Positions 1 through 64,000 of a DNA stretch of 64,000 bases are shown here, piece after piece (position 1 is the first letter of the stretch; each line of letters begins with the position of its first letter). The stretch covers positions 19,661,501 through 19,725,500 of the forward strand of contig NC_088303.1 of the NCBI RefSeq assembly GCF_032854445.1, given 5' to 3'. Source of the stretch: Liolophura sinensis (Eukaryota > Mollusca > Polyplacophora > Chitonida > Chitonidae). The position numbers and the translations under genes were made by a program. The notes beneath the pieces were generated by a model. That model was not told the DNA's origin. It saw nothing but the letters and a program-made list of their open reading frames with translations, and ran no database searches.

Positions 1-1
1 G

Positions 2-1177
2 TTAAATATTAAGACAGAGCTAATAAGTTTTCAGAAGAATTATTTAAAGAAACACTTCAATCTCCGCGTGTCTACAGTGGCTGGGCATAATGCCCTAGTG
101 AGTAAATCCAATGTTGTTATAAATGGAACGACGTGGTCTATTATGCCCGCGTCGTCACTTTACCTGAATCTGACGGCCCACTGGGCACCGGATGAAATGT
201 CAGATGACACTATCGAGGCAGCTTTGAAACCCTATGGCGAATGCCTGGGTGTGACGAAACCCAGATTTTCAGACCCGGAGCTCTCACATGTTCGGACAGG
301 TATTCGGATTTACAGATTTAGGTGTCACAAAGTTCGTTATGTACCAAATTTTATTACTTTCGGTGGCGATATTGTTATGTTTACCTACCCCGGGCAAACC
401 TATGAATGTCGGAAGTGTGGCCAAAAATCACACAAGGCGGCAGAGTGTAGGGCACTGTGGTGTTCTAACTGCGACGGTTTCTCCCCCCATGAGAATCCTC
501 ATACAGAGAAGGACTGTACAGATCCATGCCGAATGTGTGACTCAGGGCTTCATACGGTCAGTGACTGTTGTGCGAGAGCAATGTCGTACGCGGCGCGAGT
601 TAAGGGAAACCTACCGACTATGCGCCAGTATAATAAGGAAGACGCCGTAAAACAAGATGGCGTTGATGTTGACGTCAGCGACGATGAAGACCCATTCAAC
701 GCACCTGCTATGGAACTGGTTCAAGACAGCGACGAGAACGAAGACGAAATCGACGGGAATGGTGACGACAGCGCCGATGATGACGTCAGCGACGACAGCG
801 AGTCTGATAAGGAGATGGACGTCCGGGAGAATACTAAGAACACCGAAGAAGTGGATGTTGGTGATAATGAAACGTCATCAGCTGTCCCGAGGGTGAAGAA
901 TGTGGTCGTGGCTGACGTGCACGCTCCCGACGTGCGTTCACCAGTCCCAGTCGAGGAAAAGCGAGCTAAGTTGGACAATGGCAGTACAGCCGAAGAGGCA
1001 GCGTCATCTATCCCGCCCAGTTCCCATTCTACTGATTATGATGGTGTTGACGCCGATCAGTCGTCAGACTGTATGACGCCGACCCCATCTCAGGAGGGGG
1101 ACACCATGCTTCTTGAATACAGGAAAAGAAAATCGCTTGCTTCTCGTGCGAGGCAGCGAATGAAAAGAGACAAATAA
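2..1177 (+). CDS. LINE ORF1, zinc-knuckle nucleic-acid-binding protein (5' partial)
   Basis: The frame is open from the window edge to the TAA at 1177. The first codons match the region just after the N-terminus of copies 2 and 3, so the true start lies upstream. A conserved N-terminal block (NLTAHWAPDEMS, KPYGECLGVTKPRFS, YRFRCHK, FTYPGQTYECRKCG) leads into three knuckles. The first and third are C-X2-C-X4-H-X4-C; the middle one is expanded to C-X2-C-X9-H-X4-C. A long Asp/Glu-rich stretch follows, then KRAKLD (resembling a monopartite nuclear signal), MTPTPSQ, and a basic end with LLEYRKRK. ORF1 proteins of this type bind element RNA and help form the ribonucleoprotein. No break is visible. 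Confidence 0.9.
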   Translation, partial: LNIKTELISFQKNYLKKHFNLRVSTVAGHNALVSKSNVVINGTTWSIMPASSLYLNLTAHWAPDEMSDDTIEAALKPYGECLGVTKPRFSDPELSHVRTGIRIYRFRCHKVRYVPNFITFGGDIVMFTYPGQTYECRKCGQKSHKAAECRALWCSNCDGFSPHENPHTEKDCTDPCRMCDSGLHTVSDCCARAMSYAARVKGNLPTMRQYNKEDAVKQDGVDVDVSDDEDPFNAPAMELVQDSDENEDEIDGNGDDSADDDVSDDSESDKEMDVRENTKNTEEVDVGDNETSSAVPRVKNVVVADVHAPDVRSPVPVEEKRAKLDNGSTAEEAASSIPPSSHSTDYDGVDADQSSDCMTPTPSQEGDTMLLEYRKRKSLASRARQRMKRDK

Positions 1178-1213
1178 GTTTTAGCGTAATTAGGACTCTC
1201 TTATTTGACCACA

Positions 1214-4200
1214 ATGGGTATGTACGCTCTACCTTTACTTATTTGTATAATGAGCTTAAATAATATTCGTTTTGGGACTTTAAACATTAATGGTTTACGG
1301 GATCCGTCTAAACAAGAACATGTCAAGCAATTTGTTTTCGATAAAGGAATTGATGTACTATTCTTACAGGAAACACACTTCGAAAACTATAATGACACTA
1401 AATATTTGCAAATCCCGGGCGATGCAAGGTGGGCGTATGGGTCAAATCGAAGTTGTGGGGTGGGAATAATTATTAGGTATACGGTAGACTGCTTTATACG
1501 GAAAATACAGAGGTGCCCTAACGGTCGCTACATAAGCCTTAGGGTTGAGCTCAACAACACTGCTTTAAACCTTGTTTGTGTATATGCCCCTAATAATCCA
1601 AAGGAAAGAAAAGAGTTTATTTCTAATCTAGATAATGTGATGCAGGGCAGTGAGTTGGTTATTATGGGTGGGGATTTTAATTGTGTCGAGAGCATTGAAT
1701 TAGATAGAGCTGGCTGTGCCACTAATGGAAGGAATGATGGGGTGGACGAAATTAATAATTTGAAAAGAGATTTTGGAATTTGTGATATTTTTAGGCGCCA
1801 GTGTGCCAGTAGATTGGATAGATTTTATATCCCTAACGCTGTGTTTAAGTATGTAACCCAGTGTGATGGTGTACATGTGTCTTTTTCTGATCATTCGTGT
1901 TTGTTTTTTTATATTTCTTTTGAAGATGTCATTTCATGGAGGCCGTTCTACTGGAAGTGTAATACTTCTGTGTTAAATGACACGGAGCTTGTTGATAATA
2001 TTAAATCCGTCTTCCATGATATTTTCTCTGTCTGTACAACTGGTCATGCAGATCTAATAGACAGATGGGAGACATTTAAAAGGGAATGTAAAGACAGAAT
2101 TCGGAGTTACTGTAAGGAGAAATCTATGAATAAAAAAACGTGATTTGTTGGAACTTGAACAAGAATTAAATGCGTTAAAATCTAGTCCAATCATTAACTG
2201 TGAGCGTATTGACAATGTGAAAAAGACTGTAAATGCCCTTTATAAGTCGAATCATGCGGGAGCGGTTATCCGTGCTAAAGCTGTTCATTTTGATCAGGGA
2301 GAAAAACCAACCAAATATTTCATTAGACGAGAAGTTAGTAGGGGCAGAAAGAAGATGATCAAAAGTATTACTTGTCATAGTGACTCTTCAATATCCCATG
2401 AATCTCAGGAAGGCATTGCTAAGTGTATAAGGTCGTATTATATGAAATTGTATACTGAACAAGATATCGACTCCTCCATTCAAGATGAGTTCTTGTCATC
2501 GCTTCCGATGTTAAGTGACGATTGTAAAATTGCCTGCGAAGGCCTTTTGACTGAACAGGAGTTGTTTTTTGCAGTAAAACAATATGTCTAAAGCCGTTCG
2601 CCGGGATGCGACGGTTTGCCAGCAGAGTTTTATGTACAATTTTGGCTCCTGTTTTCGGGTGTGTTTACGGATGTAGTTAATCACTGTTTTAACTTGGGTA
2701 GATTAAGTAATTCACAGCGTTCTGGGTTAATCACACTATTATGTAAGGACCCCGACAATGCCGAAAGCATAAAAAACTTGAGGCCAATTAGCTTACTAAA
2801 TGTAGATTATAAGATTGTTTTTAAAGCTTTGTGCAATCGGTTAAAAAACGTGATCGATACAATTGTACTTCAGAATCAGACATGTGGAATACCAGGCCGA
2901 AGTATTTTTGACAACCTTCACTTATTACGAAATACATATGATTATGTTGAACAAAAAGATTTAAAAGGATGCTTTCTTAACTTAGATCAGGAGAAAGCCT
3001 TTGACAGAGTAGACTGGTCATTTTTGTTCAAATGTTTAGAGAAATTTAACTTAGAACCCGACTTTTGTAAGTGGGTGCAATTATTATATACTGACATTAC
3101 AAGTAGTGTTATTGTGAACGGGCACATAACAGAAGAATTTAAACTGAGTCGAGGTGTCCGACAGGGTTGTTCTTTGTCACCATTATTGTATGTTTTATCC
3201 TTAGAGCCCTTTATAGCCGCCATTAGAAACAATGACGAAATTAATGGTGTACGGTTACCCGGCACAAATAAGGAAACAAGAGTGTCGGCATTTGCAGATG
3301 ATACGACTGCAATTTTATCTGAAGAGAGTTCTGTTCCGCATGTAATTAAACTAGCAGAAAGTTATGGAAACGCCTCAGGAGCAAAACTCAACTTGTTGAA
3401 AAGCACGGTTCTTCCCATTGGTAGCTGGGACGAAACTAACGTGCACAGTGGTGGGCTTAACATCACTACAAATTCAAAGATTTGTGGGGTATTTTTTGGA
3501 CCAGATCAAACAGAACTCAATTCTGAGCGTGTTTTAAGTAAGGTAAAGAAACATGTATCAGCATGGAATGGAAGATATTTGACCCTACGGGGGAGGTCTG
3601 TCTTAATTAATACAGTTGCTTTAGCTGTTTTATGGTTTTCTGCACAGTGTACTCTGTTGCCACCTAAATGTGTCAATCAATGTTCCCAAACTGTGTTCAG
3701 ATTTTTGTGGGATAACAAGCCCGAAAGTTTGAGGAGAGTTGTCGTACATAATAAAATAGGGAATGGAGGTCTAAACGTACATAATATAGATTGTAAAATA
3801 AAAGCACTTGTTACTCGGCATGTTTTAAAATTAATTCATGGAACAACAGCGGAATGGAAATACTTTGCCATCTATTGGTTGGGTTTACCCCTAAGACATG
3901 TTTGTCGTGAATTCTGTCGTTCCAATATCCCACATTCTGAAAACATTCCACCTTTTTATAGACTGGCCTTGAGCGCCTGGAGAGAATTTACCACAGGTGT
4001 ACAGCAACCTGTAACATTGTGTTCAAGCAGGTATATTTATGAATATTTTGTAACAAAAATAGTACATTGTCCAAGAGCAATGGTGTCTATGCCGCATTTG
4101 GACTGGGTTAGAATATGGAAAACTGTTTTTCATCAATTCTTAGATCACAACTTGGTCAACTTCAGTTACAAGTTGGTTCATGACATTTTGCCCGTTAAGG

Positions 4201-4661
4201 AAAAACTTCTTAGGAGAAATGTAGCCACCGATGACTTGTGTGTTTTTTGCTCCCTGTCTGAAACTCGGCAACATCTGTTTGTACAATGTAAAATCGTTCA
4301 GGATGTGTTTAATGACTTTAACCGGATATTTGTTTTGTTTGCGAACTACCTACCAAATATGGACTCGGAAACATTAATTTACAAGGTATTCAATTCCACC
4401 TTTAACCAGGAAGTTAGAGCTGTGATGGTGTATGTCATATGTGTTCTTCAGTTTAGTATTTGGTGTGCACGCAACGACATAATATTTCAGAAAAAAAACA
4501 GGGATTCTGTTGCTATTGTTAAGGCCGCCAAAGGAATAATTAAAACCCGTATTCATGTTGACTTTTTTCGATTAGACAGGCCATCTTTCGAGAAAATCTG
4601 GTGTATAAACAAAGTCTTTTGTACATTACAGAATGATAAATTAGTGTATTTATTGAAATGA
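1214..4661 (+). pseudogene. LINE ORF2, endonuclease-reverse transcriptase, nearly intact
   Basis: Starts at the ATG at 1214, 37 bp after ORF1. The APE endonuclease shows FGTLNINGLR, LQETH, YAPNNP, GGDFNC, SRLDRFY and SDHS. RT motifs follow: RPISLLNVDYKI, DQEKAFDRVDW, GVRQGCSLSP and FADD at 3291-3302. Near the C-terminus a C-X2-C-X7-H-X4-C knuckle lies at about 4238-4291. Three defects are visible. Relative to copy 2, 13 codons including the YTW block are missing near 1793. A one-base slip in the A7 run near 2135 breaks the frame. A TAA at 2589-2591 lies between two compensating single-base indels. From 2592 to 4661 the RT and C-terminus form one open frame. The slip could be a sequencing error; the deletion probably damages the endonuclease. 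Confidence 0.9.
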
Positions 4662-5024
4662 GCAGCTAATGTGCAATTGTTCTATTCACAAAGCAGTCAT
4701 CTTTTCTGTGATATTTTATTTTAATTAAGACTGCCTTGTGATTTCAAAAGTTTGTGATAGCCGGGTATTGTGAAATCTTGTGTATTTGATGACAATCTGG
4801 GAATAAATTCAACAATTTTCAAAAAAAAAAAAACAAAAAAAACACCCAGTCTAGGGTATTCTACAGACTGTAAAAACAAACAATTTTTCTTGAACTCAAG
4901 TATAACGACTGTCCTTGCAAAAAGCACATTGGAATGTTGCTGGAAGAGAATTTTCACATCACCGTTAAACTGATTCTTTAATGATTTTTTTATTCTACAT
5001 TTTTCAAAGACAGTGTGCTCGAGG

Positions 5025-5032
5025 TATTTAAG
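5025..5032 (+). promoter_or_regulatory. TATA-like box in array spacer
   Basis: TATTTAAG lies in the spacer about 320 bp upstream of the tRNA. It recurs at 5685-5692, 6343-6350 (as TATATAAG), 7052-7059 and 13409-13416. It is too far upstream to serve the tRNA gene. It is followed by a strongly conserved stretch and could mark a separate short transcription unit in the spacer. This is inference from conservation and the TATA-like sequence only. Confidence 0.3.
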
Positions 5033-5355
5033 TCGTCACACCAACCATACCTACAACGACCTACGGTCAGGAGAAATCAAGGCATATTGGTGTTAGAAGA
5101 AAAAGAGTACAACGCGTTTGGTGTCGATTTGTGTTCGAGCGTGGGTAACAAATAACTTCTTGTTGTGTGAAGTGAAAGAAGTTAAATAGTGCTTTTATTT
5201 TGAGATTGTGTGAAATTGTACTAGGTGATTTTTGCGCAGCGCGTTATACTAACAAATCTGTATAGGAGATGATGTAAAACGTGAGGTTATAAGAAGGCCA
5301 CATTTCAGCTGTCGTGAAAAGGTCTGTTTAAAGTGTCTGTTTTTCTATTCTCAAT

Positions 5356-5428
5356 GGCCCCGTGGCCTAACGGATAAGGCGTCTGACTTCGAATCAGAAG
5401 ATTGCGAGTTCGAGTCTCGTCGGGGTCG
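5356..5428 (+). tRNA. tRNA-Arg (anticodon TCG), unit 1
   Basis: A 73-nt cloverleaf: acceptor GGCCCCG pairs with CGGGGTC with one G-U; the D stem, the anticodon stem TCTGA/TCAGA and the T stem GCGAG/CTCGT all fit. Anticodon TCG at 5389-5391; T loop TTCGAGT. A-box and B-box sequences are intact, there is no intron, and a Pol III-type T-run is at 5444-5447. Reads CGA/CGN arginine codons. Looks functional. Confidence 0.96.
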
Positions 5429-5463
5429 AAAGTATCCATATTATTTTGTTTTCAATATCGATA

Positions 5464-5529
5464 GTTAGACGGTGCGTCTAACCCAGTCTGTAGAATGCCC
5501 TAGACCCAGTCTAGGGCATTCTACAGATT
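5464..5529. repeat. Double-hairpin junction between units 1 and 2
   Basis: Two adjacent inverted repeats. A 7-bp perfect stem GTTAGAC/GTCTAAC (5464-5470 and 5476-5482) has a 5-nt loop. A 21-bp near-perfect palindrome (5485-5505 and 5509-5529, one mismatch) has a 3-nt loop. The left arm of the larger one is an inverted copy of the first bases of the next unit (CTAGGGCATTCTACAG). It replaces the spacer segment found before unit 4. Confidence 0.9.
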
Positions 5530-6013
5530 GTAAAAACAAACAATTTTACTTGAACTCAAGTATAACGACTGTCCTTGCAAAAAGCACTTTGGAATGTTGC
5601 TGGAAGAGAATTTTCACTTTACCGTTAAACTGATTCTGTAATGATTTTTTTATTCTACTTTTTTCAAAGACAGTTTGCTCGAGGTATTTAAGTCGTGACA
5701 CCAACCATACCTACAACGACCTACGGTCAGGAGAAATCAAGGCATATTGGTGTTAGAAGAAAAAGAGTACAACGGGTTTGGTGTCGATTTGTGTTCGATC
5801 GTGGGTAACAAATAACTTCTTGTTGTGTGAAGTGAAAGAAGTTAAATAGTGCTTTTATTTTGAAGATTGTGTAAAATTGTACTAGGTGATTTTTGCGCAG
5901 CGCGTTATACTAACAAATCTGTATGGGAGATGATGTAAAACGTGAGGTTATAAGGCCACATTTCAGCTGCCGTGAAAAGGTCTGTTTAAAGTGTCTGTTT
6001 TTGTATTCTCAAT

Positions 6014-6086
6014 GGCCCCGTGGCCTAATGGATAAGGTGTCTGACTTCGAATCAGAAGATTGCGAGTTCGAGTCTCGTCAGGGTCG
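6014..6086 (+). tRNA. tRNA-Arg (TCG), unit 2, slightly degenerate
   Basis: Same cloverleaf and TCG anticodon as unit 1. The 3' acceptor strand is CAGGGTC, giving one C-A mismatch in the acceptor stem. The D stem ends in T (GGATAAGGTG), giving a G-U closing pair. May still fold; function uncertain. Confidence 0.85.
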
Positions 6087-6121
6087 AAAGTATTTATAAT
6101 ATTTTGTATTCAACATCGATA

Positions 6122-6187
6122 GTTAGACGATGCGTCTAACCCAGTCTGTAGAATGCTTTAGACCCAGTCTAGGGCATTCTACAGATT
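6122..6187. repeat. Double-hairpin junction between units 2 and 3
   Basis: Same structure as at 5464-5529: the small stem GTTAGAC/GTCTAAC with loop GATGC, then 21-nt arms at 6143-6163 and 6167-6187 around CCA with three mismatches. The mismatches lie in the left arm (GCTTTAGAC), so it has begun to diverge. Confidence 0.88.
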
Positions 6188-6674
6188 GTAAAAACAAACA
6201 ATTTTACTTGAACTCAAGTATAACGACTGTCCTTGCAAAAAGCACTTTGGAATGTTGCTGGAAGAGAATTTTCACTTTACCGTTAAACTATTTCTTTAAT
6301 GATTTTTTTATTCTACTTTTTTCAAAGACAGTGTGCTCGAGGTATATAAGTCGTCACACCAACCATACCTACAACGACCTACGGTCAGGAGAAATCAAGA
6401 CATATTGGTGTTAGAAGAAAGAGAGTACAACGGGTTTGGTGTCGATTTGCGTTCGAGCGTGGGTAACAAATAACTTCTTGTTGTGTGAAGTGAAAGAAGT
6501 TAAATAGAGCTTTTATTTTGAAGATTGTGTAAAATTGTACTAGGTGATTTTTGCGCAGTGTGTTATACTAACAAATCTGTATGGGAGATGATGCAAAACT
6601 TGAGGTTATAAGAAGGCCACATTTCAGCTGCCGTGAAAAGGTCTGTTTAAAGTGTCTGTTTTTGTGTTCTCAAT

Positions 6675-6747
6675 GGCCCCGTGGTGTAATGGATAAGGCG
6701 TCTGACTTCGAATCAGAAGATTGCGAGTTCCAGTCTCGTCGGGGTCG
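6675..6747 (+). tRNA. tRNA-Arg (TCG), unit 3, probable pseudogene
   Basis: Acceptor and anticodon arms are preserved with anticodon TCG. The D arm reads TGGTGTAAT, which mispairs and alters the A box. The T loop is TTCCAGT instead of TTCGAGT, breaking the B box. Both internal promoter boxes are hit, so transcription is doubtful. Confidence 0.8.
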
Positions 6748-7383
6748 AATATGTCCATATTAGTTTGTATTCAAGATCGATAGTTGGGCGGGAATTTCTT
6801 TCCTCGCGCAACTAATGACTTTTATATTAAACGTGGAATGCCTGCTACGAGTTGATGACTTTGGTGTAACACTCAGTGTAGGGCATTCTACAGATTGTAA
6901 AAACAAACAATTTTACTTGAACTCAAGTATAACGACTGTCCCTGCAAAAAGCACATTGGAATGTTGCTGGAAGAGAATTTTCACTTTACCGTTAAACTGA
7001 TTCTTTAATGATTTTTTTATTCTACTTTTTTTAAAGACAGTGTGCTCGAGGTATTTAAGTCGTCACACCAACCTTACTTTCAACGACCTATGGTCAGGAG
7101 AAATCAAGGCATATTGGTGTTAGAAGAAAGAGAGTACAACGGGTTTGGTGTCGATTTGTGTTCGAGCGTGGGTAATAAATAACTTCTTGTTGTGTGAAGT
7201 GAAAGAAGTTAAATAGTGCTTTTATTTTGAAGATTGTGTAAAATTGTACTAGGTGATTTTTGCGCAGCGTGTCATACTAGCAAATCTGTATGGGAGATGA
7301 TGTAAAACGTGAGGTTATAAGATGGCTACATTTCAGCTGCCGTGAAAAGGTCTGTTTTAAGTGTCTGTTTTTGTGTTCTTAAT

Positions 7384-7456
7384 GGCCCCGTGGCCTAATG
7401 GATAAGGCGTCTGACTTCGAATCAGAAGATTGCGAGTTCGAGTCTCGTCGGGGTCG
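7384..7456 (+). tRNA. tRNA-Arg (TCG), unit 4
   Basis: A 73-nt gene with all stems paired, anticodon TCG, intact A and B boxes and a T-run (ATTATTTTG) about 16 nt downstream. With unit 1 it is one of two copies that look functional. LINE copy 2 begins 82 bp after it. Confidence 0.95.
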
Positions 7457-7709
7457 AAAGTATCCATATTATTTTGTATTCAACATCGATAGTTAGATGG
7501 CGGGAATTTCTATCCTCGGGCAACTAAAGACTTTTAAAGGAGGACCAGCGCAGAGGGGAGGTGGAGTGAAGACGTGCTTTTTTACAGCGCAACAAATCGG
7601 TGGCATCCTTAGGTATAGTGAGTGACTTTTTTTGTTCAATATTTTTGTGCCATATTGTTGACAAGACTTAGCTGAGTTCGAGGGTGTCTTTATTTGTGCG
7701 ATTTTGGCC

Positions 7710-9085
7710 ATGGCCCAGTCAAAATTCATGATAATGTCGAAGTCTGTTTATTTCCCTGTTCTGAACAAGCCGGACAGGCCATTGTCCGTAGCTATGTCTA
7801 CACGTAGCAGTGTAAGCTTTTTATCTGCCGTCCAAAGAGACTTTATTGAGGCTTTGTCAAGTGTGATTAACATCAAATCTGACTTAGTGTGTTTTCAAAA
7901 GAATTACCTGAAGAAGATTTTCTATGTTCGTGTTGCCACACAGGCTGCACATAGTGCTCTGTTGAAGCAGGAAAAGTTTGTTATTGGTGACACCGTATGG
8001 AATATTACCCCGGCCAGTTCTGTGTTTATGAACTTTACTGCTCACTGGGCTCCTGATGAAATGTCGTATGATTTGATAGCGTCCGCTTTGAAACCATACG
8101 GAGAGTGCCTTAGTGTTACGAAACCGCGGTTTTCTGACAAGGAATTTGCGGGCGTGCGAACTGGTATTCGAGTATATCGGTTCAGGTGCCACAAAACGCG
8201 GTATGTGCCGAACTTTATTAACCTGGGGGGTGAGGTAGTAATGTTTACATACCCTGGGCAAATCTACGAATGTAGAAAGTGTGGACATAATGGGCATAAA
8301 GCCATGGAATGCTGTGCCTTATGGTGCGATAACTGTTCGGGGTTCTCCCCTCATGATGATCTCCACAATGTGAAGGATTGTACACGAGCGTGTCGTATGT
8401 GTGGCTCGATGGAACCTGCAAGTGGTAATTGCTGTGCTCGGGCAAAGTGAAGAATTCTGTGCAGAATACGTCGAGCGTACAGGGCCCCGATCAGGACGTT
8501 GACGTTGTTGGGGGCGGTAGCGACGATGACTTAGAGTTTCCACCTCCTGCCATGAAAATTGTTAAACTGGACAAGGGCAACAACATAATTGACAACTAAG
8601 GAGAAGATGGTGATGATGTTGACGTAGATAGTGATGATGATGGTGATAGTGGTGATGGTGATGATGATGATAACGAAGAAATGGGCACACATGACGAAAC
8701 TGAGATTGACGCTACCAGAGCGGAGGATGATCCAGTGGGTGACATGGAGTGTGACAGAGGTACGCGCGTTGTACCTAATGTCACCAAAGACCGTGATGGT
8801 GTGACCAGAGATTTGTCTGGTGCGATAGAAGTCGAGGCGGAAGTCCACTGCGTGCGATCTCCAGAGCCCGTTGAACAAAAGAGAGCAAAACTGGACAATG
8901 AACCGGAGGGGACGTCATCGGCATTATGGAGCACTCTACCGTCGGATTGCGTAATGCAGGGGGACTCGGACATATCTGAAATCATGACACCCACCCCCTC
9001 TCAAGGTACTGATAAAATGTTATTAGAGTATCGGCGCAGGAAATCTTTCGCCTCTCGTTCGAGAGCGCGTAAAGACAATGAATAG
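7710..9085 (+). pseudogene. LINE ORF1, copy 2, broken
   Basis: ATG at 7710. This copy shows the N-terminus missing from copy 1 (STRSSVSFLSAVQRDFIEAL, then FQKNYLKKIFYVRV). The conserved block and the first two knuckles are intact. In the third the histidine is replaced by proline (CRMCGSMEPASGNC). A TGA at 8448-8450 ends the frame; an Asp-rich stretch follows in another frame with a TAA at 8597-8599. From 8681 the tail is open again and keeps KRAKLDN, MTPTPSQ and LLEYRRRK. Not able to give a full-length protein. Confidence 0.9.
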
Positions 9086-9127
9086 ATTTTACTAGGATAT
9101 GTTCATGGATATGCTCCCACATGAACA

Positions 9128-12100
9128 ATGGGTATGTACCTTCATATTTTTCTTATCTGTTTAATGTCTCTCGTATCTAACACACGTTTTGGCACTTTCA
9201 ATGTTAATGGCCTGCGTGCTGTTACAAAGCAGGAGCAGGTACAACAATTTGTTTTTGATAACAATATTGATATTTTGTTCTTACAAGAAACACATTTTCA
9301 AGATTATAAGGACGCTAGGAATTTTAAAATTCCAGGGGATGCTAGGTGGGCCTACGGGTCAAGTAAAAGTTGTGGGGTAGGGATTGTGATTAGATACACC
9401 GTTGACTGTGTAATACGTAATGTCGTTAGATGTCCTAACGGGCGTTACATAAGTGTTAAAGTGACAATTAATGACACGGCTCTTAATCTGATATGTATAT
9501 ATGCTCCTAATAATCCACAGGATAGGAAAGAATTCATTTCTAACTTAGACAGTGTAATGCGTGGGAGTGAATTAGTCATTCTTGGTGGGGATTTTAACTA
9601 CGTTGAAAATATTATATTGGATAGAAATGGGTCTGCAAATAATGTGAGAAATGTTGGTATTGATGAGATTAATAGTATTAAATATGATTTTGAGGTGTGT
9701 GATATTTTTCGGAAGTTTCATCCGGACAAACGGTGCTACACCTGGTCAAGAGGCCAGTGCGCTAGTCGGCTTGATAGATTCTACCTTCCTAATGCTGTTC
9801 AGAGTTATGTAACCTTTTGTGATGTTAAACATGTCTCCTTTTCTGATCATTCTTGTCCTATTGTTGATGTAAATTTTACGGATGTAATTACTTGGGGTCC
9901 GTTTTATTGGAAATGTAACACTTCTGTTTTGAATGACGATGAACTTGCTGTACAAATAAATGATGTCTTTGTAAGTATTTTTTCTGATTGTGACATTTGT
10001 GATGATACCTTAGTGGACAGGTGGGAGGCTTTCAAAACGGATTGTAAAGATGTAATACGTAATTATTGTTCCCAAGTTTCATTAAGGAAAAAGAGCCAGT
10101 TGTTGGATCTACAAGATGAATTAAATGTATTAAAGACAAACCCTGTCGTAAATAGTGATAAGATCGGTAATGTAAAGAAGACTATTAATTGTTTAAATAG
10201 AGACAGACATGCGGGATCGGTTATTAGGGCTATGGCTGTTCACTTTGATAAGGGGGGAAAGCCTACGAAGTATTTTATTAGGAGGGAAGTGGGGAGGGGG
10301 GAAAAGAAAATGATAAAGGAAATTATGTGCCATGGGAATGAGTCTCAGTCCCATAAATCCCAGCATGAAATTGCTAAATTTGTATCAGGTCATATTACAA
10401 ACCATTGTACAGTAAGCAGAATACTGATTTTGTGTGTCAAGACGCGTTTCTATCAGAATTACCGAAGTTAAATGATCATTGTAAAGCTCTTTGTGAAGGC
10501 GCATTGTCAATTGTTGTTTTCGCTCCGGCAGTTTAAGTCCGTCCCAGCGGAGTGGTCTTATCACATTGCTATGTAAGGACCCCAATAATGCAACGGACAT
10601 AAGGAACTGGAGGCCTATTAGTTTACTGAACGTGGATTACAAAATTGTGTCAAAAGCTTTATGTAATCGTTTAAAATCTGTTATTGACAACGTGGTAAAT
10701 CAGAACCAAACTTGTGGAATACCAGGTCGTAGTATATTCGACAATTTACATCTTTTACGTAATGATGATTATGATTACGTGGAAAAGAAAGATTTGAAGG
10801 CATGCTTTTTAAACTTAGATCAGGAGAGGGCTTTCGACAGGGTTGATTGGTCCTTTTTGTTCAAATGTTTAGAGAAGTTTAATTTTGGGCCCGAATTTTG
10901 TGCATGGGTTAAATTACTGTACACAAATATCTTCAGCAGTGTGATTGTAAATGGACACATAAGTGAATAATTTAGTTTAAATAGAGGAGTCCGTCAGGGG
11001 TGTTCCCTATCTCCACTGTCGTACGTTTTATTGTTAGAGCCGTTTATATCGGCGCTTAGGAAATCCACTGTGATTAATGGTGTTGCGATGCCGGGAACAA
11101 CTAAGCAGGCTAAGGTTTCTGCCTTCGCGGATGACACTACGCAATTCTCTCAGATGAAAGTTCCGTGCAAGAAGTGGTTACTTTGACAGAAAATTATGGC
11201 AGGGCATCTGGGGCAAAACTGAATCTGTCCGAGACCACTATTGGAAATTGGGATAGTTCGTTAGTGCCTCATTTACGGTTGAATACTGTTCAGAATTCCA
11301 ACATTTATGGAATTTTTTTTGGAAAAGACCAGGCGGAACTCAACTGTACTCGTGTCTTAAATAAAGGTAAGAAGAATGTAACTTCTTGGTGTGGAAGATA
11401 TTTAACTGTTAGGGGGAGGGCTGTACTAATTAACACTGTAGCCCTAGCGGTTTTATGGTTCACAGCACAATGTATTTGTTACCCGCTAAATGTGTCACTC
11501 AATGTACGCAGATAGTATTTAAATTTTTGTGGAATAATAAGCCTGAGAGTTTAAAGCCTGTTGTTGTACACAATAAATTTAAGAGTGGAGGTTTAAATGT
11601 TCATAAGGTTGAGTGCAAAGCGAAAGCTTTAGCCGTACGATACATATTAAAATTGGTTTATGGTACTGAGGCTGATTGGAAATATTTTGCGATTTACTGG
11701 TTAGGTTTATCTTTGAGGAGTGTTTGTCTTGAATTTGCCAGGCACAGTGTCCCACACTCAGAACGTAACACACCCTTCTACCAGTTTGGGATAAATGCTT
11801 TCAGGGATTCTATAGTGGTCAAACGTTACCTTCTGTGATGTACCCTAGTAAAGTTATTTATGATCAGCTTGTCACGAAAGCCTTACAGGCGCCACGGGTG
11901 ATGCTAACATCTCCGCAGTTGAGATGGGGTGTTATTTGGAAAACGGTGTTCCACAAGTTTTTAGATCATAACTTGCTCAGTTTCTCTTTTAAGCTTGTTT
12001 ATGATATTTTGCCCGTCAAAGAAAGACTACTGAGGCGTAATATCGCCACTGACGACTCCTGTGTATTTTGTTCTGGTTCGGAAACATAGGACCATTTGTT

Positions 12101-12482
12101 TGTTCAATGTCATATTGTCTTTCAGGTGTTCCAGGAATTCAGCCGGGTGTTTTTTCTTTATGGTCGCGTTTTGCCGAATCTTGACAAGGACACACTAATT
12201 TACAAATCAGTTAATTTTCCTCTTAGTCCGGAAGTGAGGGCTGTTGTGTTATATATAATTACAGTGTTACAATTTTGTACTTGGTGTGCATGAAACGAAG
12301 TGGTGTTTCAGAATAAGCAAAGAGATGCAAGAACGATCGTTGCCGTGGCTAAAGGTATGATTAAGACAAGAGTTCATGTTGATTTCTATCGGTTAAATCG
12401 GTCAATGTTTCAAAAGTATTGGTGTCACAATGAAATCTTCTGTAGAGTAGACAATGACAAGCTAGTTTATTTACTCCGCTAA
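9128..12482 (+). pseudogene. LINE ORF2, copy 2, broken
   Basis: ATG at 9128. The endonuclease and the linker to about 10400 are open, with FGTFNVNGLR, LQETH, YAPNNP, GGDFNY, the YTWSRGQ block that copy 1 lacks, SRLDRFY and SDHS. A frameshift near 10400 and a deletion near 10520 remove the start of the RT domain, including the SPGxDGLPAEF motif. RT then continues with RPISLLNVDYKI and DQERAFDRVDW. A TAA at 10968-10970 interrupts it. FADD at 11124-11135 is followed within a few codons by a one-base deletion. Further breaks lie near 11460, 11838, 12089 and 12293. The C-terminal knuckle region is recognisable but interrupted by a stop. Confidence 0.9.
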
Positions 12483-13020
12483 CAAAGTGATTTTATGATT
12501 ACAAGTGTCACACAGCAGTACCAACTTGTCTGTGATATGTTTTGTTTTTAACTGGGCTGCGCTGTAAATCTCAATATTACTCTGTTACTGATATGTCATT
12601 GTGTATGTATGTTTCGTAAACGTTTATTGGGAATAAATTCAATCTTTTAAAAAAAAAAGCCTTTAAAATTAAACGTGGAGTGCCTGGAACGAGTTGATGA
12701 CTTTGGTGTAACATACCTACCATACCTACAACGACCTACGGTCAGGAGAAATCAAGGCATATTCGTGTTAGAAGAAAGAGAGTACAACGGGTTTGGTGTC
12801 GATTTGTGTTCGAGCGTGGGTAACAAATAACTTCTTGTTGTGTGAAGTGAAAGAAGTTCAATAGAAGATTGTGTAAAATTGGACTTTTTGATTTTTGCAC
12901 AGCCTGTTATACTAGCAAATCTGTATGGGAGATGATGTAAAACTTGAGGTTATAAGAAGGCCACATTTCAGCTGCCGTGAAAAGGTCTGTTTAAAGTGTT
13001 TGCATGTCTGTGTTCTCAAT

Positions 13021-13093
13021 GGCCCCATGGCCTAATGGATAAGGCGTCTGACTTTGAATCAGAAGATTGCGAGTTCGAGTCTCGTCGGGGTCG
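13021..13093 (+). tRNA. tRNA-Arg-like with anticodon TTG, unit 5
   Basis: The body matches the array tRNA-Arg, but the anticodon loop reads CTTTGAA instead of CTTCGAA, giving anticodon TTG (glutamine codon CAA). Acceptor position 7 is A, opposing C. Internal boxes are intact. Either a decaying copy or an anticodon-shifted tRNA. Confidence 0.85.
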
Positions 13094-13739
13094 AAAGTAT
13101 CCATGCATTTTTGTATTCAACATCGATAGTTAGACGATGCGTTGGGCGGGAACTTCTGTCCTCGGGCAACTAAAGACTTTTAAATTAAACGTGGAATGCC
13201 TGGAACGAGTTGATGACTTTGGTGTAACACCCAGTCTAGGGCATTCTACAGATTCTGAAAACAAACAATTTTACTTGAACTCAAGTATAATGACTGTCCT
13301 TTCAAATAGTACATTTGAATGGCACTGGAAGGGAATTTTCACATTACCGTTAAATTGATTCTTTAAAAATTATTTTTTCTACTTTTTCCAAAGACAGTGT
13401 GCTCGTGGTATTTAAGTAGTAACACCAACCATACCTACAACGACCTATGGTCAGGAGAAATCAAGCCATATTGGTGTTAGATGGAAGAGAGTACAGCGGG
13501 TTTGGTGTCGATTTGTGTTCGAGCGTGGGTATCAGATAAGTTCTTGTTGTGTGAAGTGAAAGAAGTTAAATAGTGCTTTTATTTGGAAGATTGTGTAAAA
13601 TTGTACTAGGTGATTTTTGCGCAGCGTGTTATACTAGCAAATCTGTATGGGAGATGATGTAAAACTTGAGGTTATAAGGCCACATTTCAACTGCCGTGGA
13701 AAGGGTTGTTTAAAGTGTTTGCATAACCGTGTTCTCAAT

Positions 13740-13812
13740 GACCCCGTGACCTAATGGATAAGGCGTCTGACTTCGAATCAGAAGATTGCGAGTTCGAGTC
13801 TCGTCGGAGTAG
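13740..13812 (+). tRNA. tRNA-Arg (TCG), unit 6, probable pseudogene
   Basis: Anticodon arm and T arm are intact with TCG. The acceptor strands GACCCCG and CGGAGTA have two mismatches, and the D stem starts with A against C. Likely non-functional. Confidence 0.8.
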
Positions 13813-14122
13813 AAAGTATCCTTGTACTTTTGTATTCAACGACGATATGTTGGGCGGGAATTTCTGTCGTCGGACAACTAAAGCCTTTTAAATTAAACGT
13901 GGAATGCCTGGAACGAGTTGATGACTTTGGTGTAACACCCGGGGAGAGTTCGGCTGTGACTGTGAAAGTGGTCAAACGTGTTTTGCGAGCTCTGTTGTTA
14001 ACGAATTGTGCAACAACAACACCAGTGTTTTGTGCATTTTTACAAAGATTTGTGGACGATACGGACTGAATTTGGCCAAATTCTCAAACAGGGTGGAGGG
14101 CTTGTGCCCATTGAGAACGGGT

Positions 14123-15472
14123 ATGTCTAGGCTGGTGTCTTTTATGCCCCTGAGCAAGCCAGGCAGAACATTGTCTGTGACTATTTTAACGAGAAGTAGT
14201 GTGTCATTTACTACGGCGGTCCAGAGGGACTTTATTGGATTTCTGTCAAATGTGATTAACATTAAATCTGAGCTGATTAGTTTTCAGAAGAACTATTTGA
14301 TGAAAATGTTTTATGTGCGGGTTTCTACCTTGGCTGGGCATAACGCCCCTGTGAATTAAGGAAGCTTTGTCATGGATGGAACAACCTGGACTATCGTTCC
14401 AGTGTCATCTTTATATCTTAACTTGACCGCCCGCTGGGCCCCCGATGAAATGTCTGATGACCTTATAGCGTCCGCGTTGAAGCCTTATGGTGACTGTCTT
14501 GGTGTGACTAAACCTAAATTTTCCGATTCGGACTTGTCCCATGTATAAACAGGGATTAGGATATATCGTTTTAGGTGTCACAAAGTTCGGTATGTCCCGA
14601 ACTTTATTAATTTCTGGGGTGATGTTATCATGTTCACCTACCCGGGTCAGACATACGAGTGCCGGAAATGTGGCCAAAAAAGTCACAAGCCTGCCGATTG
14701 TAGGTCTGTGTGGTGTACAAACTGTGATGGATTTTCTCCGCACGAAGCTCCACGGAAAAATATTGCGGAGAAGCATGTCGAAGGTGTGGTTCCTCTCAAC
14801 ATACATTGAGCGAATGTTGCGCTAGGACGGTGTCGTACGCGGTTCGCGTTAAAAGTAACGTCAATGACATTTTGCGTGAGCCAACGAACTGAAGTCGATC
14901 AGCAGACTGGTCATGAGAACGTTGACGTTTTAAACGTTGACAGCGATGTGCCCTCTGACAGCGATGATGAGGCCTTGATTTTTGATCCGCCCGCCATGGA
15001 GCGGACGTATGTAGGAGGAAATGATGATGTCAAGGATGTCGATGATGACGATTCGGAATATGACGTCAGCAACGTAAAGGACGACAATGGCGTAGCCATG
15101 AAGATTAGCGCCGACAAGGGGGATGCCATGAATATTGACCCTGAAAGAGAAGATGATATTCCGGTGATTCGTGCGCTATTGTCACGTGAAGAAGGTGGAC
15201 CTTCAACAACGGTGGTTACCGCTGAAATCCACGTGGCTAAGGAGCGTACGCACGAGCCACCGCCACTGGAAGAAAAGAGGCCCAAACTGGACAATGGGAG
15301 CTTACCTGACACAGGACACGCCAATTCATCAGTTCTCTCCAGTTCTCTGTCGTCTGATTATCGAAATGACAATGGCATTGACGCTGATGAGTCTACCCAA
15401 ATGATGCCCACCCCATCCCAGGGAAATGACACTACGTTGTTAGAGTATAGGAAAAGGGAGGCATTTGAATAG
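14123..15472 (+). pseudogene. LINE ORF1, copy 3, broken
   Basis: ATG at 14123. It matches copies 1 and 2 along the length. TAA stops occur at 14357-14359 and near 14546, both in frame. A frameshift near 14756 lies in the second zinc knuckle; the third knuckle (CRRCGSSQHTLSEC) survives in the shifted frame. The acidic domain and tail run open from about 14911 to 15472 with KRPKLDNGS, MMPTPSQ and LLEYRKR. The extreme basic tail is shorter than in the other copies. Confidence 0.9.
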
Positions 15473-15502
15473 GGATTGAGCTTGCTATTTCATACGTTCA
15501 CG

Positions 15503-18500
15503 ATGGTTATGTACGTTACATTATTTCCCTTTTTGATTATGGCGATGTTAAGTAGTATTCGCTTTGCATCCTTAAATGTTAATGGTTTACGCGATTGTAT
15601 TAAACAAGAACAGCTGAAAGAGTTGGTTTTTGAGAATAATATTGATGTTTTGTTTCTCCAGGAAACTAGTTATCAATATTTTAATGACGCTAAGAATTTG
15701 CAACGCCAGTTGAGGTAGGAGGAGCCCCGATATTACAGCGATAAAACCACAAGCGAGATGACCGTGTATTAGTAAGGTTGAACTGTATTTTCCTTCACAA
15801 TGCACAATACCAAACGCAGTCCAATAACACAACAGGAAGAGAGGGAAAACAGGCCAGAGCGCCCCCCTTGCAGGCAGGGTGGATAACTCACAATGACATG
15901 TAACCTGAACTACATAACCATATTGCTTTGGCGCAAATTCCTGGGGATGCGAAATGGGCTTACGGATCTACCAGAAGTTGTGGGGTAGGAATTATCATTA
16001 GATACAGAGTGGATTGCGTTATTTAAAGTGTAACTAGATGTCCTCATGGGCGTTTTATCAGTGTTAAGGCTGATGTAAATAATACAGCTTTAAATCTTAT
16101 CTGTATTTATGCTTCCAATAATGGAAAGGATAGGAAAGAGTTCATTTCTAACTTAGATAGTGTAATGAGAGGGAGTGAAATTATAATTCTCGGTGTTGAT
16201 TTTAATTGTGTAGAAAAAGATTTTGGTATAAATGATATTTTCCGCAAACGTCATCCAGACAAGAAAATGTATACCTGGGCTAGAAACCAGAGCGCAAGCA
16301 GGCTAGACAGATTTTACGTTTCCAGTAGTGTTCAAGATTACAGATTACAAGATGTCACTCGTGTGTCATTTTCCGGTCATTCTTGTGTGTATTTTGATGT
16401 TAATTTTGAGGATGTAATTGCATGGGGACCTTTCTACTGGAAATGCAACACTGCCGTGTTAAATGATGAAGAGCTTGTTGCTCAGGTTAAAGAGGTCTTT
16501 GCTAATTTCTTTGATCATTGTGAAATCGAGGAGAATTATAATGAAGATATAATAGAGAGATGGGATATGTTTAAAGCTAATTGCAAAGAAGTCGTTCGCA
16601 GATAGTGCAAGAACATATCTTTTAAAAGAAAGAGTCATTTCTTAAAACTGAACAAAGAACTGAATGAATTTAAGTCAGACTCTATGACTAACGTGGAAAA
16701 AATTGAAAATGTTGAGAAAACTATCAATGCAATGAACCAAGTCGCTCATGCGGGTGCTCTTATTAGGACAAAAGCCTCACATTTTGACAAGGGATAAAAG
16801 CCGACGAAATATTTTATTGGGAGGGAAGTTGGCAGTGGGAAAAAAAGATGATCAAAAACGCTATTTGGCACCAGAATGGTTCTGCTTCTCATGTCCATCA
16901 AAATGAAATAGCTAATTGTGTTAGAACGTGTTACATGCAGTTGTATTCTGAACAAGCGACCGATTTTGATTGTCAGGATGAATTTTTGTCTAACTTGCCG
17001 CAGTTAAAACAAGATTGTAGATTGGCATGTGAGGGTCTTCTAACAGAGCAAGAACTGTTTCGTGCGGTCTCAAACATGTCTAAATACATGTCTGAAATTT
17101 TGGTCTGTAAAAGGGAAGTTATTTACAAAAGTTGTTAACTGCTGTTTTAGGGTCGGTAAACTAGGTTCCTCACAGCGATCAGGATTAATTACACTTCTTT
17201 GTAAATACCCTGACAATTCACAGTACATTAAGAATTGGAGGCCGATCAGTTTGTTTAATGTGGATTACAAAATTGTGTCTAAGGCATTGTGTAATCGTTT
17301 GAAGAATGTAATTAATTCAATTGTTTTGCCCAATCAAACATGTGGCATTTCTGGGAGGAGTATTTTTGATAATTTGCATTTATTACGGAATGTTTATGAT
17401 AATGTAGAGCAAAAATATTTAAAGGCATGTTTTGTGAACTTAGACCAGGAAAAAGCTTTTGACAGAGTTGATTGGTCCTTTTTATTCAAGGTTTTGAAAC
17501 AGTTTAAATTTGGGCCTGATGTTTGTAAATGTGTTGGTTTGCTTTATACAGATATTTCGAGTAATGTTGTTATCAATGGACACATCACTGAGGAATTTCC
17601 TTTGAGTGTGCGTCAAGGATGTTCTTTGTCAGCGATATTATATGTATTATCCTTAGAACCTTTTATAGCTGCAATTCGAAATTTTACTGAGGGACAGGGT
17701 GTGCGTATGCCTGGAACGGAAAAAGAAGCGAAGGTGTCTGCATTTGCAGATGACACGACGGCAATACTGTCGGAAGAAAAGTCATTGTCGTCCGTTCTAG
17801 ATTTGGCCGTGAAGCACGGTAGGGCGTCAGGGGCAAAATTAAATTTGTCAAAAACTGTAGCACTTAAGTGGTAAGTGGAAAACAGACGCCACATCCGATG
17901 TCGGCATTAAGATGGTGAAGAACGCAAAAATATGTGGAGTTTATTTCGGGAAAGAGAGCGCAACCTTGAACTTTGAGCGTGTCTTAGGCAAAGTAAAGAA
18001 ACATGTCTCTTCTTGGAATGGTAGACATCTTACCCTAAGAGGTCGCTCAGTACTTAGCAATACTGTAGCTCTTGCAGTGCTGTGGTTTATGGCACAGTGT
18101 ATGTTACTACCAACGATATTTACAACATTGTGTTCACGCACTGTGTTCACGTTTCTATGGGACAACAAACCTGAAAGTTTAAAGAGAGATGTGGTTCATA
18201 ACAAATGCTCATGTGGGGGATTAAATGTGCACAATGTTGAGTGTAAAACTAAAGCTTTGGCTATTCGTGACATCCTAGAGTTGATCTATGGAACAGCCGC
18301 TGGCTGGAAATATTTTGCGGTTTACTGGTTAGGTTTATCTCTAAGATCCGTTTGTCCAGAGTTTGCAAGACCAAACATTCCCCACTCAAAAAATGTGCCA
18401 CCATTTTACAGGTTTGCCATAAGCGCTTAGAAGGAGTTCTATTCCGGTCAACAGCTATCAAGTGTTATGTACTGCAGCAAATTTATTTACAATGTATTGA

Positions 18501-19106
18501 TGACCAGAGTTGTTCAGATTCCTCGTGTTATGTTAGCTTCGCCTCAGTTAAGCTGGGATATTATTTGGAAAAATGGGTTTCATACATTTTTGTACCACAA
18601 TTTAGTTCATTTTTGCTTTAAATTGGTACATGATATTTTACCTGTAAAAGAGCGATTAATAAGGCGATACGTGGCAACGGATAATTTGTGTGTTTTTTGT
18701 GCTGGCTCCGAAACCCAGCATCATTTATTTGTTCAATGCAGAATAGTGCAAAATGTTTTCAATGAATTCGGTCGTGTTTTTATCTTGTACGCTGGGTTTC
18801 TGCCCAGTCTAGATAAGAGAACATCGATGTTCAAGTTACTTGACGTTAGCGTCAATAAGGATGAGCGTAACCTTATATATAATCTGTGTGCTTCAGTTTT
18901 GTAGTTGGTGTGCAAGGATTGACGTTATATTTAATTTAAAGCAAAGAGATATCACCAGCATTCTATCCGCCGCTAAAAACTTGATTCGCACTAGAGTTCC
19001 TGTCGATTTCCTGCGACTTGATACGAGCAGATTTGCTAGACTTTGGTGCAGGAATGGCACTATTTGTAAAGTCACAGATGACAAGTTAATCTTCATGCTA
19101 AAGTAA
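15503..19106 (+). pseudogene. LINE ORF2, copy 3, broken
   Basis: ATG at 15503. The endonuclease is split by the insertion at 15704-15932 and lacks about 25 codons after the DFNCVE motif near 16215. The YTWARNQ block, SRLDRFY and the SGHS form of the SDHS motif are present. A TAG at 16603-16605 and frame breaks near 16795 and 17070 precede an open RT segment at about 17140-17874 with RPISLFNVDYKI, DQEKAFDRVDW, VRQGCSLS and FADD (17743-17754). Further breaks lie near 17875, 18428 and 18840. The C-terminal knuckle (CVFCAGSETQHHLFVQC) is intact at about 18690. Confidence 0.9.
15704..15932. mobile_element. 229-bp insertion inside LINE copy 3 endonuclease
   Basis: Alignment to copies 1 and 2 shows extra sequence between the codons for AKNLQ and IPGDAKWAYG. 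GCAA flanks it on both sides (15700-15703 and 15933-15936). The ends share only a very short inverted match (GCCA/TGGC). It has no coding capacity. It could be a small non-autonomous DNA element or captured filler DNA; the family is not recognised. Confidence 0.6.
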
Positions 19107-19266
19107 TTTGTGGTTTTTCTTACGCTAGTCTAAATAAGTCTGTGATACTGTATTTTTAAAATGGACTGCGTGTAAGAATATACGTAATATTGTAAATTGT
19201 ACTATATAAATCTGTTGTATTGAATAATGTGAATAAATTACTTCTTATTAAAAAAAAAAAAACTAC

Positions 19267-20080
19267 GGTGTAACACCCAGTCTAGGACATTCTATAGATT
19301 GTAAAAACAAACAATTTTACTTGAACTCAAGTATAACGACTGTCCTTGCAAATAGTACATTTGAATGGAGCTGAAAGAGAATTTTCACTTTACCGTTAGA
19401 TTGATTTTTAAAAATTGTTTTTTCTACTTTTTCCAATGGCAGTGTGCTCGTGGGATTTAAGTCGTCACACCAACCATACCTACAACGACCTACGGTCAGG
19501 AGAAATCAAGGCATATTGGTGTTAGTAGAAAGAGAGTACAACGGGTTTGGTGTCGATTTGTGTTCGAGCGTGGGTATCAAATAAGTTCTTGTTGTGTCAA
19601 GTGAAAGAAATTAAATAGTCCTTTAATTTTGAAGATTGTGTAAAATTGTACTCTGTTTTTTTTCCGCAGCCTATTATACTTTCAAAACTGTAGGAGATGA
19701 TGTAAAACTTGAGGTTATGAAAAACAACATTTGATCTTCCGTGGAAATGTTTATTTAAAGTGTTTTCCTAGCCCAGTACTCAGGGGCTCCGTTGACTAAT
19801 GGATAAAACGCCTGACTGCGAATCAGAAAATTGCGAGTTCGAGTCTCGTCGGGGTCGATAGTTAGACAAGCCTTCCGCGATGCATTCGACGAGAATTTCT
19901 GTCTTCGGAAAAATAAAGCCTTTTAAAAAAAAATTAGGATGTTGATGTTTACTAGTTAATGACTATGGTGTGACACCCAGTCTAGGACATTCTTCAAATT
20001 GTATAAGCAAGCAATTTTATTTGAACTGACGAACATCGACTATCCTTGCAAATAGCACATTTGAATGGCGCTTGAAGAGA
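19267..20080 (+). repeat. tRNA-Arg array, rest of unit 7 and part of unit 8
   Basis: Continues the unit cut at 13940, then a second unit start at about 19980 (ACACCCAGTCTAGGACATTC). Spacer landmarks are recognisable but diverged; the TATTTAAG box has become GATTTAAG. Unit 8 is recognisable until GAAGAGA at about 20080, where LINE 4 sequence begins. Confidence 0.85.
19785..19857 (+). pseudogene. tRNA-Arg relic, anticodon GCG, unit 7
   Basis: The 73-nt outline is retained, with intact T arm and 3' acceptor strand. The 5' acceptor (GGCTCCG), the D arm (TTGACTAATGGATAAAAC) and the anticodon arm (GCCTGACTGCGAATCAG) have changed. Anticodon reads GCG. The A box is degraded, so it is probably silent. 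Confidence 0.75.
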
Positions 20081-21137
20081 CCTTCCATGGGAGAAGACAA
20101 GAATTCGGATTATCTAGCTAGACATTTCAAGGATTATCACTTTTCGGGAAGGCTGGAGATTTGAAGAAATTCTCAGCAGATATTTTGAAAACATCGGTGG
20201 AAATGATATGTGAACTCAACACGCTATAAGCCTATCTACCTCGCAGGAATGATACGTATTACCTGACAGTATGTGATAGAGCCTGTAGCAACCTTTTCAT
20301 CGGAAGGACTGGAGATTAGTGGTGAGTTCTTTCCTCGCACTGAACTCGTGAAGAGAACTGTGTTGGTGTCTTTTGTTTTTTGCATCTACCAAGCTATGTC
20401 AGTGACGAACTCATGGAAGAAAAATTGAAGGATCTGGGTGAGAACTTGTTATCTGATATCAAAAGGCGAATTTACACGGGAACGAAAATTATAATAGTCG
20501 AATTAGGACAACAGCAGCAGTGGAACGAGAAAGTAAAATTTTTTTGAGAAATTGGAAAGCGTTTTATGTGAAGTACGGACAGTTATATCAGGTGAATTTA
20601 CGAGACTTATGAGAGAATATAGATCAGCTCATGTTCTAGAAGCCGACAAATGGAGACAGGTGTTATGTAATCTCATCACTAACCAGCTTGTTGATATATG
20701 GTGGTTACGTCACCCCAATAATATCGCTTTTACCTGGAGACGTTGACGGACATAGACTACTGTATAATGTTCAAGCAACTTGTGGCTAGCTACCAATCCG
20801 TGTATATCAGAAACACATATACCAGAAACACGTCGTAGAGCGATCGCTCCATCGTTTTTGTTAAATGTGAATTTTCAGGTGTCGAAAGGGGGCCGGGTTA
20901 GTATGTTTTTAATAACATCCTCTTTTGTAATGAAGAATTTTGTGGAGGAATTAATCAGTTGATATACACTCAGCTTACACGTTCCTTTTTGTTGAAAATG
21001 TATGCCTATGGTGGGATAACCTAAAATACCAACTTAAAACTTTCTCACAACTTTTTGGGAAAATGTGTTAAAAAGACAAACGCGAGAACCTTATTCATGC
21101 TCCAAGAAAGCTGGACAGTGGATACAGGAAAGCTTCC

Positions 21138-21647
21138 GTGGTGCTAGAGTATGATCTGAAATATGCATTGGAAATTGAGAAGGAACTAGAGTTATTCGAA
21201 ACAGAGCGATGTAAAGGTGCTATTTTGAGATGCAAGGCTCTGTATATTCACGAAAGTGACAAGTGCACCAAATATTTCCCTAATCTAGAGAAATATAAGC
21301 AAAACGAAAAAGTTATAAAACAACTGACATTATCAAATGGAAGTACAGCGAGTCACTGTAATGGTATATTAGAAGAGATATTTTCCTTCTATCAAAAAGA
21401 CGAAACTGATGATTTGGCAAAGGAATCTGTACTATCAGCCATTGAGGCAACCCTGAGCCAAGAAGATATTTTATTTTGTGAACAATTATTCTCGCTTATA
21501 GAAATTAAGGAAGCACTAAATGGTATGTCTGGAAATAAAAGTCCGGGCAATGATGGCTATACAGCTGAATTCTTTTTGCACTTTTGGGTGGTGTTAGGCG
21601 TGTTTTACATGAGGTATATAGGAAGATTTTTAGCGTGGGTAAATTGA
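21138..21647 (+). pseudogene. LINE 4 ORF2 fragment, pre-RT and RT entry
   Basis: An open stretch of 169 codons from the linker between endonuclease and RT into the first RT block (NKSPGNDGYTAEFFLHFW). It ends at TGA, after which about 140 bp replace the catalytic centre of RT. It is a fragment of the same decayed ORF2 as 21787-22419. Confidence 0.8.
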
Positions 21648-21786
21648 CCAGCGTTATGAAAAGCGGAGTAATTTGATAATTGGTGAAATTTTTTGTAAAT
21701 GAATTCCGTTTCCTGATCGAGGATCTATCACGAATGTCAAAAATATAGTTAAAAAATATGGTGCGGCGTCCAACAATGAGCAAAAT

Positions 21787-22419
21787 GTGGACAAGTCGGA
21801 AATCTGGTGTCCTGGTATTGTAAGTAATGTAGATAACATTGAAAACATGCCATCAGCCAAAGATAATGTTAAAGTACTTGGGGCTCATCTAGGCCGGGAT
21901 CAGAGACTGTGTGATGAACTAAATTGGAATAGGAAAATAAAAAACGTCAAATCTATTGTTAACATGTGGAAACAGCGGAAGTTGTCCATCCAGGTGAAAG
22001 TAAGTATTATAACGACTTTATTAATGACGAAAATTTGGTATCACCTGGCTGTTTTGCCCGTGCCTCACAATTTTATCAAGGGAATGAAATGGATTGTTTT
22101 AGATTTTCTTTGGGACACCAAGACCCCTTTGGCATCATATGGAGTGATAATAAACGAGAAAAGCAAATGTGACTTGGGATTAACGCATAAAGCATGTAAG
22201 GTGAAAGCTTTTCGCCTGAAGTTTTTGTTTAGATTTTTTTATGAGGTCTGCACTACTGTGTGGAATAATTTCTTTTGTATGTTATTGTCAAGATGGAATG
22301 ATTTAAATTTACGTTTACCTCTGTCGGTAAACACATATTTGTTAAACTCTCTACCGCTTTTTTTATGCGGAGTTAAAGTCAGCTTGGTCGGATTTATGTT
22401 CCAAAATCCCGTCGTGTAA
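21787..22419 (+). pseudogene. LINE 4 ORF2 fragment, post-RT region
   Basis: An open stretch of about 210 codons matching the thumb and connector region after the RT active site: LGAHLGRDQ, WKQRKLSIQVKVSIITTLL, FLWDTKTPLASYGVI, then LGLTHKACKVKAFRLKFL. These parallel the FLWDNKPESL and GGLNVHN region of copies 1-3. No zinc knuckle is recognisable downstream. Confidence 0.8.
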
Positions 22420-22802
22420 TGATTTTTCCCGACAACATTTGTTACAGCCACCTGTGTTACACAATCCTAGAATGATTTTCAGGGAAATCACGGAATATCA
22501 CCTCGCTAAAAGGGGAACTTGAAGCCCCAAAACTGGTGTTTAAATACCTACTGGCATCAGTCCTTAACTGCTCGTGGTTTTATTTTGCAACTTTTTTACA
22601 GAAATTATCTGTACAACAACCCACTTTGTTAAAATGGGCGACACAGGGCGTCTACAGATGCTACTGCCACTTTTAAACCCGCCTATCTGTGATATTTTTT
22701 CAATACCATTTTTACATGAAGGGCAAATGATGCTATATATATTGATCACTTTGTATACACTGGGGATATATGGTTCAATAAATCTACTTTCAATAGAAAA
22801 AA

Positions 22803-22855
22803 AGGTGTCTGATTTCGAATCAGAAGATTGCGAGTTCGAGTCTCGCATGGGGTTA
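22803..22855 (+). pseudogene. 3' two-thirds of a tRNA-Arg gene, cut by LINE 4
   Basis: GGTGTCTGATTTCGAATCAG begins the anticodon arm, with anticodon TCG and an intact T arm. The acceptor strand is altered (CATGGGGTTA). The 5' third, with the A box, is missing where the LINE 4 A-tail ends. Confidence 0.8.
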
Positions 22856-23430
22856 AAAGTTATCATACATTTTTGTATTCAGCTTTGTTAGTTCCACGAT
22901 GCGTTCGGCGTGAATCTCTTTACTCTGACAACTGAAGCTTTTTAAAATAAACTTAGGATCTGGGTAACCAGTTGATGTCTATGGTGTGACACCCAGCCTA
23001 GGTGTACAGCATAGGGAGAAAACGCAGAGCAGTGATGACAGTGTGTTAGCTGGCAAATGGTCACACGTGATCATTGCTTGAAATAAGGTCTCTGGTCAGT
23101 TTACCCCAGTCAGGGTTTTATTCTGACTGTTCATGTAAATACATAAATAGTTGCAAATTGCACGTCCCAGCACCATGGTTTAAACAGACTTAGGTAATAG
23201 AAATGCAGTGATGTTAACTGCAATTGATTTGACCTCACGCACTAGTAGAACGGCTATTCTTGCATACAGCACAGGTGACTGACGCTGGAAAATAACTTTC
23301 TGTTTGCCGTTAAACTGACTCCTTAGGTTTTTCAGAACACCCATTCTGAACACAAAATTGATCTATGGAAATACGGCTTGTTTGTTTTGATGCGTTGGTA
23401 TTTAAGGGGAAAGATTACATTTACGATAGT
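22856..23430 (+). repeat. Most degenerate array unit, right edge of the array
   Basis: The first 150 bp follow the normal post-tRNA sequence (CTCTGACAACTGAAGC, GTGTGACACCCAGCCTAGG). About 230 bp are unrelated (23010-23240). Then 23240-23430 again matches the spacer (CTATTCTTGCA, CGTTAAACTGACTCCTTA, GGTATTTAAG). No further unit is recognised to the right. Confidence 0.7.
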
Positions 23431-24138
23431 GTTGTGTGTGGTGATCTTGCTGGTACTTTCACCAGAAGATTCAAGATATCCGTGTTTTTAAATGATTCGT
23501 AAATACATGCAAATACAGCAATCAGCATGTTTTTCGACAATACAAACTATTTTCTTTGAACAATATCAATAATACAGGCTGAATAACTAGGAATAGCCGG
23601 GATTTCACTCCTCCTTCATACCGGAGTATATTTCACGTACTTGAGCGCGCAGATGGTCACATAAAAGCACTGTAGTTTACTTTACCTTGGTCACTTCATC
23701 CCTTGTTATTTTCAGTATATATGTGTTTACATGCAGTACTCCACGTGCTTTACAGGCATCAGAGCGCTGGTAAGATCTGGCCAAAAACAAAAAAAAAAAA
23801 CAAAAAAAAACTGCAAAACACAGTTAGAGCTTAATGGAAGCGATGCCTTCGTAAACAAACTTGACCGAGTTTGGACAGTAACTGACCATTTGTGTTGTTT
23901 CCTGAATGGCTCCGTTACAAGTGGAGCCATACAACTTAAACAACATACAATGTATACATCCCAGACGATCATTGCACTCAGTGCTACAGGTAAGAAAATA
24001 CATTTTATCAACATTGACTGTACAAAAAGCATGTTCAGTGCAGGTGTCACTTTCTCTTAAGTAAGTGATGTTGCTCCCGAGGGCATGTATTGAGCTTCAA
24101 GGACGATTATTTGTATTTTATAACTGAGTTAGCTCCGC
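23431..24138. other. No gene seen
   Basis: AT-rich DNA between the array edge and the first SINE, with an A-rich tract near 23782-23812. Short ORFs on both strands here show no recognisable protein features. Confidence 0.6.
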
Positions 24139-24280
24139 CCCTCCGTGGGAAGGTTTTCTCACCTTGCGTATGATCGTGCGTTCACCCCCGGGCACCATAA
24201 CCTGCCCGCCGTCGTATAAGTGAAATTTTCTTCAGTACGGCATAAAATACCAATCAAATAAATAAATAAATACTAGTAAA
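24139..24280 (+). mobile_element. SINE, 3' part (copy 1)
   Basis: Matches the 3' body of the SINE seen complete at 25697-25945: a GCCGTCGTATAAGTGAAATT segment, then GTACGGCATAAAATACCAAT and an (AAAT)n tail. The tRNA-like head is missing. Confidence 0.8.
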
Positions 24281-24589
24281 TATAACCGATGTAGTCTTCC
24301 ATAGATTAGTCAGGAGATCGCCAGACTTCTTTGTGCGCAGTATATGTATAAGTGGGCTTCTGTTTTCTTACCAAACACTAGCTTGGGAAATAGTGTCGGT
24401 AACATTTATGTGATTTACAACATATCGTGAATATAGAAGTTAAAAGAAACAAGCTGTAAAATATTTTCACGCCTATTATCAAATATCAAAAACAATCGAC
24501 TTAATCTGTGGCGCTTTCATGCCAATCGCCTGAACAGACCCGGAAATTGCGTTATTGAGAACTGACTCAGCTTACACATCTTACGAATA
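24281..24589. other. No gene seen
   Basis: Unique AT-rich sequence between two SINE copies of opposite orientation. Confidence 0.5.
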
Positions 24590-24850
24590 TTTGATTGATT
24601 TATTTATTCGATTGGTGTTTTACGCCGTACTCAAGAATATTTCACTTATACGACGGCGGCCAGTATTGTGGTGAAAAGAAACCGTGCACAGCCCGAGGGA
24701 AACCCACGACCGTCCGCAGATTACTAACAAACCCTCTCATTTATGGCCAGAGAGGAAGCCAGCGTGAGCTGGACTTGAACTCACGGCGACCTCATTGGTG
24801 CGAGATTTCTGGGTCATTGCGCGTGCTAGCACCCTCGGCCACGGAGGCCC
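24590..24850 (-). mobile_element. Near full-length tRNA-headed SINE (copy 2)
   Basis: Read on the - strand it begins with a tRNA-like head: GGCCTCCGTGGCCGAGGGTG carries the A box and GAGTTCAAGTCCAGCTC the B box. A conserved body follows (TCGTATAAGTGAAATATTCT in sense), ending in a TAAA/AAAT tail. The conserved central body recalls the metazoan MetaSINE type; that assignment is inference. Confidence 0.85.
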
Positions 24851-25696
24851 GCATCTTACGAATAGATAGAGGACATCAGGATCGAACTCGCCCAGTAATC
24901 GGTATAGCTTATACCCTTCACCCATATGCAAATGTAATATATGTAATTGACGCGTATTATTGGGTTAAACATCTGGATAACTAACATACCCCCTTCCCCC
25001 GGGTAAGTTCCAACAAAAACACATTCCAGACAGTCAAAACTAACGGCAAAGCTTCAGGTATTCTTTGGATCTCTATTCGTTAGAAATTCCAAACAACGCG
25101 GAGCTCTGAGAAATGACTCCATTAACACTCATGCGTGATTTTAACCCACAGAAACCTTCCTTCATTTCTCAAAGCAACATGAGTTTTCTAAACCAGCGAA
25201 TTAGTTCACCTGAATGGAACGCATATCCTTTAACACACGAGTGCATACACACACAGGTTGAATCTCTAATTCGGCAACTTGTATATTCGATTGTGTATTG
25301 AAGTCACGCCTGATCTTATCTTTAATCTGGATTGATTTTTATTGGAATGAGTCAGATTGGTATTAAAGTTCAAGTGTGAATTTTATACTCATTTTTGACC
25401 AGCCATGCAGGCCCTTTTGACTTGTTTTTCTGAAAGTCAAATGATAAAATTCATCTCGCCGATTTGCTTACTATTTTAGTTAAATCCTTTCATATACCGT
25501 CGTGTCAAGGGCCATGCCGTTTGTTTTGCAAAAATCCGAAAAATTACAAATTTCCTGGATGTACATCCGGATCACCACCGAAATGAAAAAACGATTAGTG
25601 CTTGCGCCAAAACCTAAACCTATGGCGGAGGTCATCAACAGGATTACTTCTGAATTAGGTTTACATTAGAAGCCTTTAACGTTGTCGCTATGAGTG
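24851..25696. other. No gene seen
   Basis: Unique sequence between SINE copies. No ORF with recognisable similarity and no repeats were seen. Confidence 0.5.
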
Positions 25697-25945
25697 ACCT
25701 CCGTTGCCGAGTGGATTAGCACGCCAGCACAGCGCACTGACCTAGGAGGCTCTCACCAGTGCGGTCGCCATGACGAGTTCAAGTCCAGCTCATGCTGGCT
25801 TTATCTCCGATCGCACGTGAGAAGGGTTGCCACCTGCCTGCGGATGGTCATGTGTTTCCCCGAGCCCTGCCTTGATTTTCTGATGACTGCCGTTGTATAT
25901 GTGAAATATTATTGAGTATGGCGTAAACAAAAATCAAAAAAAAAA
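25697..25945 (+). mobile_element. Full-length tRNA-headed SINE (copy 3)
   Basis: The head CCTCCGTTGCCGAGTGGATT has an A-box match and GAGTTCAAGTCCAGCTC a B-box match. The body contains CTGCGGATGGTCATGTG and GTGAAATATTATTGAGTATG, and an A-rich tail ends in a TSD-like region. Transcribed by Pol III if active; moved by a partner LINE not identifiable here. Confidence 0.85.
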
Positions 25946-28900
25946 AAATGAATAAATATTATTGCAAAACCTACCCTGGAGAAGAGATTGCCTGTAGCCG
26001 ATACACGAGTACAAAACTTCAGTTTTCAGTACTTTTCAACATAACATCCGACACATTTATGTTAACTTTGAATAGTACACAATTCAGAATACTTACTAGC
26101 GACCACGTCATGAGATTTGTAATATACTTTATAAAATAACATGAACACAGAGCGTCAATGATGGAGCATCTTCACTTGTTATTGTGCTACAATTGTGCAA
26201 AAGCTGAGTTCAATATCACTAACACAGCCATAGGGTGCATCTATTGTATGAAGCATATGCCTTAGTGAATGTTTGCTATTCCTCAGAAATTCCAACACTG
26301 TTAAACAGTTATAACGCAACAACTTGATTTTTGGTACAAATGGAATTATTTATTTATTTATTTATATCAACACAAAGGAAACCGCTGATATAGAAAATGG
26401 TTAAGACGTGACGTAAGAGAGAGACTGTAAATATTCCAGAAAGAGTGAGAATAATTTGGTAAAGTTGTTATGACCATGGATGAAGTATTTGACACATGGA
26501 ATACAGGACATAAGAATAAACCTTCAGCCACATACATCACTCGTTAGGAAATGGTGTAAAGTTGGGCTGGGAAATGGAAACAAACACAAACGGATTTGAC
26601 ATCCCCCTGTATCAAAATCATTGCTAATGGTCTTAATACAATAAAATGTGATAGGCAAACTATCTTTAGAATGAAAGTGTCAAATTTCAAACACTTTTGT
26701 TTGTTTTTTAAATTCTCAGATCTTTTGACAAAATGATGGCCCCTGAGAATAACACTGGCCAAACTGCTGACAAGACAATGATTCACCATACATTTATATC
26801 AAACGATTTTCTGTGACTAACAAGCACCACACCCACATTTTAAAGAAAAGTTTCAACATCTAACTCAACTCAACTGAACGCTTCTTACTGAAGTCACAGA
26901 GCACAAATTTAAATCTACAATCATCACTTACATCTGGGATTAATCCCAGCTCATGTATCATGGTGTTTTGGGGTTACCATTCCTACTTAACTTTTATTTT
27001 CCTCCGAATTTACACCTGCGAACACATCAGGCTTTTTAAAATTTTTCATTTATTTGGTGTAAAATGATGCAATTAAAATTATTTCACTTATTAATATCGT
27101 TCGTGATCATGGATTCAAGAGTAGTAGTCACAGCAGGACCAACACGAGCTTGATTTGATCCTGCAACTTCAGCGAGGAAACGTGATTGGTTCCAGCAAGA
27201 AACCGATGATAGACAAAAATGGTTCCACTGACAGACATGGTAATCCCAAACTTTGCGGCCTTTGTCAACATGGGTTAAACCTCAACTAATAATTACAGGT
27301 ATGCACATCCTCAAATGTTGATGTAAAACATAGCATTCATTATAGGTGGCAATAAGACTTACTCTCTGAGGTATTTTATATTAGATGATGGAGCATGCAC
27401 TGATCTGCCTTGTAATGAGTATAACCTAATTTAATGCAATGACGCTTCCTGTTTAATATGGCACCCAGTCTTGCATTTATACATGGAACAATGTTTTTAA
27501 ATGACATCCATATTTATGAAGGAAAGTCAAACTGCACTTTGTACTACCTTAATCACATGAACATATTTTACCTAAAGTTTGGTGAGTAAAAATACATATT
27601 TAGAAGGTCATAAAGGCCTTAACATGATACTTTTAATGCCAAAATTAATTTTTTTCTGACAAAATATTAATCAACCGTCACAAAAAGCTGTTAAGTGGCC
27701 CTACAAGGTGGAGGAAACAATTATAATCAAGAAAAATGTGTCACTCACAAAATGCAAAACTTTATGTGAAATAGGTGTAAAGTTTACACTAACTCGCTTG
27801 TTTTTTAAAAACATTAATAAAACTAGTAGAGGTTTTATGAGAATGTTTTACTGATGTATAAGTTGAGGTATTACTAAACATGTATGAGGATATTTTGTAC
27901 ATGCTCCACCCTCTGAGAGGTCAGTCTCAGTATATTTTGTGCGTGACTGAAGAGTTATACAAGGGCAGTAACTGACATGACAACTGTCACATTTGAGGTA
28001 ATACAAAATCGTTTGAGGTTCAAACTGCTGTACTAAAAGACAATTTCAAAGCTCATTTCCTTTGTTACTTATGAAAGAAAATAATGCGCTGTTTCATGTC
28101 TTTCACAATAATGCCTCTCATTGCTTATGAAAATTTCCTTACAAAAGAAATAAATGCAGCACTAAGAAATTAATAGGTACCAGTAATGAGAAAAGTAGAC
28201 TGAACTTCAAAACATTTCTCAACATTATACTAGGATCTTTAAAGTAAAAGAAAGCTAAAATATGTAGTAAGGTTCATCATACAGACAACTGAAAAATATG
28301 TGTAAAAATACTTTCAATTATTTTTTCTGCCTTTTTTAGGAGTCTTGAAAGGCATTCAAATATTTGAATACTATGGTGAGCTTTATGAGCCATACTGACA
28401 GTATCTAGGACTCTGACATCACATCACCTTTTTGTCCCGATGGTCTCCAGATGGAAGGAAATTTTATTTCTGGGAACAATATTTCACTGATAAGCAAAAA
28501 GAGTTATTCCAACATTCAGTGTCGTGATTAGAGTTCTGTGACCTTAGATTTCCTAACCCCCTGATAGTATGGCCCATGAAGCCCACCTTAGAATTCAAGT
28601 GTTTCAGGGCATTTAACTCTTTTCGCAAAAATATAAAAAAATAAATGAAAGTATATTTATGCATAGTTTCAAATGCTCTATCTGGTGATGCCTACTACGA
28701 TTTTTAGAGGTCTTTTTCTTTAAGTTCAGTAGTTTCATACATTTCATTGGCTCTACTATTTAAGAAATGAACAATTTTGGAATTTTTTTTGATTTTGTTA
28801 TATAAACAATTGATAATTTGGCCAATGAATTTGAAAACAAAATTGAAACAGATGTTACGTTTTGGTTTCTACTGTCATAAAGAAAGAAATCAAATTGGTG

Positions 28901-30510
28901 CACACAACACTATGGTACTTTGAAAACAGTACCGAGAACACAAAAAATGGTGAACACAAAAATATTTAAATTTTTACCAGCTTGGGTAATAAATGATGAA
29001 TATACACACTGCTAGACAGAATTATGTTTGAAGTCACCTGATTACAAGAAAGAAGTAGAAGAAAAATTATATCCCTGGGCAAAAACTTATGTGTTAAACC
29101 TGTAGGGCATCAGCAACTCTCAAAGTTATCTCCCTTCCTTCAGCTTCCAAAAGCAAACAACCATAGGGATCAAGCTACAAACCAAAGATATACGTAAATG
29201 TATGTTGTTGTCCAAATATTTTAAATTGTAACACATTATCATAATATCAAGTGTACTAGTATAGCTGATGATACTGCATGTGGCCGTAAGTTCATAGAGA
29301 AAAGTATATCACTGGCATCAACAACTGTTAAAAGTTTAACAGTTATGTGGGCTCAAGGAAAAGTTGAGTGCTTTCGCCAGCATTTTGAGCAATTAATTAG
29401 GAACTGAGATTTGGTGCGCAGCTTTTTGCTCTATTCTTGCTATTTTCCAGAATGCAATGATATTAATGCATTATAAATAGATATACTTTACAGAATATAA
29501 GACTGGGTGTTACCATTATTCACTGCACCAATCACTGCGCACTGAAGCAGGTAGGTGACTCAGGGAAATCATATGAAAAGCGATGTATGAACACTTCTAT
29601 CTATTTATGTACTTCTGGTGTGCTATAATGTGGTACACGTATATGTGGATGGACTATAAAGAAGATATAAATGTACTTACGTTGGAACAAAAAAATGCCA
29701 ATGGTATACAGTATATGATGTGTAATATATATATCATACTTTTTACCTGGATATTGTTTTCGTTGAATGTTTTGTCGTGTGACTGACGTGTGGAGCTACA
29801 AACAAAGGCACATGTACAATATTCCATACCATTATGTATCTCATTATAAAGACTTAAAGATCGACACATCTTGATCGTAATATCAGTACCTATAAAAAAT
29901 ATAACACATGCATGGTCTGCTTGCATGAATATCATCTTCAAATGTCTCGTCTTCCTTCAAGATTCTACAAAAAAGCCTTTTGATGCACACGAAGGCCAAC
30001 TAGCTTTAGATCAGTGGATTCCGAAACATACTTTCTAATTACAGAACATACTTTCTAATTACAGAACATAAAATTTTTACATATTTTATGCTTACATCAA
30101 GCCAATTTTTTATTTCACAACCATTAAAGAGTTACAGTATGTTCTACTTCAGATTACTATTCAACTTTATCATGTTTATGATCAATTACAATACTCTAAA
30201 CCTGGTGTGTTAAATATTCATGATTTCAGAAGATAAACTGATGCTTTTCTGTGAGTGAATGGACGAAAAATACATACTATTAAAACAACCTGAAACATTT
30301 ACACCACACTCACAGGTCAGAAACGATGACATTACGACAACACATGTAAAACATCGTGACATAAAAATGACCTTATGAATATGGAAATGCTTGAAATTCT
30401 AACCAAATTTTACCGTATTTGGTAAGATGGAACAAAACGTCACTGACAATTGGTCAAATGGATTATTCTCCATGCCATCCAGTGTACAATACCTTTGAAC
30501 ACAGAAACTG
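25946..30510. other. Long AT-rich interval without a recognised gene
   Basis: About 4.6 kb with scattered A/T runs, a (TTTA)n patch near 26347 and a tandem 20-bp duplication (ACATACTTTCTAATTACAGA) at about 30026-30067. Short ORFs lack protein-like features. Part of it may be 3' UTR or downstream flank of the ADAMTS gene on the - strand. Confidence 0.5.
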
Positions 30511-30516
30511 TTTATT
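30511..30516 (-). other. Candidate poly(A) signal for the ADAMTS gene
   Basis: TTTATT on the + strand reads AATAAA on the - strand, about 140 bp after the stop codon. It is the first such hexamer downstream. Usage is inference. Confidence 0.3.
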
Positions 30517-30655
30517 TGACACTTCTTAGATCAATCAATCGTTTCACACAAACACACAATTTATATTTGAGATAGATAAATGGTCAGTTACCATCTATCA
30601 AACAACTATCACTGCCCTACTGCTGGTGTTGAATTCGCCGTCGACATCCTGTGAC

Positions 30656-30774
30656 CTATGATCTTTGGTTCCGACAGGAATGACAACATCGTGTCCCATA
30701 GAAATTGTGTCTGCAGACGTTGTGTTTGGGCACCAGATCACACCAACTGAATTGGTCAACACATCTGTAAGGGG
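30656..30774 (-). CDS. ADAMTS16/18: ADAMTS exon 19: PLAC domain and stop
   Basis: Acceptor TTGTTGTAG; phase 1 to the stop TAG at 30656-30658. Encodes the six-cysteine PLAC module: [21 protein letters not shown] and CCHSC. The protein ends NQRS. PLAC closes the C-terminus of several ADAMTS and related matrix proteins. Confidence 0.95.
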
Positions 30775-33700
30775 CTACAACAACAACCAATGACAGCATG
30801 TTATATAATACAGGATGAAACAGAAATGACCAACGACAGGGTCCGGCACGGTCCAGGACACAATTAAGGTAAGTCATAACATGTATCCTTCAAACAAAGG
30901 GATTAGCAGCTGTTACCTGTACATCTAGAATTTGGTTTATTTATTTATTTATCTACATTATTGGGACTTCATGTTTTACTCAAGAATCTATCGCTTATAC
31001 GAAAGCAGCCATTTTTATGATTGGAGAAAATTAGGGTGCTTGCAGTCACGAGGCCGATTCTCACTTTCACTGCGGCAATCTCTTTAAACTTGAACCAGGT
31101 TAATCTATATGTCGTAGGTGGGGTTAACTTTTTATTGGTTTCTTCTGTCTTTTCTTACTGAGAGGCTCTGGGTTATTGTGCCATTCTGGCACGCTAACCA
31201 TCTACAGTAGGCCATCTCAGCAAGAAGAAACAAATAAAATAATATGTCTTATATTATAACTGGGTGACAACACTCACCTGCTACGGGACAGTGGCCCGAG
31301 TTGCAGTGCTGTGACTCTATTGGTTTGCCCAGCCAATCACAGCCTGTGGTCCTGCGATGATTACGCATGTCCCGGCAGTAAACTAGTCGTGTCTGGACAC
31401 CATTCCCACAGGTGGCTGAGCACTAAGGAGAGATAAGCAGAAAAGCTTCCTTTCACAAACTGTATGGTTCTAATATATGTGCCCATGTATAATATTTAAG
31501 ACAACGGACTTAAGCCCAGCCGAGGTGTGTCAGTTACCAGGTGAGCAGGCTTGTGTGGTACGCATCACTATCTACTGACAGATGTGACTGTACACTCACC
31601 TTAGATCATGCTGAGATGTACCAGTCACCAGGTGAGCAGGCTTGTGTGATACGCATCACTATCTTGTCACAGATGTGACTGTACACTCACCTTAGATCAT
31701 GCTGAGATGTACCAGTCACCAGGTGAGCAGGCTTGTGTGATACGCATCACTATCTTGTGACAGATGTGACTGTACACTCACCTTAGACCATGCTGAGATG
31801 TACCAGTCACCAGGTGAGCAGGCTTGTGTGATACGCATCACTATCTTGTGACAGATGTGACTGTACACTCACCTTAGACCATGCTGAGATGTACCAGTCA
31901 CCAGGTGAGCAGGCTTGTGTGGTACACATCACTATCTACTGACAGATGTGACTGTACACTCACCTTAGATCATGCTGAGATGTACCAGTCACCAGGTGAG
32001 CAGGCTTGGTTGGTACGCATCACTATCTGGTGACAGATGTGATTGTACACTCACCTTAGACCATGCTCAGATGTACCAGTCACCAGGTGAGCAAGCTTGG
32101 TAGGTACGCATCACTATCTGGTGACAGATGTGACTGTACGCTCACCTTAGACCATGCTGAGATGTACCAGTCACCAGGTGAGCAAGCTTGGTAGGTATGC
32201 ATCACTATCTAGTGACAGATGTGACTGTACACTCACCTTAGACCATGCTGAGATGTACCTGTCACGAGGTGAGCAGGCTTGTGTAGTACGCATCACTGTC
32301 TAGTGATAGATGTGACTGTACACTCACCTTAGATCATGCTGAGATGTACCAGTCACCAGGTGAGCAGGCTTGTGTGATACGCATCACTATCTAGTGACAG
32401 ATGTGACTGTACACTCACCTTAGACCATGCTGAGATATACCAGTCACCAGGTGAGCAAGCTTGGTTGGTACAGACTTCTTGTAGAGGTACGTGGGATGGC
32501 TTGGAGATGTGGGTACAGTAATGACTGTCCACACTCCGTAAGGCAGTATCCGTCTTCCCATTAAAGCTACAGCGCAAAGCTCTGGTTTTCACGCCCATCC
32601 CACAGCTGGCTGAACACTATCAAATACAGGTACATGAAATAAATACTTGTTAACTTCATGTGGCACAAAAGTATGAACAGTATTCATCACTAAAACTAGT
32701 TTAAAAAGTTGGACTTGATGTCTATACAGAAAAAAGAAAATGTTTGAGAATGACATTAACCAAAATAATTAAATAATTTAATAAACACAAAAAACTGCCT
32801 CCAGTGTTCCAACCATGACCTCAAAAACAAATTTTAGGGAAAACTGTTGCTAATTTCAAAGTTGTGTATTCCTGTTGATATTACCAAAAAAAAAAAAAAT
32901 ATATCAAAATGTATTAGAAGTGTAAAAATCAAAAATGAAACAAAGTGTCATGTTCAGTTTGCAAGGAAACAAATCTTAAATTATCACATTACTGGTACAT
33001 ACACTGATGCATAACACAAAAAACCATGTAAAACTTTAATTTTCTCAGGCTCAAGTTTTGTGATCGTGCCGACATTTCATGCTACGGCTGCGAGGAATGA
33101 CGTGACAGACAGCTATTGACATGCCCATGGTTGTATGACCCGGCAGTGTTCAACACAGTCTGTGCTCTTGAATCAGTCAACCGGCATAAATACTCTTAAC
33201 ACAACCATAGCGTGTCTGATGAATGTTAGGAATTTAACACCATGACCACATTACTTTAATATCACATGGGTTTTTCCACTAGTTGTAAAACAGTGGAGTA
33301 TGGAAAATCAGGCTTCTCAATAAAAAAAGTTCATAGAACTTTCAATTTATTTATTTGTTTATTTGATTGGTGTTTTAGGACATACTCAAGATTATTTCAC
33401 TTATACGACGGCAGCCAGCATTATGGTGGGAGGAAACCTTTGGAATCCTGGGGAACCCACGACCTTCTGGCAGTCCTTCCCACCTTTAGGATAAGGGGAA
33501 CTCAGTTTGTTCTTAATTTGCTGATGGCGAGGCCTGAGGTTACCATATTTATTTATTTATTTTTGGTGTTTTCGGACACATTTCACTTACACAATGGCAG
33601 CCCGCATTATGGTGGGAAGCAACTGAGCAGAGCCTGCCAGAAACCCACGACCCTTCGCAGGTGGCTGACAGATGTATGTGCTCTACCACAAGTGCATGGG

Positions 33701-36700
33701 CTCACTCTCGCTATAGTCATCACTTAACTTTTATGTCACAAAATATAATACTTCATAAATCTGGCTGATTTTGCTTATGGTGACATCAGCTAAATTAACA
33801 TGTTCCATGTCTTATGAACATGTCTTATTCTCAAATGAATGAATACTCCCTTGACACATGCCAGCCAGGTGAGATATAAATTAAAACTTAATTCCAACAT
33901 TTAATACAGCAATCTCTTAAACAGGTAAGTTTATATTTTGAATTTCACATAAAGTGAAGGCCCCGTGTGTAATAGACCTAGGCACCAGGGGTATAGCTTG
34001 GCTGACTTCTGGGGTTTATAGGTATTTTGTTAGCCTGTCAGTGGGTAGAGGGCAGGGATAATTACCTGAACAGGTAGGTAGATTACAATCGGTAAGGCAG
34101 CCAGGTGAACCAGTGATCCCTGGCAGGTTAAGGAACAAAACTGTTTGGTAACAAAACCAGCTCATGTTTAGCCCGAGGGGCGGGGGAAAATGGCTCTGCT
34201 AGGCTGGGGTCAGGTATAGCTTTACTGGCCAGGAATCTTACCCCATTCATCCCATCTACCTTAGCTCCCTTACATTGTCTGTTCATGATACCCTGATCTT
34301 CTATACCTTATACTGCAGGTAATTATATAATCTCAAAAGCCAAAAGCCAGGAAAAAAAAGTAAATATATTTTCCCTGTATCATTATTATGCTGAGAAGTT
34401 ACAACATGAGAGCAAAAAATAGGATCATTCAGTTTCCTTCTTCAGGTGAAACAAACTGATTACACACTGATGATACAAAAACAAAGGCATTTAAACTGTG
34501 TCTTTTTTCTTTATGTATAAAAGAGACACATGAAAGTTTGAAACGTGTCATATGGTTAAACCATGTCTTGTTTTTTTTTCTTTTTTCACAAAATTGTTGG
34601 TTATGATTTAACCACTCTTTGTGCAATAACAATATTAAATGTAAATGTTTTACTTTTTTCCATTTAGTTTTCATTGTAAATTGGTTGACTATATGCATAC
34701 CTGACAAAGGGACCTGACAATGATTAAACTTAGATTTCATAGCACGGCTAACAAAGAGCGTCCTTGTAGCAGATATACGTAGAGTAATTATAACACACAG
34801 GCAAGGTATGCATCCGTGATGGAATTGTGCTTTACATTCACGCAAAACCTGAGCTCAATATGTGCAGTAATTCATCTGAATGCACCAGAGAAGTCATGAA
34901 TTCAATAAGTGGGCTTTTTTTGAGTGGACATTGGCTTAGCCAATTCCAGCTAATTTTTTTTGGCATGCTGAGAATTTGTCATGTCCCTAAGAGGAATCCA
35001 CTTGACCATATAAGGCCACATTATAAACTACTGAATTAGTTTAGTGTACAGTGAATTATAGACTTGATCACTGAGAACCTAGACTGGTACCTTGCTCCAG
35101 GAGGAGACAACCCACTGGTAAGGATCCTTCTGACACTCGGCCAATCGGCAGGGTTTCTCACTGACGTGACGAGGTAGATGATTACAGGCCGAGTCCGACA
35201 AGGATTTGAAACCGTATGATGTAAGACTTTGGCAGCTTAGCTCCCGGCTGTGAACTCCGCTACCACAGCTTACTGAGCACTACAACAACAATGACAAGAA
35301 TTTAATTGTTTATTTATTTATTTTACTTATACGATGGTGCCCAGCATTATGGTAGGAGGAAACCAGGCAGAGCCTGGGGGAAACCCATGGCCATCCGCAG
35401 GTTGCTGGCAGACCTTCCCATGTACCGCCAGCATGTACATCCCATATACACCTCATCTATACCTCACACTGAGGTCTACACCTGAACAGTAATAAGCAAA
35501 CAAAAAGAGGCTGATATTTTGTAAAAGGTAATTATTTGAGTTATTCTAAAGTAACAGCAAAAATCTGACTGGATTTAGTCTGAGGGATGAATTTTTTGCC
35601 AAAAATCTCTACAGCCTATGTCTTTAACCGCTTTGGTGTAAATGATTAACATCGGCGGATTAGCACATGCCAATATGCCAAACACCAAGCAACCATCCAG
35701 CCTGCATAAATTCGTTAATACCATTTATAAACCATAAGTTTGTGCAATGGAGAATGTTTTTGAAACAACCAGATAATCACTTTTATGTACAAGAATAACA
35801 AATGATATTTAACAGTGACAAAATGATTGATGACAGGTGAGAAACACATGAGATCTGAATGTCTCTTTACTGTGCATTCTATAATACTTATAACCTGCCT
35901 TGGTTTAAAACAGTGGACAGAAATAAGTAAAAAAAAAAGGCTCACCTCTGACCATTCTCCAACAACCCAAACTCCGGGACAATCTTGTGTATTGCACCAG
36001 CGCCTCCTGGTGGGCCTAGGCTGACGAGAACACATCCTCTTGTCCACACGACGGTCGACTTTGGATGAGAGTTTCTGTCGACAGCGCACCTTCCTCACCT
36101 GTTTGCCTCCCCCACAGGTACGGCTGCAGGTCCGCCACTCGTACGTCACCCACCTGGTGATAACACAAAGAATAGAGGTCATTTCAAGGTGATTTTTGTT
36201 TTGTGGGATGTAAACGCTGGCACACTCGGTCTTGCACACTCGGTCTTAATCCATAAACATGCAAGCAGCAGTATTACAATAGCTACCCATTAAGTTCGCA
36301 ATATTTAGCCCACCTAACAAAGGATGACACGGATTCCCATTTTAAGTCCATCTCAGTTCTCGTTTCAAATATAGCATCCACATAATCAAACTCAGCAATC
36401 AATCTGGCCTGGTTAGAGTAATTAATTCAATACTTCTGTTTAACTTTCTTTAGATCAATCTCGAGTTTTAGATTGTGTTACTCTTATTTAAAGATTTAAA
36501 ATGAACTTTTTCTATACTAAAAATCTGAAGTTGCACATGGAACAGGTCAAACATTAAGATAATACTCTGATACTCTTTCTAATATGAAATAGCTTAACAC
36601 ACTTTTAGAAATAAAACACTCCTTGACACAAGAAAATACGTACTTTTACATACAAAATGCAGTTTTACATACACATTTGCTCTTTTACATACTAAACACT

Positions 36701-39700
36701 CTAATGCGTACAAATATTCAATTACTACCAATACACTGTTTCCTTTTCCATACAAAATGATATACCGGTACTATTTACATCCAAAAAAAAAAAAAAATGA
36801 AAGAAATTTAAGTGAAATATTCGTGGTTACAACATAAAACACCAAACAAATAAAACAATAAATAAATAAATAAATGTTCTTTCATATATAATCTCTGTTT
36901 GACTCCACCATACCTTGGTTCACAAGGTTGTGTGTTACAGGCCACAGAGCCCTCAAAAGGTCGTCGTTTGGGGTCACACAGTCCAGGGTTGACATGGTAA
37001 CGCTGGTCCAGCCAGCATTGTGCTCTCTGGGTCTGCTCACCTGGGAAACAGCAACAACAACAGAATATTCTAACTCTTGGATTTGCATGTTTAGAAAACT
37101 AGAAGCCTTTCCAAGAAAACAACATCTGAAGTAAGTTGTAAGCAACCAATCTTCTTGTTAAAATACTTTTCTTGCATGAATTTTGACAGAAGAATGTGTT
37201 ACAAGAAGATAAAAATCTATTCACGCACATAGCCTCATTGGTGAAGTCAAGTGCTAGTCAACTTCCATCAGAACCCCTGTTCTGTGAGAAAACTGAAAGG
37301 TTATCATACCTCCTCCACAGGTTTCGCTACAGTTGAACTTTATGGTTCTCCAGCTGTAATAATGTCTGGGTGGGGTGGGGCGTGGCGTGGGGCGGGGGGT
37401 GGTCTTGCGTGGGGCGGGGTGGTCATACTGGTTGGGATGATGAACGCTTGGAGGTGGCTGGTAGTCGTTGTGAGGAGGGTAATGATTGGTGGATCCGTCA
37501 TCAGGCAGAGGTGTTCTCCGTGTAGGCAGGGTGTAGTCATACAGGATACCTGGGTTACGCCCCATCACCAATACCTGAGGAGATTGGGAAAAAAACTGGT
37601 GCTTTGATTTTTTTTTTTTTTGCATTTCAAGCAGTTATATGCTATTATACGGAATGAAATATGTATTTCATAATATATCTAGCAATAATTCAAGACCTTG
37701 TTCACTTTGAGATACTTACTAATTTCCAGTTTGGATCAGTCACATCATAACATTAAGTACATCTAACAGCATGAGGCAGTCTGCAGCTGATCAGTTGAAT
37801 AACATAATGAAGACGTAATGTACAGAAATTAGCAAGAGTACTCTTCCATGAATGACATTTTCGCTGTTAAAACTGCTCACAGCATGATAACACTACAGAT
37901 AGTCTATTTTCCATATTTGACTGGTATTTCACATCATAGCCAAGATGGTGGTCAGTTTTCTAGGTGGAGTAAACCACTAACCTTTGGCAAGTTACCAACA
38001 AACTTTTTCACATTTGATGTACAAATATGCATGTACACGACATTGGTGGAAGAGATGTATTTTCATATTTCCTTGAAAACACCTGCCTTCCACCAAGATG
38101 TTGTGCATGAGCACATATCCATGTACCACACGTATGTGGGACAGTGTGTCAGTAACTTGCCAAAGATTGGTGGTTTATTCCGAGTACTCCTCAATCCTAT
38201 CACTAAAACCGACCACCACTGTATCAGTGAAACATTCACAAGTATGCTGTTTATGAACAACAATGAAGGAAATAAATAACTCCTTGCTCCAAGCCTGAAA
38301 TGCTGATCAGTCTCACCACATGTCTACCTGTACTGCAGCCAACAATGTTAGATGTTCACAGGCATGCATAATATATCTCACCTCAAGAACTATATCCTGT
38401 TTGAGGGGCCCTTTAGCAACCAGGGACTCCTGCATGTTCTGGGTGCGTCTGTACTCGAACCGCACCCCACCCAGAGTGTACACCCCTGGGGGGTCCATGT
38501 TCATGTTACCATTCAGGTAATAATTTCCGTAGATGTCCCGAATTGCGACGTAATTGTGAGAGTAAGTTTCCTCTTTGATATGAATGTGGCGTGAATGCTT
38601 TGGTATAACAGTGATGGGAAAATAAGCTGAAAATAAAAAGGCAAGTGGCAGATGAGTGATGTGGTATAGGATGTGCACTGGAAGACATGGACAACAGCAG
38701 AATACAAATTTGTATCACATGATGTACAAGATTTTACTGTCACAGATGAAAGCCTTGACTCAAAGCAATTACGAATACCTGACAAGATTCATTGTAATTT
38801 TAATCAAAAGAAAGCAGGTTTAACTTGTTTGTTTGTTTTAAGCTGAACATAATTTTGGACATTATTTTTCTCATTACAGGACACAACCTTCACGTGCAGT
38901 ATGTCAGGGAGGTTTCAATGCCTGTCTATAGTGCCATGTCAAAGACACCAAACATGACATCCATCCAACCACAGTTTGTTGACACTAGGCTGACCACACA
39001 CCAGACATGACACCCCACTCAGTCACAGCTTATAGAAACTAGGCTGACCAAACACCAGAATTGTCACCCCACTCAGTCACATTTATACACACTAGGCTGA
39101 GCATATATCAGACATGACACCCCACTCAGTTACATATTACAGATACTATGCTGACCACAGATGACACCCCAGTCAGTCACAGTTTAAAAATACATGTACT
39201 TTAGTGACTACTATTTGGTTATTCCCTATTCTGGGTGGCAATTGAGTAATGGTACAAACACACATGCATTAATTTCAAACATCATTTCAGTTGACTGTTT
39301 TAAGTGATATTTGAGAACACTGTCAGTACATGAGGCTTTCAAACCAGTGTTCTATAAGTATCCATTCACTTACTGCGAAGGCGAGGTTGTGATCGGAACT
39401 CTCCCTTGACAACTCGGCAGGTAGAGTTGTCTCCCCTACATACACCACAGCTGTCCTCTTTGGCATCAGAATCTATGATCATATCACAACCGTAGGACTG
39501 CAACAGAAGGAAATACTTTGATACAGGTAATGGCAAACTGACATACAGATAAGCACACCATGCAAGTGGTCTTCAAGGAAACATTTATAGAACAAAAAGT
39601 ACCACAGACTGCTAGCTTATTCTCACCAAATTCCCACAAATAATGAAAGCAGGAAAGTCAAGGCAGCTTTTCGGGCGCCCAAGTTATACATAGTGTGAGT

Positions 39701-42700
39701 GTGTTTTCAAGTTTAAGTGCGTTTTCTGAATGAATGTTAACTACAAAAATTACCATAAATACATCTAAACATAGAAGGGATTAAAACGACAAATCCTTAG
39801 ATGTAAATTTTCTACTACATTTCCATTATTACCAAAGTACTCACAGGTTTCTAAACATGATACACGGTTCTCAATAAAACTACTGTCTTCTTCATTAATT
39901 TCAACTCAGCTTTCATTTCATTAACAAATACCATAGCTATTTTTGAACCGTCTACCCCTTAATAAATGTAAGATTTATCAGAATACCGTTTTTGGTGCAA
40001 ATTACATTTGTTTAAATGCCACACTGAAATCATAACCTAACACATGCAAGATGAGCACTGACATCAGGCACCATCACCAAGGTAACCACTATGACTGAGT
40101 GTGTGTGTAAGATTAAAGATATTTACTCAAAACTTTTTCCAGGGAGTAATCAAATATAAAATCACACCTGGTTGTTGAGATCTGACACATACTCCATTAG
40201 AGTATGACAAATCTCTTCTGATCTACCGGAGGAATTGATGGCCTGGTTGTGAAGGGGGGCAGGGGGTGGGGGGAGGGGAGATGTTATAAAATGAGAGGCA
40301 TAACACTTATAAATGTCTTAATATGACCAGAGCCCTGGGCCAAATACACTGTGTTTACACACCAAAGTAGGTGTCGCATACTTCACGCTACTTGAGAATG
40401 ACTAGATCCCAAGAGCTGGCTATGCAAATAGAGAGGTGGCTATCTCAAGTGGGGATTGAGTAAGCCGTGTATGGTAAATTGCTCCAAGGCCATCTTCAGG
40501 TAACAGGTCCCCCTCCCCCTACCCATGTAAATTTGGCTACATATCCACAGGTGTGACATCTGACATAGCCAATGTGAATATTTCATACCTATATACCCGT
40601 CTAACTGTTCATCAAGCCACATGTTACAGGTATTTATGTGCACTCTGTATAGGTACAACAGCTACAATAATCTTTGGTGTATGGAGAAGTCTTGTTTGTA
40701 CATTATTACAATTATCTGTTTTTAATCTAAAAATAAAACAGTACGTATGGCTTATACTGTTGGTTTAATTGTTTGGATTTAAACAAGGCCATGAATGTTA
40801 TTTTCTAAAATGGTGTCTCATCCTTGTAACAGGCTGGTCCCAATGCTGACATACCACACTGCCTCACTGTTTTCCTTTGCTCATTCAAGTACACAAATGT
40901 CTTTCTCATCTTCACCAAACTATCTGCGTCTGTCCTGTTTTTAATTGCTCTACATTACAATTATTATCTACGTCAGAGAAGGTTATATTTTTGATGCCAT
41001 TTTTTTGTCTGTCTATCTACAACTTTATTGAAAAAGTTATGCAACGATTTGGATGAAAATTTCTGCACAGGTTGGCCTAGCTTGGGAGGGGATACAGGAA
41101 TTTTTCGAACAATTCTTCACTATCAAGAGAATTAGTACAGAAATGCAACTTTAGCATTGTTTCTTTGTTTGAAGTTTCCACAGCCGTTTGTACATTTTAC
41201 TGGCTGCATGGGGGTAAAGGCTTGCACTTTTGGAGTGCCTTCAAGTTCATGATGTGAAGACTCTAAAGTTATCTTCCATGCAATTATCGATCAGCCATCT
41301 TACCTTACAGGAGCCCTCAACACAGACATCTGGGCTGTACTGATTACAGGGGGTACCATCCTGTACCTGATTGGACAGTGCTGTGATGAAGTCATAGCCT
41401 AGGGCCTGGCAGTACAGCTTACACTGGTCACTCACTGTAACAAAACACAGCGCCGGCATTTAGCAACCACAACTGTACACAAGAAAGTTAATGATGGATG
41501 CCCATAAGCTGGCAACTAACGAATGTGCCTTTAATGAGTGTCCACGATATTCAACAAAAGGAAAACATTTCATGGAAAATTTAATAAACATTTAGCTCAC
41601 ATGTACAGTTAGCTACTTTCAGAAATATTCATGAGTACAGCACAAAACAACAATCAACTATCAATAATTATAAATTATTGTGTATGAAACTTTAAATACA
41701 GTGCCTGAAGTAAACCATTTTGAGTCCAGTGCAGGTAAATGTAAGTACAAAACACAGATTGATGAAATCAAAATACTCACCTTGATTAATTTTTGTGTAT
41801 GGTCGCCACTTGTAGTAGCTGCCATGGAATGGTCGCCTATCATAACGGCGACATTGTAGTGTTCTAAAGTCTTCTTTGCTAGTATCACAATCCTGTCAAC
41901 AAACGCAAAGTTGATGATAAATAAATCAAAGAGTGGAAACTAATACAAGCTTCATGAATATGTCACAACAGGCGGCCAATTCTTGCCACAATCAAAACAA
42001 TATATCAGTACAAATTAATGTTTCAAAAAATAACCCATGTCTGTAGGCAAAAAAGCATTCCACTGCAGGTAATAAACATTAAGTTGTAAAAAACAAATAA
42101 GCCTATATCATTTGCTTGATAAAAAATCATCACCATAATGTTTTTTATCATAAATACTACACACCCGACCCCCAACCCACCCCCCATCACCACTCTGACA
42201 ACTGACAATATATCTGAGATCACATACACTTACATTCATATAAAAAATCATCACCGTAATGTTTTTTATCATAAATACTACACACCCGACCCCCAACCCA
42301 CGCCCCATCACCACTCTGACAACTGACAATATATCTGAGATCACATACACTTACATTCATATAAAAAATCATCACCATAATGTTTTTTATCATAAATACT
42401 ACACACCCGACCCCCAACCCACCCCCCATCACCACTCTGACAACTGACAATATATCTGAGATCACATACACTTACATTCATATAAAAAATCATCACCGTA
42501 ATGTTTTTTATCATAAATACTACACACCCAACCCCCAACCCACCCCCCATCACCACTCTGACAACTGACAATATATCTGAGATCACATACACTTACATTC
42601 ATATAAAAAATCATCACCGTAATGTTTTTTATCATAAATACTACACACCCAACCCCCAACCCACCCCCCATCACCACTCTGACAACTGACAATATATCTG

Positions 42701-45700
42701 AGATCACATACACTTACATTCATATAAAAAATCATCACCGTAATGTTTTTTATCATAAATACTACACACCCAACCCCCAACCCACGCCCCATCACCACTC
42801 TGACAACTGACAATATATCTGAGATCACATACACTTACATTCATATAAAAAATCATCACAGTCATATTTCCATATACTGGTAGTGCTTTTTAATAAAATC
42901 CAGGACCAGTTCTTCAAAAATGAATGAAACGAAACACCCACTTGTATCATAATACCAGTCGCATTCTAATACAAACTAAATGGCACTTTAGTCTAACAAA
43001 TGGCCCCAGGTCTATTCTGGTAGTAACTATGTCAATCACGTCCAGCACAACTGTCACATTTGTCCAAATCATTTACTGCTCACATGACTGATAAGTCTAC
43101 ATATATTTCAAACACCCAATAATGAGTGTGACAGTCTGGACCAAATTAGTCTGCCAACAACAACTTCCTGTTCAAATTTATTCCCATCTGCCATTCAACA
43201 CTCTATTAAAGCTTCTGTCCATGCATTTAACTTTGATTTTTAGGGCAAAATTTGATCTAGTAGAATTGATTACTTTGGCTATGTCTACTTTCACAGTAAT
43301 AAGCTTGACAGGCAGACCGACGAGCTGGCCAGACATTTCACATGGGAAACTTTCCTTAGTTTTTCTCCCAGAGAAATCTACAAATGGCAGACAAAGAACT
43401 TTATGTCTTCAGCAATATATAACCAGGGTATCTGTATGGTGCAATTTCAAAACATTTCAACTTGATGAGAACCGACTTGTCAAAACAAAATGGAGGAAGA
43501 GCTTGAGGTTTGCTTCCTCTGCTAGCAATACAATAAGTAGTCTTTGTGAAGTCCAGCAGGCTACTTTCAAAGTATTATTTTACTATAATCTACATTTACC
43601 AGTACATCAATATTTAAGTAAACTTGTAAATATTTACGGGTGTAAAAGCAAATTTGCTGAAGAAGCCTCCTGACATGTATCTCTATACAAATCGTATGAT
43701 TTTCTCCATCTGTCACGGCTGAATTACTAGTAATCAGACCTGATTCAACATTCACAAATAGTTCACAGATCAATGCACAGAATGATGTTGGCTTAAACTG
43801 ATTGTACCTCCACACTTATAGTTCTGCAAGTTTCACAGAATACTGTTCATTTTAATTATATGGCACTTCGTTTACTGACAGCTCATTCAAGAACTTTTGT
43901 CACATGTACATGTACTTTCCTGGCTTGATTTTCAAGAGCTAAGGTTATAGCTTTGAATTTCAATTATTCACGTTCACAAAAACAGATATATACACATTTC
44001 GCTTATTTGGACAAAAGATACTTTAGTACCTATACTTAACACATCTTGACATTCTAACCATTTAAAATTAATTACAGTGTGCATCTAAGTGGAGAATAGT
44101 TAAAATAAATGGCTTGCATATAATTAAATCAAAAATACTGCAGAACTTCAAACTGAGCACCTTTATTCGGATTGAACTTCTATCTATTCAGTACACCATG
44201 TACATGAAGATCAGAGGGTTACAGACTCCTGTCAATGCTGTTAACTAGGTGTATTTCATATCCATGGAATATATTTCACGCATACTACAAGCACCATTAT
44301 GTTTCAGACCCAGTTTTCCAGTTGATTCCCAGGGTAGAGGAACCTGTCTCCCTGGTCAATTAAGCCTGGGGTGGGTCTGTCTGGCCCTACCCCTGCATGA
44401 TCAGGTCTTTATAGAGGCAGTCAGGTTAACTGGTTGTCACATCTGGTTCCTGACCAAGTCCAGATCAGACATGACTTACAACATGTACATGCCTCTCTCT
44501 ACCAGACTACAGGAGGCCAAGCCTGGGAGCTAGAGCTGTCTGCACTTAACATCAGCATCTACACGGGATGGGAAATACATCTATCATATACTGGGAGTCC
44601 AAAACCCCATGAAATATTTACACAAATTAACTGGCACTGAAAATTCTCCTTGTTCAAAACAGAATTCTTAAAAAAAAAATGCTGGGCAAATGTATATTTA
44701 TTTTGCAAATTTAGAGTCTACATAATTAAATTGTGTGAGAGGCAATTCCTTTATTACCTAATTTATCTATCTGACTGAGAGTTGACAGCCTACTGTGGAA
44801 TGTTTGAATCATACCACCACCGTCAGTTTAATGGGTGAGAGAATCCAGAGTAAACCACAGATTGTTGGCAAGTAACTGATGAACTTTGCCACATGCTGTA
44901 TGTGATGAACAGTTTATCGTCTGCAGAGCCAGCTGAAAAGCAAGTGGTTCCTAACAAACTTTAAATAAGCTAACACCTACATGTTTAAAGTCGACCCAGA
45001 CATCTCCCTCATTGTTACGCAGCTCAATACAACTCAATACAAGTCAATACAATGTGAGATTCACTACAAGGTGGGCAGTAATCTGTCCCCGTTTTTATGA
45101 TGTTGCTGTTGTTGAGTGCGTCTAAAGTACTCTTTCAATGAAGAAAATCCTCTTACTTTGTATCTTATTAGTAGTTATGGGTTGTGTTGTGTGTTTATTC
45201 ATACTTTTGTATCATATGTTAATTTTACTATACGATGAATATCTAACGACCCTGGGTTGACGAGGCACGTGGCGGCAGGGCCTCTCCGATAGATCGCCCG
45301 CCCGCCACAGGTATCACAGGCACAGGTAGCAAATCAGAAAAAACTATAGACATTCATACGAAGAGTGAACTGGAGATTTTGTTTTCCCTTTTGTTCATCG
45401 TAATTGTATTAAGAAATATTTCAGTTTGTGTTATAATCAGCAGTGATATTTTCAAATTATTAACAACGTTTGGGGCTTTGTTCCAGTCATGCTATAAACA
45501 TGTGAGTTGTCCGCCATCTTGACATTTGTAAGTTTGGCAAAGCCTCAGCCTAATTTCAATTTTCATGTGTAAGCAGAGTAATTTGTGGGTTTTTATTTTG
45601 AAAAAACTCATTGACAAACATCATAACAAATGGTCTAAACTGAAAATTACAGTTTGGTTATCCTATAACTGGAGCAGACAAAATGAGGACAGACCATGTG

Positions 45701-48700
45701 AAAAGTGGTGAGGTCACTGATTGGCAGGCTTTTGTACGTGGCAGAACATTTATTTAACAGAACTGCAAATGAAGAAATAAAGCAAAAACAATACAGACTT
45801 CAGAGAAATTCATTTAGTTTAAACCATTCCATTTATGTTATTCAAGACAAAAATCTGTCTTTTTCTCCCATTGGAACTGCTCATAGGGCCTATAGGCTTA
45901 CCAGTACCTAAAGGCAAGGGACAGTGGCCTTGTAGATTACAATAAACATCAGTGGATTTGTCCCCCAACAAGCGCATAATAATGAAGGAAAGACTTTTAT
46001 GTCCAATGAAGTCTCTATAACTGTATCACAGCTTCATGAGTAATACAACATATACGAAACTGTTAACTGCAGATCAAACATTAACTACATTAATTTTCAT
46101 ACTATTTGAGTACGGTATTTGCTTCTTTTAGAAAAATGCATATAGTTGAGGTAATGCATGAGGTATGTTACAGACACCACACATTTATAATTAGGCTAAC
46201 CCTATATTTAATTATCACTAAATATATGAGTGTCAATTAACTGCAAGCATGGTGTATTCCTGACCATACAAACTGCACGTGGCAGTCAACACAAGTTTTG
46301 GAACCTCGTCCACCCAGCCACTATACAGTAAAGTTACCTTAACAACCTTAAATTCTCAATAAATTCGACAATTAAAGTATAACTTCAGATTTACTTTTAA
46401 AAACATAACCCAAACGACTTTGAAGAATAAAATGTATTGTTCAAGTAAGGGCACATATGAACTCCACAAAACATTCTAAAATAACACATCCAGTTTAGAG
46501 AACCACCTCATCTGATACACCAAAACATGCACTATGTGTTGAGGTTTTAGAGTACAGTAGTGCCATGGTTACAGACATAAATGCATGTCACCACAGTATA
46601 GTTACAATCAATTTAGTCTTTACAACTGTTTTGAGGATTAGGGCTCTGGTCTGGTACGATACTATATAGAGTTTCCGACACAGGTCAAGTTTGTTGATAA
46701 AGGGTACTTAAGAGTCAGGTCACGATTAACAAACATTCTTGACCACAAAGACAATTACATGCACGTGGGGGATAAGTACTGGTCACTTCTGATAAACACG
46801 GAATTAGGTGGCCTCAAAACGACCCAGAAACACTGGCAAGAGCATAGAAATGTGATAATAAGCTGACAAAATGGTCAGTTGAAGTCAAAGCTAAGGTAAA
46901 CACTGGGTCATGTGGGAGCCAAAATCAGGTGAGCGTGCACAAGCTGATGGAATTAGGCTAGTTAATAGGTAGGTGGGGATAATACACAGGTAAACACACA
47001 GGGAGTGGTCAAATACACGTGTGCTTTATCTTGGTGTTAATTACAGGTGTTTTTTGGTATAATACAGCTTTTAGTCCACGTCAAGAGTATCAAAATCTGA
47101 GCACCACTAAATTTAATAAGTGGCGTTTTTTTTCATCTGAACACTACACTGTAGGTATTAGGAATATGCTCAAGCTCTGAATTGAACTTACCTGTGTATT
47201 ACAGAGGCGGTAGGACCTGCTGATGCCATTACATGGTTCCCCTCCATACAGAGGCCTGTGTACAATTAGAAAAAACACACCTACAATATCACCTGTAGTC
47301 ATTTATGGAGATCACTGGTAGAAATAAATGAACAGATATTAGTTTCTTTGGCAGAATATTCTTCAACATTTTCAACCATCATTTGGAACCAATATTTTGA
47401 AACATTCTGAGAAAACCATGGGGTATAGTGAAATAATATGCTCAGTTTTATTAAGTTTGTATCCTTAGTGACACAAACATATTATTTTTGGCATCAATGT
47501 CATAATAACTATGCATATATTCCACAGGAAAAAGTGCTTTAGAGGTCAAAAAGTTTGAAATTTACAGTAGTCTGACCCAAGAGTAAAAAAAGAAAGAGTA
47601 AGAGATACATATAAAATTAGTAATTTACTTATTTATTTGGTTGGAGTTTTAAGCCTTACTCAAGGATAGTTCACCTAGCACTGCATAATTACTACCACAC
47701 ATACTTACACATGCACACTGTAGGCCCTGATGTTTGAAAAAAGGACTTGCTAAGGGCATGCAATACGCTAATATTTAAGCATTTGTATGAGCAGTTAGAA
47801 TAAAGCACCAACTGAGGTAAGTTGACAAGTGGCCGTACTTCACCGGTTACCTACGACCATTTACCACTTATCACACTGTTGTCACTGCTCAGGTTTTACT
47901 CTCTATACTGTACATTGTGATTATGTAACATACACAGAGTTCATAACCTATTCTGGATCGAAAGAGTATGTCACTCAAAGGATGATAGTCATTAACGTCA
48001 GGGGTGCAGGAAACTGTGGTGATAAAAACCACTAGCCTCTGGCAACTTACCGACACCTGCGGAGCAACCTCATGAATTTGTATGCATTATGGTGGAAGGC
48101 AGTTTGTTCCTAATAATTTTCAGGTAATACCCCCTGAATGAGCCTACAATCATTGTACTTCTATTATCACATACTGTGGACTGACAGAAGCCTCTAGCTA
48201 AAAAGAAATGAGCCCTTGACCTCAATCAGTAAATGAGGTTCATGTTGGCTTAATCTCTGGTGGCATGTGGAAAGGTCTGTCAGCGGATGATCTCCCCACC
48301 ACCCCTCCCCCCTGCCCCCACCCCCCAGGCCTCTCAGGTTCCCTCTCACTATAATGTTGGCCACCGTTTAATAAGTGAAATATTCTTGATCACGACGTAA
48401 AATATGAATCAAAAAAACAAATAACCGAGATCAACATACAAAATCCCATGCAGACGTACCTTTTTGCGAAAAGCTATTTTTATGTTGTAATAATTGTGAC
48501 CTAATGACTTACCGAGGGTTATCACACCTACGGTCCCGCTGCCTGACTCCACCCCCACAGGTACGGGAACACTCTGACCACACCCCCCAGTCTGACCAGC
48601 CTCCGTTCACAGCCTCCAGGCTGTCCTTCTCAACCCCTCGCCCATTCAGCACACACTGACCCTGGACACACCACTGGGCAAAGGAAAGAAGAGTTCATTA

Positions 48701-51700
48701 GTCACTTTTATGAAAGAGTTTCCATTATATATATATGTAAAAACACAAAACATACATTCTGTTTTGTATTTATTTTTTTGGTCTTGTTACCGTAATGTTT
48801 TAGACACAGGTAAATTCTGTCTTCATCAACAAAATTCTTTTCACAGATAAAGTCCATGAAGTTAATATACCTTTCCGGCACCACAGGAAGTACCATCAGC
48901 AGCAGGTAAATACTTGGTTTGGCACAGGTGTCCTTCACTCTGACACCAGAGATGCTGACAAAGGTTCTGAAACAGTGGAAAGTAATATAAAACTTAAAAG
49001 TCTTGGAGGATGTCTGAAAGAAATAAACTGTGACCCTGATCAGTCACCTCATTGGTAAGATGGCTATCACCTGGTTTGCTTTTTAAAATTTAACACATAC
49101 AAGGAACAGTAATTAGACATATCAAGATATGGTGTCCTAGTGCAGCACGATGACCCTGGAGCTCTGCACTAATGCAATTGCCCAGAGCCCAAGTTCAACT
49201 CATGACCTTCCTCGAAAAGGTCACCCAGCAGCCTGCAAATGGTCATCGGTTTCCTTTGGGCTCTGGCCAATCTCTTTTCAGCATAATGCTGGTCTTCATC
49301 GTATAATTGGAACATTCATGAGTAAATGGCTTAAAACCAAAATCAAATAAATACATATCTGTAAATAAAATGGCAAGATATGTTTCATTAGCATTAAAAA
49401 TGCTATAAATTATCTTTTACTCAATGATCTACCTGAGGAGGACTTTGGTGGATTCATTGTTTGCAGGCCCTCATACTGAAGTGAGGACAGTTTGATCACA
49501 TACAGTCCCAGTGTCATATGTTCATGTTTTCTGTATTTTTTGAACAGTTTCACTCAGTGTGATTAAGCACAAAACTAATGTGTGCTAAATTCAGCAGATA
49601 ATAAATATCATTATTGATAAGTTTGAAACAAAAACATTTAAAGTAATTTAGTTCAGTTTGTAAAGGCCTATATAGTTTGTCATGTGAGGTATAATTTATG
49701 CTGTTGCAAAGACAAAGAGAAAAAAATTGAATGCTTAGGTGAGGTTATGCCCTGTTGTTTTGATTTGCATAATAGTGAAAGAATTTAATTAAAATTTCAA
49801 ATGAGTTCATTTGACATTCCATACATTGGTTACCTGAGGGTGTGACCTAAGGGTGTGTCACACGAGGGTTTGTTATATAAAATGTCAGGATTAAACCAAC
49901 CTGAGCTGCCATTGTTCTCAACACCTATTATGTTTAACCAGCTCATACTGCCATTGTTTTAAACATATGCATCTTTAACACTCCACTCCTTATCATGCTG
50001 ATAATACTCTAAATGTCTGTATCTGCTCTGCCTTTTAACACCTTTTGATTGTATTTACAGAACCATAAATTAACCCATCTGAACTGCTAGCATGCACAGC
50101 ACAGAAAAATGACAAATTCCCCCCATCCCTCCCCACCTGAGAATATCATGTTCCCAGCACCTGCGACTGTTGAAGCTTTTCCATTGACATAAAAACAAAA
50201 AAAATGTAACACATACAAAGTGTAATACATTTATTTTGTAAATTTCATCAGTGCAGGTTTCTGAAACTGTCATGACATTTTTGTACTTAAAAATTAATAA
50301 CTGCATGTCTGGATGATCAAACAGAAATCATTCAATCATATGTGAAAAAATCCATCAAATCTAGCAAAAAGGCATGTGATAGTAGAAGGTGCCACACTCA
50401 TGCATTAGTAATTTTGTTTAGAATTTGACGTGTGAAAAACAGACTCACTTTTCCATGTACAAGATGGTCAGCATCAGGTGGACTTCACCTTTATTGATAA
50501 ATTACTGGATCATCTTTGCCAAATTTTTTAGCTTTAAGCTTTTACAGGTACATTGTACATCTCACACTCACCTTTCACACATCGCAGATACAGTGTTTAG
50601 ATCATTTCCCAAACAGTCAGGTACATCCAGTGACTTTCAGCTTACAGGTACATTGTAAATCTTGCACTCACCTTGCCCACATTGTGGATACAGTGTTTAG
50701 AAGATTTCCCAGTCATGTACATCCAGTGACTTTCAGCTTACAGGTACATTGTAAATCTTGCACTCACCTTGCCCACATTGTGGATGCAGTGTTTAGATCA
50801 TTTCCCAGTCAGGTACATCCCAGTGACTTTCAGCTTTACAAGTACATTGTACATGTTGCACTCACCTTGCCCACATTGTAGATACAGTGTTTAGATCATT
50901 TCCCAAACAGTCAGGTACATCCAGTGACTTTCAGCTTTACAGGTACATTGTACATGTTGCACTCACCTTGCCCACATTGTAGATACAGTGTTTAGATCAT
51001 TTCCCAAACAGTCAGGTACATCCAGTGACTTTCAGCTTTACAGGTACATTGTACATGTTGCACTCACCTTGCCCACATTGTAGATACAGTGTTTAGATCA
51101 TTTCCCAAACAGTCAGGTACATCCAGTGACTTTCAGCTTTACAGGTACATTGTACATGTTGCACTCACCTTGCCCACATTGTAGATACAGTGTTTAGATC
51201 ATTTCCCAAACAGTCAGGTACATCCAGTGACTTTCAGCTTTTACAGGCACAATGTATATGTTGCACTCACCTTGCCCACATTGTAGATACAGTGTTTAGA
51301 TCATTTCCCAAACAGTCAGGTACATCCAGTGACTTTCAGCTTTACAGGTACATTGTACATGTTGCACTCACCTTGCCCACATTGTAGATACAGTGTTTAG
51401 ATCATTTCCCAAACAGTCAGGTACATCCAGTGACTTTCAGCTTTACAGGTACATTGTACATGTTGCACTCACCTTGCCCACATTGTAGATACAGTGTTTA
51501 GAACATTTCCCAGTCAGGTATATCCAGTGACTTTCAGCTTACAGGTACATTGTAAATCTTGCACTCACCTTGCCCACATTGTAGATACAGTGTTTAGAAC
51601 ATTCAAGTACATCCCAGTCAGTACATCCAGTGACTTTCAGCTTTATAGGTACATCTCGCACTCACCTATCCTTGACTTTCAGGTACATCCTGTGACTTTT

Positions 51701-54700
51701 AGTTTAACAGGTACATTGTGTGCACTCACCTTTCCCACATTGTACATGCAGTGTTTAGAACCTTTCCCAAACAGCCAAGCACACTGCTGATCAGCATCAT
51801 AGATCTCGCCAGGTAACTTCTGAGGAAAACGTAATCTGGACACCTGAAGAGAGCTTTTCCACAAACATTTTGCTTGCTGTGTACTGAAATATAAACAAAC
51901 AAGATCAGAAATTCTCCTGGAAACTGCAAACATGACATGCAATGATCAGGCAATACAATGTAGGAAAACTGCATTATTTTTTTTCACTGAAATATAAGAC
52001 ACAATTTGAGAAATCTGAGAAATTCACACATGAACTACCAACACAGCATATAATAACCCAATGTTGAATAAACTGGTGCAAGTTTCTTTACAGTCTACAT
52101 CAATTTTGCTATAATAAGTATGTACCATTTTCCAACATATTCCTCTGAAAATATGTGTACAAGGACTGTCCCAATCATGTTATTGTACTTTAATACGACG
52201 CTGCCTCATTAAATCATGATGTTAATAGGGTTCAGGCAGACAGAGCACTCTACTCAGTCAAGGACAAAGACTTATTCCTAATTAAGCCTTCCCCAAGCAA
52301 ACGTTAAGACATTTAGCAGAATCACGAAGCAGTCTTAAAGATAAGTCAGCTACTACTTTATTAATTAATGAAGTAGTATTTCAGAAATGTTCTAAAAATA
52401 TTAAAGAAATTCTACACCTCTTATATCAATAAAAAAATAAATAGCAAATGATGGTCAGTACCTAGCCACTCTTCGTCGACACAGCCACCGTCTTTCAGAG
52501 GTCCTGCTAGTCCTTGTCTTTGACCTGAATTATGCCTAGCTGGCTGTACCGACATTAGGGAATTTACCAATCACAGCAGTAACTTCTGATTTATAACATA
52601 CTCTTTCATGCAGATTTCGAGAAAATATTTTCGTAATAAATTTGACTACGCTATGGAAAAATAATGCCTAACAGTTTTCTTCAAGCAATGACTCTTTCGA
52701 GGCAGTTTTCCTGCCATAAGGGCAGACATTCGCTGTTCCCTGTTTCATAAATGTATGATCCAAAATGCATCAGTTTAACAATTAAACTGCAAAATCTGAT
52801 TTATTGCATCGATATCTGTCTATTCACTATAAGAAACTACACTGACAATCAAGAGCTAATAGTTTTTTTTTTTGCCGTGACAGACAGTTATCACATCATC
52901 CTTTCAGCGCTAGTGACTGGCCTAGTTCATAAGGGCTTCTACAACATGGCTACTCGGAGTGAATTGTCCGTCAGTGCAATATCCCCAATACTGAACTTCA
53001 TTTTCTCAGCTTTCAAAACTTTATAGAATTTTTACATATTTTTCTGTTATAACTATGTCCTATATCCTTTTTTACATTTTTTGAAGTAATTGTGTCTTCT
53101 CTTCAAGACCATTTATTGTGCTAACATTTTGACTATGGTAAGAAAGTTTATTTTTACCCTTAGGAATTAAAAATCAGCACTCTACTTCAAATATGAGCTC
53201 ATGAATAATACCACAAGTTAAGATTAAGTCTGACTTAAGTCTAAGACAGCTTTGTGATCCTGGGGCCGGCAGTGGTACATTTATAGCTGGATTATATAGC
53301 CATAAACCATAAAATTGGAAACTTACTGTAAAAATTTAATGAGGTAGTCACGGCTACAGCTGGACCATTTGAAGATGCCTCCCTTGCCCCCGGTGGTCAG
53401 TTTGGGGGACATGATGGTGCCTGTGGCGTGTGGGCACATATCCTTCCCTCCATCATGAAACATACCAAGGCTACCTCCAATATAACAACAGACATACTCT
53501 GGTACTCTGAATAACCAAGATGCTCAACCAACAGTTAACCCATATAACAACAGACATTCTCTGGTACTCTGAATAACCAAGATGCTCAAATAACAGTTAA
53601 CCAAAATAACAACAGAGATACCCTGGTGCTCTGAATAACCAACATGCTCAAATAACAGTTAACCAAAATAACAACAGACATTCTCTGGTACTCTGAATAA
53701 CCAACATGCTCAAATAACAGTTAACCAAAATAACAACAGAGACACTCTGGTACTCTGAATAACCAAGATGCTCAACCAACAGTTAACCCATATAACAACG
53801 GACATACTCTGGCACTCTGAATAACCAACATGCTCAACCAACAGTTAACCCATATAACAACGGACATACTCTGGTACTCTGAATAACCAACATGCTCAAC
53901 CAACAGTTAACCCATATAACAACGGACTTACTCTGCATAACCAACATGCTCAACCAACAGTTAACCCATATAACAACGGACATACTCTGGTACTCTGAAT
54001 AACCAACATGCTCAACCAACAGTTAACCCATATAACAACAGACATACTCTGGCACTCTGAATAACCAACATGCTCAACCAACAGTTAACCCATATAACAA
54101 CAGACATACTCCGGTACTCTGAATAACCAACATGCTCAACCAACAGTTAACCCATATAACAATGGACATACTCTGGCACTCTGAATAACCAACATGCTCA
54201 ACCAACAGTTAACCCATATAACAATGGACATACTCTGGTACTCTGAATAACCAACATGCTCAACCAACAGTTAACCCATATAACAACAGACATACTCCGG
54301 TACTCTGAATAACCAACATGCTCAAATAACAGTTAACCAAAATAACAACAGAGATACTTTGGTACTTGGAATAACCAACATGCTCAACCAACAGTTAACC
54401 CTATAAAGTTCACCTGTAAAACTTAATTGTTTAAGGATTTCATTTGTGGAAGCTTTTCCCTTAAGACAACTACCCTGTAAGAACATGAACATGAGTATAC
54501 TTCATCAAAGCACAAGCTTAGGTTTCAGGAATAAAACAACAGAAAATATTATTTATTTTATTTGTTTCTTTCACTGATGTTTTACGTTGTACTCAAGAAT
54601 ATTTCTTATACACTGGCGGCCAGCATTATGGTAGGAGAAAACGGGGCAGAGCCCGGGGGAAAGCCACAAGCATCCGTAGGTCACTGACAGATCTTCCCAC

Positions 54701-57700
54701 GTATGGCAGGAGAGGAAGCCAGCATTAGCTGGACTTGAACTCACAGGGACCGCATGGGTGACAACAGAAAATAATACACTTATATCAATATACTGCTTTG
54801 CACAACAACAGTAGCACTGTTTTTTTAACATACCAAGAATATGCAAGCTATGCACACGTGTATATTTGTATATGTATTTATTTCACTTGAACTCATGACT
54901 ATCCTAATTTTTTCAAGTTTTAGGACAGATTTTAGTAGTGCTGCAAGCAAAGAATTACATTTCTCTCCCACTTTTTTTAAAAAGTAAAGATATGATTGTT
55001 CATTAGACAGACTAACCGTGTGAAAAAAAAGAAACTAAATATGCCCACTACAATTACATGTATGATGGCTAAAAACAGCACACCAGGTGACACAAAAGAG
55101 TTAGGGTAATTCCTTTTCTTGACAGCAATGTTCCTAAATTACAGGTGACAGAAACCATCGCACATTAAGAACAAATTAAAAGTTACCCCAACACAAATAC
55201 ATTATCTCTAAAAACTGATTGATAAGATAGCCTACATTTTCTGTTGGCAGATGTACATCAACCATTTTGTATAAAATGATTTCTGTTAAAAGACAAAAGA
55301 CAAACATCTCCAGTGTATATGTTGATGTGACAAAGCAATACATCTTCAGTGTCTTATTTTTACACAATAAAAAAAGAAATATCCCTTCTCTGAAACACTT
55401 TTGAGATTATTTCTCGGACTATGGAAATGCAAAAAATACATTTTCATTTTTTCTTCAGGCTTTTAGAAAATAATGACTTTCATCTTTCCTACAGAAAGTA
55501 ATACCCTGATATTTATGTTACTTAATCTTCCTCATATTCACTGTAAATGCCAACTTGGGTGGTCAGAGTTGCTGCCAGTGTCTATATGTGACCACCATGA
55601 AGATTGCATTTCTCTTCACGCATTTACACAGTTATTAGCACCTCGCACAAAAGCTGCCTTAATGCTTGCTCGACGGTGAGAAACCCTAGTGAAAAGATGA
55701 ACTCATTTTAATACACTAACACTTCAAAGGCCTCACACTTTATCAATTTTCGCAAACTTAATCTTAGCTTTTGCTCTTTATATTTACCACACTATATAGT
55801 ATATCTAAATTCCTGTCATCCAAAGAGCAGCAGAGGTGCACATTAAACTTATCAATACAGACGCATTAGCACTAAATATCAAAGAGAACAAAGATGTCCC
55901 TGTGCATGATATTGTTGAATGGCGATGGAGTGTTAAAACAGGCTACTCAGAGCACAGTATGATTATCTGCAGTAAGTATTACAATGTATAACCCCTGGGT
56001 TTATGGGTCTCCGGCTGGAACCCCCAGGGTGCTGAAGCTAGGGCTTATAGCCAGACATCCCCACAGATGAGTATATAGTACTACCATAGCTGTGGGTGGG
56101 ACACAGGATGTTGGTCCCTCTACACGGACAATTTAGTCAAATATGACAATTTCATACGGTAGCATCGAGACACAGAATAGCATATAGTATACGGTCTGTT
56201 TTGTTGATCAAAGGCCTTGCAGACTGTCTAGTACTGCTACTGCCTTAAATCTGGGTGGTAAAATAATTCCAGATTCAAAACATAAAGAGAGAATTAAGGG
56301 CTGGAATGTTAAAATCTGAGTCACTAGGTCAGTTTCATATCCACACCTATTACTACACTACACTGGACCACATACAGTCGGTAGATAGGTTGGGTGATAC
56401 GGGAATTTATCTAATAGGCATGATAGGTCATCATGATGGTCTATGGTCAGAAGAAACCTAGCATACGATTTTGGAAGAAAACAATTTCAGCAGTAGCTGA
56501 ATTAGCAATTAAGTGATGAATTCAAAAATAGAGATCTTTAGTTAGAAGTCACAAGTTCATCTTTGTAACTTCAACATAGAATTACTTTACCTACTAAAGT
56601 TACAAGTTGAACTTTTCACTGAAAGTCTCTAATGTTTCCTAATCCAGGCTAAAACGTGCCCATAACCATTAATATAATCATAGCTACTTGCTACTGTAAT
56701 TCTTCAATATTCTCACATGTTTACAAGATGTTTATTCAGATGTAATTTGAGGGCATTATTCTATGTAGACTGACACACACTTTTTGTGAAGTCCTGAAAT
56801 TTCAGCAGCCCAAGCCCTATATGTTTTGTGTGCAAAATCAAATTGAAGGGTGGAAAATCAAACTGAAGGGTGGAAAATCAAATTGACGGGTGTAAAATCA
56901 AACTGAAGGGTGTAAAAGTCAAAACGAAAATTGCTCTTTCAAGGAAAGCTTTAATGGCTGAGGAAATGTAGTGCATGCACAAGTATGTACTCTATCATTA
57001 CCTAAGCCTGAGGTATTAGATTTACCGCTACTAAGAATACAAGGTGCTTAATTCTCACTCACTTATGCCCCATTTCATGAGCCACTGTATATCCTGTGGC
57101 CAGTCCTGTATCCTCATTGATAGAACAGCTCCTGGACGAATCACACATCCCCTGGATAGGGGCATAACCTGTGTCAGAGAAAATAATCACATCATAGAGT
57201 AGAGACATCACATATCCCCTGGATAACAGCATAACCTGTGAAATAAAAAACAATCACATCCAACAGGGGGACAGGGGGGAAAACTGTGACCGTGACAGCA
57301 AAAACAATCACATCATCCTCTCCACAGGGGTGGAACCCGTGACAGAGAAAACAATCACATCGTCCTCTCCACAGGGGTGGAACCTGTGACAGAGAAAACA
57401 ATCATATCGTCCTCTCCACAGGGGTGGAACCCGTGACAGAGAAAACAATCACATCGTCCTCTCCACAGGGGTGGAACCCGTGACAGAGAAAACAATCACA
57501 TCGTCCTCTCCACAGGGGTGGAACCCGTGACAGAGAAAACAATCACATCGTCCTCTCCACAGGGGTGGAACCCGTGACAGAGAAAACAATCACATCCTTC
57601 CCTTTGATACGGGTACCACCTGTGACAGAGAAAACAATCATATCGTCCTCTCCACAGGGGTGGAACCCGTGACAGAGAAAACAATCACATCGTCCTCTCC

Positions 57701-60700
57701 ACAGGGGTGGAACCCGTGACAGAGAAAACAATCACATCGTCCTCTCCACAGGGGTGGAACCCGTGGCAGAGAAAACAATCACATCGTCCTCTCCACAGGG
57801 GTGGAACCCGTGACAGAGAAAACAATCACATCGTCCTCTCCACAGGGGTGGAACCCGTGACAGAGAAAACAATCACATCGTCCTCTCCACTGGGGTGGAA
57901 CTCGTGACAGAGAAAACAATCACATCGTCCTCTCCACAGGGGTGGAACCCGTGACAGAGAAAACAATCACATCGTCCTCTCCACAGGGGTGGAACCCGTG
58001 ACAGAGAAAACAATCACATCGTCCTCTCCACAGGGGTGGAACCCGTGACAGAGAAAACAATCACATCGTCCTCTCCACAGGGGTGGAACCCGTGACAGAG
58101 AAAACAATCACATCGTCCTCTCCACAGGGGTGGAACCCGTGACAGAGAAAACAATCACATCGTCCTCTCCACAGGGGTGGAACCCGTGACAGAGAAAACA
58201 ATCACATCGTCCTCTCCACAGGGGTGGAACCCGTGACAGAGAAAACAATCACATCGTCCTCTTCACAGGGGTGGAACCCGTGACAGAGAAAACAATTGCA
58301 TCGCCCTCTCCACAGTGGTGGAACCCGTGACAGAGAAAACAATCACATCGTCCTCTCCACAGGGGTGGAACCCATTGACAGAGAAAACAATCACACTGTC
58401 CTCTCCACAGGGGTGGAACCTGTGACAGAGAAAACAATCACATCGTCCTCTCCACAGGGGTGGAACCCGTGACAGAGAAAACAATCACATCGTCCTCTCC
58501 ACAGGGGTGGAACCCGTGACAGAGAAAACAATCACATCGTCCTCTCCACAGGGGTGGAACCCGTGACAGAAAAAACAATCACATCGTCCTCTCCACTGGG
58601 GTGGAACCCGTGACAGAGAAAACAATCACATCGTCCTCTCCACAGGGTTGGGACCCGTGACAGAGAAAACAATCACATCGTCCTCTCCACAGGGTTGGAA
58701 CACGTGACAGAAAACAATCACATAATTCCCTTTGATACGGGTACCACCTGTGACAGAGAAAACAATCACATGGTACCCTTTGATAGGGGTAACACCTGTG
58801 ACAGAAAAAAGCCCTATATTTGGTAGGGATGAATTCAGTAACAGAGAAAACAATTACATCACGCAGTACAGTGATAAGGATGGAGTTTCCCTTACCCCAG
58901 TCGTACAATGCTTGCCCATCCCTTCACATCATCCTAATATCCTAACCAACATCTGAATTTTTTTAAATGGTAGGCCTACATTATTTTTGCTTGAAGGAAT
59001 TCCCTAACCAGTTTATTTTTTACTTGCACAGCACCCACTAGCCTTAAATTTACTAAATTTCTTACTATCTGTGGCCTTTTAGAGTACAAAAGAATTAAAA
59101 GAAAATTTATTTAGTGCTTTAACATGATTAAGTAATTAATAAAGTACCTGTAGTTAAGTGACTCACAAGAAGGTATTTCCAGCTCTGATAAAGAGACCAC
59201 ATCTCTAATGCCCCTAAAAATTAATCTTAATCAAAATCTACTGATAATGAATTACCTTGATCAACAAAGCAGAAGGTAAGTCCCCAGGCCTCAGGCCTTT
59301 GTGCTCAACATCTCACAATTACAAGGTATGACATTATCTGATCAAAGGCACATATAAACTTGTATCAACCTTACAGTCTTGAATAACAGCTAGCTTTGAA
59401 AACAACCTTAAAACTGCAATTTCTCTTATATTCAGGTGTCTGTTATAAATTGTAATTCAATACAGGTATCTTTAGATTTGAAAAAAAAATAGGTGTTTCC
59501 GGAACAGCCTTGTAGGCTGTATAACTATGGCGCTGTAGAAGTGATGAAAACCTTTTCAATCTGAGGTCATGTGATATAAACCTTGTATCTATGGGCTGAT
59601 CTTTATCTGGGGATATCTTTACACCATATCAGCATATACCCCCTGATCACATGCCTCCAAGGTTGCCATGGCTACACCCCGAGTTCTGTCTCATATACTA
59701 CAGAGCTTCTTTTGGAACGGTGTCACTGTCAGTGGGACAGTGGGAACAAAGTTAATGTTCACTTTGCTTTAATCTTTGTCAACACATCCTCACAAAGGAG
59801 TGCGAATGAGAAGACAAACTGGATGTGTGTTATAAGCGTGTCTGTGTTCAGTGAAGCGCGGGAGGCCAGTGGCCATGGAAAGCTGGCTAACAGTGGAGAT
59901 ACGGCCACACCTGAGTGACATCAACCAGTCATGTGACATACACATTCTGCCAACCACCCATCTGCCTTTTTCTGGACACAATAGTTGAGTCCAGTCTTTC
60001 AGTTAGCCATTTAAATCATAAAACATGTAAAGTATCATCAATATTGTTATCATATTTACTTGATTTTAAAAACAGTTTAAATTCAAACTTTAAGAGACAG
60101 TAAAATTACAGGTAGCAGCAAAAATTTAAACAATGAAATAGGTTAATAAACAATGGTAATAATTAGATTAATATCTCTGAAGGTGAACGCAGTGATATCA
60201 TTTTATCTGATGAAAATACAAAAACATTTCACATAGCCTGCTTCATCAATCTCCAAGGTTAACCACTGCATTTATACCACCGCCATTCTTTCTACTCATT
60301 TCATTATCATTATCAGGTATTCAGGATGAGAAGTATGCATGTAGGAGGAATCATCAGGAAGGTACTTTTTCATCTCGCGCCGGGATAAGTCCTTGTCTTC
60401 GAAATGCTGCTGGCACTGAAGTATTATGCTGAACACACCAGACAGGACATCCTGCCCATTCACACTGCTATGACACCGTAGCCCACTCAGTCCTGTTTCC
60501 TTGTCGTTTGCTCTAACTTCTCAGTGCTGAGTGCCAAGTGAGTCAGCATTGTGCAACGAGTACCATATTTGAGGATGAAAACATTGTCGAGATGATGTGT
60601 GAAATCATTCTCAGTGTAATAAGATTCTGTATAGTAAATGACAACACGCAAAAGTGTACTAAGCTCTTACCTAGAGTATCACAGGGTTGGTTTTTATGAG

Positions 60701-61709
60701 AACAAATATCTAGTGAGGTAAGCAGCACGGCGTGGTCATGCTTTCCATATGTTCCGGTCACCCCGGACTGCCACTGGCAGAAATTCTGCAACGTCTGGCC
60801 AGCATGGTAATTTATGCTCAACTTAGGCTGAAATCAAAACAAAACACATAAGTCATTCATTTGTAGCACATATATGTAATTGCTCAGCTCAATTACACAG
60901 GATCTGACTGGTGTCATCCCACCACGATGTGGATGCCATTGTGAAATATTCTTGAGTGTGATGTGAAACACTAATCAAACAAACAAACAAATAAATCATA
61001 TGCTACAAAATTCGGCATAATTTCACTTCTTCTTGGTTCTAGCTTAGTGCAACCAAGATCAAAAAGAATTTTACGTTACACAAAAGGGGTAGATGGGGTT
61101 TATATGGGGTTTATATAGGGTGTACATCTCGTGCACTTCAGAGTGAGGTATACATGAGGTGTACACCACCTCTACACTGTCTGAGGTTTACTGTACCTCG
61201 AGTACACCTCAACCATATTTCTATGCCTCAGATACACCTTGAGAACTTTGAAAAAAATCAACACTAAGTAGATGTTTCTCAGAAAGTCTAAAATCTTCAA
61301 CCATCTGTAGGTTGCTGCCTGACCGTTCCAGAGAGGGAGCCAGCATGGGCTGGGCTCACAGCGACTACATTGGTGACTGGCTGTGGGGTCATTGCACCTT
61401 ACTGACATGCTAACAACCTAGGCCAGAGAGTCCTCAATTTGAAACTTTGAGGGCTTTTTAATAATTAAGTGGCCCTGTACCTTAGGTACACCTCAGCAGC
61501 TTTGGAAGTTCTGAAATAATTCAGATACAACATTGTACCCCATTGACGTTGGTATTATTTTTAACTTTGCATGACCTTTCTTGTCATGACAGCTGAATAA
61601 GCTACACCCTTAATTAAAGTCCTACCTCATCTGTTTGCATGATAACCAATCCCACAAGAGTAATTTTGATAGTTGTGCCTAGGCTACTGTCTTTATACAA
61701 CTGAGATAC
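30656..61709 (-). CDS. ADAMTS16/18: ADAMTS metalloprotease, ADAMTS16/18 type (5' partial, 19 exons)
   Basis: A secreted zinc metalloprotease of the extracellular matrix. Nineteen exons on the - strand join with consistent phases at GT-AG sites into 942 codons plus TAG. Order: catalytic domain (from its middle) with the zinc site HEMGHNLGMFHD and the Met-turn IMS; disintegrin-like; TSP1-1; cysteine-rich; spacer; Pro/Thr/Arg-rich linker; TSP1-2 to TSP1-6; PLAC. One central plus five C-terminal TSP1 repeats with PLAC is the known plan of vertebrate ADAMTS16 and 18. Motifs such as [16 protein letters not shown] and [12 protein letters not shown] support that pair. Exons: 61709-61626, 60827-60671, 57168-57063, 53470-53327, 51883-51730, 48966-48871, 48673-48513, 47255-47192, 41892-41781, 41434-41304, 39497-39374, 38626-38382, 37574-37310, 37040-36914, 36153-35946, 35279-35091, 32616-32419, 31422-31278, 30774-30656. 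Signal peptide, prodomain and first catalytic exons lie beyond 64000. Confidence 0.96.
30775..31277 (-). other. ADAMTS intron 18
   Basis: About 500 bp with a degenerate SINE; nothing else seen. Confidence 0.85.
30940..31215 (-). mobile_element. Degenerate SINE (copy 4)
   Basis: A (TTTA)n start, then TTTACTCAAGAATCTATCGC and CTTATACGAAAGCAGCCA, match the reverse of the SINE 3' body. The head half is strongly diverged. Confidence 0.65.
31278..31422 (-). CDS. ADAMTS16/18: ADAMTS exon 18: TSP1 repeat 6
   Basis: Acceptor CTCCTTAG, donor GTGAGTGTT; phase 0 to 1. Completes TSP1-6 whose WYISAWSK start is in exon 17: [12 protein letters not shown], then GCDWLGKP and HCNSGHCP. The C-S-x-T-C-G motif fits O-fucosylation in TSP1 repeats. 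Confidence 0.94.
31423..32418 (-). other. ADAMTS intron 17
   Basis: Almost entirely filled by the 91-bp array described separately; only about 80 bp next to exon 18 are unique. Confidence 0.9.
31505..32470 (-). repeat. 91-bp tandem array made from the exon 17 3' end and splice donor
   Basis: GGTGAGCAGGCTTG and variants recur on the + strand at 91-bp steps (31540, 31631, 31722, 31813 and on to about 32449), about 11 units, the last being exon 17 itself. Read on the - strand each unit has the exon end (CACCTGGTGACTGG, ATCTCAGCATG, TCTAAG) followed by the intact donor GTGAGTGTAC and 50 bp of intron. Similarity between units is high, with single-base variants. Confidence 0.93.
32419..32616 (-). 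CDS. ADAMTS16/18: ADAMTS exon 17: TSP1 repeat 5 and start of repeat 6
   Basis: Acceptor TATTTGATAG, donor GTGAGTGTAC; phase 0 to 0, 66 codons. [16 protein letters not shown] continues TSP1-5; CTNQACS closes it; [10 protein letters not shown] opens TSP1-6. Its 3' end and donor seed the neighbouring 91-bp array. Confidence 0.94.
33345..33485 (-). mobile_element. SINE 3' body (copy 5)
   Basis: Reverse orientation: a (TTTATT)n tail, ATTGGTGTTTTAGGACATAC, then TTATACGACGGCAGCCAGCA and GGGGAACCCACGACC. The head is missing. Confidence 0.8.
33549..33690 (-). mobile_element. SINE 3' body (copy 6)
   Basis: A second tail and body in the same orientation only about 65 bp from copy 5, with CATTATGGTGGGAAGCAACT and AACCCACGACCCTTCGCAGG. 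A separate insertion or a local duplication. Confidence 0.75.
35091..35279 (-). CDS. ADAMTS16/18: ADAMTS exon 16: TSP1 repeat 4 and start of repeat 5
   Basis: Acceptor TTGTTGTAG (chosen because it places CSVSCGSG directly after GEWSE of exon 15), donor GTACCAGTC; phase 0 to 0, 63 codons. Ends WVVSSWSK, opening TSP1-5. Confidence 0.94.
35280..35945 (-). other. ADAMTS intron 15
   Basis: Contains SINE copy 7; otherwise no features seen. Confidence 0.85.
35308..35425 (-). mobile_element. SINE 3' body (copy 7)
   Basis: A (TTTA)n tail, CTTATACGATGGTGCCCAGC, then GGGGGAAACCCATGGCCATC and GCAGACCTTCCCATGTA. Internally deleted near the tail; head absent. Confidence 0.8.
35946..36153 (-). CDS. ADAMTS16/18: ADAMTS exon 15: TSP1 repeat 3 and start of repeat 4
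   Basis: Acceptor GTTATCACCAG, donor GTGAGCC; phase 2 to 0. [20 protein letters not shown] opens a complete TSP1-3 ending [17 protein letters not shown] begins TSP1-4. Confidence 0.95.
36154..36913 (-). other. ADAMTS intron 14
   Basis: AT-rich. Around 36640-36760 is a short degenerate series built on TTTACATAC. A SINE tail lies near the exon 14 end. Confidence 0.8.
36805..36876 (+). mobile_element. SINE 3' terminus (copy 8)
   Basis: AAGTGAAATATTCGTGGTTA, then CATAAAACACCAAAC and an (AAAT)n tail match the SINE 3' end only. Confidence 0.7.
36914..37040 (-). CDS. ADAMTS16/18: ADAMTS exon 14: TSP1 repeat 2, second part
   Basis: Acceptor GTTTCCCAG, donor GTATGGTGG; phase 1 to 2. [10 protein letters not shown] to ACNTQPCEP finishes TSP1-2. 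Confidence 0.94.
37041..37309 (-). other. ADAMTS intron 13
   Basis: 269 bp, no features seen. Confidence 0.85.
37310..37574 (-). CDS. ADAMTS16/18: ADAMTS exon 13: spacer end, Pro-rich linker, start of TSP1-2
   Basis: Acceptor AATCTCCTCAG, donor GTATGATAAC; phase 0 to 1. [17 protein letters not shown] ends the spacer. A linker of about 50 residues rich in Pro, His, Thr and Arg follows ([28 protein letters not shown]). Then [18 protein letters not shown] starts TSP1-2. The linker's C-rich coding strand makes the + strand G-rich at about 37367-37430. Linker length is probably variable between species. Confidence 0.94.
37575..38381 (-). other. ADAMTS intron 12
   Basis: No gene seen. Around 37930-38060 lies sequence resembling other repeat-like stretches at about 44810-44890 and 48010-48110 (AAACCACTAACCTTTGGCAA), an unnamed dispersed repeat. 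Confidence 0.7.
38382..38626 (-). CDS. ADAMTS16/18: ADAMTS exon 12: spacer domain
   Basis: Acceptor ATTTTCAG, donor GTGAGATAT; phase 1 to 0, 245 bp. Cysteine-free, beta-rich: [53 protein letters not shown], then LKQDIVLE. This matches the ADAMTS spacer, which contributes to substrate and matrix binding. Confidence 0.95.
38627..39373 (-). other. ADAMTS intron 11
   Basis: Contains a degenerate tandem repeat of about 57-60 bp at 38950-39190 (CACTCAGTCACA, ACTAGGCTGACCA), four to five units; otherwise unique. Confidence 0.8.
38950..39190. repeat. Degenerate minisatellite of about 57-60 bp in intron 11
   Basis: Recurring GACACCCCACTCAGTCACA and ACTAGGCTGACC, about 4-5 diverged units. No match to a nearby exon was seen. 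Confidence 0.75.
39374..39497 (-). CDS. ADAMTS16/18: ADAMTS exon 11: end of cysteine-rich domain
   Basis: Acceptor CTGTTGCAG, donor GTAAGTG; phase 0 to 1. [28 protein letters not shown] and [11 protein letters not shown] are the family hallmark just before the spacer. Confidence 0.95.
39498..41303 (-). other. ADAMTS intron 10
   Basis: About 1.8 kb, AT-rich. It holds a possible 75-nt cassette exon (40168-40242) with a G-rich tract next to it; nothing else seen. Confidence 0.8.
40168..40242 (-). CDS. Possible alternative cassette exon (25 codons)
   Basis: On the - strand a long C-rich polypyrimidine tract ending CACAACCAG precedes 75 nt without a stop, followed by donor CAG|GTGTGA. The phase is 0 to 0, exactly that of the exon 10/11 junction, so inclusion keeps the frame. 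The peptide begins [10 protein letters not shown] and ends SDLNNQ, with one cysteine. Direct exon 10 to 11 splicing already gives the family's normal spacing, so this would be an added insert. It may be chance. Confidence 0.35.
41304..41434 (-). CDS. ADAMTS16/18: ADAMTS exon 10: cysteine-rich domain
   Basis: Acceptor GTTTTGTTACAG, donor GTAAGATG; phase 1 to 0. [24 protein letters not shown] and CVEGSCK fit the domain. Confidence 0.95.
41435..41780 (-). other. ADAMTS intron 9
   Basis: 346 bp, no features seen. Confidence 0.85.
41781..41892 (-). CDS. ADAMTS16/18: ADAMTS exon 9: end of TSP1-1 and start of cysteine-rich domain
   Basis: Acceptor TTGTTGACAG, donor GTGAGTATT; phase 0 to 1. [18 protein letters not shown] leads to [14 protein letters not shown]. 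The YKWRPYTK stretch is a good marker of the ADAMTS16/18 pair. Confidence 0.95.
41893..47191 (-). other. ADAMTS intron 8 (5.3 kb)
   Basis: The longest intron in the window. It has the 121-bp array near its 3' end (gene sense), a GC-rich patch at about 45240-45310 and an unsupported 183-codon + strand ORF at 43122-43673. The rest is AT-rich without recognised features. Confidence 0.85.
42120..42858 (-). repeat. 121-bp tandem array with G-quadruplex motifs, six units
   Basis: Six nearly identical units start at 42120, 42241, 42362, 42483, 42604 and 42725, with a partial seventh. On the - strand (gene sense) each has four G runs (6, 3, 5, 3; in two units the first is 4) and a GTAAGT hexamer. 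The short ORFs that recur at 121-bp steps are by-products of the repeat. Confidence 0.95.
47192..47255 (-). CDS. ADAMTS16/18: ADAMTS exon 8: TSP1-1, second part
   Basis: Acceptor AATTGTACACAG, donor GTAAGTTC; phase 2 to 0, 64 bp. With the preceding exon it reads [11 protein letters not shown] and ends RLCNTQ. The small size is normal for this position. Confidence 0.95.
47630..47690 (-). mobile_element. SINE 3' terminus (copy 9)
   Basis: TTATTTGGTTGGAGTTTTAA and CTTACTCAAGGATAGTTCAC match the reversed SINE end only. Confidence 0.6.
48240..48420 (+). mobile_element. SINE, diverged (copy 10)
   Basis: GGAAAGGTCTGTCAGCGGAT, a C-rich expansion at 48290-48330, then AATGTTGGCCACCGTTTAAT, GTGAAATATTCTTGATCACG and an A-rich end. 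The tRNA-like head is poorly preserved. Confidence 0.75.
48513..48673 (-). CDS. ADAMTS16/18: ADAMTS exon 7: end of disintegrin-like region and start of TSP1-1
   Basis: Acceptor CTTTGCCCAG, donor GTAAGTCATT; phase 0 to 2. WCVQGQCV, then [17 protein letters not shown]. This carries tandem W-x-x-W motifs (usual C-mannosylation sites) and C-S-x-T-C-G (O-fucosylation). Confidence 0.96.
48871..48966 (-). CDS. ADAMTS16/18: ADAMTS exon 6: disintegrin-like domain
   Basis: Acceptor GTTTCAG, donor GTATATTAAC; phase 0 to 0, 32 codons. [12 protein letters not shown] and [11 protein letters not shown] match the domain. Confidence 0.95.
49131..49355 (+). mobile_element. SINE, diverged, nearly full length (copy 11)
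   Basis: A tRNA-like head with a B-box-like stretch CCCAAGTTCAACTCATGACC, then CTGCAAATGGTCATCGGTTT, CAGCATAATGCTGGTCTTCA and an (AAAT)n-type end. Many substitutions suggest an old insertion. Confidence 0.7.
50530..51729 (-). repeat. 101-bp tandem array made from the exon 5 3' end and splice donor
   Basis: CAGTGTTTAG recurs about eleven times at roughly 101-bp steps (for example 50885, 50986, 51087), ending at exon 5. On the - strand units read CTGTTTGGGAAATGATCTAA, ACACTGTATCTACAATGTGG, GCAAG, then GTGAGTGCA. That is the last 15 codons of exon 5 and its donor, with an in-frame TGA in most units. Unit length varies at both ends of the array. Confidence 0.93.
51730..51883 (-). CDS. ADAMTS16/18: ADAMTS exon 5: disintegrin-like domain
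   Basis: Acceptor TTTATATTTCAG, donor GTGAGTGCA; phase 2 to 0. [38 protein letters not shown]. Its 3' end seeds the adjoining 101-bp array. Confidence 0.95.
51884..53326 (-). other. ADAMTS intron 4
   Basis: 1.4 kb. Stretches around 52300-52340 and 53215-53260 share TAAGTC/GACTTA-rich sequence in opposite orientations, likely old element pieces. Nothing coding seen. Confidence 0.7.
53327..53470 (-). CDS. ADAMTS16/18: ADAMTS exon 4: zinc site end and Met-turn
   Basis: Acceptor TATTGGAGGTAG, donor GTAAGTTTCC; phase 2 to 2. The first base completes Asn of [16 protein letters not shown] supplies the third zinc histidine, GTIMSP is the Met-turn, and [13 protein letters not shown] closes the catalytic domain. 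All catalytic residues are present. Confidence 0.96.
53480..54400 (-). repeat. 62-bp tandem array abutting the exon 4 acceptor
   Basis: About 15 units with TATAACAACAGACATACTCT, CTGAATAACCAACATGCTCA and CAACAGTTAACC; one is internally deleted near 53930. It ends 10 bp from the exon 4 splice site, and the sequence next to the acceptor (TTGTTATA in gene sense) is part of a unit. Confidence 0.93.
54549..54765 (-). mobile_element. SINE, most of the body and head (copy 12)
   Basis: Reverse orientation: TTTTACGTTGTACTCAAGAA, CTGGCGGCCAGCATTATGGT, CGGGGCAGAGCCCGGGGGAA, and AGCTGGACTTGAACTCACAG from the tRNA-like head. Cut near the A box. Confidence 0.85.
56834..56913. repeat. 20-bp tandem repeat, four units
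   Basis: AAAATCAAATTGAAGGGTGG and three close variants in perfect register. Confidence 0.9.
57063..57168 (-). CDS. ADAMTS16/18: ADAMTS exon 3: catalytic domain, zinc-binding helix
   Basis: Acceptor TTTCTCTGACACAG, donor GTGAGTGAG; phase 1 to 2. [19 protein letters not shown], then VAHEMGH, the first two zinc histidines and the catalytic glutamate. The zinc motif is split by intron 3. Its 5' junction is repeated many times upstream in the 47-bp array. Confidence 0.96.
57169..60670 (-). other. ADAMTS intron 2
   Basis: 3.5 kb. About half is the 47-bp array (57183-58860); 58861-60670 is AT-rich with no recognised gene. Confidence 0.85.
57183..58860 (-). repeat. 47-bp tandem array made from the exon 3 acceptor and 5' end
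   Basis: Around 31 close copies plus about five diverged ones. The + strand unit contains ACAGAGAAAACAATCACATC, GTCCTCTCCACAGGGGTGG and AACCCGTG. On the - strand this is TGATTGTTTTCTCTGTCAC, then GGGTTCCACCCCTGTGGAG. It aligns with the real junction TGATTATTTTCTCTGACACAG then GTTATGCCCCTATCCAG. The copy nearest exon 3 (57187-57238) is a recognisable partial exon ([10 protein letters not shown]) with its own acceptor. Confidence 0.92.
60671..60827 (-). CDS. ADAMTS16/18: ADAMTS exon 2: catalytic domain
   Basis: Acceptor GTTTTGATTTCAG, donor GTAAGAGCTT; phase 0 to 1. [38 protein letters not shown] match the metalloprotease core. The exon number counts from the window edge, not from the gene start. 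Confidence 0.95.
60905..61005 (+). mobile_element. SINE 3' terminus (copy 13)
   Basis: CCATTGTGAAATATTCTTGA, GTGTGATGTGAAACACTAAT, then an (AAAC)n/AAAT tail. Confidence 0.65.
61295..61432 (-). mobile_element. SINE head part (copy 14)
   Basis: Reverse orientation: ATCTGTAGGTTGCTGCCTGA, GGGAGCCAGCATGGGCTGGG, CATTGGTGACTGGCTGTGGG, and TGACATGCTAACAACCTAGG near the A box. The 3' body is missing. Confidence 0.7.
61626..61709 (-). CDS. ADAMTS16/18: ADAMTS exon 1 of the window: catalytic domain, early part
   Basis: Acceptor CGCTTGTTTCAG, donor GTAGGACTT; phase 0 to 0, 28 codons. [11 protein letters not shown], then [16 protein letters not shown]. No further upstream exon was found to 64000, so the intron before it exceeds 2.2 kb. 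Confidence 0.93.
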
Positions 61710-64000
61710 CTGAAACAAGCGAAAACAAAACATCAAATCATCAGTAGGAAAAAGCAAGTCCAAGTTACACATTAAAGCTGCTACGTGTATATACCTCTTG
61801 ATTATTAAAGAAAAATACTGTTTTTCACCCAAATTTAGCGGCTTTCAAATGCCTGATTGTGAAAAATTCATCCAACTTGTAGGGCATTTTTTGTGGAGCT
61901 TGATTAACATTTCTCATCATAAAAAGTGTTTGTCATAAACAGTAGCACTTTAAGGCTTTCTAGGCTTCTGAAAGTGCATCATAACCTGCCTCACTTAAAG
62001 TGAAATACAGTCACTGCATTGTCACAGCCTATTAGTATTATGATGGATAACAACTCATCTCTATAATGTAACAAACATATGACAATATACTCAGCAGAAG
62101 CAGAAATAATAGCATTCCCACTGAACCATACTGATGTTCATATATTAACAGTGTCTTCAGCCATGTGGGTTTTCCTTACACGTGACTTTGAACTACAAGT
62201 ACCTCTGTAGCAACACTTCAAAAAAAAATAAACAATTCAGGATAATTATTCTCCTGTGAGGAATATTAATTTTATAATTTTTCATCTGAAAAACTGAAAA
62301 GGTAGGTTTCACATAGACCTTCAGTTATTGCTCAGAAAATTGACTGTAAATTGTCAAATGCGATACCAAAAACATACACTAAACTAAGGCTGAAAAGTAT
62401 TGTAAATTATGAGAAACATTTGACCACAAATGTGTACACTTACTTCATGTACTGAATGATATATTATTATTAAAATCTATATGTGTTATATGTGTTATAT
62501 ATGCTGACTAAGGCTAACGATGTATGACAGGTACTAATCAGGCCAATGCTTCAACATGGAACATGACAGGTAACAGACAACAGGAGAATTGTATACCACA
62601 GAAGCCACTACAGTCGGAATGGCAGATGACAAATGGGATACTTAATCCCATTAAATCCGACCACATTACGACTTATTTACAGATTATTTTTTTCTTCTCA
62701 GGAAGCATTGTGTACGACTGCCGAAAGACGAGAGAAAAGTTTTAAAAGAGTCCATAACTATACATCACTAATTCAAGAAAATTCCACAAACACCGATGTA
62801 TAAAAAGTGAAATAAAATATGATTTCCTTGTTACAAAAACAAGGGACAAAGGACACCCATGAATTATGAAAATTGACACTTTAGTGAGAGGAAGTGGGGA
62901 ATGTTACCATGGGCAATTCATCATCACTGTCACCTGTAGACAATGGGGTGTCATATCAAAGAGCTGTTTTCACCTGCTGATTGATCAGCACAGGTAGGTG
63001 GAGAAAGGCAGGAAGTGCAGACTGACAGCAACTGGTGCCACTTACTTTTAAGGAACTATAAACACAGTCTCCCTAAACACCTCACATGTTACCTGTCATT
63101 TAATTTCCCACCCAGACCTACTGATTACAGGTAAACTTTCATCCTAACTCGCATGGACTTTACAATGTCTGTAATGGATACTGGAGATTACAAAACCACT
63201 ATATATACTGACAGGTGAAAACATTATTACTAGAATTTTCAGGTGTATTAATCTTTAGTAACAGTTTCCTGTACTATTTTTTTTTAAATTACAATATTCA
63301 TAGTTTCGAGTATGTATGTGTGTGTGTGTACAACATTCATAATGCTGAGTTTGTACACTTACCAAATTCAAGATGCTGAGTTTATGTGTACAATAACTAC
63401 ATGTATATTCCTAATGCTGAGTGTGTACATTACTGTAAGTGTGTACTTACTATATTCATAATTATGAGTAAATACTTCCTGTATTCATAAGGTTGAGTGT
63501 GAATACTTATTATATTCATAATGCTGAGTATGTATATTTACTACCCTAATTCTTCAATCTTTTCAACCAACTATGCAACCAATATTTTCAAATATTCTGA
63601 GAGAACTATGGAGTATAGAGAAATAATTTGAACAGCTTTTATCTTTAATGACACACACCAATCATTTTAGCATAATTTTCACAATAATTATATGCATAAA
63701 TTCTGCTGAAAAAAAGTGGTTGAAAAGGTTGAAGATTTAAAGTATATTAAGAATGCTAAGTGTGTATACTTACTATATTCACAACGCTTAATAGTGTAAC
63801 ACTTATTATATTCAAGATACTGAGTATGTATACTTATTACATTCATAATGCTGGGTGTGGATATGCTCATAATGCTGCATGAACATACTTCCTACTTACT
63901 ATACTCATAATGTTGCATGAGTATACTTCCTACATTCATAATGCTGTTTGAGGATTATGAATATAATATATAATACCATACTTGTAATGTTGGGTGTGTA
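61710..64000 (-). other. Upstream ADAMTS intron (5' part outside window)
   Basis: AT-rich, no exon found. From about 63290 to 64000 an irregular tandem repeat of roughly 30 bp (ATTCATAATGCTGAGTGTGT and variants) fills most of the sequence. Confidence 0.7.
63290..64000. repeat. Irregular minisatellite of about 30 bp
   Basis: Repeats of ACTTACTATATTCATAATG and CTGAGTGTGTA with variable spacing, interrupted at about 63545-63740 by unrelated sequence. Confidence 0.75.

Follow-up and report, generated by a model that had tools for sequence, protein, structure and literature searches.

What would lead a single gene to carry several tandem-repeat arrays, each seemingly built from a piece of an exon and the splice site next to it? 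The question is raised by an ADAMTS gene of the chiton Liolophura sinensis, which lies in the 64,000-nucleotide stretch of DNA analysed here (the window, on contig G000:C9) and for which an earlier note had described such arrays. The genome assembly (GCA_032854445.1) was built from PacBio HiFi reads at 14x with a mean read of 8.3 kb and comprises 632 contigs (PMC11068029); it was first published as that of Liolophura japonica (PMC11068029), the species being later corrected to L. sinensis (PMC12441733). The evidence presented below indicates that three arrays of this gene are very probably mirages, i.e., tandem duplications that spanned a splice junction, then grew into arrays and were tolerated through their edge copy, and that such arrays are widespread in the chiton.

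Anatomy of the gene and its arrays

Reconstruction from open reading frames and splice sites recognised 17 exons on the minus strand, with Pfam matches to Reprolysin, ADAMTS_CR_2, spacer1, TSP1_ADAMTS and PLAC:

30659..60827, minus strand: ADAMTS gene (metalloprotease, cysteine-rich, spacer, TSP1 repeats, PLAC), from open-reading-frame and splice-site reconstruction and Pfam
60827-60671, 57168-57063, 53470-53327, 51883-51730, 48966-48871, 48673-48513, minus strand: 1st to 6th exons recognised
41892-41781, 41434-41304, 39497-39374, ~38626-38400, 37574-37310, 37040-36914, minus strand: 7th to 12th exons recognised
36153-35946, 35279-35091, 32616-32419, 31422-~31278, ~30774-30659, minus strand: 13th to 17th exons recognised

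The reconstruction did not recover the 5' exons and probably also missed a small exon lying between 48.5 and 41.9 kb; the exon numbering is therefore not absolute. Short G/C-rich repeats within a coding exon (37368-37424) code for a proline-rich linker separating ADAMTS domains, and an exact 14-bp tandem duplication (36220-36247) lies in an intron ~70 bp upstream of the acceptor of a TSP1 exon (36153).

Tandem Repeats Finder (TRF) called six arrays with periods of 47-121 bp in the gene, covering 18% of it, and none at the coverage threshold used in positions 1-30000 of the window. The arrays are as follows, a slash marking the splice boundary:

31531-32471, minus strand: array A, 91 bp x10.3; exon end, donor AAG/GTGAGT and ~40 bp of intron
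32418 (authentic), 32327, 32236, 32145, 32054, 31963, 31872, 31781, 31690, 31599, minus strand: first intron base of each array A donor
50532..51780 (TRF 50532-51654), minus strand: array B, 101 bp x11.2
53480..54406, minus strand: array C, 62 bp x15.1; adjoins an acceptor, unit not junction-derived
57168..58870 (TRF 57290-58771), minus strand: array D, 47 bp x31.5; acceptor array
42119..42859, strand not assigned: array E, 121 bp x6.1; in mid-intron, the nearest exon ~230 bp away
38945..39159, strand not assigned: array F, 54 bp x4; in mid-intron, the nearest donor ~190 bp away

Array A occupies most of a 996-bp intron; its opening unit is the authentic exon end with its donor (CTAAG/GTGAGT), and nine further donors follow at exact 91-bp spacing. 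The unit of array B consists of the final ~55 bp of exon 51883-51730, the donor AAG/GTGAGT and ~45 bp of intron, with the authentic donor at 51730/51729, a partial copy (TAG/GTGAGT) at 51665 and eleven exact array donors from 51568 to 50571. In array D, the unit is made of the acceptor TTTTCTCTGTCAC(A/G)G and ~25 bp of exon 57168-57063, the final copy being the authentic acceptor at 57168. The last base of array C (53480) lies ~10 bp upstream of the acceptor AG that ends at 53471. Arrays E and F were absent from the earlier note.

The repeat units as copies of splice junctions

When aligned to the junctions that they adjoin, the units of three arrays scored far above shuffled controls: 85.5 for A (shuffled maximum 23), 134 for B (z = 37.6 against dinucleotide-shuffled units) and 31 for D (shuffled maximum 19.5). 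These are the arrays that had been derived from the exon 17 donor (91 bp), the exon 5 donor (101 bp) and the exon 3 acceptor (47 bp), and the derivation stands for each of them. A fourth array (62 bp) had been placed 10 bp from an acceptor and counted with the others; its position is as described but its origin is not, for against the exon the unit of array C scored no higher than shuffled units (fraction at least as good, 0.34), good as the gapped alignment looks by eye. Junction-derived arrays thus number three of the six in the gene. The authentic junction is less similar to the array units than these are to one another in B (identity 0.718 vs 0.873), the corresponding values in A being 0.932 and 0.929.

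Across the 609-Mb genome, all 51 matches to the units of A-D lie inside their own arrays or at the immediate edges of these. Since each unit is confined to its own array, the arrays arose separately and not from a dispersed element; an origin of the units from such an element or from a paralogue was ruled out by this search. The proposal of a repeated origin from junctions within the gene is thereby borne out, with three independent origins and each unit unique to its own array.

An assembly in which repeats were collapsed or falsely expanded might be suspected, given its read depth of only 14x and its gaps elsewhere. However, the mean HiFi read of 8.3 kb exceeds the longest array (at most ~1.6 kb), and the units differ by several per cent in ordered patterns that false expansion would not give, which makes an artefact of this kind exceedingly improbable.

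A further consideration is how often junctions would be caught by chance. The earlier note saw no reason for ordinary minisatellites to centre on junctions. This is too strong, since a random duplication of ~90 bp in this gene would span one in about one case in ten. In a random-seed model wherein the gene stays workable, i.e., with seeds of the observed lengths placed wholly within introns or across one junction, 0.57 of the six arrays would be expected to span a junction. The three of six observed exceed this prediction and count against chance placement, with a probability of three or more of P = 0.013, a value that does not allow for the gene having been chosen for its striking look and is therefore weak evidence for anything special about the gene.

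Splice sites within the arrays

Joined to one another, the first four exons recognised (60827-60671, 57168-57063, 53470-53327 and 51883-51730) form a single open frame, and joining of exons through the edge copies gives one open ADAMTS frame through the protease and cysteine-rich parts. Premature stops result from the use of any of the nine non-edge donors of array A (donors 2-10), of the seven further donors tested in array B and of every intact upstream acceptor in array D. Thus, among the sites tested in these three arrays, the open reading frame is kept by the edge copies only. An extra intact acceptor in array D is found at 57235 in the window, 67 bp upstream of the authentic one (TTTTTTATTTCACAG/GTTATGCTGTTATCCAGGGGAT), and its use likewise leads to a premature stop.

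Arrays A, B and D are best read as mirages. Each array would have originated when a segment of 47-101 bp, lying by chance across an exon-intron junction, was duplicated in tandem, and would then have grown by unequal exchange or slippage. The copy at the exon-side edge—the first in a donor array and the last in an acceptor array—would still join intact coding sequence to the intron, whereas the remaining copies would become intron and be free to multiply; splicing would presumably use the edge copies. Duplications of junctions would be tolerated because one edge copy keeps an intact exon joined to the intron.

Selection on splicing had also been suggested in the earlier note. Such selection might maintain the arrays if U1 were recruited by the additional donors, or if these served as decoys and so adjusted the splicing of the introns. 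Nine array units of A and all eleven aligned full-length array units of B do retain AAGGTGAG(T/C). However, the 9-column donor window of A is matched in invariance by 41/91 windows and is not exceptional, and in B, where 5/93 windows are as invariant as the donor, the units had been collected by the motif and so selected for an intact donor. An apparent constraint on the donors (minor-allele frequencies of 0.012 and 0.000 against ~0.05) was accordingly undone for A by the sliding-window controls and was affected in B by the way in which units were selected. In the region of array D, CACGGG outnumbers CACAGG by 24 to 8, most units being without the acceptor AG, and a second ADAMTS gene, described below, has units with GTAAC in place of GTAAGT. 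With donor windows not clearly more conserved and a premature stop from every internal site tested, maintenance by selection appears very unlikely.

Junction arrays across the genome

The entire genome was searched for three copies of a donor word at gaps of 65-95 bp, with reversed or other words as controls. At array spacing, donor 9-mers are ~3 to 10 times as frequent as control 9-mers: triple-spaced AAGGTGAGT gave 378 matches against 62 for the reversed word, their single occurrences being about equal (6095 vs 6514), and CAGGTAAGT gave 504 against 149, while a third, composition-matched control word and its reverse gave 34 and 78. For the acceptor word TTTTCAGGT, the counts were 118 and, for its control, 60. 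Match counts are inflated by long arrays, and distinct arrays were therefore counted by hand among the matches listed, yielding 19 for AAGGTGAGT over roughly the first third of the genome (11 and 2 for the two control words) and 19 for CAGGTAAGT over roughly the first quarter (6 and 0 for the controls).

Twenty arrays from these donor-pattern listings were examined at their 5' edge. Six adjoin an exon with a Pfam domain, the end of which is copied in the unit: the domains are antistasin, TPR (below the curated cut-off), CAMSAP, DNA-PKcs (E 2e-15), EGF and angiotensin-converting enzyme (ACE; E 7e-26). In eight others, a long open frame without a confident domain ends at the first donor and is copied in the unit. 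The remaining 6/20 were negative or not classifiable, one of them being an ABC-transporter exon with downstream repeats that are not copies of the exon. Outside this sample of 20, a second ADAMTS-like gene bears both an acceptor array and a donor array, at two TSP1 exons, some units of the latter being those with GTAAC:

G000:C8 ~11.628-11.635 Mb, minus strand: acceptor array at a TSP1 exon, 82 bp x3.4 (L022)
G000:C8 ~11.628-11.635 Mb, minus strand: donor array at a TSP1 exon, 54 bp (L037/L096)

The look at other exons that the earlier note had proposed thus bears fruit, and its view of a phenomenon confined to one gene, produced by a local mechanism that duplicates junctions, gives way to one in which arrays of like design occur across the genome. 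The ADAMTS gene of the window is a minisatellite-rich gene that carries three junction arrays of a process widespread in the chiton genome.

Minisatellites cover 8.4% of 28 ADAMTS-type exon loci outside the window and 1.4% of 30 kinase loci; ADAMTS-type exon loci (L016-L045) are thus six times richer in them than kinase exon loci (L046-L075), the figure for the gene in the window being 18%. Among the ADAMTS-type exon loci, one sampled exon only (L022) carries a junction array directly on it, and the base rate of ~1 per cent of junctions is therefore a rough estimate. Two pairs of donor arrays have a common unit: one pair lies 11 kb apart (G000:C2:25030462-25032424 and 25043162-25044611) and the other 120 kb apart (G000:C3:23490369 and 23610692), suggesting a later duplication of the whole array-bearing segment.

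The excess of donor 9-mers in arrays could be taken to mean that a genome-wide mutational process favours splice donors, e.g., through transcription-linked breaks, R-loops or motif-dependent slippage. The triple-spaced counts and the hand-counted arrays point in this direction, and the acceptor word shows a smaller excess. However, the excess in distinct arrays is only ~2-3 fold against one of the controls, a part of it could reflect a concentration of arrays in genes, and detection by exact matches favours any motif that is kept intact, with few control words used. Such a process is, on balance, rather unlikely. The excess is nonetheless compatible with a genome in which duplication is biased towards junctions, and pure chance placement may be an incomplete account of it; junctions may be targeted by duplication or may simply tolerate it.

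A bolder possibility, to be entertained tentatively, is that splice junctions are the preferred birthplaces of minisatellites in chitons and perhaps in other animals, genome-wide, and feed the gain of exons and introns, with chains of potential mini-exons such as the following:

G000:C2:18579300-18581300, minus strand: some eight mirage units of 102 bp, following an exon that looks coding (L097)

Each unit here has an acceptor TTTTTCAG, 45 nt of in-frame sequence (VSDLNAAERNLALNE) and a donor GAG/GTAACG, with stretches of 57 nt running from GT to AG between them, and the locus can be read from its sequence as a chain of potential in-frame mini-exons. The coding exon gave no match in Pfam or PDB searches; we take it to resemble a NEK-type kinase lobe.

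Comparison with known repeats and implications

According to a paper that cites the original work, mirages have been known in amphioxus since 2002 (PMC3087553); splicing is undisturbed where tested, their length is unstable, and it has been proposed that new introns may stem from them (PMC3087553, PMC3902484). In these cases (Adh3, the globins BflGb6 and BflGb9, PGBD5 and troponin C), as in the chiton, a minisatellite-like unit straddles an exon-intron boundary, donors as well as acceptors are affected and many units have splice signals. In the chiton, tandem units spanning such a boundary derive from an authentic junction in A, B and D, though not in C; donors (A, B and L096/L037) and acceptors (D and L022) are both involved; and many though not all units retain splice signals, the donors of A and B being kept and D having mostly CACGG. 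The periods overlap, with 10-72 bp in Adh3, 60 and 108 bp in PGBD5 and ~150-160 bp in the globins (PMC3087553, PMC3902484). Unlike those of amphioxus, the chiton arrays belong to Mollusca and not Cephalochordata, exceed the globin cases in copies (10 to 32), number three in one gene and occur genome-wide. A literature search found no report of mirages in molluscs, although one elsewhere is possible.

Other repeats with splice sites offer weaker parallels. That introns can be gained through tandem genomic duplication is accepted (Rogers 1989; reviewed in PMC3443670), and such duplication likewise puts extra splice sites into a gene; it makes a new intron from an exon, whereas in A, B and D an existing intron grows and none new is predicted, the tested internal sites giving premature stops instead of a new functional intron. 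Introners and introner-like elements are also repeated sequences with splice sites, but their copies are dispersed over many loci, whereas the whole-genome search found no dispersed copies of units A-D and each chiton unit is confined to one array. Ordinary intronic minisatellites, of which E and F are examples in this gene, share tandem growth and unit variants with the junction arrays, whose unit differs in holding exon sequence and a splice site. The alignments of A, B and D far above shuffles, the like design in other genes and the amphioxus precedent all support the reading as mirages, and the ADAMTS gene appears to be an instance of this known, little-studied kind of repeat, apparently widespread in the chiton.

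Mirages have so far been curiosities of a few amphioxus genes; with many of them in a mollusc genome, and in conserved genes, they are no cephalochordate oddity. The interesting question becomes whether junctions are favoured or well-tolerated sites of duplication. The chiton offers a large natural set in which to see how genes withstand having splice sites duplicated by the dozen, and its arrays let one ask whether mirages supply new exons and introns, as repeats of this type could do for introns.
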